This document shows positions 1 through 64,000 of a DNA stretch of 64,000 bases, piece by piece. How positions within the stretch are numbered: position 1 is the first letter of the stretch; every line of letters starts with the position of its first letter. The DNA lies in contig JAKZAN010000065.1 of assembly GCA_023053545.1 (NCBI GenBank), positions 124,001 through 188,000 of the forward strand. Direction: 5' to 3'. A program made the position numbers and the translations under genes. The notes beneath the pieces are model-generated. The model made no database searches, was not told the DNA's origin, and saw nothing but the letters and a program-made list of their open reading frames with translations. This DNA is from Lepidurus packardi (taxonomy: Eukaryota; Arthropoda; Branchiopoda; Notostraca; Triopsidae).

Positions 1-1568
1 AACAAATTCCTTACGGACTTAATAAATTCCTTACGGACTGAATTAATTCCTTACGGACTGAATTAATTCCTTGGGGACTGAATTAATTCCTTACGGACTT
101 AATTAATTCATACGGACTTAATTATTTCCTTACGGACTGAACAAATTCCTTACGGACTTAATTAATTCCTTACGGACTGAATTAATTCCTTACGGACTGA
201 ATTAATTCTTTACGGACTGAATTAATTCATTACGGACTGAATTAATTCCTCACGGACTTAATTAATTCCTTACGGACTGAACTTATTCCTTACGGACTTA
301 ATTAACTCCTTACGGACTTAATTAATTCTTTACGGACTGAATTAATTCCTTACGGACTGAATTAATTTTTTACGGACTTAATTAATTCCTTACGGACTGA
401 ACAAATTCCTTACGGACTTAATAAATTCCTTACGGACTTAATTAATTCCTTACTGACTGAATTAATTCTTTAGGATTGATTGAATTCCTTTCTTACTGAA
501 TTAATTCCTTACGGACTGAATTAATTCCTTACGGATTTAATTAATTCCTTACGGAATTAATTAATTCCTTACGGACTTGATAAATTCCTTACGGACTTAA
601 TTAATTCCTTACGGACTGAATTAATTCTTTAGGATTGATTGAATTCCTTTCTTACTGAATTAATTCCTTATGGACTGAATTAATTCCTTACCGATTTAAT
701 TAATTCCTTACGGACTTAATTAATTCGTTGCGGACTGAATTAATTCCTTACGGACTGAATTAATTCCTTACGGACTGAATTAATTCATTACGGACTGAAT
801 TAATTTCTTACGGACTTAATTTTTTTTCCTTTACGGACTGAATTAATTCATTACGGACTGAATTAATTCCTTACGGACTTAATTAATTCCTTACGGACTG
901 AACAAATTCCTTACGGACTTAATTAATTCCTTACGGACTTAATTAATTCTTTACGGACTGAAATAATTCCTTACGGACTGAATTAATTCCTTACGGACTT
1001 AATTAATACTTTACGGACTGAATTAATTCCTTACGGACTGAATTAATTCCTTACGGACTTAATTTTTTTTCCTTTACGGACTGAATTAATTCATTACGGA
1101 CTGAATTAATTCCTTACGGACTTAATTAATTCCTTACGGACTGAACAAATTCCTTACGGATTTAATTAATTCCTTACGGACTTAATTAATTCCTTACGGA
1201 CTTAATTAATTCATTACGGACTGAAATAATTCCTTACGGACTGAATTAATTCCTTACGGACTTAATTAATACTTTACGGACTGAATTAATTCCTTACGGA
1301 CTGAATTAATTCCTTACGGACTGAATTAATTCTTTCGGACTGAATTAATTCATTACGGACTGAATTAATTTCTTACGGACTTAATTAATTCCTTACGGAC
1401 TGAACAAATTCCTTACGGACTGAATTAATTCCTTACGGACTTAATTAATACTTTACGGACTGAATTAATTCCTTACGGACTGAATTAATTCCTTACGGAC
1501 TTAATTAATTCCTTACGGACTTAATTAATTCCTTACGGACTGAACAAATTCCTTACGGACTTAATAAA
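1..1568. repeat. 20-bp satellite array, block A
   Basis: This is a head-to-tail array of a 20-bp monomer, gaattaattccttacggact, alternating with the cttaattaattcc form. Recurrent variant monomers are visible, including aacaaattcc, a poly-T form near 822 and 1065, and the diverged ggattgattgaattcc segment near 474 and 632. No gene or other structure is present. The array runs off the left edge of the window and ends in the variant ttaataaa, directly at the truncated 3' end of LINE copy 1. Confidence 0.97.
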
Positions 1569-3073
1569 AGCATTCTCAATGCTTGCCTCCAATTTTTTGG
1601 TAGTTTCGTTAAAATGTTATAATGTACCATGTCTTTGCCTTGGCTAGTTTTCGGTGTTTTTCTTAGAATCTCCTCTATTTCCCATTCTTTAAAAGGTGTA
1701 TCAAACTCAGTCGTGCTGTTTATATCGCCTATCATGTTATCTATTTCAAACTGCATGTGGAATATCTCCGCTTCATTTGCCTCAGTTTCCGGCTCCTCAC
1801 TTTGTATCTTGGCGAAATGCTCCACCAGCATTCCTGCTTTCTCTTCGTTTTGTTGTGTACACTTTCCCCCTGAGTTGAGTTTTACCCTATCTATATTTTC
1901 CATTGGTACTCCTTCCATTCTTCTTATTAGCTCCCACATTTGTTTTGTTGTTGTTTGCTTTCCTAGGCCCTCCACCTTCGACTTCCTGTGGGTTCTTTTC
2001 GTTTCCTGTGTGACTCTCTTGCCAATTGCTTTGTATTTTTTGTATTCTGTCAGGGTTTCAGCGTTGGGGTTTCGTTTTAATATTCTATACGTCGCTCGCA
2101 TGATGCTTATTGCTTCGCTGCAATTTTCATCCCACCACGGTTTCCGTATTCTACGTTGGCTCCCTTTTGTGTTATTTTCCCTGCTTGTCCCCTCTCTCCA
2201 GGGTATATGCTTCTTAGTGATTTTTAGGAGTGTATCTATAAAACGCTTGTATCGTTCCTCTACCCTTCCCCATCGCACTCCCTTTTCTATGTCTGTTTCC
2301 TCCATTTCTCTGCTCCACTCCTCCCAATTCGCTTTCTTAAAATTCCATCGCGGGGTCGTTTCTCTAATAACCAACCCCGTTGCTCCTTCTACTTCGAGTA
2401 TGATTGGGAAATGGTCGCTTTGTAGCATTGCCCCTATATTGACTCGCGTCTTGTCGTGCATGTTTGCTGTCGTAAACACTAGGTCAATGGTGGTGAGCGC
2501 CCCTCTATCAGTTGTGTGTGTACCAACGCCCTTTGGGGAAGCTAGTACTAAGTTTCCCCATTCTTCTAAAAACGAGAATAAAATATTCCCTCTGGTATTG
2601 TTAAAATCCTTTCCGTTCCATAAATTATGGTGTGAATTAAAATCTCCAAACATAAGACATTTCTCATCATGGCCGATTTGAGACAAATAAAATTCATATT
2701 CTTGTTTTGTTATTTTTTTCCCTGTTTGCACTTGTAGGTACATGCCGACTAGATATATATCCTGTTTTTCCCACTTTGCCTTCACACATCCTACCTCCAG
2801 TACTCCGTTTACGAAGGGTTCCATTGGTAGCCAGTCGATTTGCATTCCACTTTTCACATAAAATAAAATTCCCCCTCCTCTCTTATGAGGTCCGTCTTTT
2901 CTATAGCATTCGTACCCAGCGATTACAGCTTTCCTCCCCTCTTTCAACAACGTTTCACATATAAAAATAACATCTGGGGTCTGTTGCATCTCACTAATGT
3001 ATGCACATAAGCTGCTAAGATGCTGCGTGATGCTTCGTGCATTCCACACTAGGATTTTTATAGAGCTCCCCAT
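1553..3073 (-). CDS. ORF2 fragment, APE endonuclease, RT missing (copy 1)
   Basis: The frame is open for 506 codons from an ATG. Residues 1-230 form an apurinic endonuclease-like domain that in this family nicks target DNA. Visible landmarks are N11 in the WNARS motif, E40 in ICETLL, Y112, D144 and N146 in GDFNSHH, D197 in IDLVF, and D220-H221 in SDHFP. Residues 240-475 are a charged linker. From about residue 477 (SQGKDMVHYNILTKLP) the sequence resembles the start of a reverse transcriptase domain, and then it stops. The last four residues and the stop codon are encoded by satellite. Related ORF2 proteins are usually 900 residues or more, so about half is gone, including all polymerase motifs. 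G61 here is R in the other copies. The start overlaps the end of ORF1 by 16 nt. Confidence 0.88.
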   Translation of the reverse strand: MGSSIKILVWNARSITQHLSSLCAYISEMQQTPDVIFICETLLKEGRKAVIAGYECYRKDGPHKRGGGILFYVKSGMQIDWLPMEPFVNGVLEVGCVKAKWEKQDIYLVGMYLQVQTGKKITKQEYEFYLSQIGHDEKCLMFGDFNSHHNLWNGKDFNNTRGNILFSFLEEWGNLVLASPKGVGTHTTDRGALTTIDLVFTTANMHDKTRVNIGAMLQSDHFPIILEVEGATGLVIRETTPRWNFKKANWEEWSREMEETDIEKGVRWGRVEERYKRFIDTLLKITKKHIPWREGTSRENNTKGSQRRIRKPWWDENCSEAISIMRATYRILKRNPNAETLTEYKKYKAIGKRVTQETKRTHRKSKVEGLGKQTTTKQMWELIRRMEGVPMENIDRVKLNSGGKCTQQNEEKAGMLVEHFAKIQSEEPETEANEAEIFHMQFEIDNMIGDINSTTEFDTPFKEWEIEEILRKTPKTSQGKDMVHYNILTKLPKNWRQALRMLLLSP

Positions 3074-4446
3074 TCAAACAATATTGTAATTAGTTCTCCC
3101 TCCCTTATTAGCTCTTTTCCCAAACATAAAAACTGCCTACCTTTCTCTTCCCAGCTACTTTCGTTTAAAATTATTGGGATAATCCTTCTGATTACCTTCT
3201 GTATTATTGTCCGAATTACCCCTGGTTTTCCCCTTACCTCGCAGTTGTCAATGTCATTGTGACCATTTCCTTGTTCTTTTTGCTTTCCTGGCCTGCTTGT
3301 TTCTGCTTGCGGTGGTCTTTTGCTACCATCCTCCGTCGTAACCTTCTTCGTCCCTGCGGCTATCTCCCTGTACGTGAGTCACTGTGTGCCTGTGCTTGTT
3401 TGCGGTATCTCTTCCGCCGCCGTCTCGACTTCTCGGGTGTCAGGTGTCTTCTTGGTCTTTGATTGGGATGGTTCTTCTTGAAGTCCTGCTTTTGCTTTTT
3501 GACCGCCCTCCATTGCCCTCTTAAAAACGGTGCATTTTGTGTCTGCCGCTGAATTACTGCCGCGGCAGTTAGCACACGTGGGTGTCATACCCTGTATCTT
3601 CCTCATACAACTTTCAATTCTGTGGTCGTCCCCGCAGAAACCACAGCGCTGCTTGGCCGTACACACTGTACTTACGTGCCCAAACCTCTGGCATCTATAG
3701 CACCTAATTGGTTTGGGCTTAAATGGAATCACTGGAACTTTAAAGAACCCGATATTAACTTGACTAGGCAGTTCATTTCCTTCAAATGTAACGTGGTATG
3801 CCCCTGTGGCAAACTTGTCGCTCTCTCGGAAGCTATACAATGTTCTGACTGAGTATAGACCCATTATATTCTGCTCCATAATCTCCTCTCTGGATGTACC
3901 CCATATTTTGACTATCCCGTGCTGCAGCACTAGGGGCTTAGCCATCCGCATATGTACCTTTCATTGCCCAATACTCTTGATTGCCAATAATTTTTCCACT
4001 ATATCCGGTTGGGATGTGAAGAACAAAAGTTCCCCCCCATTGGTCACTTTTGTCTCCATTGCCGTGATTCCCAGGTTTTTAATAGCTTTTCCTAATGCAA
4101 ATGGGCTGACCCCCTTAAAGTTTTTTCCCTCCTCTATCAACTTCCCCACGACTGGTCTTTTGTCCTTTGTTCCTTCTACATATTCATTGTTCTTATGCGC
4201 TTGGCTAATCACTGACACGACTCGTTCCTCAACTACTAAGCATTCTCCTTCCGTATTTTCCTCTGTGTCTTTCTCCACAACTTTTGCCACCTTTCCTGAC
4301 CCTCCCTTTATCTTTTTCTTTGGCCTCACAGTCTTCCAACCTGGATCTTCACTGGACTGACCTTCTTCCTGCTCTACTACTAATTTCTCCTTACATCTTT
4401 TCCTGATGACAATTAAATCATCCTCGCTGGAATCCTCCATTTCCAT
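3058..4446 (-). pseudogene. ORF1 Gag-like protein, two nonsense mutations (copy 1)
   Basis: This is the same reading frame as the intact 462-residue ORF1 of copies 2 and 4, but it is interrupted twice. Codon W162 is TGA (3961-3963) and R356 is TGA (3379-3381). The first stop is shared with copy 3; the second is private to this copy. The zinc knuckle region lies between the two stops. The protein would be an RNA-binding, RNP-forming partner of ORF2. As it stands only an N-terminal piece lacking the zinc knuckles could be made. I take the ATG at 4446 as the start; a reading that begins two codons earlier relies on TTG and is unlikely in a eukaryote. Confidence 0.9.
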
Positions 4447-4992
4447 TAGCAAAACCTAAGACGTAAACCAGAACAAAAAAACTATCACTGTAACCGTAAC
4501 GAACAGAACAAACCCGTAACCAATGCCCAAGCGCGTCGCGTCACGTGTCGTGATGTCAAGCCACGCCCGTCACAGTCCGGATGATAGCGTGCTCGTGCCA
4601 CACCTTGCCACGTCAACACGCTAGCACTCGAAAAACAAATTTCCTTCCCTTTATACAGTTATACAATCAGAAACACTTTGTTAAACATAAATCACACACC
4701 AACGAAAAACCCCCACCACAAATATACACTTCCAAAAACACTATAACCGAAAAAATAACCCACCAGCTGTTTGCAGCTGCCTGGTCACAACTGTCCCAAT
4801 ATTAACACTCTCTCTCTCTAATAAACGATTAACAAAACAACAATTGTAACAATAAATCAACTAATACACAACTTCTATATCACCACGAACAAAAACTATG
4901 TATCTGCTACTAATTTTAGTGACTTTTTTCCTTGATAACTCGCACTGCATGTAAGACACGTCTATCCTGGTGTATATTCCGGTCTTCATCTG
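4447..4992 (-). promoter_or_regulatory. LINE 5' leader, copy 1
   Basis: This is about 546 nt upstream of ORF1. Read on the minus strand, the distal half is AT-rich, with a (GA)n run (4808-4819) and two CAGCTG hexamers near 4766-4780. A TATAAAG-like string lies at 4649-4655. Nearer ORF1 there is a CpG-rich stretch around 4530-4580 with a CACGTG and a short inverted repeat (TCACG, loop TGT, CGTGA). LINEs of this type carry an internal promoter in the leader, so promoter activity is plausible but not demonstrated by the sequence. Whether 4992 is the true 5' end of the element is unknown. Confidence 0.5.
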
Positions 4993-5197
4993 TTACGGGC
5001 TGAATTAATTCCTTACGGACTGAATTAAGTCCTTACGGACTTAATTAATTCTTTACGGACTGAATTAATTCCTAACGGACTGAATTAATTCTTTACGGAC
5101 TTAATTAATTCCTTACGGACTGAATTAATTCTTTAGGATTGATTGAATTCCTTACTTACTGAATTAGTTTCGGATTGAATTAATTCCTTACGGACTG

Positions 5198-7553
5198 AAT
5201 TAATTAATTACGGACTGAATTAATTCCTTACGGACTTAATTAATTCTTTACGGACTGAATTAATTCCTTTCGGACTGAATTAATTCCTTACGGACTGAAC
5301 TAATTCCTTACGGACGGAATTAATTCCTTACGGACTGAATTAATTCCTTACGGAATGAATTAATTCATTACGGACTTAATTAAATCCTTACCGACTTAAT
5401 TAATTCCTTACGGAATGAAATAATTCCTTACGGAATTAATTAATTCCTTACGGAATGAATTAATTCCTTACGGAATTAATTAATTCCTTACGGAATGAAT
5501 TAATTTCTTACGGACTTAATTAATTCCTTACGGTCTGATTTAATTCCTTACAGACTGAATTAATTCCTTACGTCCTGATTTAATTCTTTACAGACTGAAT
5601 TAATTCCTTACGAACTTAATTAATTCCTTACGGACGGAATTAATTCCTTACGGACTGAATTAATTCTATACGGAATGAATTAATTCATTACGTACTTAAT
5701 TAAATTCTTACCGACTTAATTAATTCCTTACGGAATGAATTAATTCCTTACGGAATGAATTAATTCCCTACGGACTTAATTAATTCATTTCGGACTGAAT
5801 TAATTCCCTACGGACTTAATTAATTCATTTCGGACTGAATTAATTCCTTACGGACTGAATTAATTCCTTACGGACTGAATTAGTACCTTACGGACTGAAT
5901 TAATTCTTTATGATTGATTGAATTCCTTACTTACTGAATTAGTTAGTTACGGACTGAATTAATTCCTTACGGACTGAATTAACTAATTACGGACTGAATT
6001 AACTACTTACGGACTGCATTAATTCTTTACGGACTGAATTATTTCCTTACGGACTTAATTAATTCCTTACGGACTTAATTAATTCCTGACGTACTGAATT
6101 AATTCCTTACGAACTGAATTAATTCTTTACGGACTGAATTAATTCCTTACGGACTGAATTAATTCCTTACGGACTGAACTAATTCCTTACGGACTTAATT
6201 AATTCCTTACGGACTGCACAAATTCCTTACGGACTTAATAAATTCCTTACGGACTTAATTAATTCCTTACGGACTGAATTAATTCTTTAGGATTGATTGA
6301 ATTCCATTCTTACTGAATTAATTCCTTACGGAATGAATTAATTCCTTACGGATTTAATTAATTCCTTACGGACTTAATTAATTAATTACGGACTGAATTA
6401 ATTCCTTACGGACTTAATTAATTCTTTACGGACTGAATTAATTCCTTTCGGACTGAATTAATTCCTTACGGACTGAACTAATTCCTTACGGACGGAATTA
6501 ATTCCTTACGGACTGAATTAATTCCTTACGGAATGAATTAATTCATTACGGACTTAATTAAATCCTTACCGACTTAATTAATTCCTTACGGAATGAAATA
6601 ATTCCTTACGGAATTAATTAATTCCTTACGGAATGAATTAATTCCTTACGGAATTAATTAATTCCTTACGGAATGAATTAATTTCTTACGGACTTAATTA
6701 ATTCCTTACGGTCTGATTTAATTCCTTACAGACTGAATTAATTCCTTACGTCCTGATTTAATTCTTTACAGACTGAATTAATTCCTTACGAACTTAATTA
6801 ATTCCTTACGGACGGAATTAATTCCTTACGGACTGAATTAATTCTATACGGAATGAATTAATTCATTACGTACTTAATTAAATTCTTACCGACTTAATTA
6901 ATTCCTTACGGAATGAATTAATTCCTTACGGAATGAATTAATTCCCTACGGACTTAATTAATTCATTTCGGACTGAATTAATTCCCTACGGACTTAATTA
7001 ATTCATTTCGGACTGAATTAATTCCTTACGGACTGAATTAATTCCTTACGGACTGAATTAGTACCTTACGGACTGAATTAATTCTTTATGATTGATTGAA
7101 TTCCTTACTTACTGAATTAGTTAGTTACGGACTGAATTAATTCCTTACGGACTGAATTAACTAATTACGGACTGAATTAACTACTTACGGACTGCATTAA
7201 TTCTTTACGGACTGAATTATTTCCTTACGGACTTAATTAATTCCTTACGGACTTAATTAATTCCTGACGTACTGAATTAATTCCTTACGAACTGAATTAA
7301 TTCTTTACGGACTGAATTAATTCCTTACGGACTGAATTAATTCCTTACGGACTGAACTAATTCCTTACGGACTTAATTAATTCCTTACGGACTGCACAAA
7401 TTCCTTACGGACTTAATAAATTCCTTACGGACTTAATTAATTCCTTACGGACTGAATTAATTCTTTAGGATTGATTGAATTCCATTCTTACTGAATTAAT
7501 TCCTTACGGAATGAATTAATTCCTTACGGATTTAATTAATTCCTTACGGACTT
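5198..7553. repeat. 1178-bp tandem duplication in satellite
   Basis: There are two head-to-tail units, about 5198-6375 and 6376-7553. Private variants recur at exactly +1178: the cctttcgg monomer (5271 and 6449), the tctatacgg monomer (5671 and 6849), the tctttatgattg monomer (5911 and 7089) and the gcacaaattcc monomer (6216 and 7394). I saw no clear differences among the variants compared, so the duplication is recent relative to monomer divergence. Boundaries are uncertain by about one monomer. Confidence 0.88.
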
Positions 7554-7630
7554 AATTAATTCCTTACGGACTTAATTAATTCCTTACGGACTTGATAAAT
7601 TCCTTACGGACTTAATTAATTCCTTACGGA

Positions 7631-8275
7631 CTGACTTAATTAATTCCTTACGGACTGAATTAATTCTTTACGGATTGATTCCTTGAATTCCTGAATTAAT
7701 TCCTTACGGACTTACTGAATTAATCCTTTACGGACTGAATTACGGAATTCTTTGAATTAATTCCTTACGGACTGAACAAATACGGACTTAATTAATTCCT
7801 TACGGACTGAATTAATTCCTTACGGACTTACGGACTTAAATTAATTAAATCCGGATTTAATTAATTCCTTACGGACTGCGGACTGAATTAATTCCTTACG
7901 GGACTTTACGGGCTGTAATTCATTACGGATAATTAATTCCTTACGGACTTAATTAATTCGGACTGAATTACGGACTACGGAATTAATTAATTCCTTCTTA
8001 ATTAATTCCTTACGGGATTCCTTGACTTAATTAATTGAATTAATTCCTTTCCGGACTGAATTAATTCCTTATTACGGACTGAATTAATTCCTAATTCCTT
8101 ACGGGACTTAATTAATTCTGAATTAATTCATTACGGACTTAATTAATTCCTTACGGACTGAACATTAATTCCTTACGGACTTAATTAATCCTTTCCTTAC
8201 GGACTGAATTAATTCTTTACGGACTGAATTAATTCCTTACGGACTGAATTAATGGACTGAATTAATTCTTTACGG
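7631..8275. repeat. Register-disrupted satellite patch
   Basis: Satellite words are present but the 20-bp periodicity fails repeatedly. Examples are ggattgattccttgaatt near 7673, cggacttacggacttaaatt near 7825, a tgcggactgaatt fusion near 7878, gggactttacgggctgtaat near 7900, and ggactgaattacggactacg near 7961. Many small deletions, insertions and duplications of 2-15 bp are packed into about 640 bp. Elsewhere the register is nearly strict over tens of kilobases. This may be a consensus or assembly error in a hard tandem array, or a real degenerate patch. Confidence 0.75.
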
Positions 8276-11200
8276 ACTTAATTAATTCCTTACGGACTTA
8301 ATTAATTCCTTACGGACTGCACAAATTCCTTACGGACTTAATTAATTCCTTACGGACTGAATTAATTCCTTACGGACTGAATTAATTCTTTAGGATTGAT
8401 TGAATTCCATTTTTACTGAATTAATTCCTTACGGACTGAATTAATTCCTCACGGATTTAATTAATTCCTTACGGACTTAATTAATTCCTTACGGACTGCA
8501 CAAATTCCTTACGGACTGAATTAATTCCTTACGGACTGAATTAATTCTTTAGGATTGATTGAATTCCTTTCTTACTGAATTAATTCCTTATGGACTGAAT
8601 TAAATCCTTACGGATTTAATTAATTCCTTACGGACTTAATTAATTCGTTGCGGACTGAATTAATTCCTTACGGACTGAATTAATTCATTACGGACTGAAT
8701 TAATTCTTTACGGGCTGAAGTAATTCATTACGGACTTAATTAATTCCTTACGGACTGAATTAATTCTTTAGGATTGATTGAATTCCTTCCTTACTGAATT
8801 AATTCCTTACGGACTGAATTAATTCCTTATGGATTTAATTAATTCCTTACGGAATTAATTAATTCCTTACGGACTTAATTAATTCCTTACGGACTTGATA
8901 AATTCCTTACGGACTTAATTAATTCGTTGCGGACTGAATTAATTCCTTACGGACTGAATTAATTCCTTACGGACTGAATTAATTCTTTACGGACTGAATT
9001 AATTCATTACGGACTGAATTAATTTCTTACGGACTTAATTAATTCCTTACGGACTGAACAAATTCCTTACGGACTTAATTTTTTTTCCTTTACGGACTGA
9101 ATTAATTCATTACGGACTTAATTAAATCCTTACCGACTTAATTAATTCCTTACGGACTGACTTAATTCTTTATGATTGAATGAATTCCTTACTTACTGAA
9201 TTAGTTAGTTACGGACTGAATTAATTCCTTACGGACTGAATAAATTAATTACGGACTGAATTAACTACTTACGGACTGAATTAATCCTTTACGGACTGAA
9301 TAAATTCCTTGTGGACTGAATTAATTCCTTACGGACTTAATTAATTCATTACGGACTTAATTATTTCCTTACGGAATGAATTAATTCCTTACGGACTGAA
9401 CAAATTCCTTACGGACTGAATTAATTCCTATTGGACTGAATTAATTCTTTACGGACTGAATTAATTCCTTACGGACTGAACATATTCCTTACGGACTTAA
9501 TTAACTCCTTACGGACTTAATTAATTCTTTACGGACTGAATTAATTCCTTACGGATTGAATTAATTTTTTACGGACTTAATTAATTCCTTACGGACTTAA
9601 TTAATTCCTTACGGACTGCACAAATTCCTTACGGACTTAATTAATTCCTTACGGACTGAATTAATTCCTTACGGACTGAATTAATTCTTTAGGATTGATT
9701 GAATTCCATTTTTACTGAATTAATTCCTTACGGACTGAATTAATTCCTCACGGATTTAATTAATTCCTTACGGACTTAATTAATTCCTTACGGACTGCAC
9801 AAATTCCTTACGGACTTAATTAATTCCTTACGGACTGAATTAATTCTTTAGGATTGATTGAATTCCATTCTTACTGAATTAATTCCTTACGGACTGAATT
9901 AATTCCTTACGGATTTAATTAATTCCTTACGGAATTAATTAATTCCTTACGGACTTAATTAATTCCTTACGGACTGAATTAATTCATTACGGACTGAATT
10001 AATTCTTTATGGGCTGAAGTAATTCATTACGGACTTAATTAATTCCTTACGGACTGAATTAATTCTTTAGGATTGATTGAATTCCTTTCTTACTGAATTA
10101 ATTCCTTACGGACTGAATTAATTCCTTACGGATTTAATTAATTCCTTACGGAATTAATTAATTCCTTACGGACTTAATTAATTCCTTACGGACTTGATAA
10201 ATTCCTTACGGACTTGATAAATTCCTTACGGACTTAATTAATTCCTTACGGACTGAATTAATTCTTTAGGATTGATTGAATTCCTTTCTTACTGAATTAA
10301 TTCCTTATGGACTGAATTAATTCCTTACGGATTTAATTAATTCCTTACGGACTTAATTAATTCGTTGCGGACTGAATTAATTCCTTACGGACTGAATTAA
10401 TTCCTTACGGACTGAATTAATTCTTTACGGACTGAATTAATTCATTACGGACTGAATTAATTTCTTACGGACTTAATTAATTCCTTAAGGACTGAACAAA
10501 TTCCTTACGGACTTAATTTTTTTTCCTTTACGGACTGAATTAATTCATTACGGACTGAATTAATTCCTTACGGACTTAATTAATTCCTTACGGACTAAAC
10601 ATATTCCTTACGGACTTAATTAACTCCTTACGGACTTAATTAATTCTTTACGGACTTAATTAATTCCTTACGGACTTAATTAATTCCTTACGGACTGCAC
10701 AAATTCCTAACGGACTTAATAAATTCCTTACGGACTGAATTAATTCCTTACGGACTGAATTAATTAATTACGGACTGAATTAATCCTTTACGGACTGAAT
10801 TAATTCCTTGGGGACTGAATTAATTCCTTACGGACTTAATTAATTCATTACGGACTTAATTATTTCCTTACGGACTGAACAAATTCCTTACGGACTTAAT
10901 TAATTCCTTACGGACTGAATTAATTCCTTACGGACTTAATTATTTCCTTACGGACTGAACAAATTCCTTACGGACTTAATTAATTCCTTACGGATTGAAT
11001 TAATTCCTTACGGACTGAATTAATTCTTTACGGACTGAATTAATTCATTACGGACTGAATTAATTCCTTACGGACTTAATTAATTCCTTACGGACTGAAC
11101 TTATTCCTTACGGACTTAATTAACTCCTTACGGACTTAATTAATTCTTTACGGACTGAATTAATTCCTTACGGACTGAATTAATTTTTTACGGACTTAAT

Positions 11201-13633
11201 TAATTCCTTACGGACTGAACAAATTCCTTACGGACTTAATAAATTCCTTACGGACTTAATTAATTCCTTACTGACTGAATTAATTCTTTAGGATTGATTG
11301 AATTCCTTTCTTACTGAATTAATTCCTTACGGACTGAATTAATTCCTTACGGATTTAATTAATTCCTTACGGACTTAATTAATTCCTTACGGACTTGATA
11401 AATTCCTTACGGACTTAATTAATTCCTTACGGACTGAATTAATTCTTTAGGATTGATTGAATTCCTTTCTTACTGAATTAATTCCTTATGGACTGAATTA
11501 ATTCCTTACGGATTTAATTAATTCCTTACGGACTTAATTAATTCGTTGCGGACTGAATTAATTCCTTACGGACTGAATTAATTCTTTCGGACTGAATTAA
11601 TTCATTACGGACTGAATTAATTTCTTACGGACTTAATTAATTCCTTACGGACTGAACAAATTCCTTACGGACTTAATTAATTCCTTACGGACTTAATTAA
11701 TTCTTTACGGACTGAAATAATTCCTTACGGACTGAATTAATTCCTTACGGACTTAATTAATACTTTACGGACTGAATTAATTCCTTACGGACTGAATTAA
11801 TTCCTTACGGACTTAATTTTTTTTCCTTTACGGACTGAATTAATTCATTACGGACTGAATTAATTCCTTACGGACTTAATTAATTCCTTACGGACTTAAT
11901 TAATTCTTTACGGACTGAAATAATTCCTTACGGACTGAATTAATTCCTTACGGACTTAATTAATACTTTACGGACTGAATTAATTCCTTACGGACTGAAT
12001 TAATTCCTTACGGACTGAATTAATTCTTTCGGACTGAATTAATTCATTACGGACTGAATTAATTTCTTACGGACTTAATTAATTCCTTACGGACTGAACA
12101 AATTCCTTACGGACTTAATTTTTTTTCCTTTACGGACTGAATTAATTCATTACGGACTGAATTAATTCCTTACGGACTTAATTAATTCCTTACGGACTTA
12201 ATTAATTCTTTACGGACTGAAATAATTCCTTACGGACTGAATTAATTCCTTACGGACTTAATTAATACTTTACGGACTGAATTAATTCCTTACGGACTGA
12301 ATTAATTCCTTACGGACTGAATTAATTCTTTCGGACTGAATTAATTCATTACGGACTGAATTAATTTCTTACGGACTTAATTAATTCCTTACGGACTGAA
12401 CAAATTCCTTACGGACTTAATTAATTCCTTACTGACTGAATTAATTCTTTAGGATTGATTGAATTCCTTTCTTACTGAATTAATTCCTTACGGACTGAAT
12501 TAATTCCTTACGGATTTAATTAATTCCTTACGGACTTAATTAATTCCTTACGGACTTGATAAATTCCTTACGGACTTAATTAATTCCTTACGGACTGAAT
12601 TAATTCTTTAGGATTGATTGAATTCCTTTCTTACTGAATTAATTCCTTATGGACTGAATTAATTCCTTACGGATTTAATTAATTCCTTACGGACTTAATT
12701 AATTCGTTGCGGACTGAATTAATTCCTTACGGACTGAATTAATTCTTTCGGACTGAATTAATTCATTACGGACTGAATTAATTTCTTACGGACTTAATTA
12801 ATTCCTTACGGACTGAACAAATTCCTTACGGACTTAATTTTTTTTCCTTTACGGACTGAATTAATTCATTACGGACTGAATTAATTAATTACGGACTGAA
12901 TTAATTCCTTACGGACTTAATTAATTCCTTACGGACTGAACAAATTCCTTACGGACTTAATTAATTCCTTACGGACTTAATTAATTCTTTACGGACTGAA
13001 ATAATTCCTTACGGACTGAATTAATTCCTTACGGACTTAATTAAAACTTTACGGACTGAATTAATTCCTTACGGACTGAATTAATTCCTTACGGACTTAA
13101 TTTTTTTTCCTTTACGGACTGAATTAATTCATTACGGACTGAATTAATTCCTTACGGACTTAATTAATTCCTTACGGACTTAATTAATTCTTTACGGACT
13201 GAAATAATTCCTTACGGACTGAATTAATTCCTTACGGACTTAATTAATACTTTACGGACTGAATTAATTCCTTACGGACTGAATTAATTCCTTACGGACT
13301 GAATTAATTCTTTCGGACTGAATTAATTCATTACGGACTGAATTAATTTCTTACGGACTTAATTAATTCCTTACGGACTGAACAAATTCCTTACGGACTT
13401 AATTTTTTTTCCTTTACGGACTGAATTAATTCATTACGGACTGAATTAATTCCTTACGGACTTAATTAATTCTTTACGGACTGAAATAATTCCTTACGGA
13501 CTGAATTAATTCCTTACGGACTTAATTAATACTTTACGGACTGAATTAATTCCTTACGGACTGAATTAATTCCTTACGGACTTAATTAATTCCTTACGGA
13601 CTGAACAAATTCCTTACGGACTGAACAAATTCC

Positions 13634-15155
13634 TTACGGACTTAATAAAAGCATTCTCAATGCTTGCCTCCAATTTTTTGGTAGTTTCGTTAAAATGTTA
13701 TAATGTACCATGTCTTTGCCTTGGCTAGTTTTCGGTGTTTTTCTTAGAATCTCCTCTATTTCCCATTCTTTAAAAGGTGTATCAAACTCAGTCGTGCTGT
13801 TTATATCGCCTATCATGTTATCTATTTCAAACTGCATGTGGAATATCTCCGCTTCATTTGCCTCAGTTTCCGGCTCCTCACTTTGTATCTTGGCGAAATG
13901 CTCCACCAGCATTCCTGCTTTCTCTTCGTTTTGTTGTGTACACTTTCCCCCTGAGTTGAGTTTTACCCTATCTATATTTTCCATTGGTACTCCTTCCATT
14001 CTTCTTATTAGCTCCCACATTTGTTTTGTTGTTGTTTGCTTTCCTAGGCCCTCCACCTTCGACTTCCTGTGGGTTCTTTTCGTTTCCTGTGTGACTCTCT
14101 TGCCAATTGCTTTGTATTTTTTGTATTCTGTCAGGGTTTCAGCGTTGGAGTTTCGTTTTAATATTCTATACGTCGCTCGCATGATGCTTATTGCTTCGCT
14201 GCAATTTTCATCCCACCACGGTTTCCGTATTCTACGTTGGCTCCCTTTTGTGTTATTTTCCCTGCTTGTCCCCTCTCTCCAGGGTATATGCTTCTTAGTG
14301 ATTTTTAGGGGTGTATCTATAAAACGCTTGTATCGTTCCTCTACCCTTCCCCATCGCACTCCCTTTTCTATGTCTGTTTCCTCCATTTCTCTGCTCCACT
14401 CCTCCCAATTCGCTTTCTTAAAATTCCATCGCGGGGTCGTTTCTCTAATAACCAACCCCGTTGCTCCTTCTACTTCGAGTATGATTGGGAAATGGTCGCT
14501 TTGTAGCATTGCCCCTATATTGACTCGCGTCTTGTCGTGCATGTTTGCTGTCGTAAACACTAGGTCAATGGTGGTGAGCGCCCCTCTATCAGTTGTGTGT
14601 GTACCAACGCCCTTTGGGGAAGCTAGTACTAAGTTTCCCCATTCTTCTAAAAACGAGAATAAAATATTCCCTCTGGTATTGTTAAAATCCTTTCCGTTCC
14701 ATAAATTATGGTGTGAATTAAAATCTCCAAACATAAGACATTTCTCATCGTGGCCGATTTTTAGACAAATAAAATTCATATTCTTGTTTTGTTATTTTTT
14801 TCCCTGTTTGCACTTGTAGGTACATGCCGACTAGATATATATCCTGTTTTTCCCACTTTGCCTTCACACATCCTACCTCCAGTACTCCGTTTACGAAGGG
14901 TTCCATTGGTAGCCAGTCGATTTGCATTCCACTTTTCACATAAAATAAAATTCCCCCTCCTCTCTTATGAGGTCTGTCTTTTCTATAGCATTCGTACCCA
15001 GCGATTACAGCTTTCCTCCCCTCTTTCAACAACGTTTCACATATAAAAATAACATCTGGGGTCTGTTGCATCTCACTAATGTATGCACATAAGCTGCTAA
15101 GATGCTGCGTGATGCTTCGTGCATTCCACACTAGGATTTTTATAGAGCTCCCCAT
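13634..15155 (-). pseudogene. ORF2 fragment, frameshifted endonuclease (copy 2)
   Basis: This is the endonuclease part of ORF2, broken by a compound change at about 14758-14763, where gatttgagac in copies 1, 3 and 5 is gatttttagac. The net +1 shifts the frame at about codon 132, and translation ends six residues later, before the D144/N146, D197 and D220/H221 catalytic positions. The downstream frame stays open to the truncation point. P-to-S and L-to-P substitutions near 14150 and 14310 are private. The same frameshift is found in copy 4. The reverse transcriptase is missing as in all copies. Confidence 0.9.
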
Positions 15156-16528
15156 TCAAACAATATTGTAATTAGTTCTCCCTCCCTTATTAGCTCTTTT
15201 CCCAAACATAAAAACTGCCTACCTTTCTCTTCCCAGCTACTTTCGTTTAAAATTATTGGGATAATCCTTCTGATTACCTTCTGTATTATTGTCCGAATTA
15301 CCCCTGGTTTTCCCCTTACCTCGCAGTTGTCAATGTCATTGTGACCATTTCCTTGTTCTTTTTGCTTTCCTGGCCTGCTTGTTTCTGCTTGCGGTGGTCT
15401 TTTGCTACCATCCTCCGTCGTAACCTTCTTCGTCCCTGCGGCTATCTCCCTGTACGTGAGTCTCTGTGTGCCTGTGCTTGTTTGCGGTATCTCTTCCGCC
15501 GCCGTCTCGACTTCTCGGGTGTCAGGTGTCTTCTTGGTCTTTGATTGGGATGGTTCTTCTTGAAGTCCTGCTTTTGCTTTTTGACCGCCCTCCATTGCCC
15601 TCTTAAAAACGGTGCATTTTGTGTCTGCCGCTGAATTACTGCCGCGGCAGTTAGCACACGTGGGTGTCATACCCTGTATCTTCCTCATACAACTTTCAAT
15701 TCTGTGGTCGTCCCCGCAGAAACCACAGCGCTGCTTGGCCGTACACACTGTACTTACGTGCCCAAACCTCTGGCATCTATAGCACCTAATTGGTTTGGGC
15801 TTAAATGGAATCACTGGAACTTTAAAGAACCCGATATTAACTTGACTAGGCAGTTCATTTCCTTCAAATGTAACGTGGTATGCCCCTGTGGCAAACTTGT
15901 CGCTCTCTCGGAAACTATACAATGTTCTGACTGAGTATAGACCCATTATATTCTGCTCCATAATCTCCTCTCTGGATGTACCCCATATTTTGACTATCCC
16001 GTGCTGCAGCACTAGGGGCTTAGCCATCCGCATATGTACCTTCCATTGGCCAATACTCTTGATTGCCAATAATTTTTCCACTATATCCGGTTGGGATGTG
16101 AAGAACAAAAGTTCCCCCCCGTTGGTCACTTTTGTCTCCATTGCCGTGATCCCCAGGTTTTTAATAGCTTTTCCTAATGCAAATGGGCTGACCCCCTTAA
16201 AGTTTTTTCCCTCCTCTATCAACTTCCCCACGACTGGTCTTTTGTCCTTTGTTCCTTCTACATATTCATTGTTCTTATGCGCTTGGCTAATCACTGACAC
16301 CTCTCGTTCCTCAACTACTAAGCATTCTCCTTCCGTATTTTCCTCTGTGTCTTTCTCCACAACTTTTGCCACCTTTCCTGACCCTCCCTTTATCTTTTTC
16401 TTTGGCCTCACAGTCTTCCAACCTGGATCTTCACTGGACTGACCTTCTTCCTGCTCTACTACTAATTTCTCCTTACATCTTTTCCTGATGACAATTAAAT
16501 CATCCTCGCTGGAATCCTCCATTTCCAT
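15140..16528 (-). CDS. ORF1 Gag-like RNA-binding protein, intact (copy 2)
   Basis: The frame is uninterrupted for 462 codons from the ATG at 16528. The N-terminus is acidic (residues 1-35, MEMEDSSEDD), followed by a basic cluster (R41-K47, RPKKKIK). Residues ~111-235 have the look of the RRM-like region of LINE ORF1 proteins. Three cysteine motifs follow: C249-C262 (CX2CX4HX4C), C268-C280 (CX2CX3HX4C) and C291-C305. The last has Asn where such knuckles usually have His. The C-terminal third is basic and Ser/Thr-rich. Proteins of this type bind element RNA and form the RNP with ORF2. The last 16 nt overlap the ORF2 start in another frame. No expression evidence exists in sequence alone. Confidence 0.88.
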   Translation of the reverse strand: MEMEDSSEDDLIVIRKRCKEKLVVEQEEGQSSEDPGWKTVRPKKKIKGGSGKVAKVVEKDTEENTEGECLVVEEREVSVISQAHKNNEYVEGTKDKRPVVGKLIEEGKNFKGVSPFALGKAIKNLGITAMETKVTNGGELLFFTSQPDIVEKLLAIKSIGQWKVHMRMAKPLVLQHGIVKIWGTSREEIMEQNIMGLYSVRTLYSFRESDKFATGAYHVTFEGNELPSQVNIGFFKVPVIPFKPKPIRCYRCQRFGHVSTVCTAKQRCGFCGDDHRIESCMRKIQGMTPTCANCRGSNSAADTKCTVFKRAMEGGQKAKAGLQEEPSQSKTKKTPDTREVETAAEEIPQTSTGTQRLTYREIAAGTKKVTTEDGSKRPPQAETSRPGKQKEQGNGHNDIDNCEVRGKPGVIRTIIQKVIRRIIPIILNESSWEEKGRQFLCLGKELIREGELITILFEWGAL

Positions 16529-17073
16529 TAGCAACACCTAAGACGTAAACCAGAACAAAAAAACTATCACTGTAACCGTAACGAACAGAACAAACCCGTA
16601 ACCAATGCCCAAGCGCGTCGCGTCACGTGTCGTGATGTCAAGCCACGCCCGTCACAGTCCGGATGATAGCGTGCTCGTGCCACACCTTGCCACGTCAACA
16701 CGCTAGCACTCGAAAACAAATTTCCTTCCCTTTATACAGTTATACAATCAGAAACACTTTGTTAAACATAAATCATACACCAACGAAAAACCCCAACCAC
16801 AAATATACACTTCCAAAAACACTATAACCGAAAAAATAACCCACCAGCTGTTTGCAGCTGCCTGGTCACAACTGTCCCAATATTAACACTCTCTCTCTCT
16901 AATAAACGACTAACAAAACAACAATTGTAACAATAAATCAACTAATACACAACTTCTATATCACCACGAACAAAAACTATGTATCTGCTACTAATTTTAG
17001 TGACTTTTTTCCTTGATAACTCGCACTGCATGTAAGACACGTCTATCCTGGTGTATATTCCGGTCTTCATCTG
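16529..17073 (-). promoter_or_regulatory. LINE 5' leader, copy 2
   Basis: This is 545 nt equivalent to the leader of copy 1, with one fewer A in the run near 16718 and a few substitutions (for example aaccccaaccac instead of aacccccaccac near 16790). The (GA)n run, the CAGCTG pair and the CpG-rich stretch next to ORF1 are all retained. A promoter role is inferred from the element class only. Confidence 0.48.
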
Positions 17074-20000
17074 TTACGGGCTGAATTAATTCCTTACGGA
17101 CTGAATTAAGTCCTTACGGACTTAATTAATTCTTTACGGACTGAATTAATTCCTAACGGACTGAATTAATTCTTTACGGACTTAATTAATTCCTTACGGA
17201 CTGAATTAATTCTTTAGGATTGATTGAATTCCTTACTTACTGAATTAGTTTCGGATTGAATTAATTCCTTACGGACTGAATTAATTAATTACGGACTGAA
17301 TTAATTCCTTACGGACTTAATTAATTCTTTACGGACTGAATTAATTCCTTTCGGACTGAATTAATTCCTTACGGAATGAACTTATTCCTTACGGACGGAA
17401 TTAATTCCTTATGGACTGAATTAATTCCTTACGGATTTAATTAATTCCTTACGGAATTAATTAATTCCTTACGGACTGAATTAATTCTTTATGATTGAAT
17501 GAATTCCTTACTTACTGAATTAGTTAGTTACGGACTGAATTAATTCCTTACGGACTGAATAAATTAATTACGGACTGAATTAACTACTTACGGACTGAAT
17601 TAATCCTTTACGGACTGAATAAATTCCATGGGGACTGAATTAATTCCTTACGGACTTAATTAATTCATTACGGACTTAATTATTTCCTTACGGAATGAAT
17701 TAATTCCTTACGGACTGAACAAATTCCTTACGGACTGAATTAATTCCTATTGGACTGAATTAATTCTTTACGGACTGAATTAATTCCTTACGGACTGAAC
17801 ATATTCCTTACGGACTTAATTAACTCCTTACGGACTTAATTAATTCTTTACGGACTGAATTAATTCCTTACGGATTGAATTAATTTTTTACGGACTTAAT
17901 TAATTCCTTACGGACTTAATTAATTACTTACGGACTGCACAAATTCCTTACGGACTTAATAAATTCCTTACGGACTTAATTAATTCCTTACGGACTGAAT
18001 TAATTCTTTAGGATTGATTGAATTCCATTCTTACTGAATTAATTCCTTACGGACTGAATTAATTCCTTACGGATTTAATTAATTCCTTACGGACTTAATT
18101 AATTCCTTACTTACTTAATTAATTCCTTACGGACTTGATAAATTCCTTACGGACTTAATTAATTCCTTACGGACTGAATTAATTCTTTAGGATTGATTGA
18201 ATTCCTTTCTTACTGAATTAATTCCTTATGGACTGAATTAATTCCTTACGGATTTAATTAATTCCTTACGGACTTAATTAATTCGTTGCGGACTGAATTA
18301 ATTCCTTACGGACTGAATTAATTCATTACGGACTGAATTAATTCTTTACGGGCTGAAGTAATTCATTACGGACTTAATTAATTCCTTACGGACTGAATTA
18401 ATTCTTTAGGATAGATTGAATTCCTTTCTTACTGAATTAATTCCTTACGGACTGAATTAATTCCTTACGGATTTAATTAATTCCTTACGGACTTAATTAA
18501 TTCCTTACTTACTTAATTAATTCCTTACGGACTTGATAAATTCCTTACGGACTTAATTAATTCCTTACGGACTGAATTAATTCTTTAGGATTGATTGAAT
18601 TCCTTTCTTACTGAATTAATTCCTTATGGACTGAATTAATTCCTTACGGATTTAATTAATTCCTTACGGACTTAATTAATTCGTTGCGGACTGAATTAAT
18701 TCCTTACGGACTGAATTAATTCATTACGGACTGAATTAATTCTTTACGGGCTGAAGTAATTCATTACGGACTTAATTAATTCCTTACGGACTGAATTAAT
18801 TCTTTAGGATTGATTGAATTCCTTTCTTACTGAATTAATTCCTTACGGACTGAATTAATTCCTTACGGATTTAATTAATTCCTTACGGAATTAATTAATT
18901 CCTTACGGACTTAATTAATTCCTTACGGACTTGATAAATTCCTTACGGACTTGATAAATTCCTTACGGACTTAATTAATTCCTTACGGACTGAATTAATT
19001 CTTTAGGATTGATTGAATTCCTTTCTTACTGAATTAATTCCTTATGGACTGAATTAATTCCTTACGGATTTAATTAATTCCTTACGGACTTAATTAATTC
19101 GTTGCGGACTGAATTAATTCCTTACGGACTGAATTAATTCCTTACGGACTGAATTAATTCTTTACGGACTGAATTGATTCATTACGGACTGAATTAATTT
19201 CTTACGGACTTAATTAATTCCTTACGGACTGAACAAATTCCTTACGGACTTAATTTTTTTTCCTTTACGGACTGAATTAATTCATTACGGACTGAATTAA
19301 TTCCTTACGGACTTAATTAATTCCTTACGGACACATATTCCTTACGGACTAAACATATTCCTTACGGACTTAATTAACTCCTTACGGACTTAATTAATTC
19401 TTTACGGACTTAATTAATTCCTTACGGACTGAATTAATTCCTTACGGACTGAACAAATTCCTTACGGACTTAATTAATTCCTTACGGACTGAACAAATTC
19501 CTTACGGACTTAATTAATTCCTTACGGACTGAATTAATTCCTTACGGACTGAATTAATTCTTTACGGACTGAATTAATTCATTACGGACTGAATTAATTC
19601 CTTACGGACTTAATTAATTCCTTACGGACTGAACTTATTCCTTACGGACTTAATTAACTCCTTACGGACTTAATTAATTCTTTACGGACTGAATTAATTC
19701 CTTACGGACTGAATTAATTTTTTACGGACTTAATTAATTCCTTACGGACTGAACAAATTCCTTACGGACTTAATAAATTCCTTACGGACTTAATTAATTC
19801 GTTTCTGACTGAATTAATTCTTTAGTATTGATTGAATTCCTTTCTTACTGAATTAATTCCTTACGGACTGAATTAATTTTTTACGGACTTAATTAATTCC
19901 TTACGGACTGAACAAATTCCTTACGGACTGTTTAAATTCCTTACGGACTTAATAAATTCCTTACGGACTGAATTAATTCCTTACGGACTGAATTAATTAA

Positions 20001-21983
20001 TTACGGACTTAATTATTTCCTTACAGACTTAATTAATTCCTTACGGAATGAATTAATTCCTTACGGACTGAACAAATTCCTGACGGACTTAATTAATTCC
20101 TTACGGACTGAACAAATTCCTTACGGACTGAACTAATTCTTTACGGACTGAATTAATTCATTACGGACTGAATTAATTCCTTACGGACTTAATTAATTCC
20201 TTACGGACTGAACTAACTCCTTACGGACTTAATTAATTCTTTACGGACTGAATTAAATCCTTACGGACTGAATTAATTTTTTACGGACTTAATTAATTCC
20301 TTACGGACTGAACAAATTCCTTACGGACTTAATAAATTCCTTACGGACTTAATTAATTCCTTACGGACTGAATCAATTCTTTAGGATTGATTGAATTCCT
20401 TTCTTACTGAATTAATTCCTTATGGACTGAATTAATTCCTTACGGATTTAATTAATTCCTTACGGACTTAATTAATTCGTTGCGGACTGAATTAATTCCT
20501 TACGGACTGAATTAATTCCTTACGGACTGAATTAATTCTTTCGGACTGAATTAATTCATTACGGACTGAATTAATTTCTTACGGACTTAATTAATTCCTT
20601 ACGGACTGAACAAATTCCTTACGGACTTAATTTTTTTTCCTTTACGGACTGAATTAATTCATTACGGACTGAATTAATTCCTTACGGACTTAATTAATTC
20701 CTTACGGACTGAACAAATTCCTTACGGACTTAAATAATTCCTTACGGACTTAATTAATTCTTTACGGACTGAAATAATTCCTAACGGACTGAATTAATTC
20801 CTTACGGACTTAATTAATACTTTACGGACTGAATTAATTCCTTACGGACTGAATTAATTCCTTACGGACTTAATTTTTTTTCCTTTACGGACTGAATTAA
20901 TTCATTACGGACTGAATTAATTCCTTACGGACTTAATTAATTCTTTCGGACTGAATTAATTCCTTACGGACTGAATTAATTCTTTCGGACTGAATTAATT
21001 CATTACGGACTGAATTAATTTCTTACGGACTTAATTAATTCCTTACGGACTGAACAAATTCCTTACGGACTTAATTTGTTTTTCCTTTACGGACTGAATT
21101 AATTCATTACGGACTGAATTAATTCCTTACGGATTTAATTAATTCCTTACGGACTGAACAAATTCTTTACGGACTTAATTAATTCCTTACGGACTTAATT
21201 AATACTTTACGGACTGAATTAATTCCTTACGGACTGAATTAATTCCTTACGGACTTAATTAATACTTTACGGACTGAATTAATTCCTTACGGACTGAATT
21301 AATTCCTTACGGACTGAATTAATTCCTTACGGACTGAATTAATTCTTTCGGACTGAATTAATTCATTACGGACTGAATTAATTCCTTACGGACTTAATTA
21401 ATTCCTTACGGACTGAACAAATTCCTTACGGACTTAATTAATTCCTTACGGACTTAATTAATACTTTACGGACTGAATTAATTCCTTACGGACTGAATTA
21501 ATTCCTTACGGACTGAATTAATTCTTTCGGACTGAATTAATTCATTACGGACTGAATTAATTTCTTACGGACTTAATTAATTCCTTACGGACTGAACAAA
21601 TTCCTTACGGACTGAATTAATTCCTTACGGACTTAATTTTTTTTCCTTTACGGACTGAATTAATTCATTACGGACTGAATTAATTCCTTACGGACTTAAT
21701 TAATTCCTTACGGACTGAACAAATTCCTTACGGACTTAATTAATTCCTTACGGACTTAATTAATTCTTTACGGACTGAATTAATTCTTTACGGACTGAAA
21801 TAATTCCTTACGGACTGAATTAATTCCTTACGGACTTAATTAATACTTTACGGACTGAATTAACTACTTACGGACTGTATTAATTCCTTACGGACTGAAT
21901 TAATTCCTTACGGACTTAATTAATTCCTTACGGACTTAATTAATTCCTTACGGACTGAACAAATTCCTTACGGACTTAATAAA
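17074..21983. repeat. 20-bp satellite array, block C
   Basis: This is 4.9 kb of satellite with no gene. The first ~300 bp match the right flank of copy 1. Inside are a 398-bp tandem duplication (about 18030-18825) and, from about 20620, several units marked by the poly-T monomer. The last ~80 bp match the left flank of the other LINE copies. Confidence 0.97.
18030..18825. repeat. 398-bp tandem duplication in satellite
   Basis: There are two units, about 18030-18427 and 18428-18825. The private ccttacttacttaatt variant (18105 and 18503) and the gttgcgg variant (18285 and 18683) both recur at exactly +398. A third related unit follows, with gttgcgg at 19101 (+418) and changed flanking monomers. 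Boundaries are approximate. Confidence 0.78.
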
Positions 21984-23488
21984 AGCATTCTCAATGCTTG
22001 CCTCCAATTTTTTGGTAGTTTCGTTAAAATGTTATAATGTACCATGTCTTTGCCTTGGCTAGTTTTCGGTGTTTTTCTTAAAATCTCCTCTATTTCCCAT
22101 TCTTTAAAAGGTGTATCAAACTCAGTCGTGCTGTTTATATCGCCTATCATGTTATCTATTTCAAACTGCATGTGGAATATCTCCGCTTCATTTGCCTCAG
22201 TTTCCGGCTCCTCACTTTGTATCTTGGCGAAATGCTCCACCAGCATTCCTGCTTTAACTTCGTTTTGTTGTGTACACTTTCCCCCTGAGTTGAGTTTTAC
22301 CCTATCTATATTTTCCATTGGTACTCCTTCCATTCTTCTTATTAGCTCCCACATTTGTTTTGTTGTTGTTTGCTTTCCTAGGCCCTCCACCTTCGACTTC
22401 CAGTGGGCTCTTTTCGTTTCCTGTGTGACTCTCTTGCCAATTGCTTTGTATTTTTTGTATTCTGTCAGGGTTTCAGCGTTGGGGTTTCGTTTTAATATTC
22501 TATACTTCGCTCGCATGATGCTTATTGCTTCGCTGCAATTTTCATCCCACCACGGTTTCGGTATTCTACGTTGGCTCCCTTTTGTGTTATTTTCCCTGCT
22601 TGTCCCCTCTCTCCAGGGTATATGCTTCTTAGTGATTTTTAGGAGTGTATCTATAAAACGCTTGTATCGTTCCTCTACCCTTCCCCATCGCACTCCCTTT
22701 TCTATGTCTGTTTCCTCCATTTCTCTGCTCCACTCCTCCCAATTCGCTTTCTTAAAATTCCATCGCGGGGTCGTTTCTCTAATAACCAACCCCGTTGCTC
22801 CTTCTACTTCGAGTATGATTGGGAAATGGTCGCTTTGTAGCATTGCCCCTATATTGACTCGCGTCTTGTCGTGCATGTTTGCTGTCGTAAACACTAGGTC
22901 AATGGTGGTGAGCGCCCCTCTATCAGTTGTGTGTGTACCAACGCCCTTTGGGGAAGCTAGTACTAAGTTTCCCCATTCTTCTAAAAACGAGAATAAAATA
23001 TTCCCTCTGGTATTGTTAAAATCCTTTCCGTTCCATAAATTATGGTGTGAATTAAAATCTCCAAACATAAGACATTTCTCATCGTGGCCGATTTGAGACA
23101 AATAAAATTCATATTCTTGTTTTGTTATTTTTTTCCCTGTTTGCACTTGTAGGTACATGCCGACTAGATATATATCCTGTTTTTCCCACTTTGCCTTCAC
23201 ACATCCTACCTCCAGTACTCCGTTTACGAAGGGTTCCATTGGTAGCCAGTCGATTTGCATTCCACTTTTCACATAAAATAAAATTCCCCCTCCTCTCTTA
23301 TGAGGTCTGTCTTTTCTATAGCATTCGTACCCAGCGATTACAGCTTTCCTCCCCTCTTTCAACAACGTTTCACATATAAAAATAACATCTGGGGTCTGTT
23401 GCATCTCACTAATGTATGCACATAAGCTGCTAAGATGCTGCGTGATGCTTCGTGCATTCCACACTAGGATTTTTATAGAGCTCCCCAT
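21968..23488 (-). CDS. ORF2 fragment, APE endonuclease, RT missing (copy 3)
   Basis: The frame is open for 506 codons with all endonuclease landmarks of copy 1 in place (N11, E40, Y112, D144, N146, D197, D220, H221). It differs from copy 1 at several linker residues: R-to-P in the QRRIRKPWW region, T-to-K before YRILKR, T-to-A and R-to-W before KSKVEGLG, and E-to-V in QQNEEKAG. It ends in satellite-encoded residues just after the reverse transcriptase domain begins. The endonuclease domain could fold, but no polymerase is encoded. Confidence 0.87.
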   Translation of the reverse strand: MGSSIKILVWNARSITQHLSSLCAYISEMQQTPDVIFICETLLKEGRKAVIAGYECYRKDRPHKRGGGILFYVKSGMQIDWLPMEPFVNGVLEVGCVKAKWEKQDIYLVGMYLQVQTGKKITKQEYEFYLSQIGHDEKCLMFGDFNSHHNLWNGKDFNNTRGNILFSFLEEWGNLVLASPKGVGTHTTDRGALTTIDLVFTTANMHDKTRVNIGAMLQSDHFPIILEVEGATGLVIRETTPRWNFKKANWEEWSREMEETDIEKGVRWGRVEERYKRFIDTLLKITKKHIPWREGTSRENNTKGSQRRIPKPWWDENCSEAISIMRAKYRILKRNPNAETLTEYKKYKAIGKRVTQETKRAHWKSKVEGLGKQTTTKQMWELIRRMEGVPMENIDRVKLNSGGKCTQQNEVKAGMLVEHFAKIQSEEPETEANEAEIFHMQFEIDNMIGDINSTTEFDTPFKEWEIEEILRKTPKTSQGKDMVHYNILTKLPKNWRQALRMLLLSP

Positions 23489-24861
23489 TCAAACAATATT
23501 GTAATTAGTTCTCCCTCCCTTATTAGCTCTTTTCCCAAACATAAAAACTGCCTACCTTTCTCTTCCCAGCTACTTTCGTTTAAAATTATTGGGATAATCC
23601 TTCTGATTACCTTCTGTATTATTGTCCGAATTACCCCTGGTTTTCCCCTTACCTCGCAGTTGTCAATGTCATTGTGACCATTTCCTTGTTCTTTTTGCTT
23701 TCCTGGCCTGCTTGTTTCTGCTTGCGGTGGTCTTTTGCTACCATCCTCCGTCGTAACCTTCTTCGTCTCTGCGGCTATCTCCCTGTACGTGAGTCTCTGT
23801 GTGCCTGTGCTTGTTTGCGGTATCTCTTCCGCCGCCGTCTCGACTTCTCGGGTGTCAGGTGTCTTCTTGGTCTTTGATTGGGATGGTTCTTCTTGAAGTC
23901 CTGCTTTTGCTTTTTGACCGCCCTCCATTGCCCTCTTAAAAACGGTGCATTTTGTGTCTGCCGCTGAATTACTGCCGCGGCAGTTAGCACACGTGGGTGT
24001 CATACCCTATATCTTCCTCATACAACTTTCAATTCTGTGGTCGTCCCCGCAGAAACCACAGCGCTGCTTGGCCGTACACACTGTACTTACGTGCCCAAAC
24101 CTCTGGCATCTATAGCACCTAATTGGTTTGGGCTTAAATGGAATCACTGGAACTTTAAAGAACCCGATATTAACTTGACTAGGCAGTTCATTTCCTTCAA
24201 ATGTAACGTGGTATGCCCCTGTGGCAAACTTGTCGCTCTCTCGGAAGCTTTACAATGTTCTGACTGAGTATAGACCCATTATATTCTGCTCCATAATCTC
24301 CTCTCTGGATGTACCCCATATTTTGACTATCCCGTGCTGCAGCACTAGGGGCTTAGCCATCCGCATATGTACCTTTCATTGCCCAATACTCTTGATTGCC
24401 AATAATTTTTCCACTATATCCGGTTGGGATGTGAAGAACAAAAGTTCCCCCCCATTGGTCACTTTTGTCTCCATTGCCGTGATTCCCAGGTTTTTAATAG
24501 CTTTTCCTAATGCAAATGGGCTGACCCCCTTAAAGTTTTTTCCCTCCTCTATCAACTTCCCCACGACTGGTCTTTTGTCCTTTGTTCCTTCTACATATTC
24601 ATTGTTCTTATGCGCTTGGCTAATCACTGACACCTCTCGTTCCTCAACTACTAAGCATTCTCCTTCCGTATTTTCCTCTGTGTCTTTCTCCACAACTTTT
24701 GCCACCTTTCCTGACCCTCCCTTTATCTTTTTCTTTGGCCTCACAGTCTTCCAACCTGGATCTTCACTGGACTGACCTTCTTCCTGCTCTACTACTAATT
24801 TCTCCTTACATCTTTTCCTGATGACAATTAAATCATCCTCGCTGGAATCCTCCATTTCCAT
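23473..24861 (-). pseudogene. ORF1 Gag-like protein, three nonsense mutations (copy 3)
   Basis: This is homologous to the 462-residue ORF1 of copies 2 and 4, with stops at W162 (TGA, 24376-24378), Y204 (TAA, 24250-24252) and Q285 (TAG, 24007-24009). The first is shared with copy 1 and the other two are private. The Q285 stop falls between the second and third cysteine motifs. An open stretch from M287 to the end remains by chance. This copy cannot make a full RNA-binding protein. Confidence 0.9.
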
Positions 24862-25406
24862 TAGCAAAACCTAAGACGTAAACCAGAACAAAAAAACTAT
24901 CACTGTAACCGTAACGAACAGAACAAACCCGTAACCAATGCCCAAGCGCGTCGCGTCACGTGTCGTGATGTCAAGCCACGCCCGTCACAGTCCGGATGAT
25001 AGCGTGCTCGTGCCACACCTTGCCACGTCAACACGCTAGCACTCGAAAACAAATTTCCTTCCCTTTATACAGTTATACAATCAGAAACACTTTGTTAAAC
25101 ATAAATCACACACCAACGAAAAACCCCCACCACAAATATACACTTCCAAAAACACTATAACCGAAAAAATAACCCACCAGCTGTTTGCAGCTGCCTGGTC
25201 ACAACTGTCCCAATATTAACACTCTCTCTCTCTAATAAACGACTAACAAAACAACAATTGTAACAATAAATCAACTAATACACAACTTCTATATCACCAC
25301 GAACAAAAACTATGTATCTGCTACTAATTTTAGTGACTTTTTTCCTTGATAACTCGCACTGCATGTAAGACACGTCTATCCTGGTGTATATTCCGGTCTT
25401 CATCTG
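24862..25406 (-). promoter_or_regulatory. LINE 5' leader, copy 3
   Basis: This is 545 nt, near-identical to the leaders of copies 4 and 5. It keeps the (GA)n run, the paired CAGCTG hexamers, the TATAAAG-like string and the CpG-rich stretch. Promoter function is inferred from the element class, not shown. Confidence 0.48.
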
Positions 25407-28268
25407 TTACGGGCTGAATTAATTCCTTACGGACTGAATTAAGTCCTTACGGACTTAATTAATTCTTTACGGACTGAATTAATTCCTAACGGACTGAATT
25501 AATTCTTTACGGACTTAATTAATTCATTACGGACTGAATTAATTCTTTACGGACTGAATTAATTCCTTACGGACTGAATTAATTCCTTACGGACTGTACT
25601 AATTCCTTACGGACGGAATTCATTCCTTACGTACTGAATTAATTCCTTACGGACTGAATTAATTCCTTACGGACTGAATTAATTCTTAATGATTGATTGA
25701 ATTCCTTACTTACTGAATTAGTTAGTTTCGGATTGAATTAATTCCTTACGGACTGAATTAATTAATTACGGACTGAATTAATTCCTTACGGACTTAATTA
25801 ATTCTTTACGGACTGAATTAATTCCTTTCGGACTGAATTAATTCCTTACGGACTGAACTAATTCCTTATGGACGGAATTAATTCCTTACGGACTGAATTA
25901 ATTCCTTACGGAATGAATTAATTCCTTACGGAATGAATTAATTCCTTACGGAATGAATTAATTCCTTACGGAATGAATTAGTTTCTTACGGACTTAATTA
26001 ATTCCTTACGGCCTGATTTAATTCCTTACAGACTGAATTAATTCCTTACGTCCTGATTTAATTCTTTACAGACTGAATTAATTCCTTATGGACTGAATTA
26101 ATTCCTTACGAACTTAATTAATTCCTTACGGACTTAATTAATTCCTTACGGACTTAATTAATTCCTTACGGACTGAATTAATTCTTTAGGATTGATTGAA
26201 TTCCTTTCTTACTGAATTAATTCCTTATGGACTGAATTAATTCCTTACGGATTTAATTAATTCCTTACGGACTTAATTAATTCGTTGCGGACTGAATTAA
26301 TTCCTTACGGACTGAATTAATTCATTACGGACTGAATTAATTCTTTACGGGCTGAAGTAATTCATTACGGACTTAATTAATTCCTTACGGACTGAATTAA
26401 TTCTTTAGGATTGATTGAATTCCTTTCTTACTGAATTAATTCCTTATGGACTGAATTAATTCCTTACGGATTTAATTAATTCCTTACGGACTTAATTAAT
26501 TCGTTGCGGACTGAATTAATTCCTTACGGACTGAATTAATTCCTTACGGACTGAATTAATTCTTTCGGACTGAATTAATTCATTACGGACTGAATTAATT
26601 TCTTACGGACTTAATTAATTCCTTACGGACTGAACAAATTCCTTACGGACTTAATTTTTTTTCCTTTACGGACTGAATTAATTCATTACGGACTGAATTA
26701 ATTCCTTACGGACTTAATTAAGTCCTTACGGACTGAACAAATTCCTTACGGACTGAACAAATTCCTTACGGACTTAATTTTTTTTCCTTTACGGACTGAA
26801 TTAATTCATTACGGACTGAATTAATTCCTTACGGACTTAATTAATTCTTTACGGACTGAAATAATTCCTTACGGACTGAATTAATTCCTTACGGATTTAA
26901 TTAATTCCTTACGGACTTAATTAATTCCATACGGACTTAATTAATTCGTTGCGGACTGAATTAATTCCTTACGGACTGAATTAATTCCTTACGGACTGAA
27001 TTTAATTCCTTACGGACTGAATTAATTAATTACGGACTGAATTAATCCTTTACGGACTGAATTAATTCCTTGGGGACTGAATTAATTCCTTACGGACTTA
27101 ATTATTTCATTACGGACTTAATTATTTCCTTACGGACTTAATTAATTCCTTACGTAATGAATTAATTCCTTACGGACTTAATTAATTCCTTACGGACTGA
27201 ATTAATTCCTTACGGACTGAATTAATTCTTTACGGACTGAATTAATTCATTACGGACTGAATTAATTCCTTACGGACTTAATTAATTCCTTACGGACTGA
27301 ACTTATTCCTTACGGACTTAATTAACTCCTTGCGGACTTAATTAATTCTTTACGGACTGAATTAATTCCTTACGGACTGAATTAATTTTTTACGGACTTA
27401 ATTAATTCCTTACGGACTGAACAAATTCCTTACGGACTTAATAAATTCCTTACGGACTTAATTAATTCCTTACTGACTGAATTAATTCTTTAGGATTGAT
27501 TGAATTCCTTTCTTACTGAATTAATTCCTTACGGACTGAATTAATTCCTTACGGATTTAATTAATTCTTTACGGACTTAATTAATTCCTTACGGACTTGA
27601 TAAATTCCTTACGGACTTAATTAATTCCTTACGGACTGAATTAATTCTTTAGGATTGATTGAATTCCTTTCTTACTGAATTAATTCCTTATGGACTGAAT
27701 TAATTCCTTACGGATTTAATTAATTCCTTACGGACTTAATTAATTCGTTGCGGACTGAATTAATTCCTTACGGACTGAATTAATTCCTTACGGACTGAAT
27801 TAATTCTTTCGGACTGAATTAATTCATTACGGACTGAATTAATTTCTTACGGACTTAATTAATTCCTTACGGACTGAACAAATTCCTTACGGACTTAATT
27901 TTTTTTCCTTTACGGACTGAATTAATTCATTACGGACTGAATTAATTCCTTACGGACTTAATTAAGTCCTTACGGACTGAACAAATTCCTTACGGACTGA
28001 ACAAATTCCTTACGGACTTAATTTTTTTTCCTTTACGGACTGAATTAATTCATTACGGACTGAATTAATTCCTTACGGACTTAATTAATTCTTTACGGAC
28101 TGAAATAATTCCTTACGGACTGAATTAATTCCTTACGGACTTAATTAATACTTTACGGACTGAATTAATTCCTTACGGACTGAATTAATTCCTTACGGAT
28201 TTAATTAATTCCTTACGGACTTAATTAATTCCTTACGGACTGAACAAATTCCTTACGGACTTAATAAA
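25407..28268. repeat. 20-bp satellite array, block D
   Basis: This 2.9-kb block is the shortest satellite interval between two LINE copies. It has no gene. A segment with the variant attaagtccttacgg beside doubled aacaaattcc and a poly-T monomer occurs twice (agtcc at 26721 and 27965), so about 0.5 kb is repeated at +1244. Variants near 27070-27340 (ttggggac, acgtaatga, ccttgcggactt) reappear near 49260-49545. Confidence 0.96.
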
Positions 28269-29774
28269 AGCATTCTCAATGCTTGCCTCCAATTTTTTGG
28301 TAGTTTCGTTAAAATGTTATAATGTACCATGTCTTTGCCTTGGCTAGTTTTCGGTGTTTTTCTTAAAATCTCCTCTATTTCCCATTCTTTAAAAGGTGTA
28401 TCAAACTCAGTCGTGCTGTTTATATCGCCTATCATGTTATCTATTTCAAACTGCATGTGGAATATCTCCGCTTCATTTGCCTCAGTTTCCGGCTCCTCAC
28501 TTTGTATCTTGGCGAAATGCTCCACCAGCATTCCTGCTTTCTCTTCGTTTTGTTGTGTACACTTTCCCCCTGAGTTGAGTTTTACCCTATCTATATTTTC
28601 CATTGGTACTCCTTCCATTCTTCTTATTAGCTCCCACATTTGTTTTGTTGTTGTTTGCTTTCCTAGGCCCTCCACCTTCGACTTCCAGTGGGCTCTTTTC
28701 GTTTCCTGTGTGACTCTCTTGCCAATTGCTTTGTATTTTTTGTATTCTGTCAGGGTTTCAGCGTTGGGGTTTCGTTTTAATATTCTATACTTCGCTCGCA
28801 TGATGCTTATTGCTTCGCTGCAATTTTCATCCCACCACGGTTTCCGTATTCTACGTTGGCTCCCTTTTGTGTTATTTTCCCTGCTTGTCCCCTCTCTCCA
28901 GGGTATATGCTTCTTAGTGATTTTTAGGAGTGTATCTATAAAACGCTTGTATCGTTCCTCTACCCTTCCCCATCGCACTCCCTTTTCTATGTCTGTTTCC
29001 TCCATTTCTCTGCTCCACTCCTCCCAATTCGCTTTCTTAAAATTCCATCGCGGGGTCGTTTCTCTAATAACCAACCCCGTTGCTCCTTCTACTTCGAGTA
29101 TGATTGGGAAATGGTCGCTTTGTAGCATTGCCCCTATATTGACTCGCGTCTTGTCGTGCATGTTTGCTGTCGTAAACACTAGGTCAATGGTGGTGAGCGC
29201 CCCTCTATCAGTTGTGTGTGTACCAACGCCCTTTGGGGAAGCTAGTACTAAGTTTCCCCATTCTTCTAAAAACGAGAATAAAATATTCCCTCTGGTATTG
29301 TTAAAATCCTTTCCGTTCCATAAATTATGGTGTGAATTAAAATCTCCAAACATAAGACATTTCTCATCGTGGCCGATTTTTAGACAAATAAAATTCATAT
29401 TCTTGTTTTGTAATTTTTTTCCCTGTTTGCACTTGTAGGTACATGCCGACTAGATATATATCCTGTTTTTCCCACTTTGCCTTCACACATCCTACCTCCA
29501 GTACTCCGTTTACGAAGGGTTCCATTGGTAGCCAGTCGATTTGCATTCCACTTTTCACATAAAATAAAATTCCCCCTCCTCTCTTATGAGGTCTGTCTTT
29601 TCTATAGCATTCGTACCCAGCGATTACAGCTTTCCTCCCCTCTTTCAACAACGTTTCACATATAAAAATAACATCTGGGGTCTGTTGCATCTCACTAATG
29701 TATGCACATAAGCTGCTAAGATGCTGCGTGATGCTTCGTGCATTCCACACTAGGATTTTTATAGAGCTCCCCAT
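28253..29774 (-). pseudogene. ORF2 fragment, frameshifted endonuclease (copy 4)
   Basis: The endonuclease frame is broken at about 29377-29382 by the same compound change as in copy 2 (gatttttagac instead of gatttgagac), at about codon 132. The first 131 codons, including N11, E40 and Y112, remain in frame with the ATG at 29774. The catalytic D144/N146, D197 and D220/H221 positions are only in the shifted frame. Its linker variants match copy 3 rather than copy 2. Confidence 0.9.
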
Positions 29775-31147
29775 TCAAACAATATTGTAATTAGTTCTCC
29801 CTCCCTTATTAGCTCTTTTCCCAAACATAAAAACTGCCTACCTTTCTCTTCCCAGCTACTTTCGTTTAAAATTATTGGGATAATCCTTCTGATTACCTTC
29901 TGTATTATTGTCCGAATTACCCCTGGTTTTCCCCTTACCTCGCAGTTGTCAATGTCATTGTGACCATTTCCTTGTTCTTTTTGCTTTCCTGGCCTGCTTG
30001 TTTCTGCTTGCGGTGGTCTTTTGCTACCATCCTCCGTCGTAACCTTCTTCGTCCCTGCGGCTATCTCCCTGTACGTGAGTCTCTGTGTGCCTGTGCTTGT
30101 TTGCGGTATCTCTTCCGCCGCCGTCTCGACTTCTCGGGTGTCAGGTGTCTTCTTGGTCTTTGATTGGGATGGTTCTTCTTGAAGTCCTGCTTTTGCTTTT
30201 TGACCGCCCTCCATTGCCCTCTTAAAAACGGTGCATTTTGTGTCTGCCGCTGAATTACTGCCGCGGCAGTTAGCACACGTGGGTGTCATACCCTGTATCT
30301 TCCTCATACAACTTTCAATTCTGTGGTCGTCCCCGCAGAAACCACAGCGCTGCTTGGCCGTACACACTGTACTTACGTGCCCAAACCTCTGGCATCTATA
30401 GCACCTAATTGGTTTGGGCTTAAATGGAATCACTGGAACTTTAAAGAACCCGATATTAACTTGACTAGGCAGTTCATTTCCTTCAAATGTAATGTGGTAT
30501 GCCCCTGTGGCAAACTTGTCGCTCTCTCGGAAGCTATACAATGTTCTGACTGAGTATAGACCCATTATATTCTGCTCCATAATCTCCTCTCTGGATGTAC
30601 CCCATATTTTGACTATCCCGTGCTGCAGCACTAGGGGCTTAGCCATCCACATATGTACCTTCCATTGCCCAATACTCTTGATTGCCAATAATTTTTCCAC
30701 TATATCCGGTTGGGATGTGAAGAACAAAAGTTCCCCCCCATTGGTCACTTTTGTCTCCATTGCCGTGATCCCCAGGTTTTTAATAGCTTTTCCTAATGCA
30801 AATGGGCTGACCCCCTTAAAGTTTTTTCCCTCCTCTATCAACTTCCCCACGACTGGTCTTTTGTCCTTTGTTCCTTCTACATATTCATTGTTCTTATGCG
30901 CTTGGCTAATCACTGACACCTCTCGTTCCTCAACTACTAAGCATTCTCCTTCCGTATTTTCCTCTGTGTCTTTCTCCACAACTTTTGCCACCTTTCCTGA
31001 CCCTCCCTTTATCTTTTTCTTTGGCCTCACAGTCTTCCAACCTGGATCTTCACTGGACTGACCTTCTTCCTGCTCTACTACTAATTTCTCCTTACATCTT
31101 TTCCTGATGACAATTAAATCATCCTCGCTGGAATCCTCCATTTCCAT
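29759..31147 (-). CDS. ORF1 Gag-like RNA-binding protein, intact (copy 4)
   Basis: This is the second uninterrupted ORF1, with 462 codons from the ATG at 31147. It has the same architecture as copy 2: acidic start, basic cluster at 41-47, RRM-like middle, CX2CX4HX4C at 249-262, CX2CX3HX4C at 268-280 and a degenerate third motif at 291-305. It differs from copy 2 at only a few residues, for example R-to-W in the HMRMAK segment (about residue 167) and V-to-I in AYHVTF. Upstream TTG and CTA codons are in frame but are not credible starts. Confidence 0.88.
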   Translation of the reverse strand: MEMEDSSEDDLIVIRKRCKEKLVVEQEEGQSSEDPGWKTVRPKKKIKGGSGKVAKVVEKDTEENTEGECLVVEEREVSVISQAHKNNEYVEGTKDKRPVVGKLIEEGKNFKGVSPFALGKAIKNLGITAMETKVTNGGELLFFTSQPDIVEKLLAIKSIGQWKVHMWMAKPLVLQHGIVKIWGTSREEIMEQNIMGLYSVRTLYSFRESDKFATGAYHITFEGNELPSQVNIGFFKVPVIPFKPKPIRCYRCQRFGHVSTVCTAKQRCGFCGDDHRIESCMRKIQGMTPTCANCRGSNSAADTKCTVFKRAMEGGQKAKAGLQEEPSQSKTKKTPDTREVETAAEEIPQTSTGTQRLTYREIAAGTKKVTTEDGSKRPPQAETSRPGKQKEQGNGHNDIDNCEVRGKPGVIRTIIQKVIRRIIPIILNESSWEEKGRQFLCLGKELIREGELITILFEWGAL

Positions 31148-31692
31148 TAGCAAAACCTAAGACGTAAACCAGAACAAAAAAACTATCACTGTAACCGTAA
31201 CGAACAGAACAAACCCGTAACCAATGCCCAAGCGCGTCGCGTCACGTGTCGTGATGTCAAGCCACGCCCGTCACAGTCCGGATGATAGCGTGCTCGTGCC
31301 ACACCTTGCCACGTCAACACGCTAGCACTCGAAAACAAATTTCCTTCCCTTTATACAGTTATACAATCAGAAACACTTTGTTAAACATAAATCACACACC
31401 AACGAAAAACCCCCACCACAAATATACACTTCCAAAAACACTATAACCGAAAAAATAACCCACCAGCTGTTTGCAGCTGCCTGGTCACAACTGTCCCAAT
31501 ATTAACACTCTCTCTCTCTAATAAACGACTAACAAAACAACAATTGTAACAATAAATCAACTAATACACAACTTCTATATCACCACGAACAAAAACTATG
31601 TATCTGCTACTAATTTTAGTGACTTTTTTCCTTGATAACTCGCACTGCATGTAAGACACGTCTATCCTGGTGTGTATTCCGGTCTTCATCTG
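31148..31692 (-). promoter_or_regulatory. LINE 5' leader, copy 4
   Basis: This is 545 nt equivalent to the leader of copy 3. One substitution near the 5' end is private (gtgtgtattcc instead of gtgtatattcc near 31670). The CpG-rich and (GA)n segments are unchanged. A promoter role is inferred only. Confidence 0.48.
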
Positions 31693-31862
31693 TTACGGGC
31701 TGAATTAATTCCTTACGGACTGAATTAAGTCCTTACGGACTTAATTAATTCTTTACGGACTGAATTAATTCCTAACGGACTGAATTAATTCTTTACGGAC
31801 TTAATTAATTCATTACGGACTGAATTAATTCTTTACGGACTGAATTAATTCCTTACGGACTG

Positions 31863-32820
31863 AATTAATTCCTTACGGACTGAACTAATTCCTTACGGAC
31901 GGAATTAATTCCTTACGTACTGAATTAATTCCTTACGGACTGAATTAATTCCTTACGGACTGAATTAATTCTTAATGATTGATTGAATTCCTTACTTACT
32001 GAATTAGTTAGTTTCGGATTGAATTAATTCCTTACGGACTGAAGTAATTAATTACGGACTGAATTAATTCCTTACGGACTTAATTAATTCTTTACGGACT
32101 GAATTAATTCCTTTCGGACTGAATTAATTCCTTACGGACTGAACTAATTCCTTACGGACGGAATTAATTCCTTACGGACTGAATTAATTCCTTACGGAAT
32201 GAATTAATTCATTACGGAATTAATTAAATCCTTACCGACTTAATTAATTCCTTACGGAATGAATTAATTCCTTACGGAATGAATTAATTCCTTACGGAAT
32301 GAATTAATTCCTTACGGAATGAATTAATTTCTTACGGACTTAATTAATTCCTTACGGACTGAACTAATTCCTTACGGACGGAATTAATTCCTTACGTACT
32401 GAATTAATTCCTTACGGACTGAATTAATTCCTTACGGACTGAATTAATTCTTAATGATTGATTGAATTCCTTACTTACTGAATTAGTTAGTTTCGGATTG
32501 AATTAATTCCTTACGGACTGAAGTAATTAATTACGGACTGAATTAATTCCTTACGGACTTAATTAATTCTTTACGGACTGAATTAATTCCTTTCGGACTG
32601 AATTAATTCCTTACGGACTGAACTAATTCCTTACGGACGGAATTAATTCCTTACGGACTGAATTAATTCCTTACGGAATGAATTAATTCATTACGGAATT
32701 AATTAAATCCTTACCGACTTAATTAATTCCTTACGGAATGAATTAATTCCTTACGGAATGAATTAATTCCTTACGGAATGAATTAATTCCTTACGGAATG
32801 AATTAATTTCTTACGGACTT
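31863..32820. repeat. 479-bp tandem duplication in satellite
   Basis: The units are 31863-32341 and 32342-32820. The gaagtaattaattacgg variant (32041 and 32520) and the ccttacggacgg/cttacgtact pair (31891 and 32370) repeat at exactly +479. The match ends where acggactg becomes acggcctg near 32836. Confidence 0.85.
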
Positions 32821-35800
32821 AATTAATTCCTTACGGCCTGATTTAATTCCTTACAGACTGAATTAATTCCTTACGGACTTAATTAATTCATTACGGACTG
32901 AATTAATTCTTTACGGACTGAATTAATTCCTTACGGACTGAATTAATTCCTTACGGACTGAACTAATTCCTTACGGACGGAATTAATTCCTTGTCGACTG
33001 AATCAATTCCTTACGGACTGAATTAATTCTTTACGGACTGAATTAATTCCTTACGGACTGAATTAATTCCTTACGGACTGAACTAATTCCTTACGGACGG
33101 AATTAATTCCTTACGGACTGAATTAATTCTATACGGAATGAATTAATTCATTACGGACTTAATTAAATTCTTACCGACTTAATTAATTCCTTACGGAATG
33201 AATTAATTCCTTACGGAATGAATTAATTCCCTACGGACTTAATTAATTCATTTCGGACTGAATTAATTCCCTACGGACTTAATTAATTCATTTCGGACTG
33301 AATTAATTCCTTACGGACTGAATTAATTCCTTACGGACTGAATTAGTACCTTACGGACTGAATTAATTCTTTATGATTGATTGAATTCCTTACTTACTGA
33401 ATTAGTTAGTTACGGACTGAATTAATTCCTTACGGACTGAATTAACTAATTACGGACTGAATTAACTACTTACGGACTGTATTAATTCTTTACGGACTGA
33501 ATTATTTCCTTACGGACTTATTAATTCCTTACGGACTTAATTAATTCCTGACGTACTGAATTAATTCCTTACGGACTGAATTAATTCCTTACGGACTGAA
33601 TTAATTCCTTACGGCCTGATTCAATTCCTTACAGACTGAATTAATTCCTTACGTCCTGATTTAATTCCTTGTGGACTGAAATAATTGCTTACGGACTGAA
33701 TTAATTCCTTACGGACTGAATTAATTCCTTACGGACTGAACTAATTGCTTACGGACGGAATTAATTTCTTACGGACTGAATTAATTCATTACGGACTTAA
33801 TTAAATCCTTACCGACTTAATTATTTCCTTACGGAATGAATTAATTCCTTACGGACTGAATTAATTCTTTATGATTGAATGAATTCCTTACTTACTGAAT
33901 TAGTTAGTTATGGACTGAATTAATTCCTTACGGACTGAATTAATTAATTACGGACTGAATTAACTACTTACGGACTGAATTAATCCTTTACGGACTGAAT
34001 TAATTCCTTGGGGACTGAATTAATTCCTTACGGACTTAATTAATTCATTACGGACTTAATTATTTCCTTACGGACTTAATTATTTCCTTACGGAATGAAT
34101 TAATTCCTTACGGAATGAACAAATTCCTTACGGACTTATTTAATTCCTTACGGACTGAACAAATTCCTTACGGACTTAATTAATTCCTTACGGACTGAAC
34201 AAATTCCTTACGGACTTAATAAATTCCTTACGGAATGAATTAATTCCTTACGGACTGAATTAATTCTTTACGGACTAAATTAATTCATTACGGACTGAAT
34301 TAATTCCTTACGGACTTAATTAATTCCTTACGGACTGAACATATTCCTTACGGACTTAATTAACTCCTTTCGGACTTAATTAATTCTTTACGGACTGAAT
34401 TAATTCCTTACGGACTGAATTAATTCTTTAGGATTGATTGAATTCCATTCTTACTGAATTAATTCCTTACGGACTGAATTAATTCCTTACGGATTTACTT
34501 AATTCCTTACGGACTGAATTAATTCCTTACGGACTGAATTAATTCTTTACGGGCTGAAGTAATTCATTACGGACTTAATTAATTCCTTACGGACTGAATT
34601 AATTCTTTAGGATTGATTGAATTCCTTTCTTACTGAATTAATTCTTTACGGACTGAATTAATTCATTACGGACTGAATTAATTTCTTACGGACTTAATTA
34701 ATTCCTTACGGACTGAACAAATTCCTTACGGACTTAATTTTTTTTCCTTTACGGACTGAATTAATTCATTACGGACTGAATTAATTCCTTACGGACTTAA
34801 TTAATTCCTTACGGACTGAACATATTCCTTACGGACTTAATTAACTCCTTACGGACTTAATTAATTCTTTACGGACTTAATTAATTCCTTACGGACTTAA
34901 TTAATTCCTTACGGACTGCACAAATTCCTTACGGACTTAATAAATTCCTTACGGACTTAATTAATTCCTTACGGACTGAATTAATTCTTTAGGATTGATT
35001 GAATTCCATTCTTACTGAATTAATTCCTTACGGACTGAATTAATTCCTTACGGATTTACTTAATTCCTTACGGACTGAATTAATTCCTTACGGACTGAAT
35101 TAATTCTTTACGGGCTGAAGTAATTCATTACGGACTTAATTAATTCCTTACGGACTGAATTAATTCTTTAGGATTGATTGAATTCCTTTCTTACTGAATT
35201 AATTCTTTACGGACTGAATTAATTCATTACGGACTGAATTAATTTCTTACGGACTTAATTATTTCCTTACGGACTTAATTATTTCCTTACGGAATGAATT
35301 AATTCCTTACGGAATGAACAAATTCCTTACGGACTTATTTAATTCCTTACGGACTGAACAAATTCCTTACGGACTTAATTAATTCCTTACGGACTGAACA
35401 AATTCCTTACGGACTTAATAAATTCCTTACGGAATGAATTAATTCCTTACGGACTGAATTAATTCTTTACGGACTAAATTAATTCATTACGGACTGAATT
35501 AATTCCTTACGGACTTAATTAATTCCTTACGGACTGAACATATTCCTTACGGACTTAATTAACTCCTTACGGACTTAATTATTTCCTTACGGAATGAATT
35601 AATTCCTTACGGAATGAACAAATTCCTTACGGACTTATTTAATTCCTTACGGACTGAACAAATTCCTTACGGACTGAATTAATTCTTTACGGACTTAATT
35701 AATTCCTTACGGACTGAACAAATTCCTTACGGACTTAATAAATTCCTTACGGAATGAATTAATTCCTTACGGACTGAATTAATTCTTTACGGACTAAATT

Positions 35801-37150
35801 AATTCATTACGGACTGAATTAATTCCTTACGGACTTAATTAATTCCTTACGGACTGAACATATTCCTTACGGACTTAATTAACTCCTTTCGGACTTAATT
35901 AATTCTTTACGGACTGAATTAATTCCTTACGGACTGAATTAATTCTTTAGGATTGATTGAATTCCATTCTTACTGAATTAATTCCTTACGGACTGAATTA
36001 ATTCCTTACGGATTTACTTAATTCCTTACGGACTGAATTAATTCCTTACGGACTGAATTAATTCTTTACGGGCTGAAGTAATTCATTACGGACTTAATTA
36101 ATTCCTTACGGACTGAATTAATTCTTTAGGATTGATTGAATTCCTTTCTTACTGAATTAATTCTTTACGGACTGAATTAATTCATTACGGACTGAATTAA
36201 TTTCTTACGGACTTAATTAATTCCTTACGGACTGAACAAATTCCTTACGGACTTAATTTTTTTTCCTTTACGGACTGAATTAATTCATTACGGACTGAAT
36301 TAATTCCTTACGGACTTAATTAATTCCTTACGGACTGAACATATTCCTTACGGACTTAATTAACTCCTTACGGACTTAATTAATTCTTTACGGACTTAAT
36401 TAATTCCTTACGGACTTAATTAATTCCTTACGGACTGCACAAATTCCTTACGGACTTAATAAATTCCTTACGGACTTAATTAATTCCTTACGGACTGAAT
36501 TAATTCTTTAGGATTGATTGAATTCCATTCTTACTGAATTAATTCCTTACGGACTGAATTAATTCCTTACGGATTTACTTAATTCCTTACGGACTGAATT
36601 AATTCCTTACGGACTGAATTAATTCTTTACGGGCTGAAGTAATTCATTACGGACTTAATTAATTCCTTACGGACTGAATTAATTCTTTAGGATTGATTGA
36701 ATTCCTTTCTTACTGAATTAATTCTTTACGGACTGAATTAATTCATTACGGACTGAATTAATTTCTTACGGACTTAATTAATTCTTTACGGACTGAACAA
36801 ATTCCTTACGGACTTAATTTTTTTTCCTTTACGGACTGAATTAATTCATTACGGACTGAATTAATTCCTTACGGACTTAATTAATTCCTTACGGACTGAA
36901 CATATTCCTTACGGACTTAATTAACTCCTTACGGACTTAATTAATTCTTTACGGACTTAATTAATTCCTTACGGACTTAATTAATTCCTTACGGACTGCA
37001 CAAATTCCTTACGGACTTAATAAATTCCTTACGGACTTAATTAATTCCTTACGGACTGAATTAATTCTTTAGGATTGATTGAATTCCTTTCTTACTGAAT
37101 TAATTCCTTATGGACTGAATTAATTCCTTACGGATTTAATTAATTCCATA

Positions 37151-38784
37151 CGGACTTAATTAATTCGTTGCGTACTGAATTAATTCCTTACGGACTGAAT
37201 TAATTCCTTACGGACTGAATTAATTCCTTACGGGCTGAAGTAATTCATTACGGACTTAATTAATTCCTTATGGACTGAATTAATTCTTTAGGATTGATTG
37301 AATTCCTTTTTTACTGAATTAATTCCTTACGGACTGAATTAATTCCTTACGGATTTAATTAATTCCTTACGGACTGAATTAATTCCTTACGGATTTAATT
37401 AATTCCTTACGGACTTAATTAATTCCTTACGGACTTAATTAATTCCTTACGGACTTAATTAATTCCTTACGGACTGAATTAATTCTTTAGGATTGATTGA
37501 ATTCCTTTCTTACTGAATTAATTCCTTATGGACTGAATTAATTCCTTACGGATTTAATTAATTCCTTACGGACTTAATTAATTCCTTACGGACTGAACAA
37601 ATTCCTTACGGACTGAACAAATTCCTTACGGACTTAATAAATTCCTTACGGACTGAATTAATTAATTACGGACTGAATTAATCCTTTACGGACTGAATTA
37701 ATTCCTTGGGGACTGAATTAATTCCTTACGGACTTAATTAATTCATTACGGACTTAATTATTTCCTTACGGACTTAATTAATTCCTTACGGAATGAATTA
37801 ATTCCTTACGGACTGAACAAATTCCTTACGGACTTAATAAATTCCTTACGGACTTAATTAATTCCTTACTGACTGAATTAATTCTTTAGGATTGATTGAA
37901 TTCCTTTCTTACTGAATTAATTCCTTACGGACTGAATTAATTCCTTACGGATTTAATTAATTCCTTACGGACTTAATTAATTCGTTGCGTACTGAATTAA
38001 TTCCTTACGGACTGAATTAATTCCTTACGGACTGAATTAATTCCTTACGGGCTGAAGTAATTCATTACGGACTTAATTAATTCCTTATGGACTGAATTAA
38101 TTCTTTAGGATTGATTGAATTCCTTTTTTACTGAATTAATTCCTTACGGACTGAATTAATTCCTTACGGATTTAATTAATTCCTTACGGACTGAATTAAT
38201 TCCTTACGGATTTAATTAATTCCTTACGGACTTAATTAATTCCTTACGGACTTAATTAATTCCTTACGGACTTAATTAATTCCTTACGGACTGAATTAAT
38301 TCTTTAGGATTGATTGAATTCCTTTCTTACTGAATTAATTCCTTATGGACTGAATTAATTCCTTACGGATTTAATTAATTCCTTACGGACTTAATTAATT
38401 CCTTACGGACTGAACAAATTCCTTACGGACTGAACAAATTCCTTACGGACTTAATAAATTCCTTACGGACTGAATTAATTAATTACGGACTGAATTAATC
38501 CTTTACGGACTGAATTAATTCCTTGGGGACTGAATTAATTCCTTACGGACTTAATTAATTCATTACGGACTTAATTATTTCCTTACGGACTTAATTAACT
38601 CCTTACGGAATGAATTAATTCCTTACGGACTGAACAAATTTCTTACGGACTTAATAAATTCCTTACGGACTTAATTAATTCCTTACTGACTGAATTAATT
38701 CTTTAGGATTGATTGAATTCCTTTCTTACTGAATTAATTCCTTACGGACTGAATTAATTCCTTACGGATTTAATTAATTCCTTA
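37151..38784. repeat. 817-bp tandem duplication in satellite
   Basis: The units are about 37151-37967 and 37968-38784. The gttgcgtactg (37167 and 37984), ccttttttactg (37305 and 38122) and ccttggggac (37704 and 38521) variants all recur at +817. A few single-base differences exist, such as attcc against actcc near 38600 and a tcttacgg form near 38641, so this is not an exact sequence copy. Confidence 0.85.
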
Positions 38785-39365
38785 CGGACTTAATTAATTC
38801 GTTGGGGACTGAATTAATTCCTTACGGACTGAATTAATTCCTTACGGACTGAATTAATTCTTTCGGACTGAACAAATTCCTTACGGACTTAATTTTTTTT
38901 CCTTTACGGACTGAATTAATTCATTACGGACTGAATTAATTCCTTACGGACTTAATTAATTCCTTACGGACTGAACAAATTCCTTACGGACTTAATTAAT
39001 TCCTTACGGACTTAATTAATTCTTTACGGACTGAAATAATTCCTTACGGACTGAATTAATTCCTTACGGACTTAATTAATACTTTACGGACTGAATTAAT
39101 TCCTTACGGACTGAATTAATTCCTTACGGACTGAATTAATTCTTTCGGACTGAATTAATTCATTACGGACTGAATTAATTTCTTACGGACTTAATTTTTT
39201 TTCCTTTACGGACTGAATTAATTCATTACGGACTGAATTAATTCCTTACGGACTTAATTAATACTTTACGGACTGAATTAATTCCTTACGGACTGAATTA
39301 ATTCCTTACGGACTTAATTAATTCCTTACGGACTTAATTAATTCCTTACGGACTGAACAAATTCC

Positions 39366-40888
39366 TTACGGACTTAATAAAAGCATTCTCAATGCTTGCC
39401 TCCAATTTTTTGGTAGTTTCGTTAAAATGTTATAATGTACCATGTCTTTGCCTTGGCTAGTTTTCGTTGTTTTTCTTAAAATCTCCTCTATTTCCCATTC
39501 TTTAAAAGTTGTATCAAACTCAGTCGTGCTGTTTATATCGCCTATCATGTTATCTATTTCAAACTGCATGTGGAATATCTCCGCTTCATTTGCCTCAGTT
39601 TCCGGCTCCTCACTTTGTATCTTGGCGAAATGCTCCACCAGCATTCCTGCTTTCTCTTCGTTTTGTTGTGTACACTTTCCCCCTGAGTTGAGTTTTACCC
39701 TATCTATATTTTCCATTGGTACTCCTTCCATTCTTCTTATTAGCTCCCACATTTGTTTTGTTGTTGTTTGCTTTCCTAGGCCCTCCACCTTCGACTTCCA
39801 GTGGGCTCTTTTCGTTTCCTGTGTGACTCTCTTGCCAATTGCTTTGTATTTTTTTTATTCTGTCAGGGTTTCAGCGTTGGGGTTTCGTTTTAATATTCTA
39901 TACTTCGCTCGCATGATGCTTATTGCTTCGCTGCAATTCTCATCCCACCACGGTTTCCGTATTCTACGTTGGCTCCCTTTTGTGTTATTTTCCCTGCTTG
40001 TCCCCTCTCTCCAGGGTATATGCTTCTTAGTGATTTTTAGGAGTGTATCTATAAAACGCTTGTATCGTTCCTCTACCCTTCCCCATCGCACTCCCTTTTC
40101 TATGTCTGTTTCCTCCATTTCTCTGCTCCACTCCTCCCAATTCGCTTTCTTAAAATTCCATCGCGGGGTCGTTTCTCTAATAACCAACCCCGTTGCTCCT
40201 TCTACTTCGAGTATGATTGGGAAATGGTCGCTTTGTAGCATTGCCCCTATATTGACTCGCGTCTTGTCGTGCATGTTTGCTGTCGTAAACACTAGGTCAA
40301 TGGTGGTGAGCGCCCCTCTATCAGTTGTGTGTGTACCAACGCCCTTTGGGGAAGCTAGTACTAAGTTTCCCCATTCTTCTAAAAACGAGAATAAAATATT
40401 CCCTCTGGTATTGTTAAAATCCTTTCCGTTCCATAAATTATGGTGTGAATTAAAATCTCCAAACATAAGACATTTCTCATCGTGGCCGATTTGAGACAAA
40501 TAAAATTCATATTCTTGTTTTGTTATTTTTTTCCCTGTTTGCACTTGTAGGTACATGCCGAAAAGAGATATATATCCTGTTTTTCCCACTTTGCCTTCAC
40601 ACATCCTACCTCCAGTACTCCGTTTACGAAGGGTTCCATTGGTAGCCAGTCGATTTGCATTCCACTTTTCACATAAAATAAAATTCCCCCTCCTCTCTTA
40701 TGAGGTCTGTCTTTTCTATAGCATTCGTACCCAGCGATTACAGCTTTCCTCCCCTCTTTCAACAACGTTTCACATATAAAAATAACATCTGGGGTCTGTT
40801 GCATCTCACTAATGTATGCACATAAGCTGCTAAGATGCTGCGTGATGCTTCGTGCATTCCACACTAGGATTTTTATAGAGCTCCCCAT
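39366..40888 (-). pseudogene. ORF2 fragment, frameshift plus nonsense (copy 5)
   Basis: This is the endonuclease part of ORF2 with two private lesions. At 40561-40567 aaaagag replaces actag, a net +2 that shifts the frame near codon 109, just before the Y112 region. At 39855-39857 codon Y344 is TAA inside the linker. The catalytic D144/N146, D197 and D220/H221 positions are readable only in the frame opened after the shift. The fragment ends at the same truncation point in satellite as the others. Confidence 0.9.
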
Positions 40889-42262
40889 TCAAACAATATT
40901 GTAATTAGTTCTCCCTCCCTTATTAGCTCTTTTCCCAAACATAAAAACTGCCTACCTTTCTCTTTCCAGCTACTTTCGTTTAAAATTATTGGGATAATCC
41001 TTCTGATTACCTTCTGTATTATTGTCCGAATTACCCCTGGTTTTCCCCTTACCTCGCAGTTGTCAATGTCATTGTGACCATTTCCTTGTTCTTTTTGCTT
41101 TCCTGGCCTGCTTGTTTCTGCTTGCGGTGGTCTTTTGCTACCATCCTCCGTCGTAACCTTCTTCGTCCCTGCGGCTATCTCCCGGTACGTGAGTCTCTGT
41201 GTGCCTGTGCTTGTTTGCGGTATCTCTTCCGCCGCCGTCTCGACTTCTCGGGTGTCAGGTGTCTTCTTGGTCTTTGATTGGGATGGTTCTTCTTGAAGTC
41301 CTGCTTTTGCTTTTTGACCGCCCTCCATTGCCCTCTTAAAAACGGTGCATTTTGTGTCTGCCGCTGAATTACTGCCGCGGCAGTTAGCACACGTGGGTGT
41401 CATACCCTGTATCTTCCTCATACAACTTTCAATTCTGTGGTCGTCCCCGCAGAAACCACAGCGCTGCTTGGCCGTACACACTGTACTTACGTGCCCAAAC
41501 CTCTGGCATCTATAGCACCTAATTGGTTTGGGCTTAAATGGAATCACTGGAACTTTAAAGAACCCGATATTAACTTGACTAGGCAGTTCATTTCCTTCAA
41601 ATGTAACGTGGTATACCCCTGTGGCAAACTTTTCGCTCTCTCGGAAGCTATACAATGTTCTGACTGAGTATAGACCCATTATATTCTGCTCCATAATCTC
41701 CTCTCTGGATGTACCCCATATTTTGACTATCCCGTGCTGCAGCACTAGGGGCTTAGCCATCCGCATATGTACCTTCCATTGCCCAATACTCTTGATTGCC
41801 AATAATTTTTCCACTATATCCGGTTGGGATGTGAAGAACAAAAGTTCCCCCCCCATTGGTCACTTTTGTCTCCATTGCCGTGATTCCCAGGTTTTTAATA
41901 GCTTTTCCTAATGCAAATGGGCTGACCCCCTTAAAGTTTTTTCCCTCCTCTATCAACTTCCCCACGACTGGTCATTTGTCCTTTGTTCCTTCTACATATT
42001 CATTGTTCTTATGCGCTTGGCTAATCACTGACACCTCTCGTTCCTCAACTACTAAGCATTCTCCTTCCGTATTTTCCTCTGTGTCTTTCTCCACAACTTT
42101 TGCCACCTTTCCTGACCCTCCCTTTATCTTTTTCTTTGCCCTCACAGTCTTCCAACCTGGATCTTCACTGGACTGACCTTCTTCCTGCTCTACTACTAAT
42201 TTCTCCTTACATCTTTTCCTGATGACAATTAAATCATCCTCGCTGGAATCCTCCATTTCCAT
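40873..42262 (-). pseudogene. ORF1 Gag-like protein, nonsense plus frameshift (copy 5)
   Basis: Codon R97 is TGA (41972-41974). A run of eight Cs at 41847-41854 on the plus strand replaces the seven seen in other copies, a +1 shift at G137-G138. W162 is intact here. The zinc knuckle region downstream of the shift is readable but detached from the start. The homopolymer change could be a sequencing error; the nonsense change is a plain substitution. Confidence 0.88.
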
Positions 42263-42807
42263 TAGCAAAACCTAAGACGTAAACCAGAACAAAAAAACTA
42301 TCACTGTAACCGTAACGAACAGAACAAACCCGTAACCAATGCCCAAGCGCGTCGCGTCACGTGTCGTGATGTCAAGCCACGCCCGTCACAGTCCGGATGA
42401 TAGCGTGCTCGTGCCACACCTTGCCACGTCAACACGCTAGCACTCGAAAACAAATTTCCTTCCCTTTATACAGTTATACAATCAGAAACACTTTGTTAAA
42501 CATAAATCACACACCAACGAAAAACCCCCACCACAAATATACACTTCCAAAAACACTATAACCGAAAAAATAACCCACCAGCTGTTTGCAGCTGCCTGGT
42601 CACAACTGTCCCAATATTAACACTCTCTCTCTCTAATAAACGACTAACAAAACAACAATTGTAACAATAAATCAACTAATACACAACTTCTATATCACCA
42701 CGAACAAAAACTATGTATCTGCTACTAATTTTAGTGACTTTTTTCCTTGATAACTCGCACTGCATGTAAGACACGTCTATCCTGGTGTATATTCCGGTCT
42801 TCATCTG
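42263..42807 (-). promoter_or_regulatory. LINE 5' leader, copy 5
   Basis: This is 545 nt, near-identical to the leaders of copies 3 and 4, with the same (GA)n run, CAGCTG pair and CpG-rich stretch. Promoter function is inferred only. Confidence 0.48.
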
Positions 42808-45800
42808 TTACGGGCTGAATTAATTCCTTACATACTGAATTAAGTCCTTACGGACTTAATTAATTCTTTACGGACTGAATTAATTCCTAACGGACTGAAT
42901 TAATTCTTTACGGACTTAATTAATTCATTACGGACTGAATTAATTCTTTACGTACTGAATTAATTCCTTACGGACTTAATTAAATCCTTACCGACTTAAT
43001 TAATTCCTTACGGAATGAATTAATTCCTTACGGACTGAATTAATTCTTTATGATTGCATGAATTCCTTACTTACTGAATTAGTTAGTTACGGACTGAATT
43101 AATTCCTTACGGACTGAATAAATTAATTACGGACTGAATTAACTACTTACGGACTGAATTAATCCTTTACGGACCGAATAAATTCCTTGGGGACTGAATT
43201 AATTCCTTACGGACTTAATTAATTCATTACGGACTTAATTATTTCCTTACGGAATGAATTAATTCCTTACGGACTGAACAAATTCCTTACGGACTGAATT
43301 AATTCCTATTGGACTGAATTAATTCTTTACGGACTGAATTAATTCCTTACGGACTGAACATATTCCTTACGGACTTAATTAACTCCTTACGGACTTAATT
43401 AATTCTTTACGGACTGAATTAATTCCTTACGGATTGAACTAATTTTTTACGGACTTAATTAATTCCTTACGGACTAAATTAATTCCTTACGGACTGCACA
43501 AATTCCTTACGGACTTAATAAATTCCTTACGGACTTAATTAATTCCTTACGGACTGAATTAATTCCTTACGGATTTAATTAATTCCTTACGGACTTAATT
43601 AATTCCTTACGGACCTAATTAATTCCTTACGGACTTGATAAATTCCTTACGGACTTAATTATTTCCTTACGGACTGAATTAATTCTTTAGGATTGATTGA
43701 ATTCCTTTCTTACTGAATTAATTCCTTTCTTACTGAATTATTTCCTTATGGACTGAATTAATTCCTTACGGATTTAATTAATTCCTTACGGACTTAATTA
43801 ATTCGTTGCGGACTGAATTAATTCCTTACGGACTGAATTAATTCCTTACGGACTGAATTAATTCTTTAGGATTGATTGAATTCCTTTCTTACTGAATTAA
43901 TTCCTTACGGACTGAATTAATTCCTTACGGATTTAATTAATTCCTTACGGAATTAATTAATTCCTTACGGACTGCACAAATTCCTTACGGACTTAATAAA
44001 TTCCTTACGGACTTAATTAATTCCTTACGGACTGAATTAATTCTTTAGGATTGATTGAATTCCTTTCTTACTGAATAAATTCCTTATGGACTGAATTAAT
44101 TCCTTACGGATTTAATTAATTCCTTACGGACTTAATTAATTCCATACGGACTTAATTAATTCGTTGCGGACTGAATTAATTCCTTACGGACTGAATTAAT
44201 TCCTTACGGACTGAATTAATTCTTTACGGGCTGAAGTAATTCATTACGGACTTAATTAATTCCTTACGGACTGAATTAATTCTTTAGGATTGATTGAATT
44301 CCTTTCTTACTGAATTAATTCCTTACGGACTGAATTAATTCCTTACGGATTTAATTAATTCCTTACGGACTTAATTAATTCCTTACGGACTTAATTAATT
44401 CCTTACGGACTTGATAAATTCCTTACGGACTTAATTAATTCCTTACGGACTGAATTAATTCTTTAGGATTGATTGAATTCCTTTCTTACTGAATTAATTC
44501 CTTATGGACTGAATTAATTCCTTACGGATTTAATTAATTCCTTACGGACTTAATTAATTCCTTACGGACTGAATTAATTCTTTACGGACTGAATTAATTC
44601 ATTACGGACTGAATTAATTCCTTACGGACTGAATTAATTCCTTACGGACTGAATTAATTCTTTACGGACTGAATTAATTCATTACGGACTGAATTAATTT
44701 CTTACGGACTTAATTAATTCCTTACGGACTGAACAAATTCCTTACGGACTTAATTAATTCTTTACGGACTAAAATAATTCCTTACGGACTGAATTAATTC
44801 CTTACGGATTTAATTAATACTTTACGGACTGGATTAATTCCTTACGGACTTAATTAATTCTTTACGGACTAAAATAATTCCTTACGGACTGAATTAATTC
44901 CTTACGGATTTAATTAATACTTTACGGACTGGATTAATTCCTTACGGACTGAATTAATTCCTTACGGACGGAATTAATTCCTTACGGACTGAATTAATTA
45001 ATTACGGACTGAATTAATTCCTTACGGACTTAATTAATTCTTTACGGACTGAATTAATTCCTTTCGGACTGAATTAATTCCTTACGGACTGAACTAATTC
45101 CTTATGGACGGAATTAATTCCTTACGGACTGAATTAATTCCTTACGCAATGAATTAATTCCTTACGGAATGAATTATTTCCTTACGGAATGAATTAATTC
45201 TTTACGGAATGAATTAATTTCTTACGGACTTAATTAATTCCTTACGGCCTGATTTAATTCCTTACAGACTGAATTAATTCCTTACGTCCTGATTTAATTC
45301 TTTACAGACTGAATTAATTCCTTATGGACTGAATTAATTCCTTACGAACTTAATTAATTCCTTACGGACTTAATTAATTCCTTACGGACTTAATTAATTC
45401 CTTACGGACTGAATTAATTCTTTAGGATTGATTGAATTCCTTTCTTACTGAATTAATTCCTTATGGACTGAATTAATTCCTTACGGATTTAATTAATTCC
45501 TTACGCACTTAATTAATTCGTTGCGGACTGAATTAATTCCTTACGGACTGAATTAATTCATTACGGACTGAATTAATTCTTTACGGGCTGAAGTAATTCA
45601 TTACGGACGGAATTAATTCCTTACGGACTGAATTAATTAATTACGGACTGAATTAATTCCTTACGGACTTAATTAATTCTTTACGGACTGAATTAATTCC
45701 TTTCGGACTGAATTAATTCCTTACGGACTGAACTAATTCCTTATGGACGGAATTAATTCCTTACGGACTGAATTAATTCCTTACGCAATGAATTAATTCC

Positions 45801-48800
45801 TTACGGAATGAATTATTTCCTTACGGAATGAATTAATTCCTTACGGAATGAATTAATTTCTTACGGACTTAATTAATTCCTTACGGCCTGATTTAATTCC
45901 TTACAGACTGAATTAATTCCTTACGTCCTGATTTAATTCTTTACAGACTGAATTAATTCCTTATGGACTGAATTAATTCCTTACGAACTTAATTAATTCC
46001 TTACGGACTTAATTAATTCCTTACGGACTTAATTAATTCCTTACGGACTGAATTAATTCTTTAGGATTGATTGAATTCCTTTCTTACTGAATTAATTCCT
46101 TATGGACTGAATTAATTCCTTACGGATTTAATTAATTCCTTACGGACTTAATTAATTCGTTGCGGACTGAATTAATTCCTTACGGACTGAATTAATTCCT
46201 TACGGACTGAATTAATTCTTTACGGACTGAATTAATTCATTACGGACTGAATTAATTTCTTACGAACTTAATTAATTCCTTACGGACTGAACAAATTCCT
46301 TACGGACTTAATTTTTTTTCCTTTACGGACTGAATTAATTCATTACGGACTGAATTAATTCCTTACGGACTTAATTAATTCCTTACCGACTAAACATATT
46401 CCTTACGGACTTAATTAACTCCTTACGGACTTAATTAATTCTTTACGGACTTAATTAATTCCTTACGGACTTAATTAATTCCTTACGGACTGCACAAATT
46501 CCTAACGGACTTAATAAATTCCTTACGGACTTAATTAATTTCTTACGGACTGAATTAATTCTTTTGGATTGATTGAATTCCTTTCTTACTGAATTAATTC
46601 CTTATGGACTGAATTAATTCCTTACGGATTTAATTAATTCCTTACGGACTTAATTAATTCCATACGGACTTAATTAATTCGTTGCGGACTGAATTAATTC
46701 CTTACGGACTGAATTAATTCCTTACGGACTGAATTAATTCTTTACGGGCTGAAGTAATTCATTACGGAATTAATTAATTCCTTACGGACTGAATTAATTC
46801 TTTAGGATTGATTGAATTCCTTTCTTACTGAATTAATTCCTTACGGACTGAATTAATTCCTTACGGATTTAATTAATTCCTTACGGACTTAATTAATTCC
46901 TTACGGACTTAATTAATTCCTTACGGACTTGATAAATTCCTTACGGACTTAATTAATTCCTTACGGACTGAATTAATTCTTTAGGATTGATTGAATTCCT
47001 TTCTTACTGAATTAATTCCTTATGGACTGAATTAATTCCTTACGGATTTAATTAATTCCTTACGGACTTAATTAATTCCTTACGGACTGAATTAATTCTT
47101 TACGGACTGAATTAATTCATTACGGACTGAATTAATTCCTTACGGACTGAATTAATTCCTTACGGACTGAATTAATTCTTTACGGACTGAATTAATTCAT
47201 TACGGACTGAATTAATTTCTTACGGACTTAATTAATTCCTTACGGACTGAACAAATTCCTTACGGACTTAATTTTTTTTCCTTTACGGACTGAATTAATT
47301 CATTACGGACTGAATTAATTCCTTACGGACTTAATTAATTCCTTACGGACTGAACAAATTCCTTACGGACTTAATTAATTCTTTACGGACTAAAATAATT
47401 CCTTACGGACTGAATTAATTCCTTACGGATTTAATTAATACTTTACGGACTGGATTAATTCCTTACGGACTGAATTAATTCCTTACGGACGGAATTAATT
47501 CCTTACGTACTGAATTAATTCCTTACGGACTGAATTAATTCCTTACGGACTGAATTAATTCTTAATGATTGATTGAATTCCTTACTTACTGAATTAGTTA
47601 GTTTCGGATTGAATTAATTCCTTACGGACTGAATTAATTAATTACGGACTGAATTAATTCCTTACGGACTTAATTAATTCTTTACGGACTGAATTAATTC
47701 CTTACGGAATGAATTAATTCCTTACGGAATGAATTAATTTCTTACGGACTTAATTAATTCCTTACGGCCTGATTTAATTCCTTACAGACTGAATTAATTC
47801 CTTACGTCCTGATTTAATTCTTTACAGACTGAATTAATTCCTTATGGACTGAATTAATTCCTTACGAACTTAATTAATTCCTTACGGACTTAATTAATTC
47901 CTTACGGACTTAATTAATTCCTTACGGACTGAATTAATTCTTTAGGATTGATTGAATTCCTTTCTTACTGAATTAATTCCTTATGGACTGAATTAATTCC
48001 TTACGGATTTAATTAATTCCTTACGCACTTAATTAATTCGTTGCGGACTGAATTAATTCCTTACGGACTGAATTAATTCATTACGGACTGAATTAATTCT
48101 TTACGGGCTGAAGTAATTCATTACGGACTTAATTAATTCCTTACGGACTGAATTAATTCTTTAGGATTGATTGAATTCCTTTCTTTCTGAATTAATTCCT
48201 TACGGACTGAATTAATTCCTTACGGATTTAATTAATTCCTTACGGAATTAATTATTTCCTTACGGACTTAATTAATTCCTTACGGACTTGATAAATTCCT
48301 TACGGACTTAATTAATTCCTTACGGACTGAATTAATTCTTTAGGATTGATTGAATTCCTTTCTTACTGAATTAATTCCTTATGGACTGAATTAATTCCTT
48401 ACGGATTTAATTAATTCCTTACGGACTTAATTAATTCGTTGCGGACTGAATTAATTCCTTACGGACTGAATTAATTCCTTACGGACTGAATTAATTCTTT
48501 ACGGACTGAATTAATTCATTACGGACTGAATTAATTTCTTACGGACTTAATTAATTCCTTACGGACTGAACAAATTCCTTACGGACTTAATTTTTTTTCC
48601 TTTACGGACTGAATTAATTCATTACGGACTGAATTAATTCCTTAAGGACTTAATTAATTCTTACGGAATAAACATATTCCTTACGGACTTAATTAACTCC
48701 TTACGGACTTAATTAATTCTTTACTGACTTAATTAATTCCTTACGGACTTAATTAATTCCTTACGGACTGCACAAATTCCTAACGGACTTAATAAATTCC

Positions 48801-50636
48801 TTACGGACTTAATTAATTTCTTACGGACTGAATTAATTCTTTTGGATTGATTGAATTCCTTTCTTACTGAATTAATTCCTTATGGACTGAATTAATTCCT
48901 TACGGATTTAATTAATTCCTTACGGACTTAATTAATTCCATACGGACTTAATTAATTCGTTGCGGACTGAATTAATTCCTTACGGACTGAATTAATTCCT
49001 TACGGACTGAATTAATTCTTTACGGGCTGAAGTAATTCATTACGGACTTAATTAATTCCTTACGGACTGAATTAATTCTTTAGGATTGATTGAATTCCTT
49101 TTTTACTGAATTAATTCCTTACGGACTGAATTAATTCCTTACGGATTTAATTAATTCCTTACGGACTTAATAAATTCCTTACGGACTGAATTAATTCCTT
49201 ACGGACTGAATTAATTAATTAAGGACTGAATTAATCCTTTACGGACTGAATTAATTCCTTGGGGACTGAATTAATTCCTTACGGACTTAATTATTTCATT
49301 ACGGACTTAATTATTTCCTTACGGACTTAATTAATTCCTTACGTAATGAATTAATTCCTTACGGACTGAACAAATTCCTTACGGACTTAATTAATTCCTT
49401 ACGGACTGAATTAATTCCTTACGGACTGAATTAATTCTTTACGGACTGAATTAATTCATTACGGACTGAATTAATTCCTTACGGACTTAATTAATTCCTT
49501 ACGGACTGAACTTATTCCTTACGGACTTAATTAACTCCTTGCGGACTTAATTAATTCTTTACGGACTGAATTAATTCCTTACGGACTGAATTAATTTTTT
49601 ACGGACTTAATTAATTCCTTACGGACTGAACAAATTCCTTACGGACTTAATAAATTCCTTACGGACTTAATTAATTCCTTACTGACTGAATTAATTCTTT
49701 AGGATTGATTGAATTCATTTCTTACTGAATTAATTCCTTACGGACTGAATTAATTCCTTACGGATTTAATTAATTCCTTACGGACTTGATAAATTCCTTA
49801 CGGACTTAATTAATTCCTTACGGACTGAATTAATTCTTTAGGATTGATTGAATTCCTTTTTTACTGAATTAATTCCTTACGGACTGAATTAATTCCTTAC
49901 AGATTTAATTAATTCCTTACGGACTTAATTAATTGTTTACGGACTTGATAAATTCCTTACGGACTTAATTAATTCCTTACGGACGGAATTAATTCTTTAG
50001 GATTGACTGAATTCCTTTCTTACTGAATTAATTCCTTATGGACTGAATTAATTCCTTACGGATTTAATTAATTCCTTACGGACTTAATTAATTCGTTGTG
50101 GACTGAATTAATTCCTTACGGACTGAATTAATTCCTTACGGACTGAATTAATTCTTTCGGACTGAATTAATTCATTACGGACTGAATTAATTTCTTACGG
50201 ACTTAATTAATTCCTTACGGACTGAACAAATTCCTTACGGAATTAATTTTTTTTCCTTTACGGACTGAATTAATTCATTACGGACTGAATTAATTCCTTA
50301 CGGACTTAATTAAGTCCTTACGGACTGAACAAATTCCTTACGGACTGAACAAATTCCTTACGGACTTAATTTTTTTTCCTTTACGGACTGAATTAATTCA
50401 TTACGGACTGAATTAATTCCTTACGGACTTAATTAATTCTTTACGGACTGAAATAATTCCTTACGGACTGAATTAATTCCTTACGGACTTAATTAATACT
50501 TTACGGACTGAATTAATTCCTTACGGACTGAATTAATTCCTTACGGACTTAATTAATTCCTTACGGACTTAATTAATTCCTTACGGACTTAATTAATTCC
50601 TTACGGACTGAACAAATTCCTTACGGACTTAATGAA
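42808..50636. repeat. 20-bp satellite array, block F
   Basis: This is 7.8 kb of satellite with no gene. It includes a 639-bp tandem duplication (44961-46238), with a related third segment at about 47700-48120, and a 100-bp repeat of the aaaataattcc/ggattaattcc monomers (44761 and 44861). A small register slip lies near 48660 (aattcttacggaataaacat). From about 49240 to the end it matches 27050-28268, the left flank of LINE copy 4. Confidence 0.96.
44961..46238. repeat. 639-bp tandem duplication in satellite
   Basis: The units are 44961-45599 and 45600-46238. The cttacggacgg/attaattacgg boundary (44961 and 45600) and the private cttacgcaatg monomer (45141 and 45780) recur at +639. One difference is cttacgcactt near 45503 against cttacggactt in the second unit. 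The cgcactt form also appears near 48023, showing a further related segment. Confidence 0.83.
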
Positions 50637-50671
50637 AGCATTCTCAATGCTTGCCTCCAATTTTTTGGTAG
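50637..50671 (-). mobile_element. 35-bp LINE remnant, internal deletion
   Basis: Only the extreme 3' 35 bp of the truncated LINE remain here (agcattctcaatgcttgcc and onward to ggtag). They are joined directly to the satellite that normally follows the LINE 5' end (ttacgggctgaattaattcc). The three bases gtt at the joint occur at both parental breakpoints. This is an internal deletion of about 3.39 kb that keeps both outer satellite flanks. One flank base differs (ttaatgaa instead of ttaataaa). Confidence 0.93.
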
Positions 50672-50906
50672 TTACGGGCTGAATTAATTCCTTACGGACT
50701 GAATTAAGTCCTTACGGACTTAATTAATTCTTTACGGACTGAATTAATTCCTAACGGACTGAATTAATTCTTTACGGACTTAATTAATTCATTACGGACT
50801 GAATTAATTCTTTACGGACTGAATTAATTCCTTACGGACTGAATTAATTCCTTACGGACTGAACTAATTCCTTACGGACGGAATTAATTCCTTACGTACT
50901 GAATTA

Positions 50907-53900
50907 ATTCCTTACGGACTGAATTAATTCCTTACGGACTGAATTAATTCTTAATGATTGATTGAATTCCTTACTTACTGAATTAGTTAGTTTCGGATTG
51001 AATTAATTCCTTACGGACTGAATTAATTAATTACGGACTGAATTAATTCCTTACGGACTTAATTAATTCCTTACGGAATGAATTAATTCCTTACGGAATG
51101 AATTAATTCCTTACGGAATGAATTAATTCCTTACGGAATGAATTAATTTCTTACGGACTTAATTAATTATTTACGGCCTGATTTAATTCCTTACAGACTG
51201 AATTAATTCCTTACGTCCTGATTTAATTCTTTACAGACTGAATTAATTCCTTATGGACTGAATTAATTCCTTACGAACTTAATTAATTCCTTACGGACTT
51301 AATTAATTCCTTACGGACTGAATTAATTCCTTACGGACTGAATCAATTCCTTACGGACTGAATTAATTCTTTACGGACTGATTTAATTCCTTACGGACTG
51401 AATTAATTCCTTACGGACTGAACTAATTCCTTACGGACGGAATTAATTCCTTACGGACTGAATTAGTTCTATACGGAATGAATTAATTCATTACGGACTT
51501 AAATAAATTCTTACAGACTTAATTAATTCCTTACGGAATGAATTAATTCCTTACGGACTTAATTAAATCCTTACCGACTTAATTATTTCCTTACGGAATG
51601 AATTAATTCCTTACGGACTGAATTAATTCTTTATGATTGAATGAATTCCTTACTTACTGAATTAGTTAGTTACGGACTGAATTAATTCCTTACGGACTGA
51701 ATTAATTAATTACGGACTGAATTAACTACTTACGGACTGAATTAATCCTTTACGGACTGAATTAATTCCTTGGGGACTGAATTAATTCCTTACGGACTTA
51801 ATTAATTCATTACGGACTTAATTATTTCCTTACGGACTTAATTATTTCCTTACGGAATGAATTAATTCCTTACGGGAATGAACAAATTCCTTACGGACTT
51901 ATTTAATTCCTTACGGACTGAACAAATTCCTTACGGACTTAATTAATTCCTTACGGACTGAACAAATTCCTTACGGACTTAATAAATTCCTTACGGAATG
52001 AATTAATTCCTTACGGACTGAATTAATTCTTTACGGACTAAATTAATTCATTACGGACTGAATTAATTCCTTACGGACTTAATTAATTCCTTACGGACTG
52101 AACATATTCCTTACGGACTTAATTAACTCCTTACGGACTTAATTAATTCTTTACGGACTGAATTAATTCCTTACGGACTGAATTAATTCTTTAGGATTGA
52201 TTGAATTCCATTCTTACTGAATTAATTCCTTACGGACTGAATTAATTCCTTACGGATTTACTTAATTCCTTACGGACTGAATTAATTCCTTACGGACTGA
52301 ATTAATTCTTTACGGGCTGAAGTAATTCATTACGGACTTAATTAATTCCTTACGGACTGAATTAATTCTTTAGGATTGATTGAATTCCTTTCTTACTGAA
52401 TTAATTCCTTACGGACTAAATTAATTCCTTACGGATTTAATTAATTCCTTACGGAATGAATTAATTCCCTACGGACTTAATTAATTCATTTCGGACTGAA
52501 TTAATTCCCTACGGACTTATATAATTCCTTACGGACTTAATTAATTCCTTACGGACTGCACAAATTCCTTACGGACTTAATAAATTCCTTACGGACTTAA
52601 TTAATTCCTTACGGACTGAATTAATTCTTTAGGATTGATTGAATTCCTTTCTTACTGAATTAATTCTTTACGGACTGAATTAATTCATTACGGACTGAAT
52701 TAATTTCTTACGGACTTAATTAATTCCTTACGGACTGAACAAATTCCTTACGGACTTAATTTTTTTTCCTGTACGGACTGAATTAATTCATTACGGACTA
52801 AATTAACTCCTTACGGACTTAATTAATTCTTTACGGACTTAATTAATTCCTTACGGACCTAATTAATTCCTTACGGACTGCACAAATTCCTTACGGACTT
52901 AATAAATTCCTTACGGACTTAATTAATTCCTTACGGACTGAATTAATTCTTTAGGATTGATAGAATTCCTTTCTTACTGAATTAATTCCTTATGGACTGA
53001 ATTAATTCCTTACGGATTTAATTAATTCCTTACGGACTTAATTAATTCCATACGGACTTAATTAATTCGTTGCGTACTGAATTAATTCCTTACGGACTGA
53101 ATTAATTCCTTACGGACTGAATTAATTCTTTACGGGCTGAAGTAATTCATTACGGACTTAATTAATTCCTTACGGACTGAATTAATTCTTTAGGATTGAT
53201 TGAATTCCTTTTTTACTGAATTAATTCCTTACGGACTGAATTAATTCCTTACGGATTTAATTAATTCCTTACGGACTTAATTAATTCCTTACGGACTTAA
53301 TTAATTCCTTACGGACTTGATAAATTCCTTACGGACTTAATTAATTCCTTACGGACTGAATTAATTCTTTAGGATTGATTGAATTCCTTTCTTACTGAAT
53401 TAATTCCTTATGGACTGAATTAATTCCTTACGGATTTAATTAATTCCTTACGGACTTAATTAATTCCTTACGGACTGAACAAATTCCTTACGGACTGAAC
53501 AAATTCCTTACGGACTTAATAAATTCCTTACGGACTGAATTAATTAATTACGGACTGAATTAATCCTTTACGGACTGAATTAATTCCTTGGGGACTGAAT
53601 TAATTCCTTACGGACTTAATTAATTCATTACGGACTTAATTATTTCCTTACGGACTTAATTAATTCCTTACGGAATTAATTAATTCCTTACGGACTGAAC
53701 AAATTCCTTACGGACTGAATTAATTCCTTACGGACTGAATTAATTCTTTACGGACTGAATTAATTCATTACGGACTGAATTAATTCCTTACGGACTGAAC
53801 AAATTCCTTACGGACTTAATTTTTTTTCCTTTACGGACTGAATTAATTCATTACGGACTGAATTAATTCCTTACGGACTTAATTAATTCCTTACGGACTG

Positions 53901-56900
53901 AACATATTCCTTACGGACTTAATTAACTCCTTACGGACTTAATTAATTCTTTAGGGACTTAATTAATTCCTTACGGACTTAATTAATTCCTTACGGACTG
54001 CACAAATTCCTTACGGACTTAATAAATTCCTTACGGACTGAATTAATTCTTTAGGATTGATTGAATTCCTTTCTTACTGAATTAATTCTTTACGGACTGA
54101 ATTAATTCATTACGGACTGAATTAATTTCTTACGGACTTAATTAATTCCTTACGGACTGAACAAATTCCTTACGGACTTAATTTTTTTTCCTTTACGGAC
54201 TGAATTAATTCATTACGGACTGAATTAATTCCTTACGGACTTAATTAATTCCTTACGGACTGAACATATTCCTTACGGACTTAATTAACTCCTTACGGAC
54301 TTAATTAATTCTTTACGGACTTAATTAACTCCTTACGGACTTAATTAATTCTTTACGGACTTAATTAATTCCTTACGGACTTAATTAATTCCTTACGGAC
54401 TGCACAAATTCCTTACGGATTTAATAAATTCCTTACGGACTTAATTAATTCCTTACGGACTGAATTAATTCTTTAGGATTGATAGAATTCCTTTCTTACT
54501 GAATTAATTCCTTATGGACTGAATTAATTCCTTACGGATTTAATTAATTCCTTACGGACTTAATTAATTCCATACGGACTTAATTAATTCGTTGCGTACT
54601 GAATTAATTCCTTACGGACTGAATTAATTCCTTACGGACTGAATTAATTCCTTACGGGCTGAAGTAATTCAATACGGACTTAATTAATTCCTTGCGGACT
54701 GAATTAATTCTTTAGGATTGATTGAATTCCTTTTTTACTGAATTAATTCCTTACGGACTGAATTAATTCCTTACGGATTTAATTAATTCCTTACGGACTT
54801 AATTAATTCCTTACGGACTTAATTAATTCCTTACGGACTTGATAAATTCCTTACGGACTTAATTAATTCCTTACGGACTGAATTAATTCTTTAGGATTGA
54901 TTGAATTCCTTTCTTACTGAATTAATTCCTTATGGACTGAATTAATTCCTTACGGATTTAATTAATTCCTTACGGACTTAATTAATTCCTTACGGACTGA
55001 ATTAATTCCTTACGGACTGAATTAATTCTTAATGATTGATTGAATTCCTTACTTACTGAATTAGTTAGTTTCGGATTGAATTAATTCCTTACGGACTGAA
55101 TTAATTAATTACGGACTGAATTAATTCCTTACGGACTTAATTAATTCCTTACGGAATGAATTAATTCCTTACGGAATGAATTAATTCCTTACGGAATGAA
55201 TTAATTCCTTACGGAATGAATTAATTTCTTACGGACTTAATTAATTATTTACGGCCTGATTTAATTCCTTACAGACTGAATTAATTCCTTACGTCCTGAT
55301 TTAATTCTTTACAGACTGAATTAATTCCTTATGGACTGAATTAATTCCTTACGAACTTAATTAATTCCTTACGGACTTAATTAATTCCTTACGGACTGAA
55401 TTAATTCCTTACGGACTGAATCAATTCCTTACGGACTGAATTAATTCTTTACGGACTGATTTAATTCCTTACGGACTGAATTAATTCCTTACGGACTGAA
55501 CTAATTCCTTACGGACGGAATTAATTCCTTACGGACTGAATTAGTTCTATACGGAATGAATTAATTCATTACGGACTTAAATAAATTCTTACAGACTTAA
55601 TTAATTCCTTACGGAATGAATTAATTCCTTACGGACTTAATTAAATCCTTACCGACTTAATTATTTCCTTACGGAATGAATTAATTCCTTACGGACTGAA
55701 TTAATTCTTTATGATTGAATGAATTCCTTACTTACTGAATTAGTTAGTTACGGACTGAATTAATTCCTTACGGACTGAATTAATTAATTACGGACTGAAT
55801 TAACTACTTACGGACTGAATTAATCCTTTACGGACTGAATTAATTCCTTGGGGACTGAATTAATTCCTTACGGACTTAATTAATTCATTACGGACTTAAT
55901 TATTTCCTTACGGACTTAATTATTTCCTTACGGAATGAATTAATTCCTTACGGGAATGAACAAATTCCTTACGGACTTATTTAATTCCTTACGGACTGAA
56001 CAAATTCCTTACGGACTTAATTAATTCCTTACGGACTGAACAAATTCCTTACGGACTTAATAAATTCCTTACGGAATGAATTAATTCCTTACGGACTGAA
56101 TTAATTCTTTACGGACTAAATTAATTCATTACGGACTGAATTAATTCCTTACGGACTTAATTAATTCCTTACGGACTGAACATATTCCTTACGGACTTAA
56201 TTAACTCCTTACGGACTTAATTAATTCTTTACGGACTGAATTAATTCCTTACGGACTGAATTAATTCTTTAGGATTGATTGAATTCCATTCTTACTGAAT
56301 TAATTCCTTACGGACTGAATTAATTCCTTACGGATTTACTTAATTCCTTACGGACTGAATTAATTCCTTACGGACTGAATTAATTCTTTACGGGCTGAAG
56401 TAATTCATTACGGACTTAATTAATTCCTTACGGACTGAATTAATTCTTTAGGATTGATTGAATTCCTTTCTTACTGAATTAATTCCTTACGGACTAAATT
56501 AATTCCTTACGGATTTAATTAATTCCTTACGGAATGAATTAATTCCCTACGGACTTAATTAATTCATTTCGGACTGAATTAATTCCCTACGGACTTATAT
56601 AATTCCTTACGGACTTAATTAATTCCTTACGGACTGCACAAATTCCTTACGGACTTAATAAATTCCTTACGGACTTAATTAATTCCTTACGGACTGAATT
56701 AATTCTTTAGGATTGATTGAATTCCTTTCTTACTGAATTAATTCTTTACGGACTGAATTAATTCATTACGGACTGAATTAATTTCTTACGGACTTAATTA
56801 ATTCCTTACGGACTGAACAAATTCCTTACGGACTTAATTTTTTTTCCTGTACGGACTGAATTAATTCATTACGGACTAAATTAACTCCTTACGGACTTAA

Positions 56901-59062
56901 TTAATTCTTTACGGACTTAATTAATTCCTTACGGACCTAATTAATTCCTTACGGACTGCACAAATTCCTTACGGACTTAATAAATTCCTTACGGACTTAA
57001 TTAATTCCTTACGGACTGAATTAATTCTTTAGGATTGATAGAATTCCTTTCTTACTGAATTAATTCCTTATGGACTGAATTAATTCCTTACGGATTTAAT
57101 TAATTCCTTACGGACTTAATTAATTCCATACGGACTTAATTAATTCGTTGCGTACTGAATTAATTCCTTACGGACTGAATTAATTCCTTACGGACTGAAT
57201 TAATTCTTTACGGGCTGAAGTAATTCATTACGGACTTAATTAATTCCTTACGGACTGAATTAATTCTTTAGGATTGATTGAATTCCTTTTTTACTGAATT
57301 AATTCCTTACGGACTGAATTAATTCCTTACGGATTTAATTAATTCCTTACGGACTTAATTAATTCCTTACGGACTTAATTAATTCCTTACGGACTTGATA
57401 AATTCCTTACGGACTTAATTAATTCCTTACGGACTGAATTAATTCTTTAGGATTGATTGAATTCCTTTCTTACTGAATTAATTCCTTATGGACTGAATTA
57501 ATTCCTTACGGATTTAATTAATTCCTTACGGACTTAATTAATTCCTTACGGACTGAACAAATTCCTTACGGACTGAACAAATTCCTTACGGACTTAATAA
57601 ATTCCTTACGGACTGAATTAATTAATTACGGACTGAATTAATCCTTTACGGACTGAATTAATTCCTTGGGGACTGAATTAATTCCTTACGGACTTAATTA
57701 ATTCATTACGGACTTAATTATTTCCTTACGGACTTAATTAATTCCTTACGGAATTAATTAATTCCTTACGGACTGAACAAATTCCTTACGGACTGAATTA
57801 ATTCCTTACGGACTGAATTAATTCTTTACGGACTGAATTAATTCATTACGGACTGAATTAATTCCTTACGGACTGAACAAATTCCTTACGGACTTAATTT
57901 TTTTTCCTTTACGGACTGAATTAATTCATTACGGACTGAATTAATTCCTTACGGACTTAATTAATTCCTTACGGACTGAACATATTCCTTACGGACTTAA
58001 TTAACTCCTTACGGACTTAATTAATTCTTTAGGGACTTAATTAATTCCTTACGGACTTAATTAATTCCTTACGGACTGCACAAATTCCTTACGGACTTAA
58101 TAAATTCCTTACGGACTGAATTAATTCTTTAGGATTGATTGAATTCCTTTCTTACTGAATTAATTCTTTACGGACTGAATTAATTCATTACGGACTGAAT
58201 TAATTTCTTACGGACTTAATTAATTCCTTACGGACTGAACAAATTCCTTACGGACTTAATTTTTTTTCCTTTACGGACTGAATTAATTCATTACGGACTG
58301 AATTAATTCCTTACGGACTTAATTAATTCCTTACGGACTGAACATATTCCTTACGGACTTAATTAACTCCTTACGGACTTAATTAATTCTTTACGGACTT
58401 AATTAACTCCTTACGGACTTAATTAATTCTTTACGGACTTAATTAATTCCTTACGGACTTAATTAATTCCTTACGGACTGCACAAATTCCTTACGGATTT
58501 AATAAATTCCTTACGGACTTAATTAATTCCTTACGGACTGAATTAATTCTTTAGGATTGATAGAATTCCTTTCTTACTGAATTAATTCCTTATGGACTGA
58601 ATTAATTCCTTACGGATTTAATTAATTCCTTACGGACTTAATTAATTCCATACGGACTTAATTAATTCGTTGCGTACTGAATTAATTCCTTACGGACTGA
58701 ATTAATTCCTTACGGACTGAATTAATTCCTTACGGGCTGAAGTAATTCAATACGGACTTAATTAATTCCTTGCGGACTGAATTAATTCTTTAGGATTGAT
58801 TGAATTCCTTTTTTACTGAATTAATTCCTTACGGACTGAATTAATTCCTTACGGATTTAATTAATTCCTTACGGACTTAATTAATTCCTTACGGACTTAA
58901 TTAATTCCTTACGGACTTGATAAATTCCTTACGGACTTAATTAATTCCTTACGGACTGAATTAATTCTTTAGGATTGATTGAATTCCTTTCTTACTGAAT
59001 TAATTCCTTATGGACTGAATTAATTCCTTACGGATTTAATTAATTCCTTACGGACTTAATTA
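50907..59062. repeat. 4078-bp tandem duplication in satellite
   Basis: The units are about 50907-54984 and 54985-59062. Private variants recur at exactly +4078: cttaatgattg (50950 and 55028), the extra-G acgggaatgaac (51873 and 55951), the poly-T monomer with ttcctgtacgg (52771 and 56849) and tctttagggactt (53953 and 58031). I found no difference at the diagnostic sites I compared. Boundaries are uncertain by 20-70 bp because the monomers themselves are alike. Confidence 0.88.
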
Positions 59063-59886
59063 ATTCCTTACGGACTGAACAAATTCCTTACGGACTTAAT
59101 TTTTTTTCCTTTACGGACTGAATTAATTCATTACGGACTGAATTAATTCCTTACGGACTTAATTAATTCCTTACGGACTGAACATATTCCTTACGGACTT
59201 AATTAACTCCTTACGGACTTAATTAATTCTTTACGGACTTAATTAACTCCTTACGGACTTAATTAATTCTTTACGGACTTAATTAATTCCTTACGGACTT
59301 AATTAATTCCTTACGGACTGCACAAATTCCTTACGGATTTAATAAATTCCTTACGGACTTAATTAATTCCTTACGGACTGAATTAATTCTTTAGGATTGA
59401 TAGAATTCCTTTCTTACTGAATTAATTCCTTATGGACTGAATTAATTCCTTACGGATTTAATTAATTCCTTACGGACTTAATTAATTCCATACGGACTTA
59501 ATTAATTCGTTGCGTTCTGAATTAATTCCATACGGACTGAATTAATTCCTTACGGACTGAATTAATTCCTTACGGGCTGAAGTAATTCAATACGGACTTA
59601 ATTAATTCCTTGCGGACTGAATTAATTCTTTAGGATTGATTGAATTCCTTTTTTACTGAATTAATTCCTTACGGACTGAATTAATTCCTTACGGATTTAA
59701 TTAATTCCTTACGGACTTAATTAATTCCTTACGGACTTAATTAATTCCTTACGGACTTAATTAATTCCTTACGGACTGAATTAATTCTTTAGGATTGATT
59801 GAATTCCTTTCTTACTGAATTAATTCCTTATGGACTGAATTAATTCCTTACGGATTTAATTAATTCCTTACGGACTTAATTAATTC
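58207..59886. repeat. 840-bp tandem duplication in satellite
   Basis: The units are about 58207-59046 and 59047-59886, overlapping the end of the 4078-bp unit. The ggattgatagaattcc variant (58561 and 59401 for tagaattcc) recurs at exactly +840, which is 42 monomers. Differences are few: gcgtactg becomes gcgttctg near 59515, tccttacgg becomes tccatacgg near 59527, and cttgataaa becomes cttaattaa near 59756. Confidence 0.85.
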
Positions 59887-60646
59887 CTTACGGACTGAAC
59901 AAATTCCTTACGGACTGAACAAATTCCTTACGGACTTAACAAATTCCTTACGGACTGAATTAATTAATTACGGACTGAATTAATCCTTTACGGACTGAAT
60001 TAATTCCTTGGGGACTGAATTAATTCCTTACGGACTTAATTAATTCATTACGGACTTAATTATTTCCTTACGGACTTAATTAATTCCTTACGGAATGAAT
60101 TAATTCCTTACGGACTGAACAAATTCCTTACGGAATGAATTAATTCCTTACGGACTGAACAAATTCCTTACGGACTGAATTAATTCCTTACGGACTGAAT
60201 TAATTCTTTACGGACTGAATTAATTCATTATGGACTGAATTAATTCCTTACGGACTTAATTAATTCCTTACGGACTGAACTTATTCCTTACGGACTTAAT
60301 TAACTCCTTACGGACTTAATTAATTCTTTACGGACTGAATTAATTCCTTACGGACTGAATTAATTTTTTACGGACTTAATTAATTCCTTACGGACTGAAC
60401 AAATTACTTACGGACTTAATAAATTCCTTACGGACTTAATTAATTCCTTACTGACTGAATTAATTCTTTAGGATTGATTGAATTCCTTTCTTACTGAATT
60501 AATTCCTTACGGACTGAATTAATTCCTTACGGATTTAATTAATTCCTTACGGACTTAATTAATTCCATACGGACTTAATTAATTCGTTGCGTACTGAATT
60601 AATTCCTTACGGACTGAACTAATTCCTTACGGACTGAATTAATTCC

Positions 60647-63284
60647 TTACGGGCTGAAGTAATTCAATACGGACTTAATTAATTCCTTACGGACTGAATT
60701 AATTCTTTAGGATTGATTGAATTCCTTTTTTACTGAATTAATTCCTTACGGACTGAATTAATTCCTTACGGATTTAATTAATTCCTTACGGACTTAATTA
60801 ATTCCTTACGGACTTAATTAATTCCTTACGGACTTGATAAATTCCTTACGGACTTAATTAATTCCTTACGGACTGAATTAATTCTTTAGGATTGATTGAA
60901 TTCCTTTCTTACTGAATGAATTCCTAATGGACTGAATTAATTCCTTACGGATTTAATTAATTCCTTACGGACTTAATTAATTCCTTACGGACTGAACAAA
61001 TTCCTTACGGACTGAACAAATTCCTTACGGACTTAATAAATTCCTTACGGACTGAATTAATTAATTACGGACTGAATTAATCCTTTACGGACTGAATTAA
61101 TTCCTTGGGGACTGAATTAATTCCTTACGGACTTAATTAATTCATTACGGACTTAATTATTTCCTTACGGACTTAATTAATTCCTTACGGAATGAATTAA
61201 TTCCTTACGGATTGAACAAATTCCTTACGGACTGAATTAATTCCTTACGGACTGAATTAATTCTTTACGGACTGAATTAATTCATTATGGACTGAATTAA
61301 TTCCTTACGGACTGAACTTATTCCTTACGGACTTAATTAACTCCTTACGGACTTAATTAATTCTTTACGGACTGAATTAATTCCTTACGGACTGAATTAA
61401 TTTTTTACGGATTTAATTAATTCCTTACGGACTGAACAAATTCCTTACGGACTTAATAAATTCCTTACGGACTTAATTAATTCCTTACTGACTGAATTAA
61501 TTCTTTAGGATTGATTGAATTCCTTTCTTACTGAATTAATTCCTTACGGACTGAATTAATTCCTTACGGATTTAATTAATTCCTTACGGACTTAATTAAT
61601 TCGTTGCGGACTGAATTAATTCCTTACGGACTGAATTAATTCCTTACGGACTGAATTAATTCTTTCGGACTGAATTAATTCATTACGGACTGAATTAATT
61701 TCTTACGGACTAAATTAATTCCTTACGGACTGAACAAATTCCTTACGGACTTAATTTTTTTTCCTTTACGGACTGAATTAATTCATTACGGACTGAATTA
61801 ATTCCTTACGGACTTAATTAATTCCTTACGGACTGAACAAATTCCTTACGGACTTAATTAATTCCTTACGGACTTAATTAATTCTTTACGGACTGAAATA
61901 ATTCCTTACGGACTGAATTAATTCCTTACGGACTTAATTAATACTTTACGGGCTGAAGTAATTCAATACGGACTTAATTAATTCCTTACGGACTGAATTA
62001 ATTCTTTAGGATTGATTGAATTCCTTTTTTACTGAATTAATTCCTTACGGACTGAATTAATTCCTTACGGATTTAATTAATTCCTTACGGACTTAATTAA
62101 TTCCTTACGGACTTAATTAATTCCTTACGGACTTGATAAATTCCTTACGGACTTAATTAATTCCTTACGGACTGAATTAATTCTTTAGGATTGATTGAAT
62201 TCCTTTCTTACTGAATGAATTCCTAATGGACTGAATTAATTCCTTACGGATTTAATTAATTCCTTACGGACTTAATTAATTCCTTACGGACTGAACAAAT
62301 TCCTTACGGACTGAACAAATTCCTTACGGACTTAATAAATTCCTTACGGACTGAATTAATTAATTACGGACTGAATTAATCCTTTACGGACTGAATTAAT
62401 TCCTTGGGGACTGAATTAATTCCTTACGGACTTAATTAATTCATTTCGGACTTAATTATTTCCTTACGGACTTAATTAATTCCTTACGGAATGAATTAAT
62501 TCCTTACGGATTGAACAAATTCCTTACGGAATGAATTAATTCCTTACGGACTGAACAAATTCCTTACGGACTGAATTAATTCCTTACGGACTGAATTAAT
62601 TCTTTACGGACTGAATTAATTCATTATGGACTGAATTAATTCCTTACGGACTGAACTTATTCCTTACGGACTTAATTAACTCCTTACGGACTTAATTAAT
62701 TCTTTACGGACTGAATTAATTCCTTACGGACTGAATTAATTTTTTACGGATTTAATTAATTCCTTACGGACTGAACAAATTCCTTACGGACTTAATAAAT
62801 TCCTTACGGACTTAATTAATTCCTTACTGACTGAATTAATTCTTTAGGATTGATTGAATTCCTTTCTTACTGAATTAATTCCTTACGGACTGAATTAATT
62901 CCTTACGGATTTAATTAATTCCTTACGGACTTAATTAATTCGTTGCGGACTGAATTAATTCCTTACGGACTGAATTAATTCCTTACGGACTGAATTAATT
63001 CTTTCGGACTGAATTAATTCATTACGGACTGAATTAATTTCTTACGGACTAAATTAATTCCTTACGGACTGAACAAATTCCTTACGGACTTAATTTTTTT
63101 TCCTTTACGGACTGAATTAATTCATTACGGACTGAATTAATTCCTTACGGACTTAATTAATTCCTTACGGACTGAACAAATTCCTTACGGACTTAATTAA
63201 TTCCTTACGGACTTAATTAATTCTTTACGGACTGAAATAATTCCTTACGGACTGAATTAATTCCTTACGGACTTAATTAATACT
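60647..63284. repeat. About 1.3-kb tandem duplication in satellite
   Basis: The units are about 60647-61945 (1299 bp) and 61946-63284 (1339 bp). The private ctgaatgaattcctaatgg (60912 and 62211) and acggattgaacaaattcc (61210 and 62509) variants recur at +1299. After an extra 40 bp (two monomers) near 62520, the ttcattatgg variant recurs at +1339 (61281 and 62620). Confidence 0.85.
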
Positions 63285-64000
63285 TTACGGACTGAATTAA
63301 TTCCTTACGGACTGAATTAATTCCTTACGGACTGAATTAATTCTTTCGGACTGAATTAATTCATTACGGACTGAATTAATTTCTTACGGACTTAATTAAT
63401 TCCTTACGGACTGAACAAATTCCTTACGGACTTAATTTTTTTTCCTTTACGGACTGAATTAATTCATTACGGACTGAATTAATTCCTTACGGACTTAATT
63501 AATTCTTTACGGACTGAAATAATTCCTTACGGACTGAATTAATTCCTTACGGATTTAATTAATACTTTACGGACTTTAGGGACTTTACGGACTAATTCTT
63601 TAGGATTGATTGAATTCCTTTCTTACTGAATTAATTCCTTATGGACTGAATTAATTCCTTACGGATTTAATTAATTCCTTACGGACTTAATTAATTCCTT
63701 ACGGACTGAACAAATTCCTTACGGACTGAACAAATTCCTTACGGACTTAATAAATTCCTTACGGACTGAATTAATTAATTACGGACTGAATTAATCCTTT
63801 ACGGACTGAATTAATTCCTTGGGGACTGAATTAATTCCTTACGGACTTAATTAATTCATTACGGACTTAATTATTTCCTTACGGACTTAATTAATTCCTT
63901 ACAAATGAATTAATTCCTTACGGATTGAACAAATTCCTTACGGAATGAATTAATTCCTTACGGACTGAACAAATTCCTTACGGACTGAATTAATTCCTTA

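Follow-up and report, generated by a model that had tools for sequence, protein, structure and literature searches.

How do several pieces of one LINE come to lie within a tandem satellite, each joined to it by the same two breakpoints? The question is raised by a 64,000-nucleotide stretch of a Lepidurus packardi contig (JAKZAN010000065.1, positions 124,001–188,000; here called the window), in which five LINE fragment copies of 3,423–3,426 bp and a 35-bp remnant are found inside a 20-bp satellite. The features, in window coordinates, are as follows.

1–1568, plus strand: 20-bp satellite, low-side flank of copy 1
1569–4992, minus strand: LINE fragment copy 1, 3,424 bp; element nt 23–3439 plus the 5′ filler, the element sense being the minus strand
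1569–3073, minus strand: 5′ part of ORF2 in copy 1; endonuclease domain, ending before the reverse transcriptase domain
3058–4455, minus strand: ORF1 region of copy 1; interrupted by stops, with CCHC-like motifs by eye
4969–4988, minus strand: filler of 20 nt, copy 1, LINE 5′ junction; a perfect match to a segment of a repeated hAT-transposase-like gene
4993–13649, plus strand: 20-bp satellite, copy 1 to copy 2
13650–17073, minus strand: LINE fragment copy 2, 3,424 bp
17074–21983, plus strand: 20-bp satellite, copy 2 to copy 3
21984–25406, minus strand: LINE fragment copy 3, 3,423 bp
25407–28268, plus strand: 20-bp satellite, copy 3 to copy 4
28269–31692, minus strand: LINE fragment copy 4, 3,424 bp
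31693–39381, plus strand: 20-bp satellite, copy 4 to copy 5
39382–42807, minus strand: LINE fragment copy 5, 3,426 bp
42808–50636, plus strand: 20-bp satellite, copy 5 to the remnant
50637–50671, minus strand: LINE remnant, 35 bp; the rest of the fragment is lost up to the high-side junction, with a GTT overlap at the break (by eye)
50672–58829 (50672–54750 plus 54751–58829), plus strand: 4,079-bp satellite block duplicated in tandem, 99.36% over 4,347 bp

The first-pass annotation proposed that the five copies and the remnant share their breakpoints, and junction matches in the window confirm this on both sides. On the high side, CATCTG is followed by TTACGGGCTG in all five full copies. TTACGGGCTG by itself matches the window 31 times and is not diagnostic; CATCTGTTACGGGCTG, a 16-mer over the junction, matches exactly five times. 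On the low side, cttaat(a/g)aa is followed by AGCATTCTC in all six cases, the remnant included. Start-to-start distances of 12081, 8334, 6285, 11113 and 11255 bp agree with the irregular spacing first described (12.1, 8.3, 6.3, 11.1 and 11.3 kb), and the five copies differ from one another by 13–26 substitutions. The window gave no matches in scans with ARAGORN or against Rfam at gathering thresholds.

The two junctions were also searched for, as exact patterns, throughout the 108.6-Mb assembly. The high junction has 12 exact matches, all on the plus strand of one contig, C54. The low junction has 17, of which 16 are on C54 (plus) and one on C263 (minus); a variant at 49479 brings the total to 18 sites (17 on C54). 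Twelve full copies of the fragment were found in the assembly, every one on C54 in a single orientation, and one array copy holds an LTR-element insertion. Five shortened copies (nt 1–1331), four on C54 and one on C263, have the same low-side junction as the full copies. The exact junctions are thus confined to two contigs, despite a satellite so widespread that it gives 30,554 exact 40-mer matches in the assembly. Long near-identical satellite is difficult to assemble, and it might be asked whether a single locus was repeated through mis-assembly. This is highly improbable, as 55 of the 77 variable sites among the array copies are private to one copy, and the copies differ in spacing, show nested shortenings and include the one with the LTR-element insertion.

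Sequences flanking the copies were compared through BLAST blocks and same-phase controls, which replaced stepwise extension; the latter was dropped because register is lost at block indels. The control consisted of random same-phase satellite pairs from the window, compared over 100 bp. High flanks (n=13, 100 bp) show a mean identity of 98.3% (lowest pair 90.0%) vs 86.2% in the control, where 2.7% of pairs reach at least 95%. For low flanks (n=16, 100 bp) the mean is 96.7% (lowest pair 82.0%) vs 87.3%, with 4.1% of control pairs at or above 95%. Flank likeness therefore exceeds the same-phase background on average, that is, for most pairs and not for all. Mean identity is 97–98% vs 86–87%, and some low-flank pairs reach only 82%. 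Similarity is lost within about 200–750 bp of the LINE copies, and the longest block common to two units, those of copies 3 and 4, is 4,419 bp at 98.6%. When low and high flanks were joined as an empty site, the best full-length insert-free match was 95.8%, which equals the maximum of 60 sham joins.

The earlier reading made the LINE part of a satellite higher-order unit. Amplification as part of the satellite stands, and ‘higher-order unit’ proves too strong a term for an array with irregular spacing and no shared unit length. Autocorrelation of the satellite picks out multiples of the 20-bp monomer with their one-base-shifted neighbours, as well as local kilobase-scale duplications; no constant higher-order unit was found by autocorrelation, by self-comparison of the satellite or in the LINE spacing (6.3–12.1 kb). 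Block duplication is seen operating in the same array in the 4,079-bp tandem duplication.

The fragment represents nt 23–3439 of a 5.9-kb LINE that encodes endonuclease, reverse transcriptase and RNase H. A full copy at C221 matches RVT_1 (2.1e-37), Exo_endo_phos_2 (1.2e-17) and RNase_H (1.3e-13), with RNase H after the reverse transcriptase, an architecture of I-group type. The window fragment keeps the endonuclease and has no reverse transcriptase domain. The ORF1 region of copy 1 has no Pfam match, and the ORF2 part found nothing in the PDB at E 0.001. ORF1 is broken in nine of the 12 array copies and the ORF2 part in seven. Variable sites by codon position are distributed 14/9/11 in the ORF2 part and 9/6/13 in ORF1, the latter a mild third-position excess. 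All 12 array copies have an in-frame loss of 12 nt in ORF1, which may be a subfamily difference and was left out of the decay count. The LINE pieces in the array look like passengers.

The 20-nt filler at the 5′ junction is the mark of a single event. It is present in all 12 full copies on C54, 11 times exactly and in copy 4 with one base changed. The filler sequence matches eight other sites (C1, C16 and C38) within a repeated gene, presumably hAT transposase-like from its translation at C1. Its junction with this LINE was seen nowhere outside the array, and another 22-nt leader stands in the three dispersed full-length copies that were read. We also considered whether the 23-nt array leader might be the 5′ end of a different LINE subfamily and rejected this, the surrounding sequence being different at C1 and C38, two of the eight matching sites.

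Shared junctions, filler and flanks show that the array copies have a single origin. Could a LINE that targets the satellite have been inserted independently, each time at one and the same position in the monomer? Satellites are indeed where the family is found in seven of eight inferred independent insertions (six of seven without the window's own) vs a rough 13% baseline, and these include the same 20-bp satellite at C221. Independent events, however, would not agree in the 20-nt filler, in a 3′ truncation that falls within ORF2 and in the order of flanking variants, and at C221 the leader is another one and the 3′ end is complete. This explanation is extremely improbable.

How the founding fragment arrived is a separate matter. 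No target-site duplication is visible at the array insertion, the 3′ end is truncated with a 3-nt AAA overlap at the break, and the patch comes from another locus. These features would fit capture of the fragment as DNA in double-strand-break repair, with a hAT-derived patch and no retrotransposition, amplification having followed later by the same process as is favoured below. Yet the fragment begins only 22 nt from the 5′ end of the element, which would be rare for a random fragment. In addition, a CAA-rich tail and flanking duplications of 13–14 bp, assigned by eye, are found at C221, C143 (with one mismatch) and C35; they suggest target-primed insertion for this family, as evidence that is weaker inside tandem repeats, and at C35 the duplication sits in a LINE stub. 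Capture during break repair is conceivable and rather unlikely.

The copies retain a record of what came after. The 12 array copies differ by a mean of 17.3 over about 3,410 sites (0.51%) and stand 67–77 differences from the three dispersed copies. Every one of the 12 shares 57 substitutions; 26 alignment columns have letters in the array alone, and 20 in the dispersed copies alone. The four-gamete test is failed by 47 of 231 pairs of informative sites. Two of the five shortened copies, 189157 and 195897, nest among full copies (ultrafast bootstrap 91–98). They have a private change at 1181–1185 in common with copy 5 and 202248, and at 1266 and the deletion junction they agree with the other shortened copies. 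The lineage switch thus falls within 81 bp, its right side being placed by one base and the deletion junction. In another unit, 208843, the common low flank is joined to the divergent LINE body. These mosaic copies show homologous exchange between units, by crossing-over or conversion, and we infer that homologous exchange was the copying process too.

Unequal exchange and rolling-circle amplification had both been offered at the outset; the mosaics uphold the former, and the irregular spacing is not what rolling-circle copying of a fixed unit would readily give. A composite unit amplified on an extrachromosomal circle and returned as an array would account for the single orientation of the 12 full copies, and the many singletons, with a Tajima's D of −1.49, are consistent with a burst. 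Against this, no unit length is common to the copies, which are unevenly spaced, and flanks diverge within hundreds of bases, so that a circle origin is improbable, though a burst with shuffling afterwards is conceivable. Stepwise tandem growth is unsupported because copy divergence hardly tracks distance along the array (Mantel r 0.22, p 0.09).

Junction map, flanks, filler and copy genealogy thus support the original proposal of a single insertion that was later amplified along with the satellite: very probably, one LINE insertion in the 20-bp satellite was multiplied and shuffled by unequal homologous exchange and gene conversion. To judge from the junctions, one copy of the 5.9-kb LINE would have entered the array without 22 nt of its 5′ end, sealed by the 20-nt patch that matches the hAT-like gene, and its 3′ part would have been lost at an A-run. 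The satellite–LINE–satellite segment would then have spread within the array through these exchanges, and later shortening of single units may have produced the nt 1–1331 type and the 35-bp remnant.

The 20-bp satellite is nearly featureless, and exchange between its units is therefore hard to follow. A 3.4-kb LINE passenger that carries ordinary mutations makes the units individually readable, and a single contig reveals a single origin, two unit lineages, shortenings and a crossover-or-conversion boundary to within 81 bp. The same approach could be applied to C35, where another insertion of the family, with a target-site duplication, is clearly amplified; that array has 50 matches to a LINE 3′ end, all on the same strand.

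Among the sites read, a small sample, the LINE family is mostly in satellites. Perhaps, and this is a tentative idea with somewhat less than even chances, the family homes to unrelated short-period satellites (10-, 12-, 20- and 45- to 123-bp) by chromatin or some feature other than target sequence, its insertions being repeatedly absorbed by amplifying arrays. If so, one LINE family would have seeded several composite satellites, and its pieces would serve as barcodes of satellite turnover. Should the satellite preference hold, satellite-directed LINE insertion would be testable in a small genome. As a retroelement in satellite the family resembles Tal1, which is an LTR element, and G2/Jockey-3, its apparent preference being drawn from a small sample.

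Tal1 in Arabidopsis and G2/Jockey-3 in Drosophila are concentrated in satellite or centromeric DNA (PMC5857280, PMC6516634). A literature search with little subscription coverage found related cases and no paper matching any of three forms of the monomer. The amplification process is of a known kind: transposon sequence is described as joining tandem arrays, with unequal crossing-over proposed as the process (PMC7214746, PMC6947457). As in those transposon-derived arrays and satellites, transposon sequence is incorporated here in a tandem array; the array differs in that its satellite also occurs widely where there is no LINE, and the LINE is a passenger and not the source of the monomer. In human alpha satellite, LINE1 is the commonest transposable element in reads that leave alpha satellite for other sequence (PMC4920115); that statement concerns LINE1 insertions, whereas here one insertion was amplified. 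The Drosophila Rsp satellite also has LINE pieces within a tandem array, in the form of interspersed clusters of G5, a Jockey-type LINE (PMC12871663), and its repeats are thought to be homogenized through conversion and unequal crossing-over (PMC7214746). Rsp has 120-bp repeats in dimers and two G5 islands, as described in these sources, whereas the array on C54 has a 20-bp monomer and a single insertion present in 12 full copies and several shortened ones.

The window (C54:124001-188000; the assembly comprises 108.6 Mb in 344 contigs) consists mainly of a 20-bp satellite with the consensus TTACGGACTGAATTAATTCC. Tandem Repeats Finder calls it at 5-1565 and 4993-64000, the second call running over the later LINE copies. 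All LINE copies in the window lie in one direction, with the element sense on the minus strand. The first-pass annotation located five fragments and a remnant, and its coordinates and spacings are correct.

LINE sequences in the window
1569-4992, minus strand, LINE fragment copy 1, interrupts the satellite
13650-17073, minus strand, LINE fragment copy 2, interrupts the satellite
21984-25406, minus strand, LINE fragment copy 3, interrupts the satellite
28269-31692, minus strand, LINE fragment copy 4, interrupts the satellite
39382-42807, minus strand, LINE fragment copy 5, interrupts the satellite
50637-50671, minus strand, 35-bp LINE remnant

Dispersed copies of the element on contigs C221, C143 and C35 are ~5.9 kb long; those on C221 and C143 each match the C35 copy at 99.5% identity. 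Two long open frames are present in the C221 copy. The 467-aa frame contains CCHC-like motifs, read by eye, and gave no Pfam match; the 1,267-aa frame has endonuclease, reverse transcriptase and RNase H domains, an architecture that we take to be that of an I-group LINE. The window fragment represents element nt 23-3439: the first 22 nt are missing, and it ends inside ORF2, ahead of the reverse transcriptase domain.

A DNA search of the assembly with copy 1 gave at least 48 matches; scoring covered 40 of 67 first-look candidates, which makes the match counts lower bounds. Among the matches listed there are 12 full array copies, all on a single strand of C54. Mapping of the junctions across the assembly, as had been proposed, places the exact high-junction pattern at 12 sites, all on C54, and the exact low-junction pattern at 17 (16 on C54, one on C263). 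The C54 copy at 49479 carries a one-base variant of the low junction. Overall, this junction accompanies all 12 full copies, the remnant and a further five copies that are cut at nt 1331, of which four lie on C54 and one on C263. By exact junction patterns in the whole assembly, this LINE-bearing segment was not found beyond C54 and C263. The 20-bp satellite is widespread, an exact 40-mer having 30,554 matches; among the matches listed, all places are on C1. There they extend across the last 91 kb of the 14.05-Mb contig (C1:13957482-14045756), mostly in one orientation apart from a short inverted segment, which suggests a chromosome-end or centromeric block. One full LINE copy on C54 is split by an LTR element (C54:36338-39718) with CTTG at both sides; it is presumably Ty3/gypsy-like and apparently internally deleted.

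On the low side, satellite cttaataaa joins AGCATTCTC within an A-run. At this point the element sequence is TTAAAAAGCATTC, and therefore the break is placed in a 3-nt overlap. On the high side, at the element 5′ end, the array copies lack the 22-nt leader seen in the dispersed copies and have 23 different nt before the satellite. A 20-nt sequence spanning this stretch (GGTGTATATTCCGGTCTTCA) has exact matches at eight other sites on C1, C16 and C38, of which two (C1 and C38) were fetched; translation at the C1 match resembles a hAT transposase. The filler is present in 12/12 full array copies, one with a changed base. Judging from these matches, a patch from another locus seems to have closed the 5′ end, an accident unlikely to occur twice.

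The flanks were compared for 16 of the 18 low sides and for 13 high sides (the 12 full copies and the remnant). Over 100 bp, mean pairwise identity is 96.7% for low flanks (lowest pair 82.0%) and 98.3% for high flanks (lowest pair 90.0%), vs 87.3% and 86.2% for random same-phase satellite pairs, of which 4.1% and 2.7%, respectively, reach at least 95%. At 300 bp the means drop to 93.6% (low) and 93.1% (high). The longest block in common, between copies 3 and 4, spans 4,419 bp with 98.6% identity. Autocorrelation peaks fall at multiples of 20 bp and their one-base-shifted neighbours (e.g. 179, 199, 219), and kb-scale peaks are confined to single stretches; thus the array consists of block duplications that overlap and share no unit length. 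The LINE had been described as amplified within a satellite higher-order unit: the shared junctions and similar flanks bear out the amplification, but autocorrelation does not reveal such a unit. One of the kb-scale peaks corresponds to a 4,079-bp head-to-tail satellite duplication (window 50672-58829), which has the remnant's deletion junction as its left edge.

The 12 full copies differ by a mean of 17.3 sites (0.51%), and 55 of their 77 variable sites are singletons (Tajima's D -1.49). Compared with the three dispersed copies they show 67-77 differences, and 57 substitutions distinguish the whole group of 12 from those three. All four combinations occur in 47 of the 231 pairs formed by 22 informative sites. 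The shortened copies (LINE nt 1-1331) at 192121 and 208843 on C54 group with that on C263 in a single lineage (ultrafast bootstrap 100), which over ~1.33 kb shows 21-27 differences (1.6-2.0%) from those full copies that were compared. This deeper split suggests that the insertion is older and that copies on C54 were homogenised later. Shortened copies 189157 and 195897 are mutually identical and cluster with copy 5 and 202248 (ultrafast bootstrap 91-98), with which they share a private change at 1181-1185. At site 1266, however, they match the remaining shortened copies, whose deletion junction they also share. This combination places a crossover or conversion boundary within 81 bp, supported on its right side by one base plus the junction. 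Unit 208843, with a divergent LINE body and the common low flank, is a second mosaic.

Stops or frameshifts disrupt ORF1 in 9/12 array copies; for the ORF2 part the figure is 7/12. Variable sites at codon positions 1, 2 and 3 number 9, 6 and 13 in ORF1, and 14, 9 and 11 in the ORF2 part. The broken frames and this spread give no convincing indication that selection acts on the LINE proteins in the array. Relative to the dispersed copies, fixed differences in the ORF2 part favour third positions (3, 4, 10), as expected if these differences largely predate the insertion. The array pieces look like passengers, not a gene. The junctions, filler, flanks and mosaics establish a single origin, local spread and exchange between units, accompanied by frame decay, and the originally proposed single insertion with subsequent amplification along with the satellite is supported.

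The family has also entered other satellites. A search with the leader of the dispersed copies found 11 sites in the assembly, and short-period tandem repeats flank 10 of them, the exception being on C2. Six sites on C4 have a 10-bp repeat (only 56 bp of it at one site), those on C35 and C143 a 12-bp repeat each, and those on C221 and C99 a 20-bp repeat. At C4:568463-892227 (loci L026-L031, L041, L049), five of six LINE 5′ ends have one and the same junction in the 10-bp satellite (GGTTTAAACT), in both orientations, and two 3′ ends likewise have a common junction. Flanks of the five are 83-99% alike over 150 bp, a figure with no control for the C4 satellite; their common descent is likely.

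LINE 3′ end matches are concentrated on C35 (50 of 70, all on one strand, C35:238228-528846). The 15 loci fetched there (L051-L065) have a ~50-bp stub flanked by a 14-bp repeat, AACAGACGTGCACT, with one base altered in two loci, within a 12-bp satellite (CGGGTCTCTAAT). The stub represents a clean 5′-truncated insertion amplified with its target-site duplication, i.e. a second co-amplified insertion. The full-length C35 copy is inserted into one such stub. Outside C35, 10 of 20 matches were fetched; eight continue into tandem repeats, and two of the eight have a common junction.

With the five C4 sites counted as one, 7/8 inferred independent insertions are in satellites when the window's own, the entry point into the analysis, is added, and 6/7 without it. 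Against a rough satellite baseline of ~13% overall (1/23 samples on C1-C6, 11/32 on small contigs), the nominal binomial values come to 4e-6 and 3e-5; limiting insertions to small contigs would raise them to 0.003 and 0.008. The baseline samples are few and partly hand-picked: 3/23 and 12/32 points, respectively, were set by place, the sole C1-C6 hit is among its three, and the remaining small-contig points have a common offset. The excess could also reflect insertions surviving in satellites. Of greater interest is whether the family targets them.

Related sequences were seen elsewhere. At C102:42398-73043 (L123), six endonuclease-domain matches lie 5.6-6.9 kb apart on the same strand, and the single 3-kb piece examined there has 913 bp of the window's 20-bp satellite. 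Such matches are also grouped on one strand at C88, C79, C83 and C103. Three copies of a related LINE, 73% identical, have a regular 5,539-bp spacing at C99:45309-59177.

The C54 array probably began with a target-primed LINE insertion with a patched 5′ end; capture of a fragment in break repair is possible as the first step. The element's 3′ part would have been lost, and copying would have proceeded by unequal crossing-over and conversion. LINE pieces in satellites and satellite turnover driven by exchange are already known. Passages in published work describe G5 islands in the Drosophila Rsp array (PMC12871663), LINE1 in alpha-satellite reads (PMC4920115), transposons in tandem arrays (PMC7214746) and filler DNA at LINE1 insertions (PMC5857280). 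To these the C54 array adds a new, unusually readable case of LINE pieces in an exchanging satellite.
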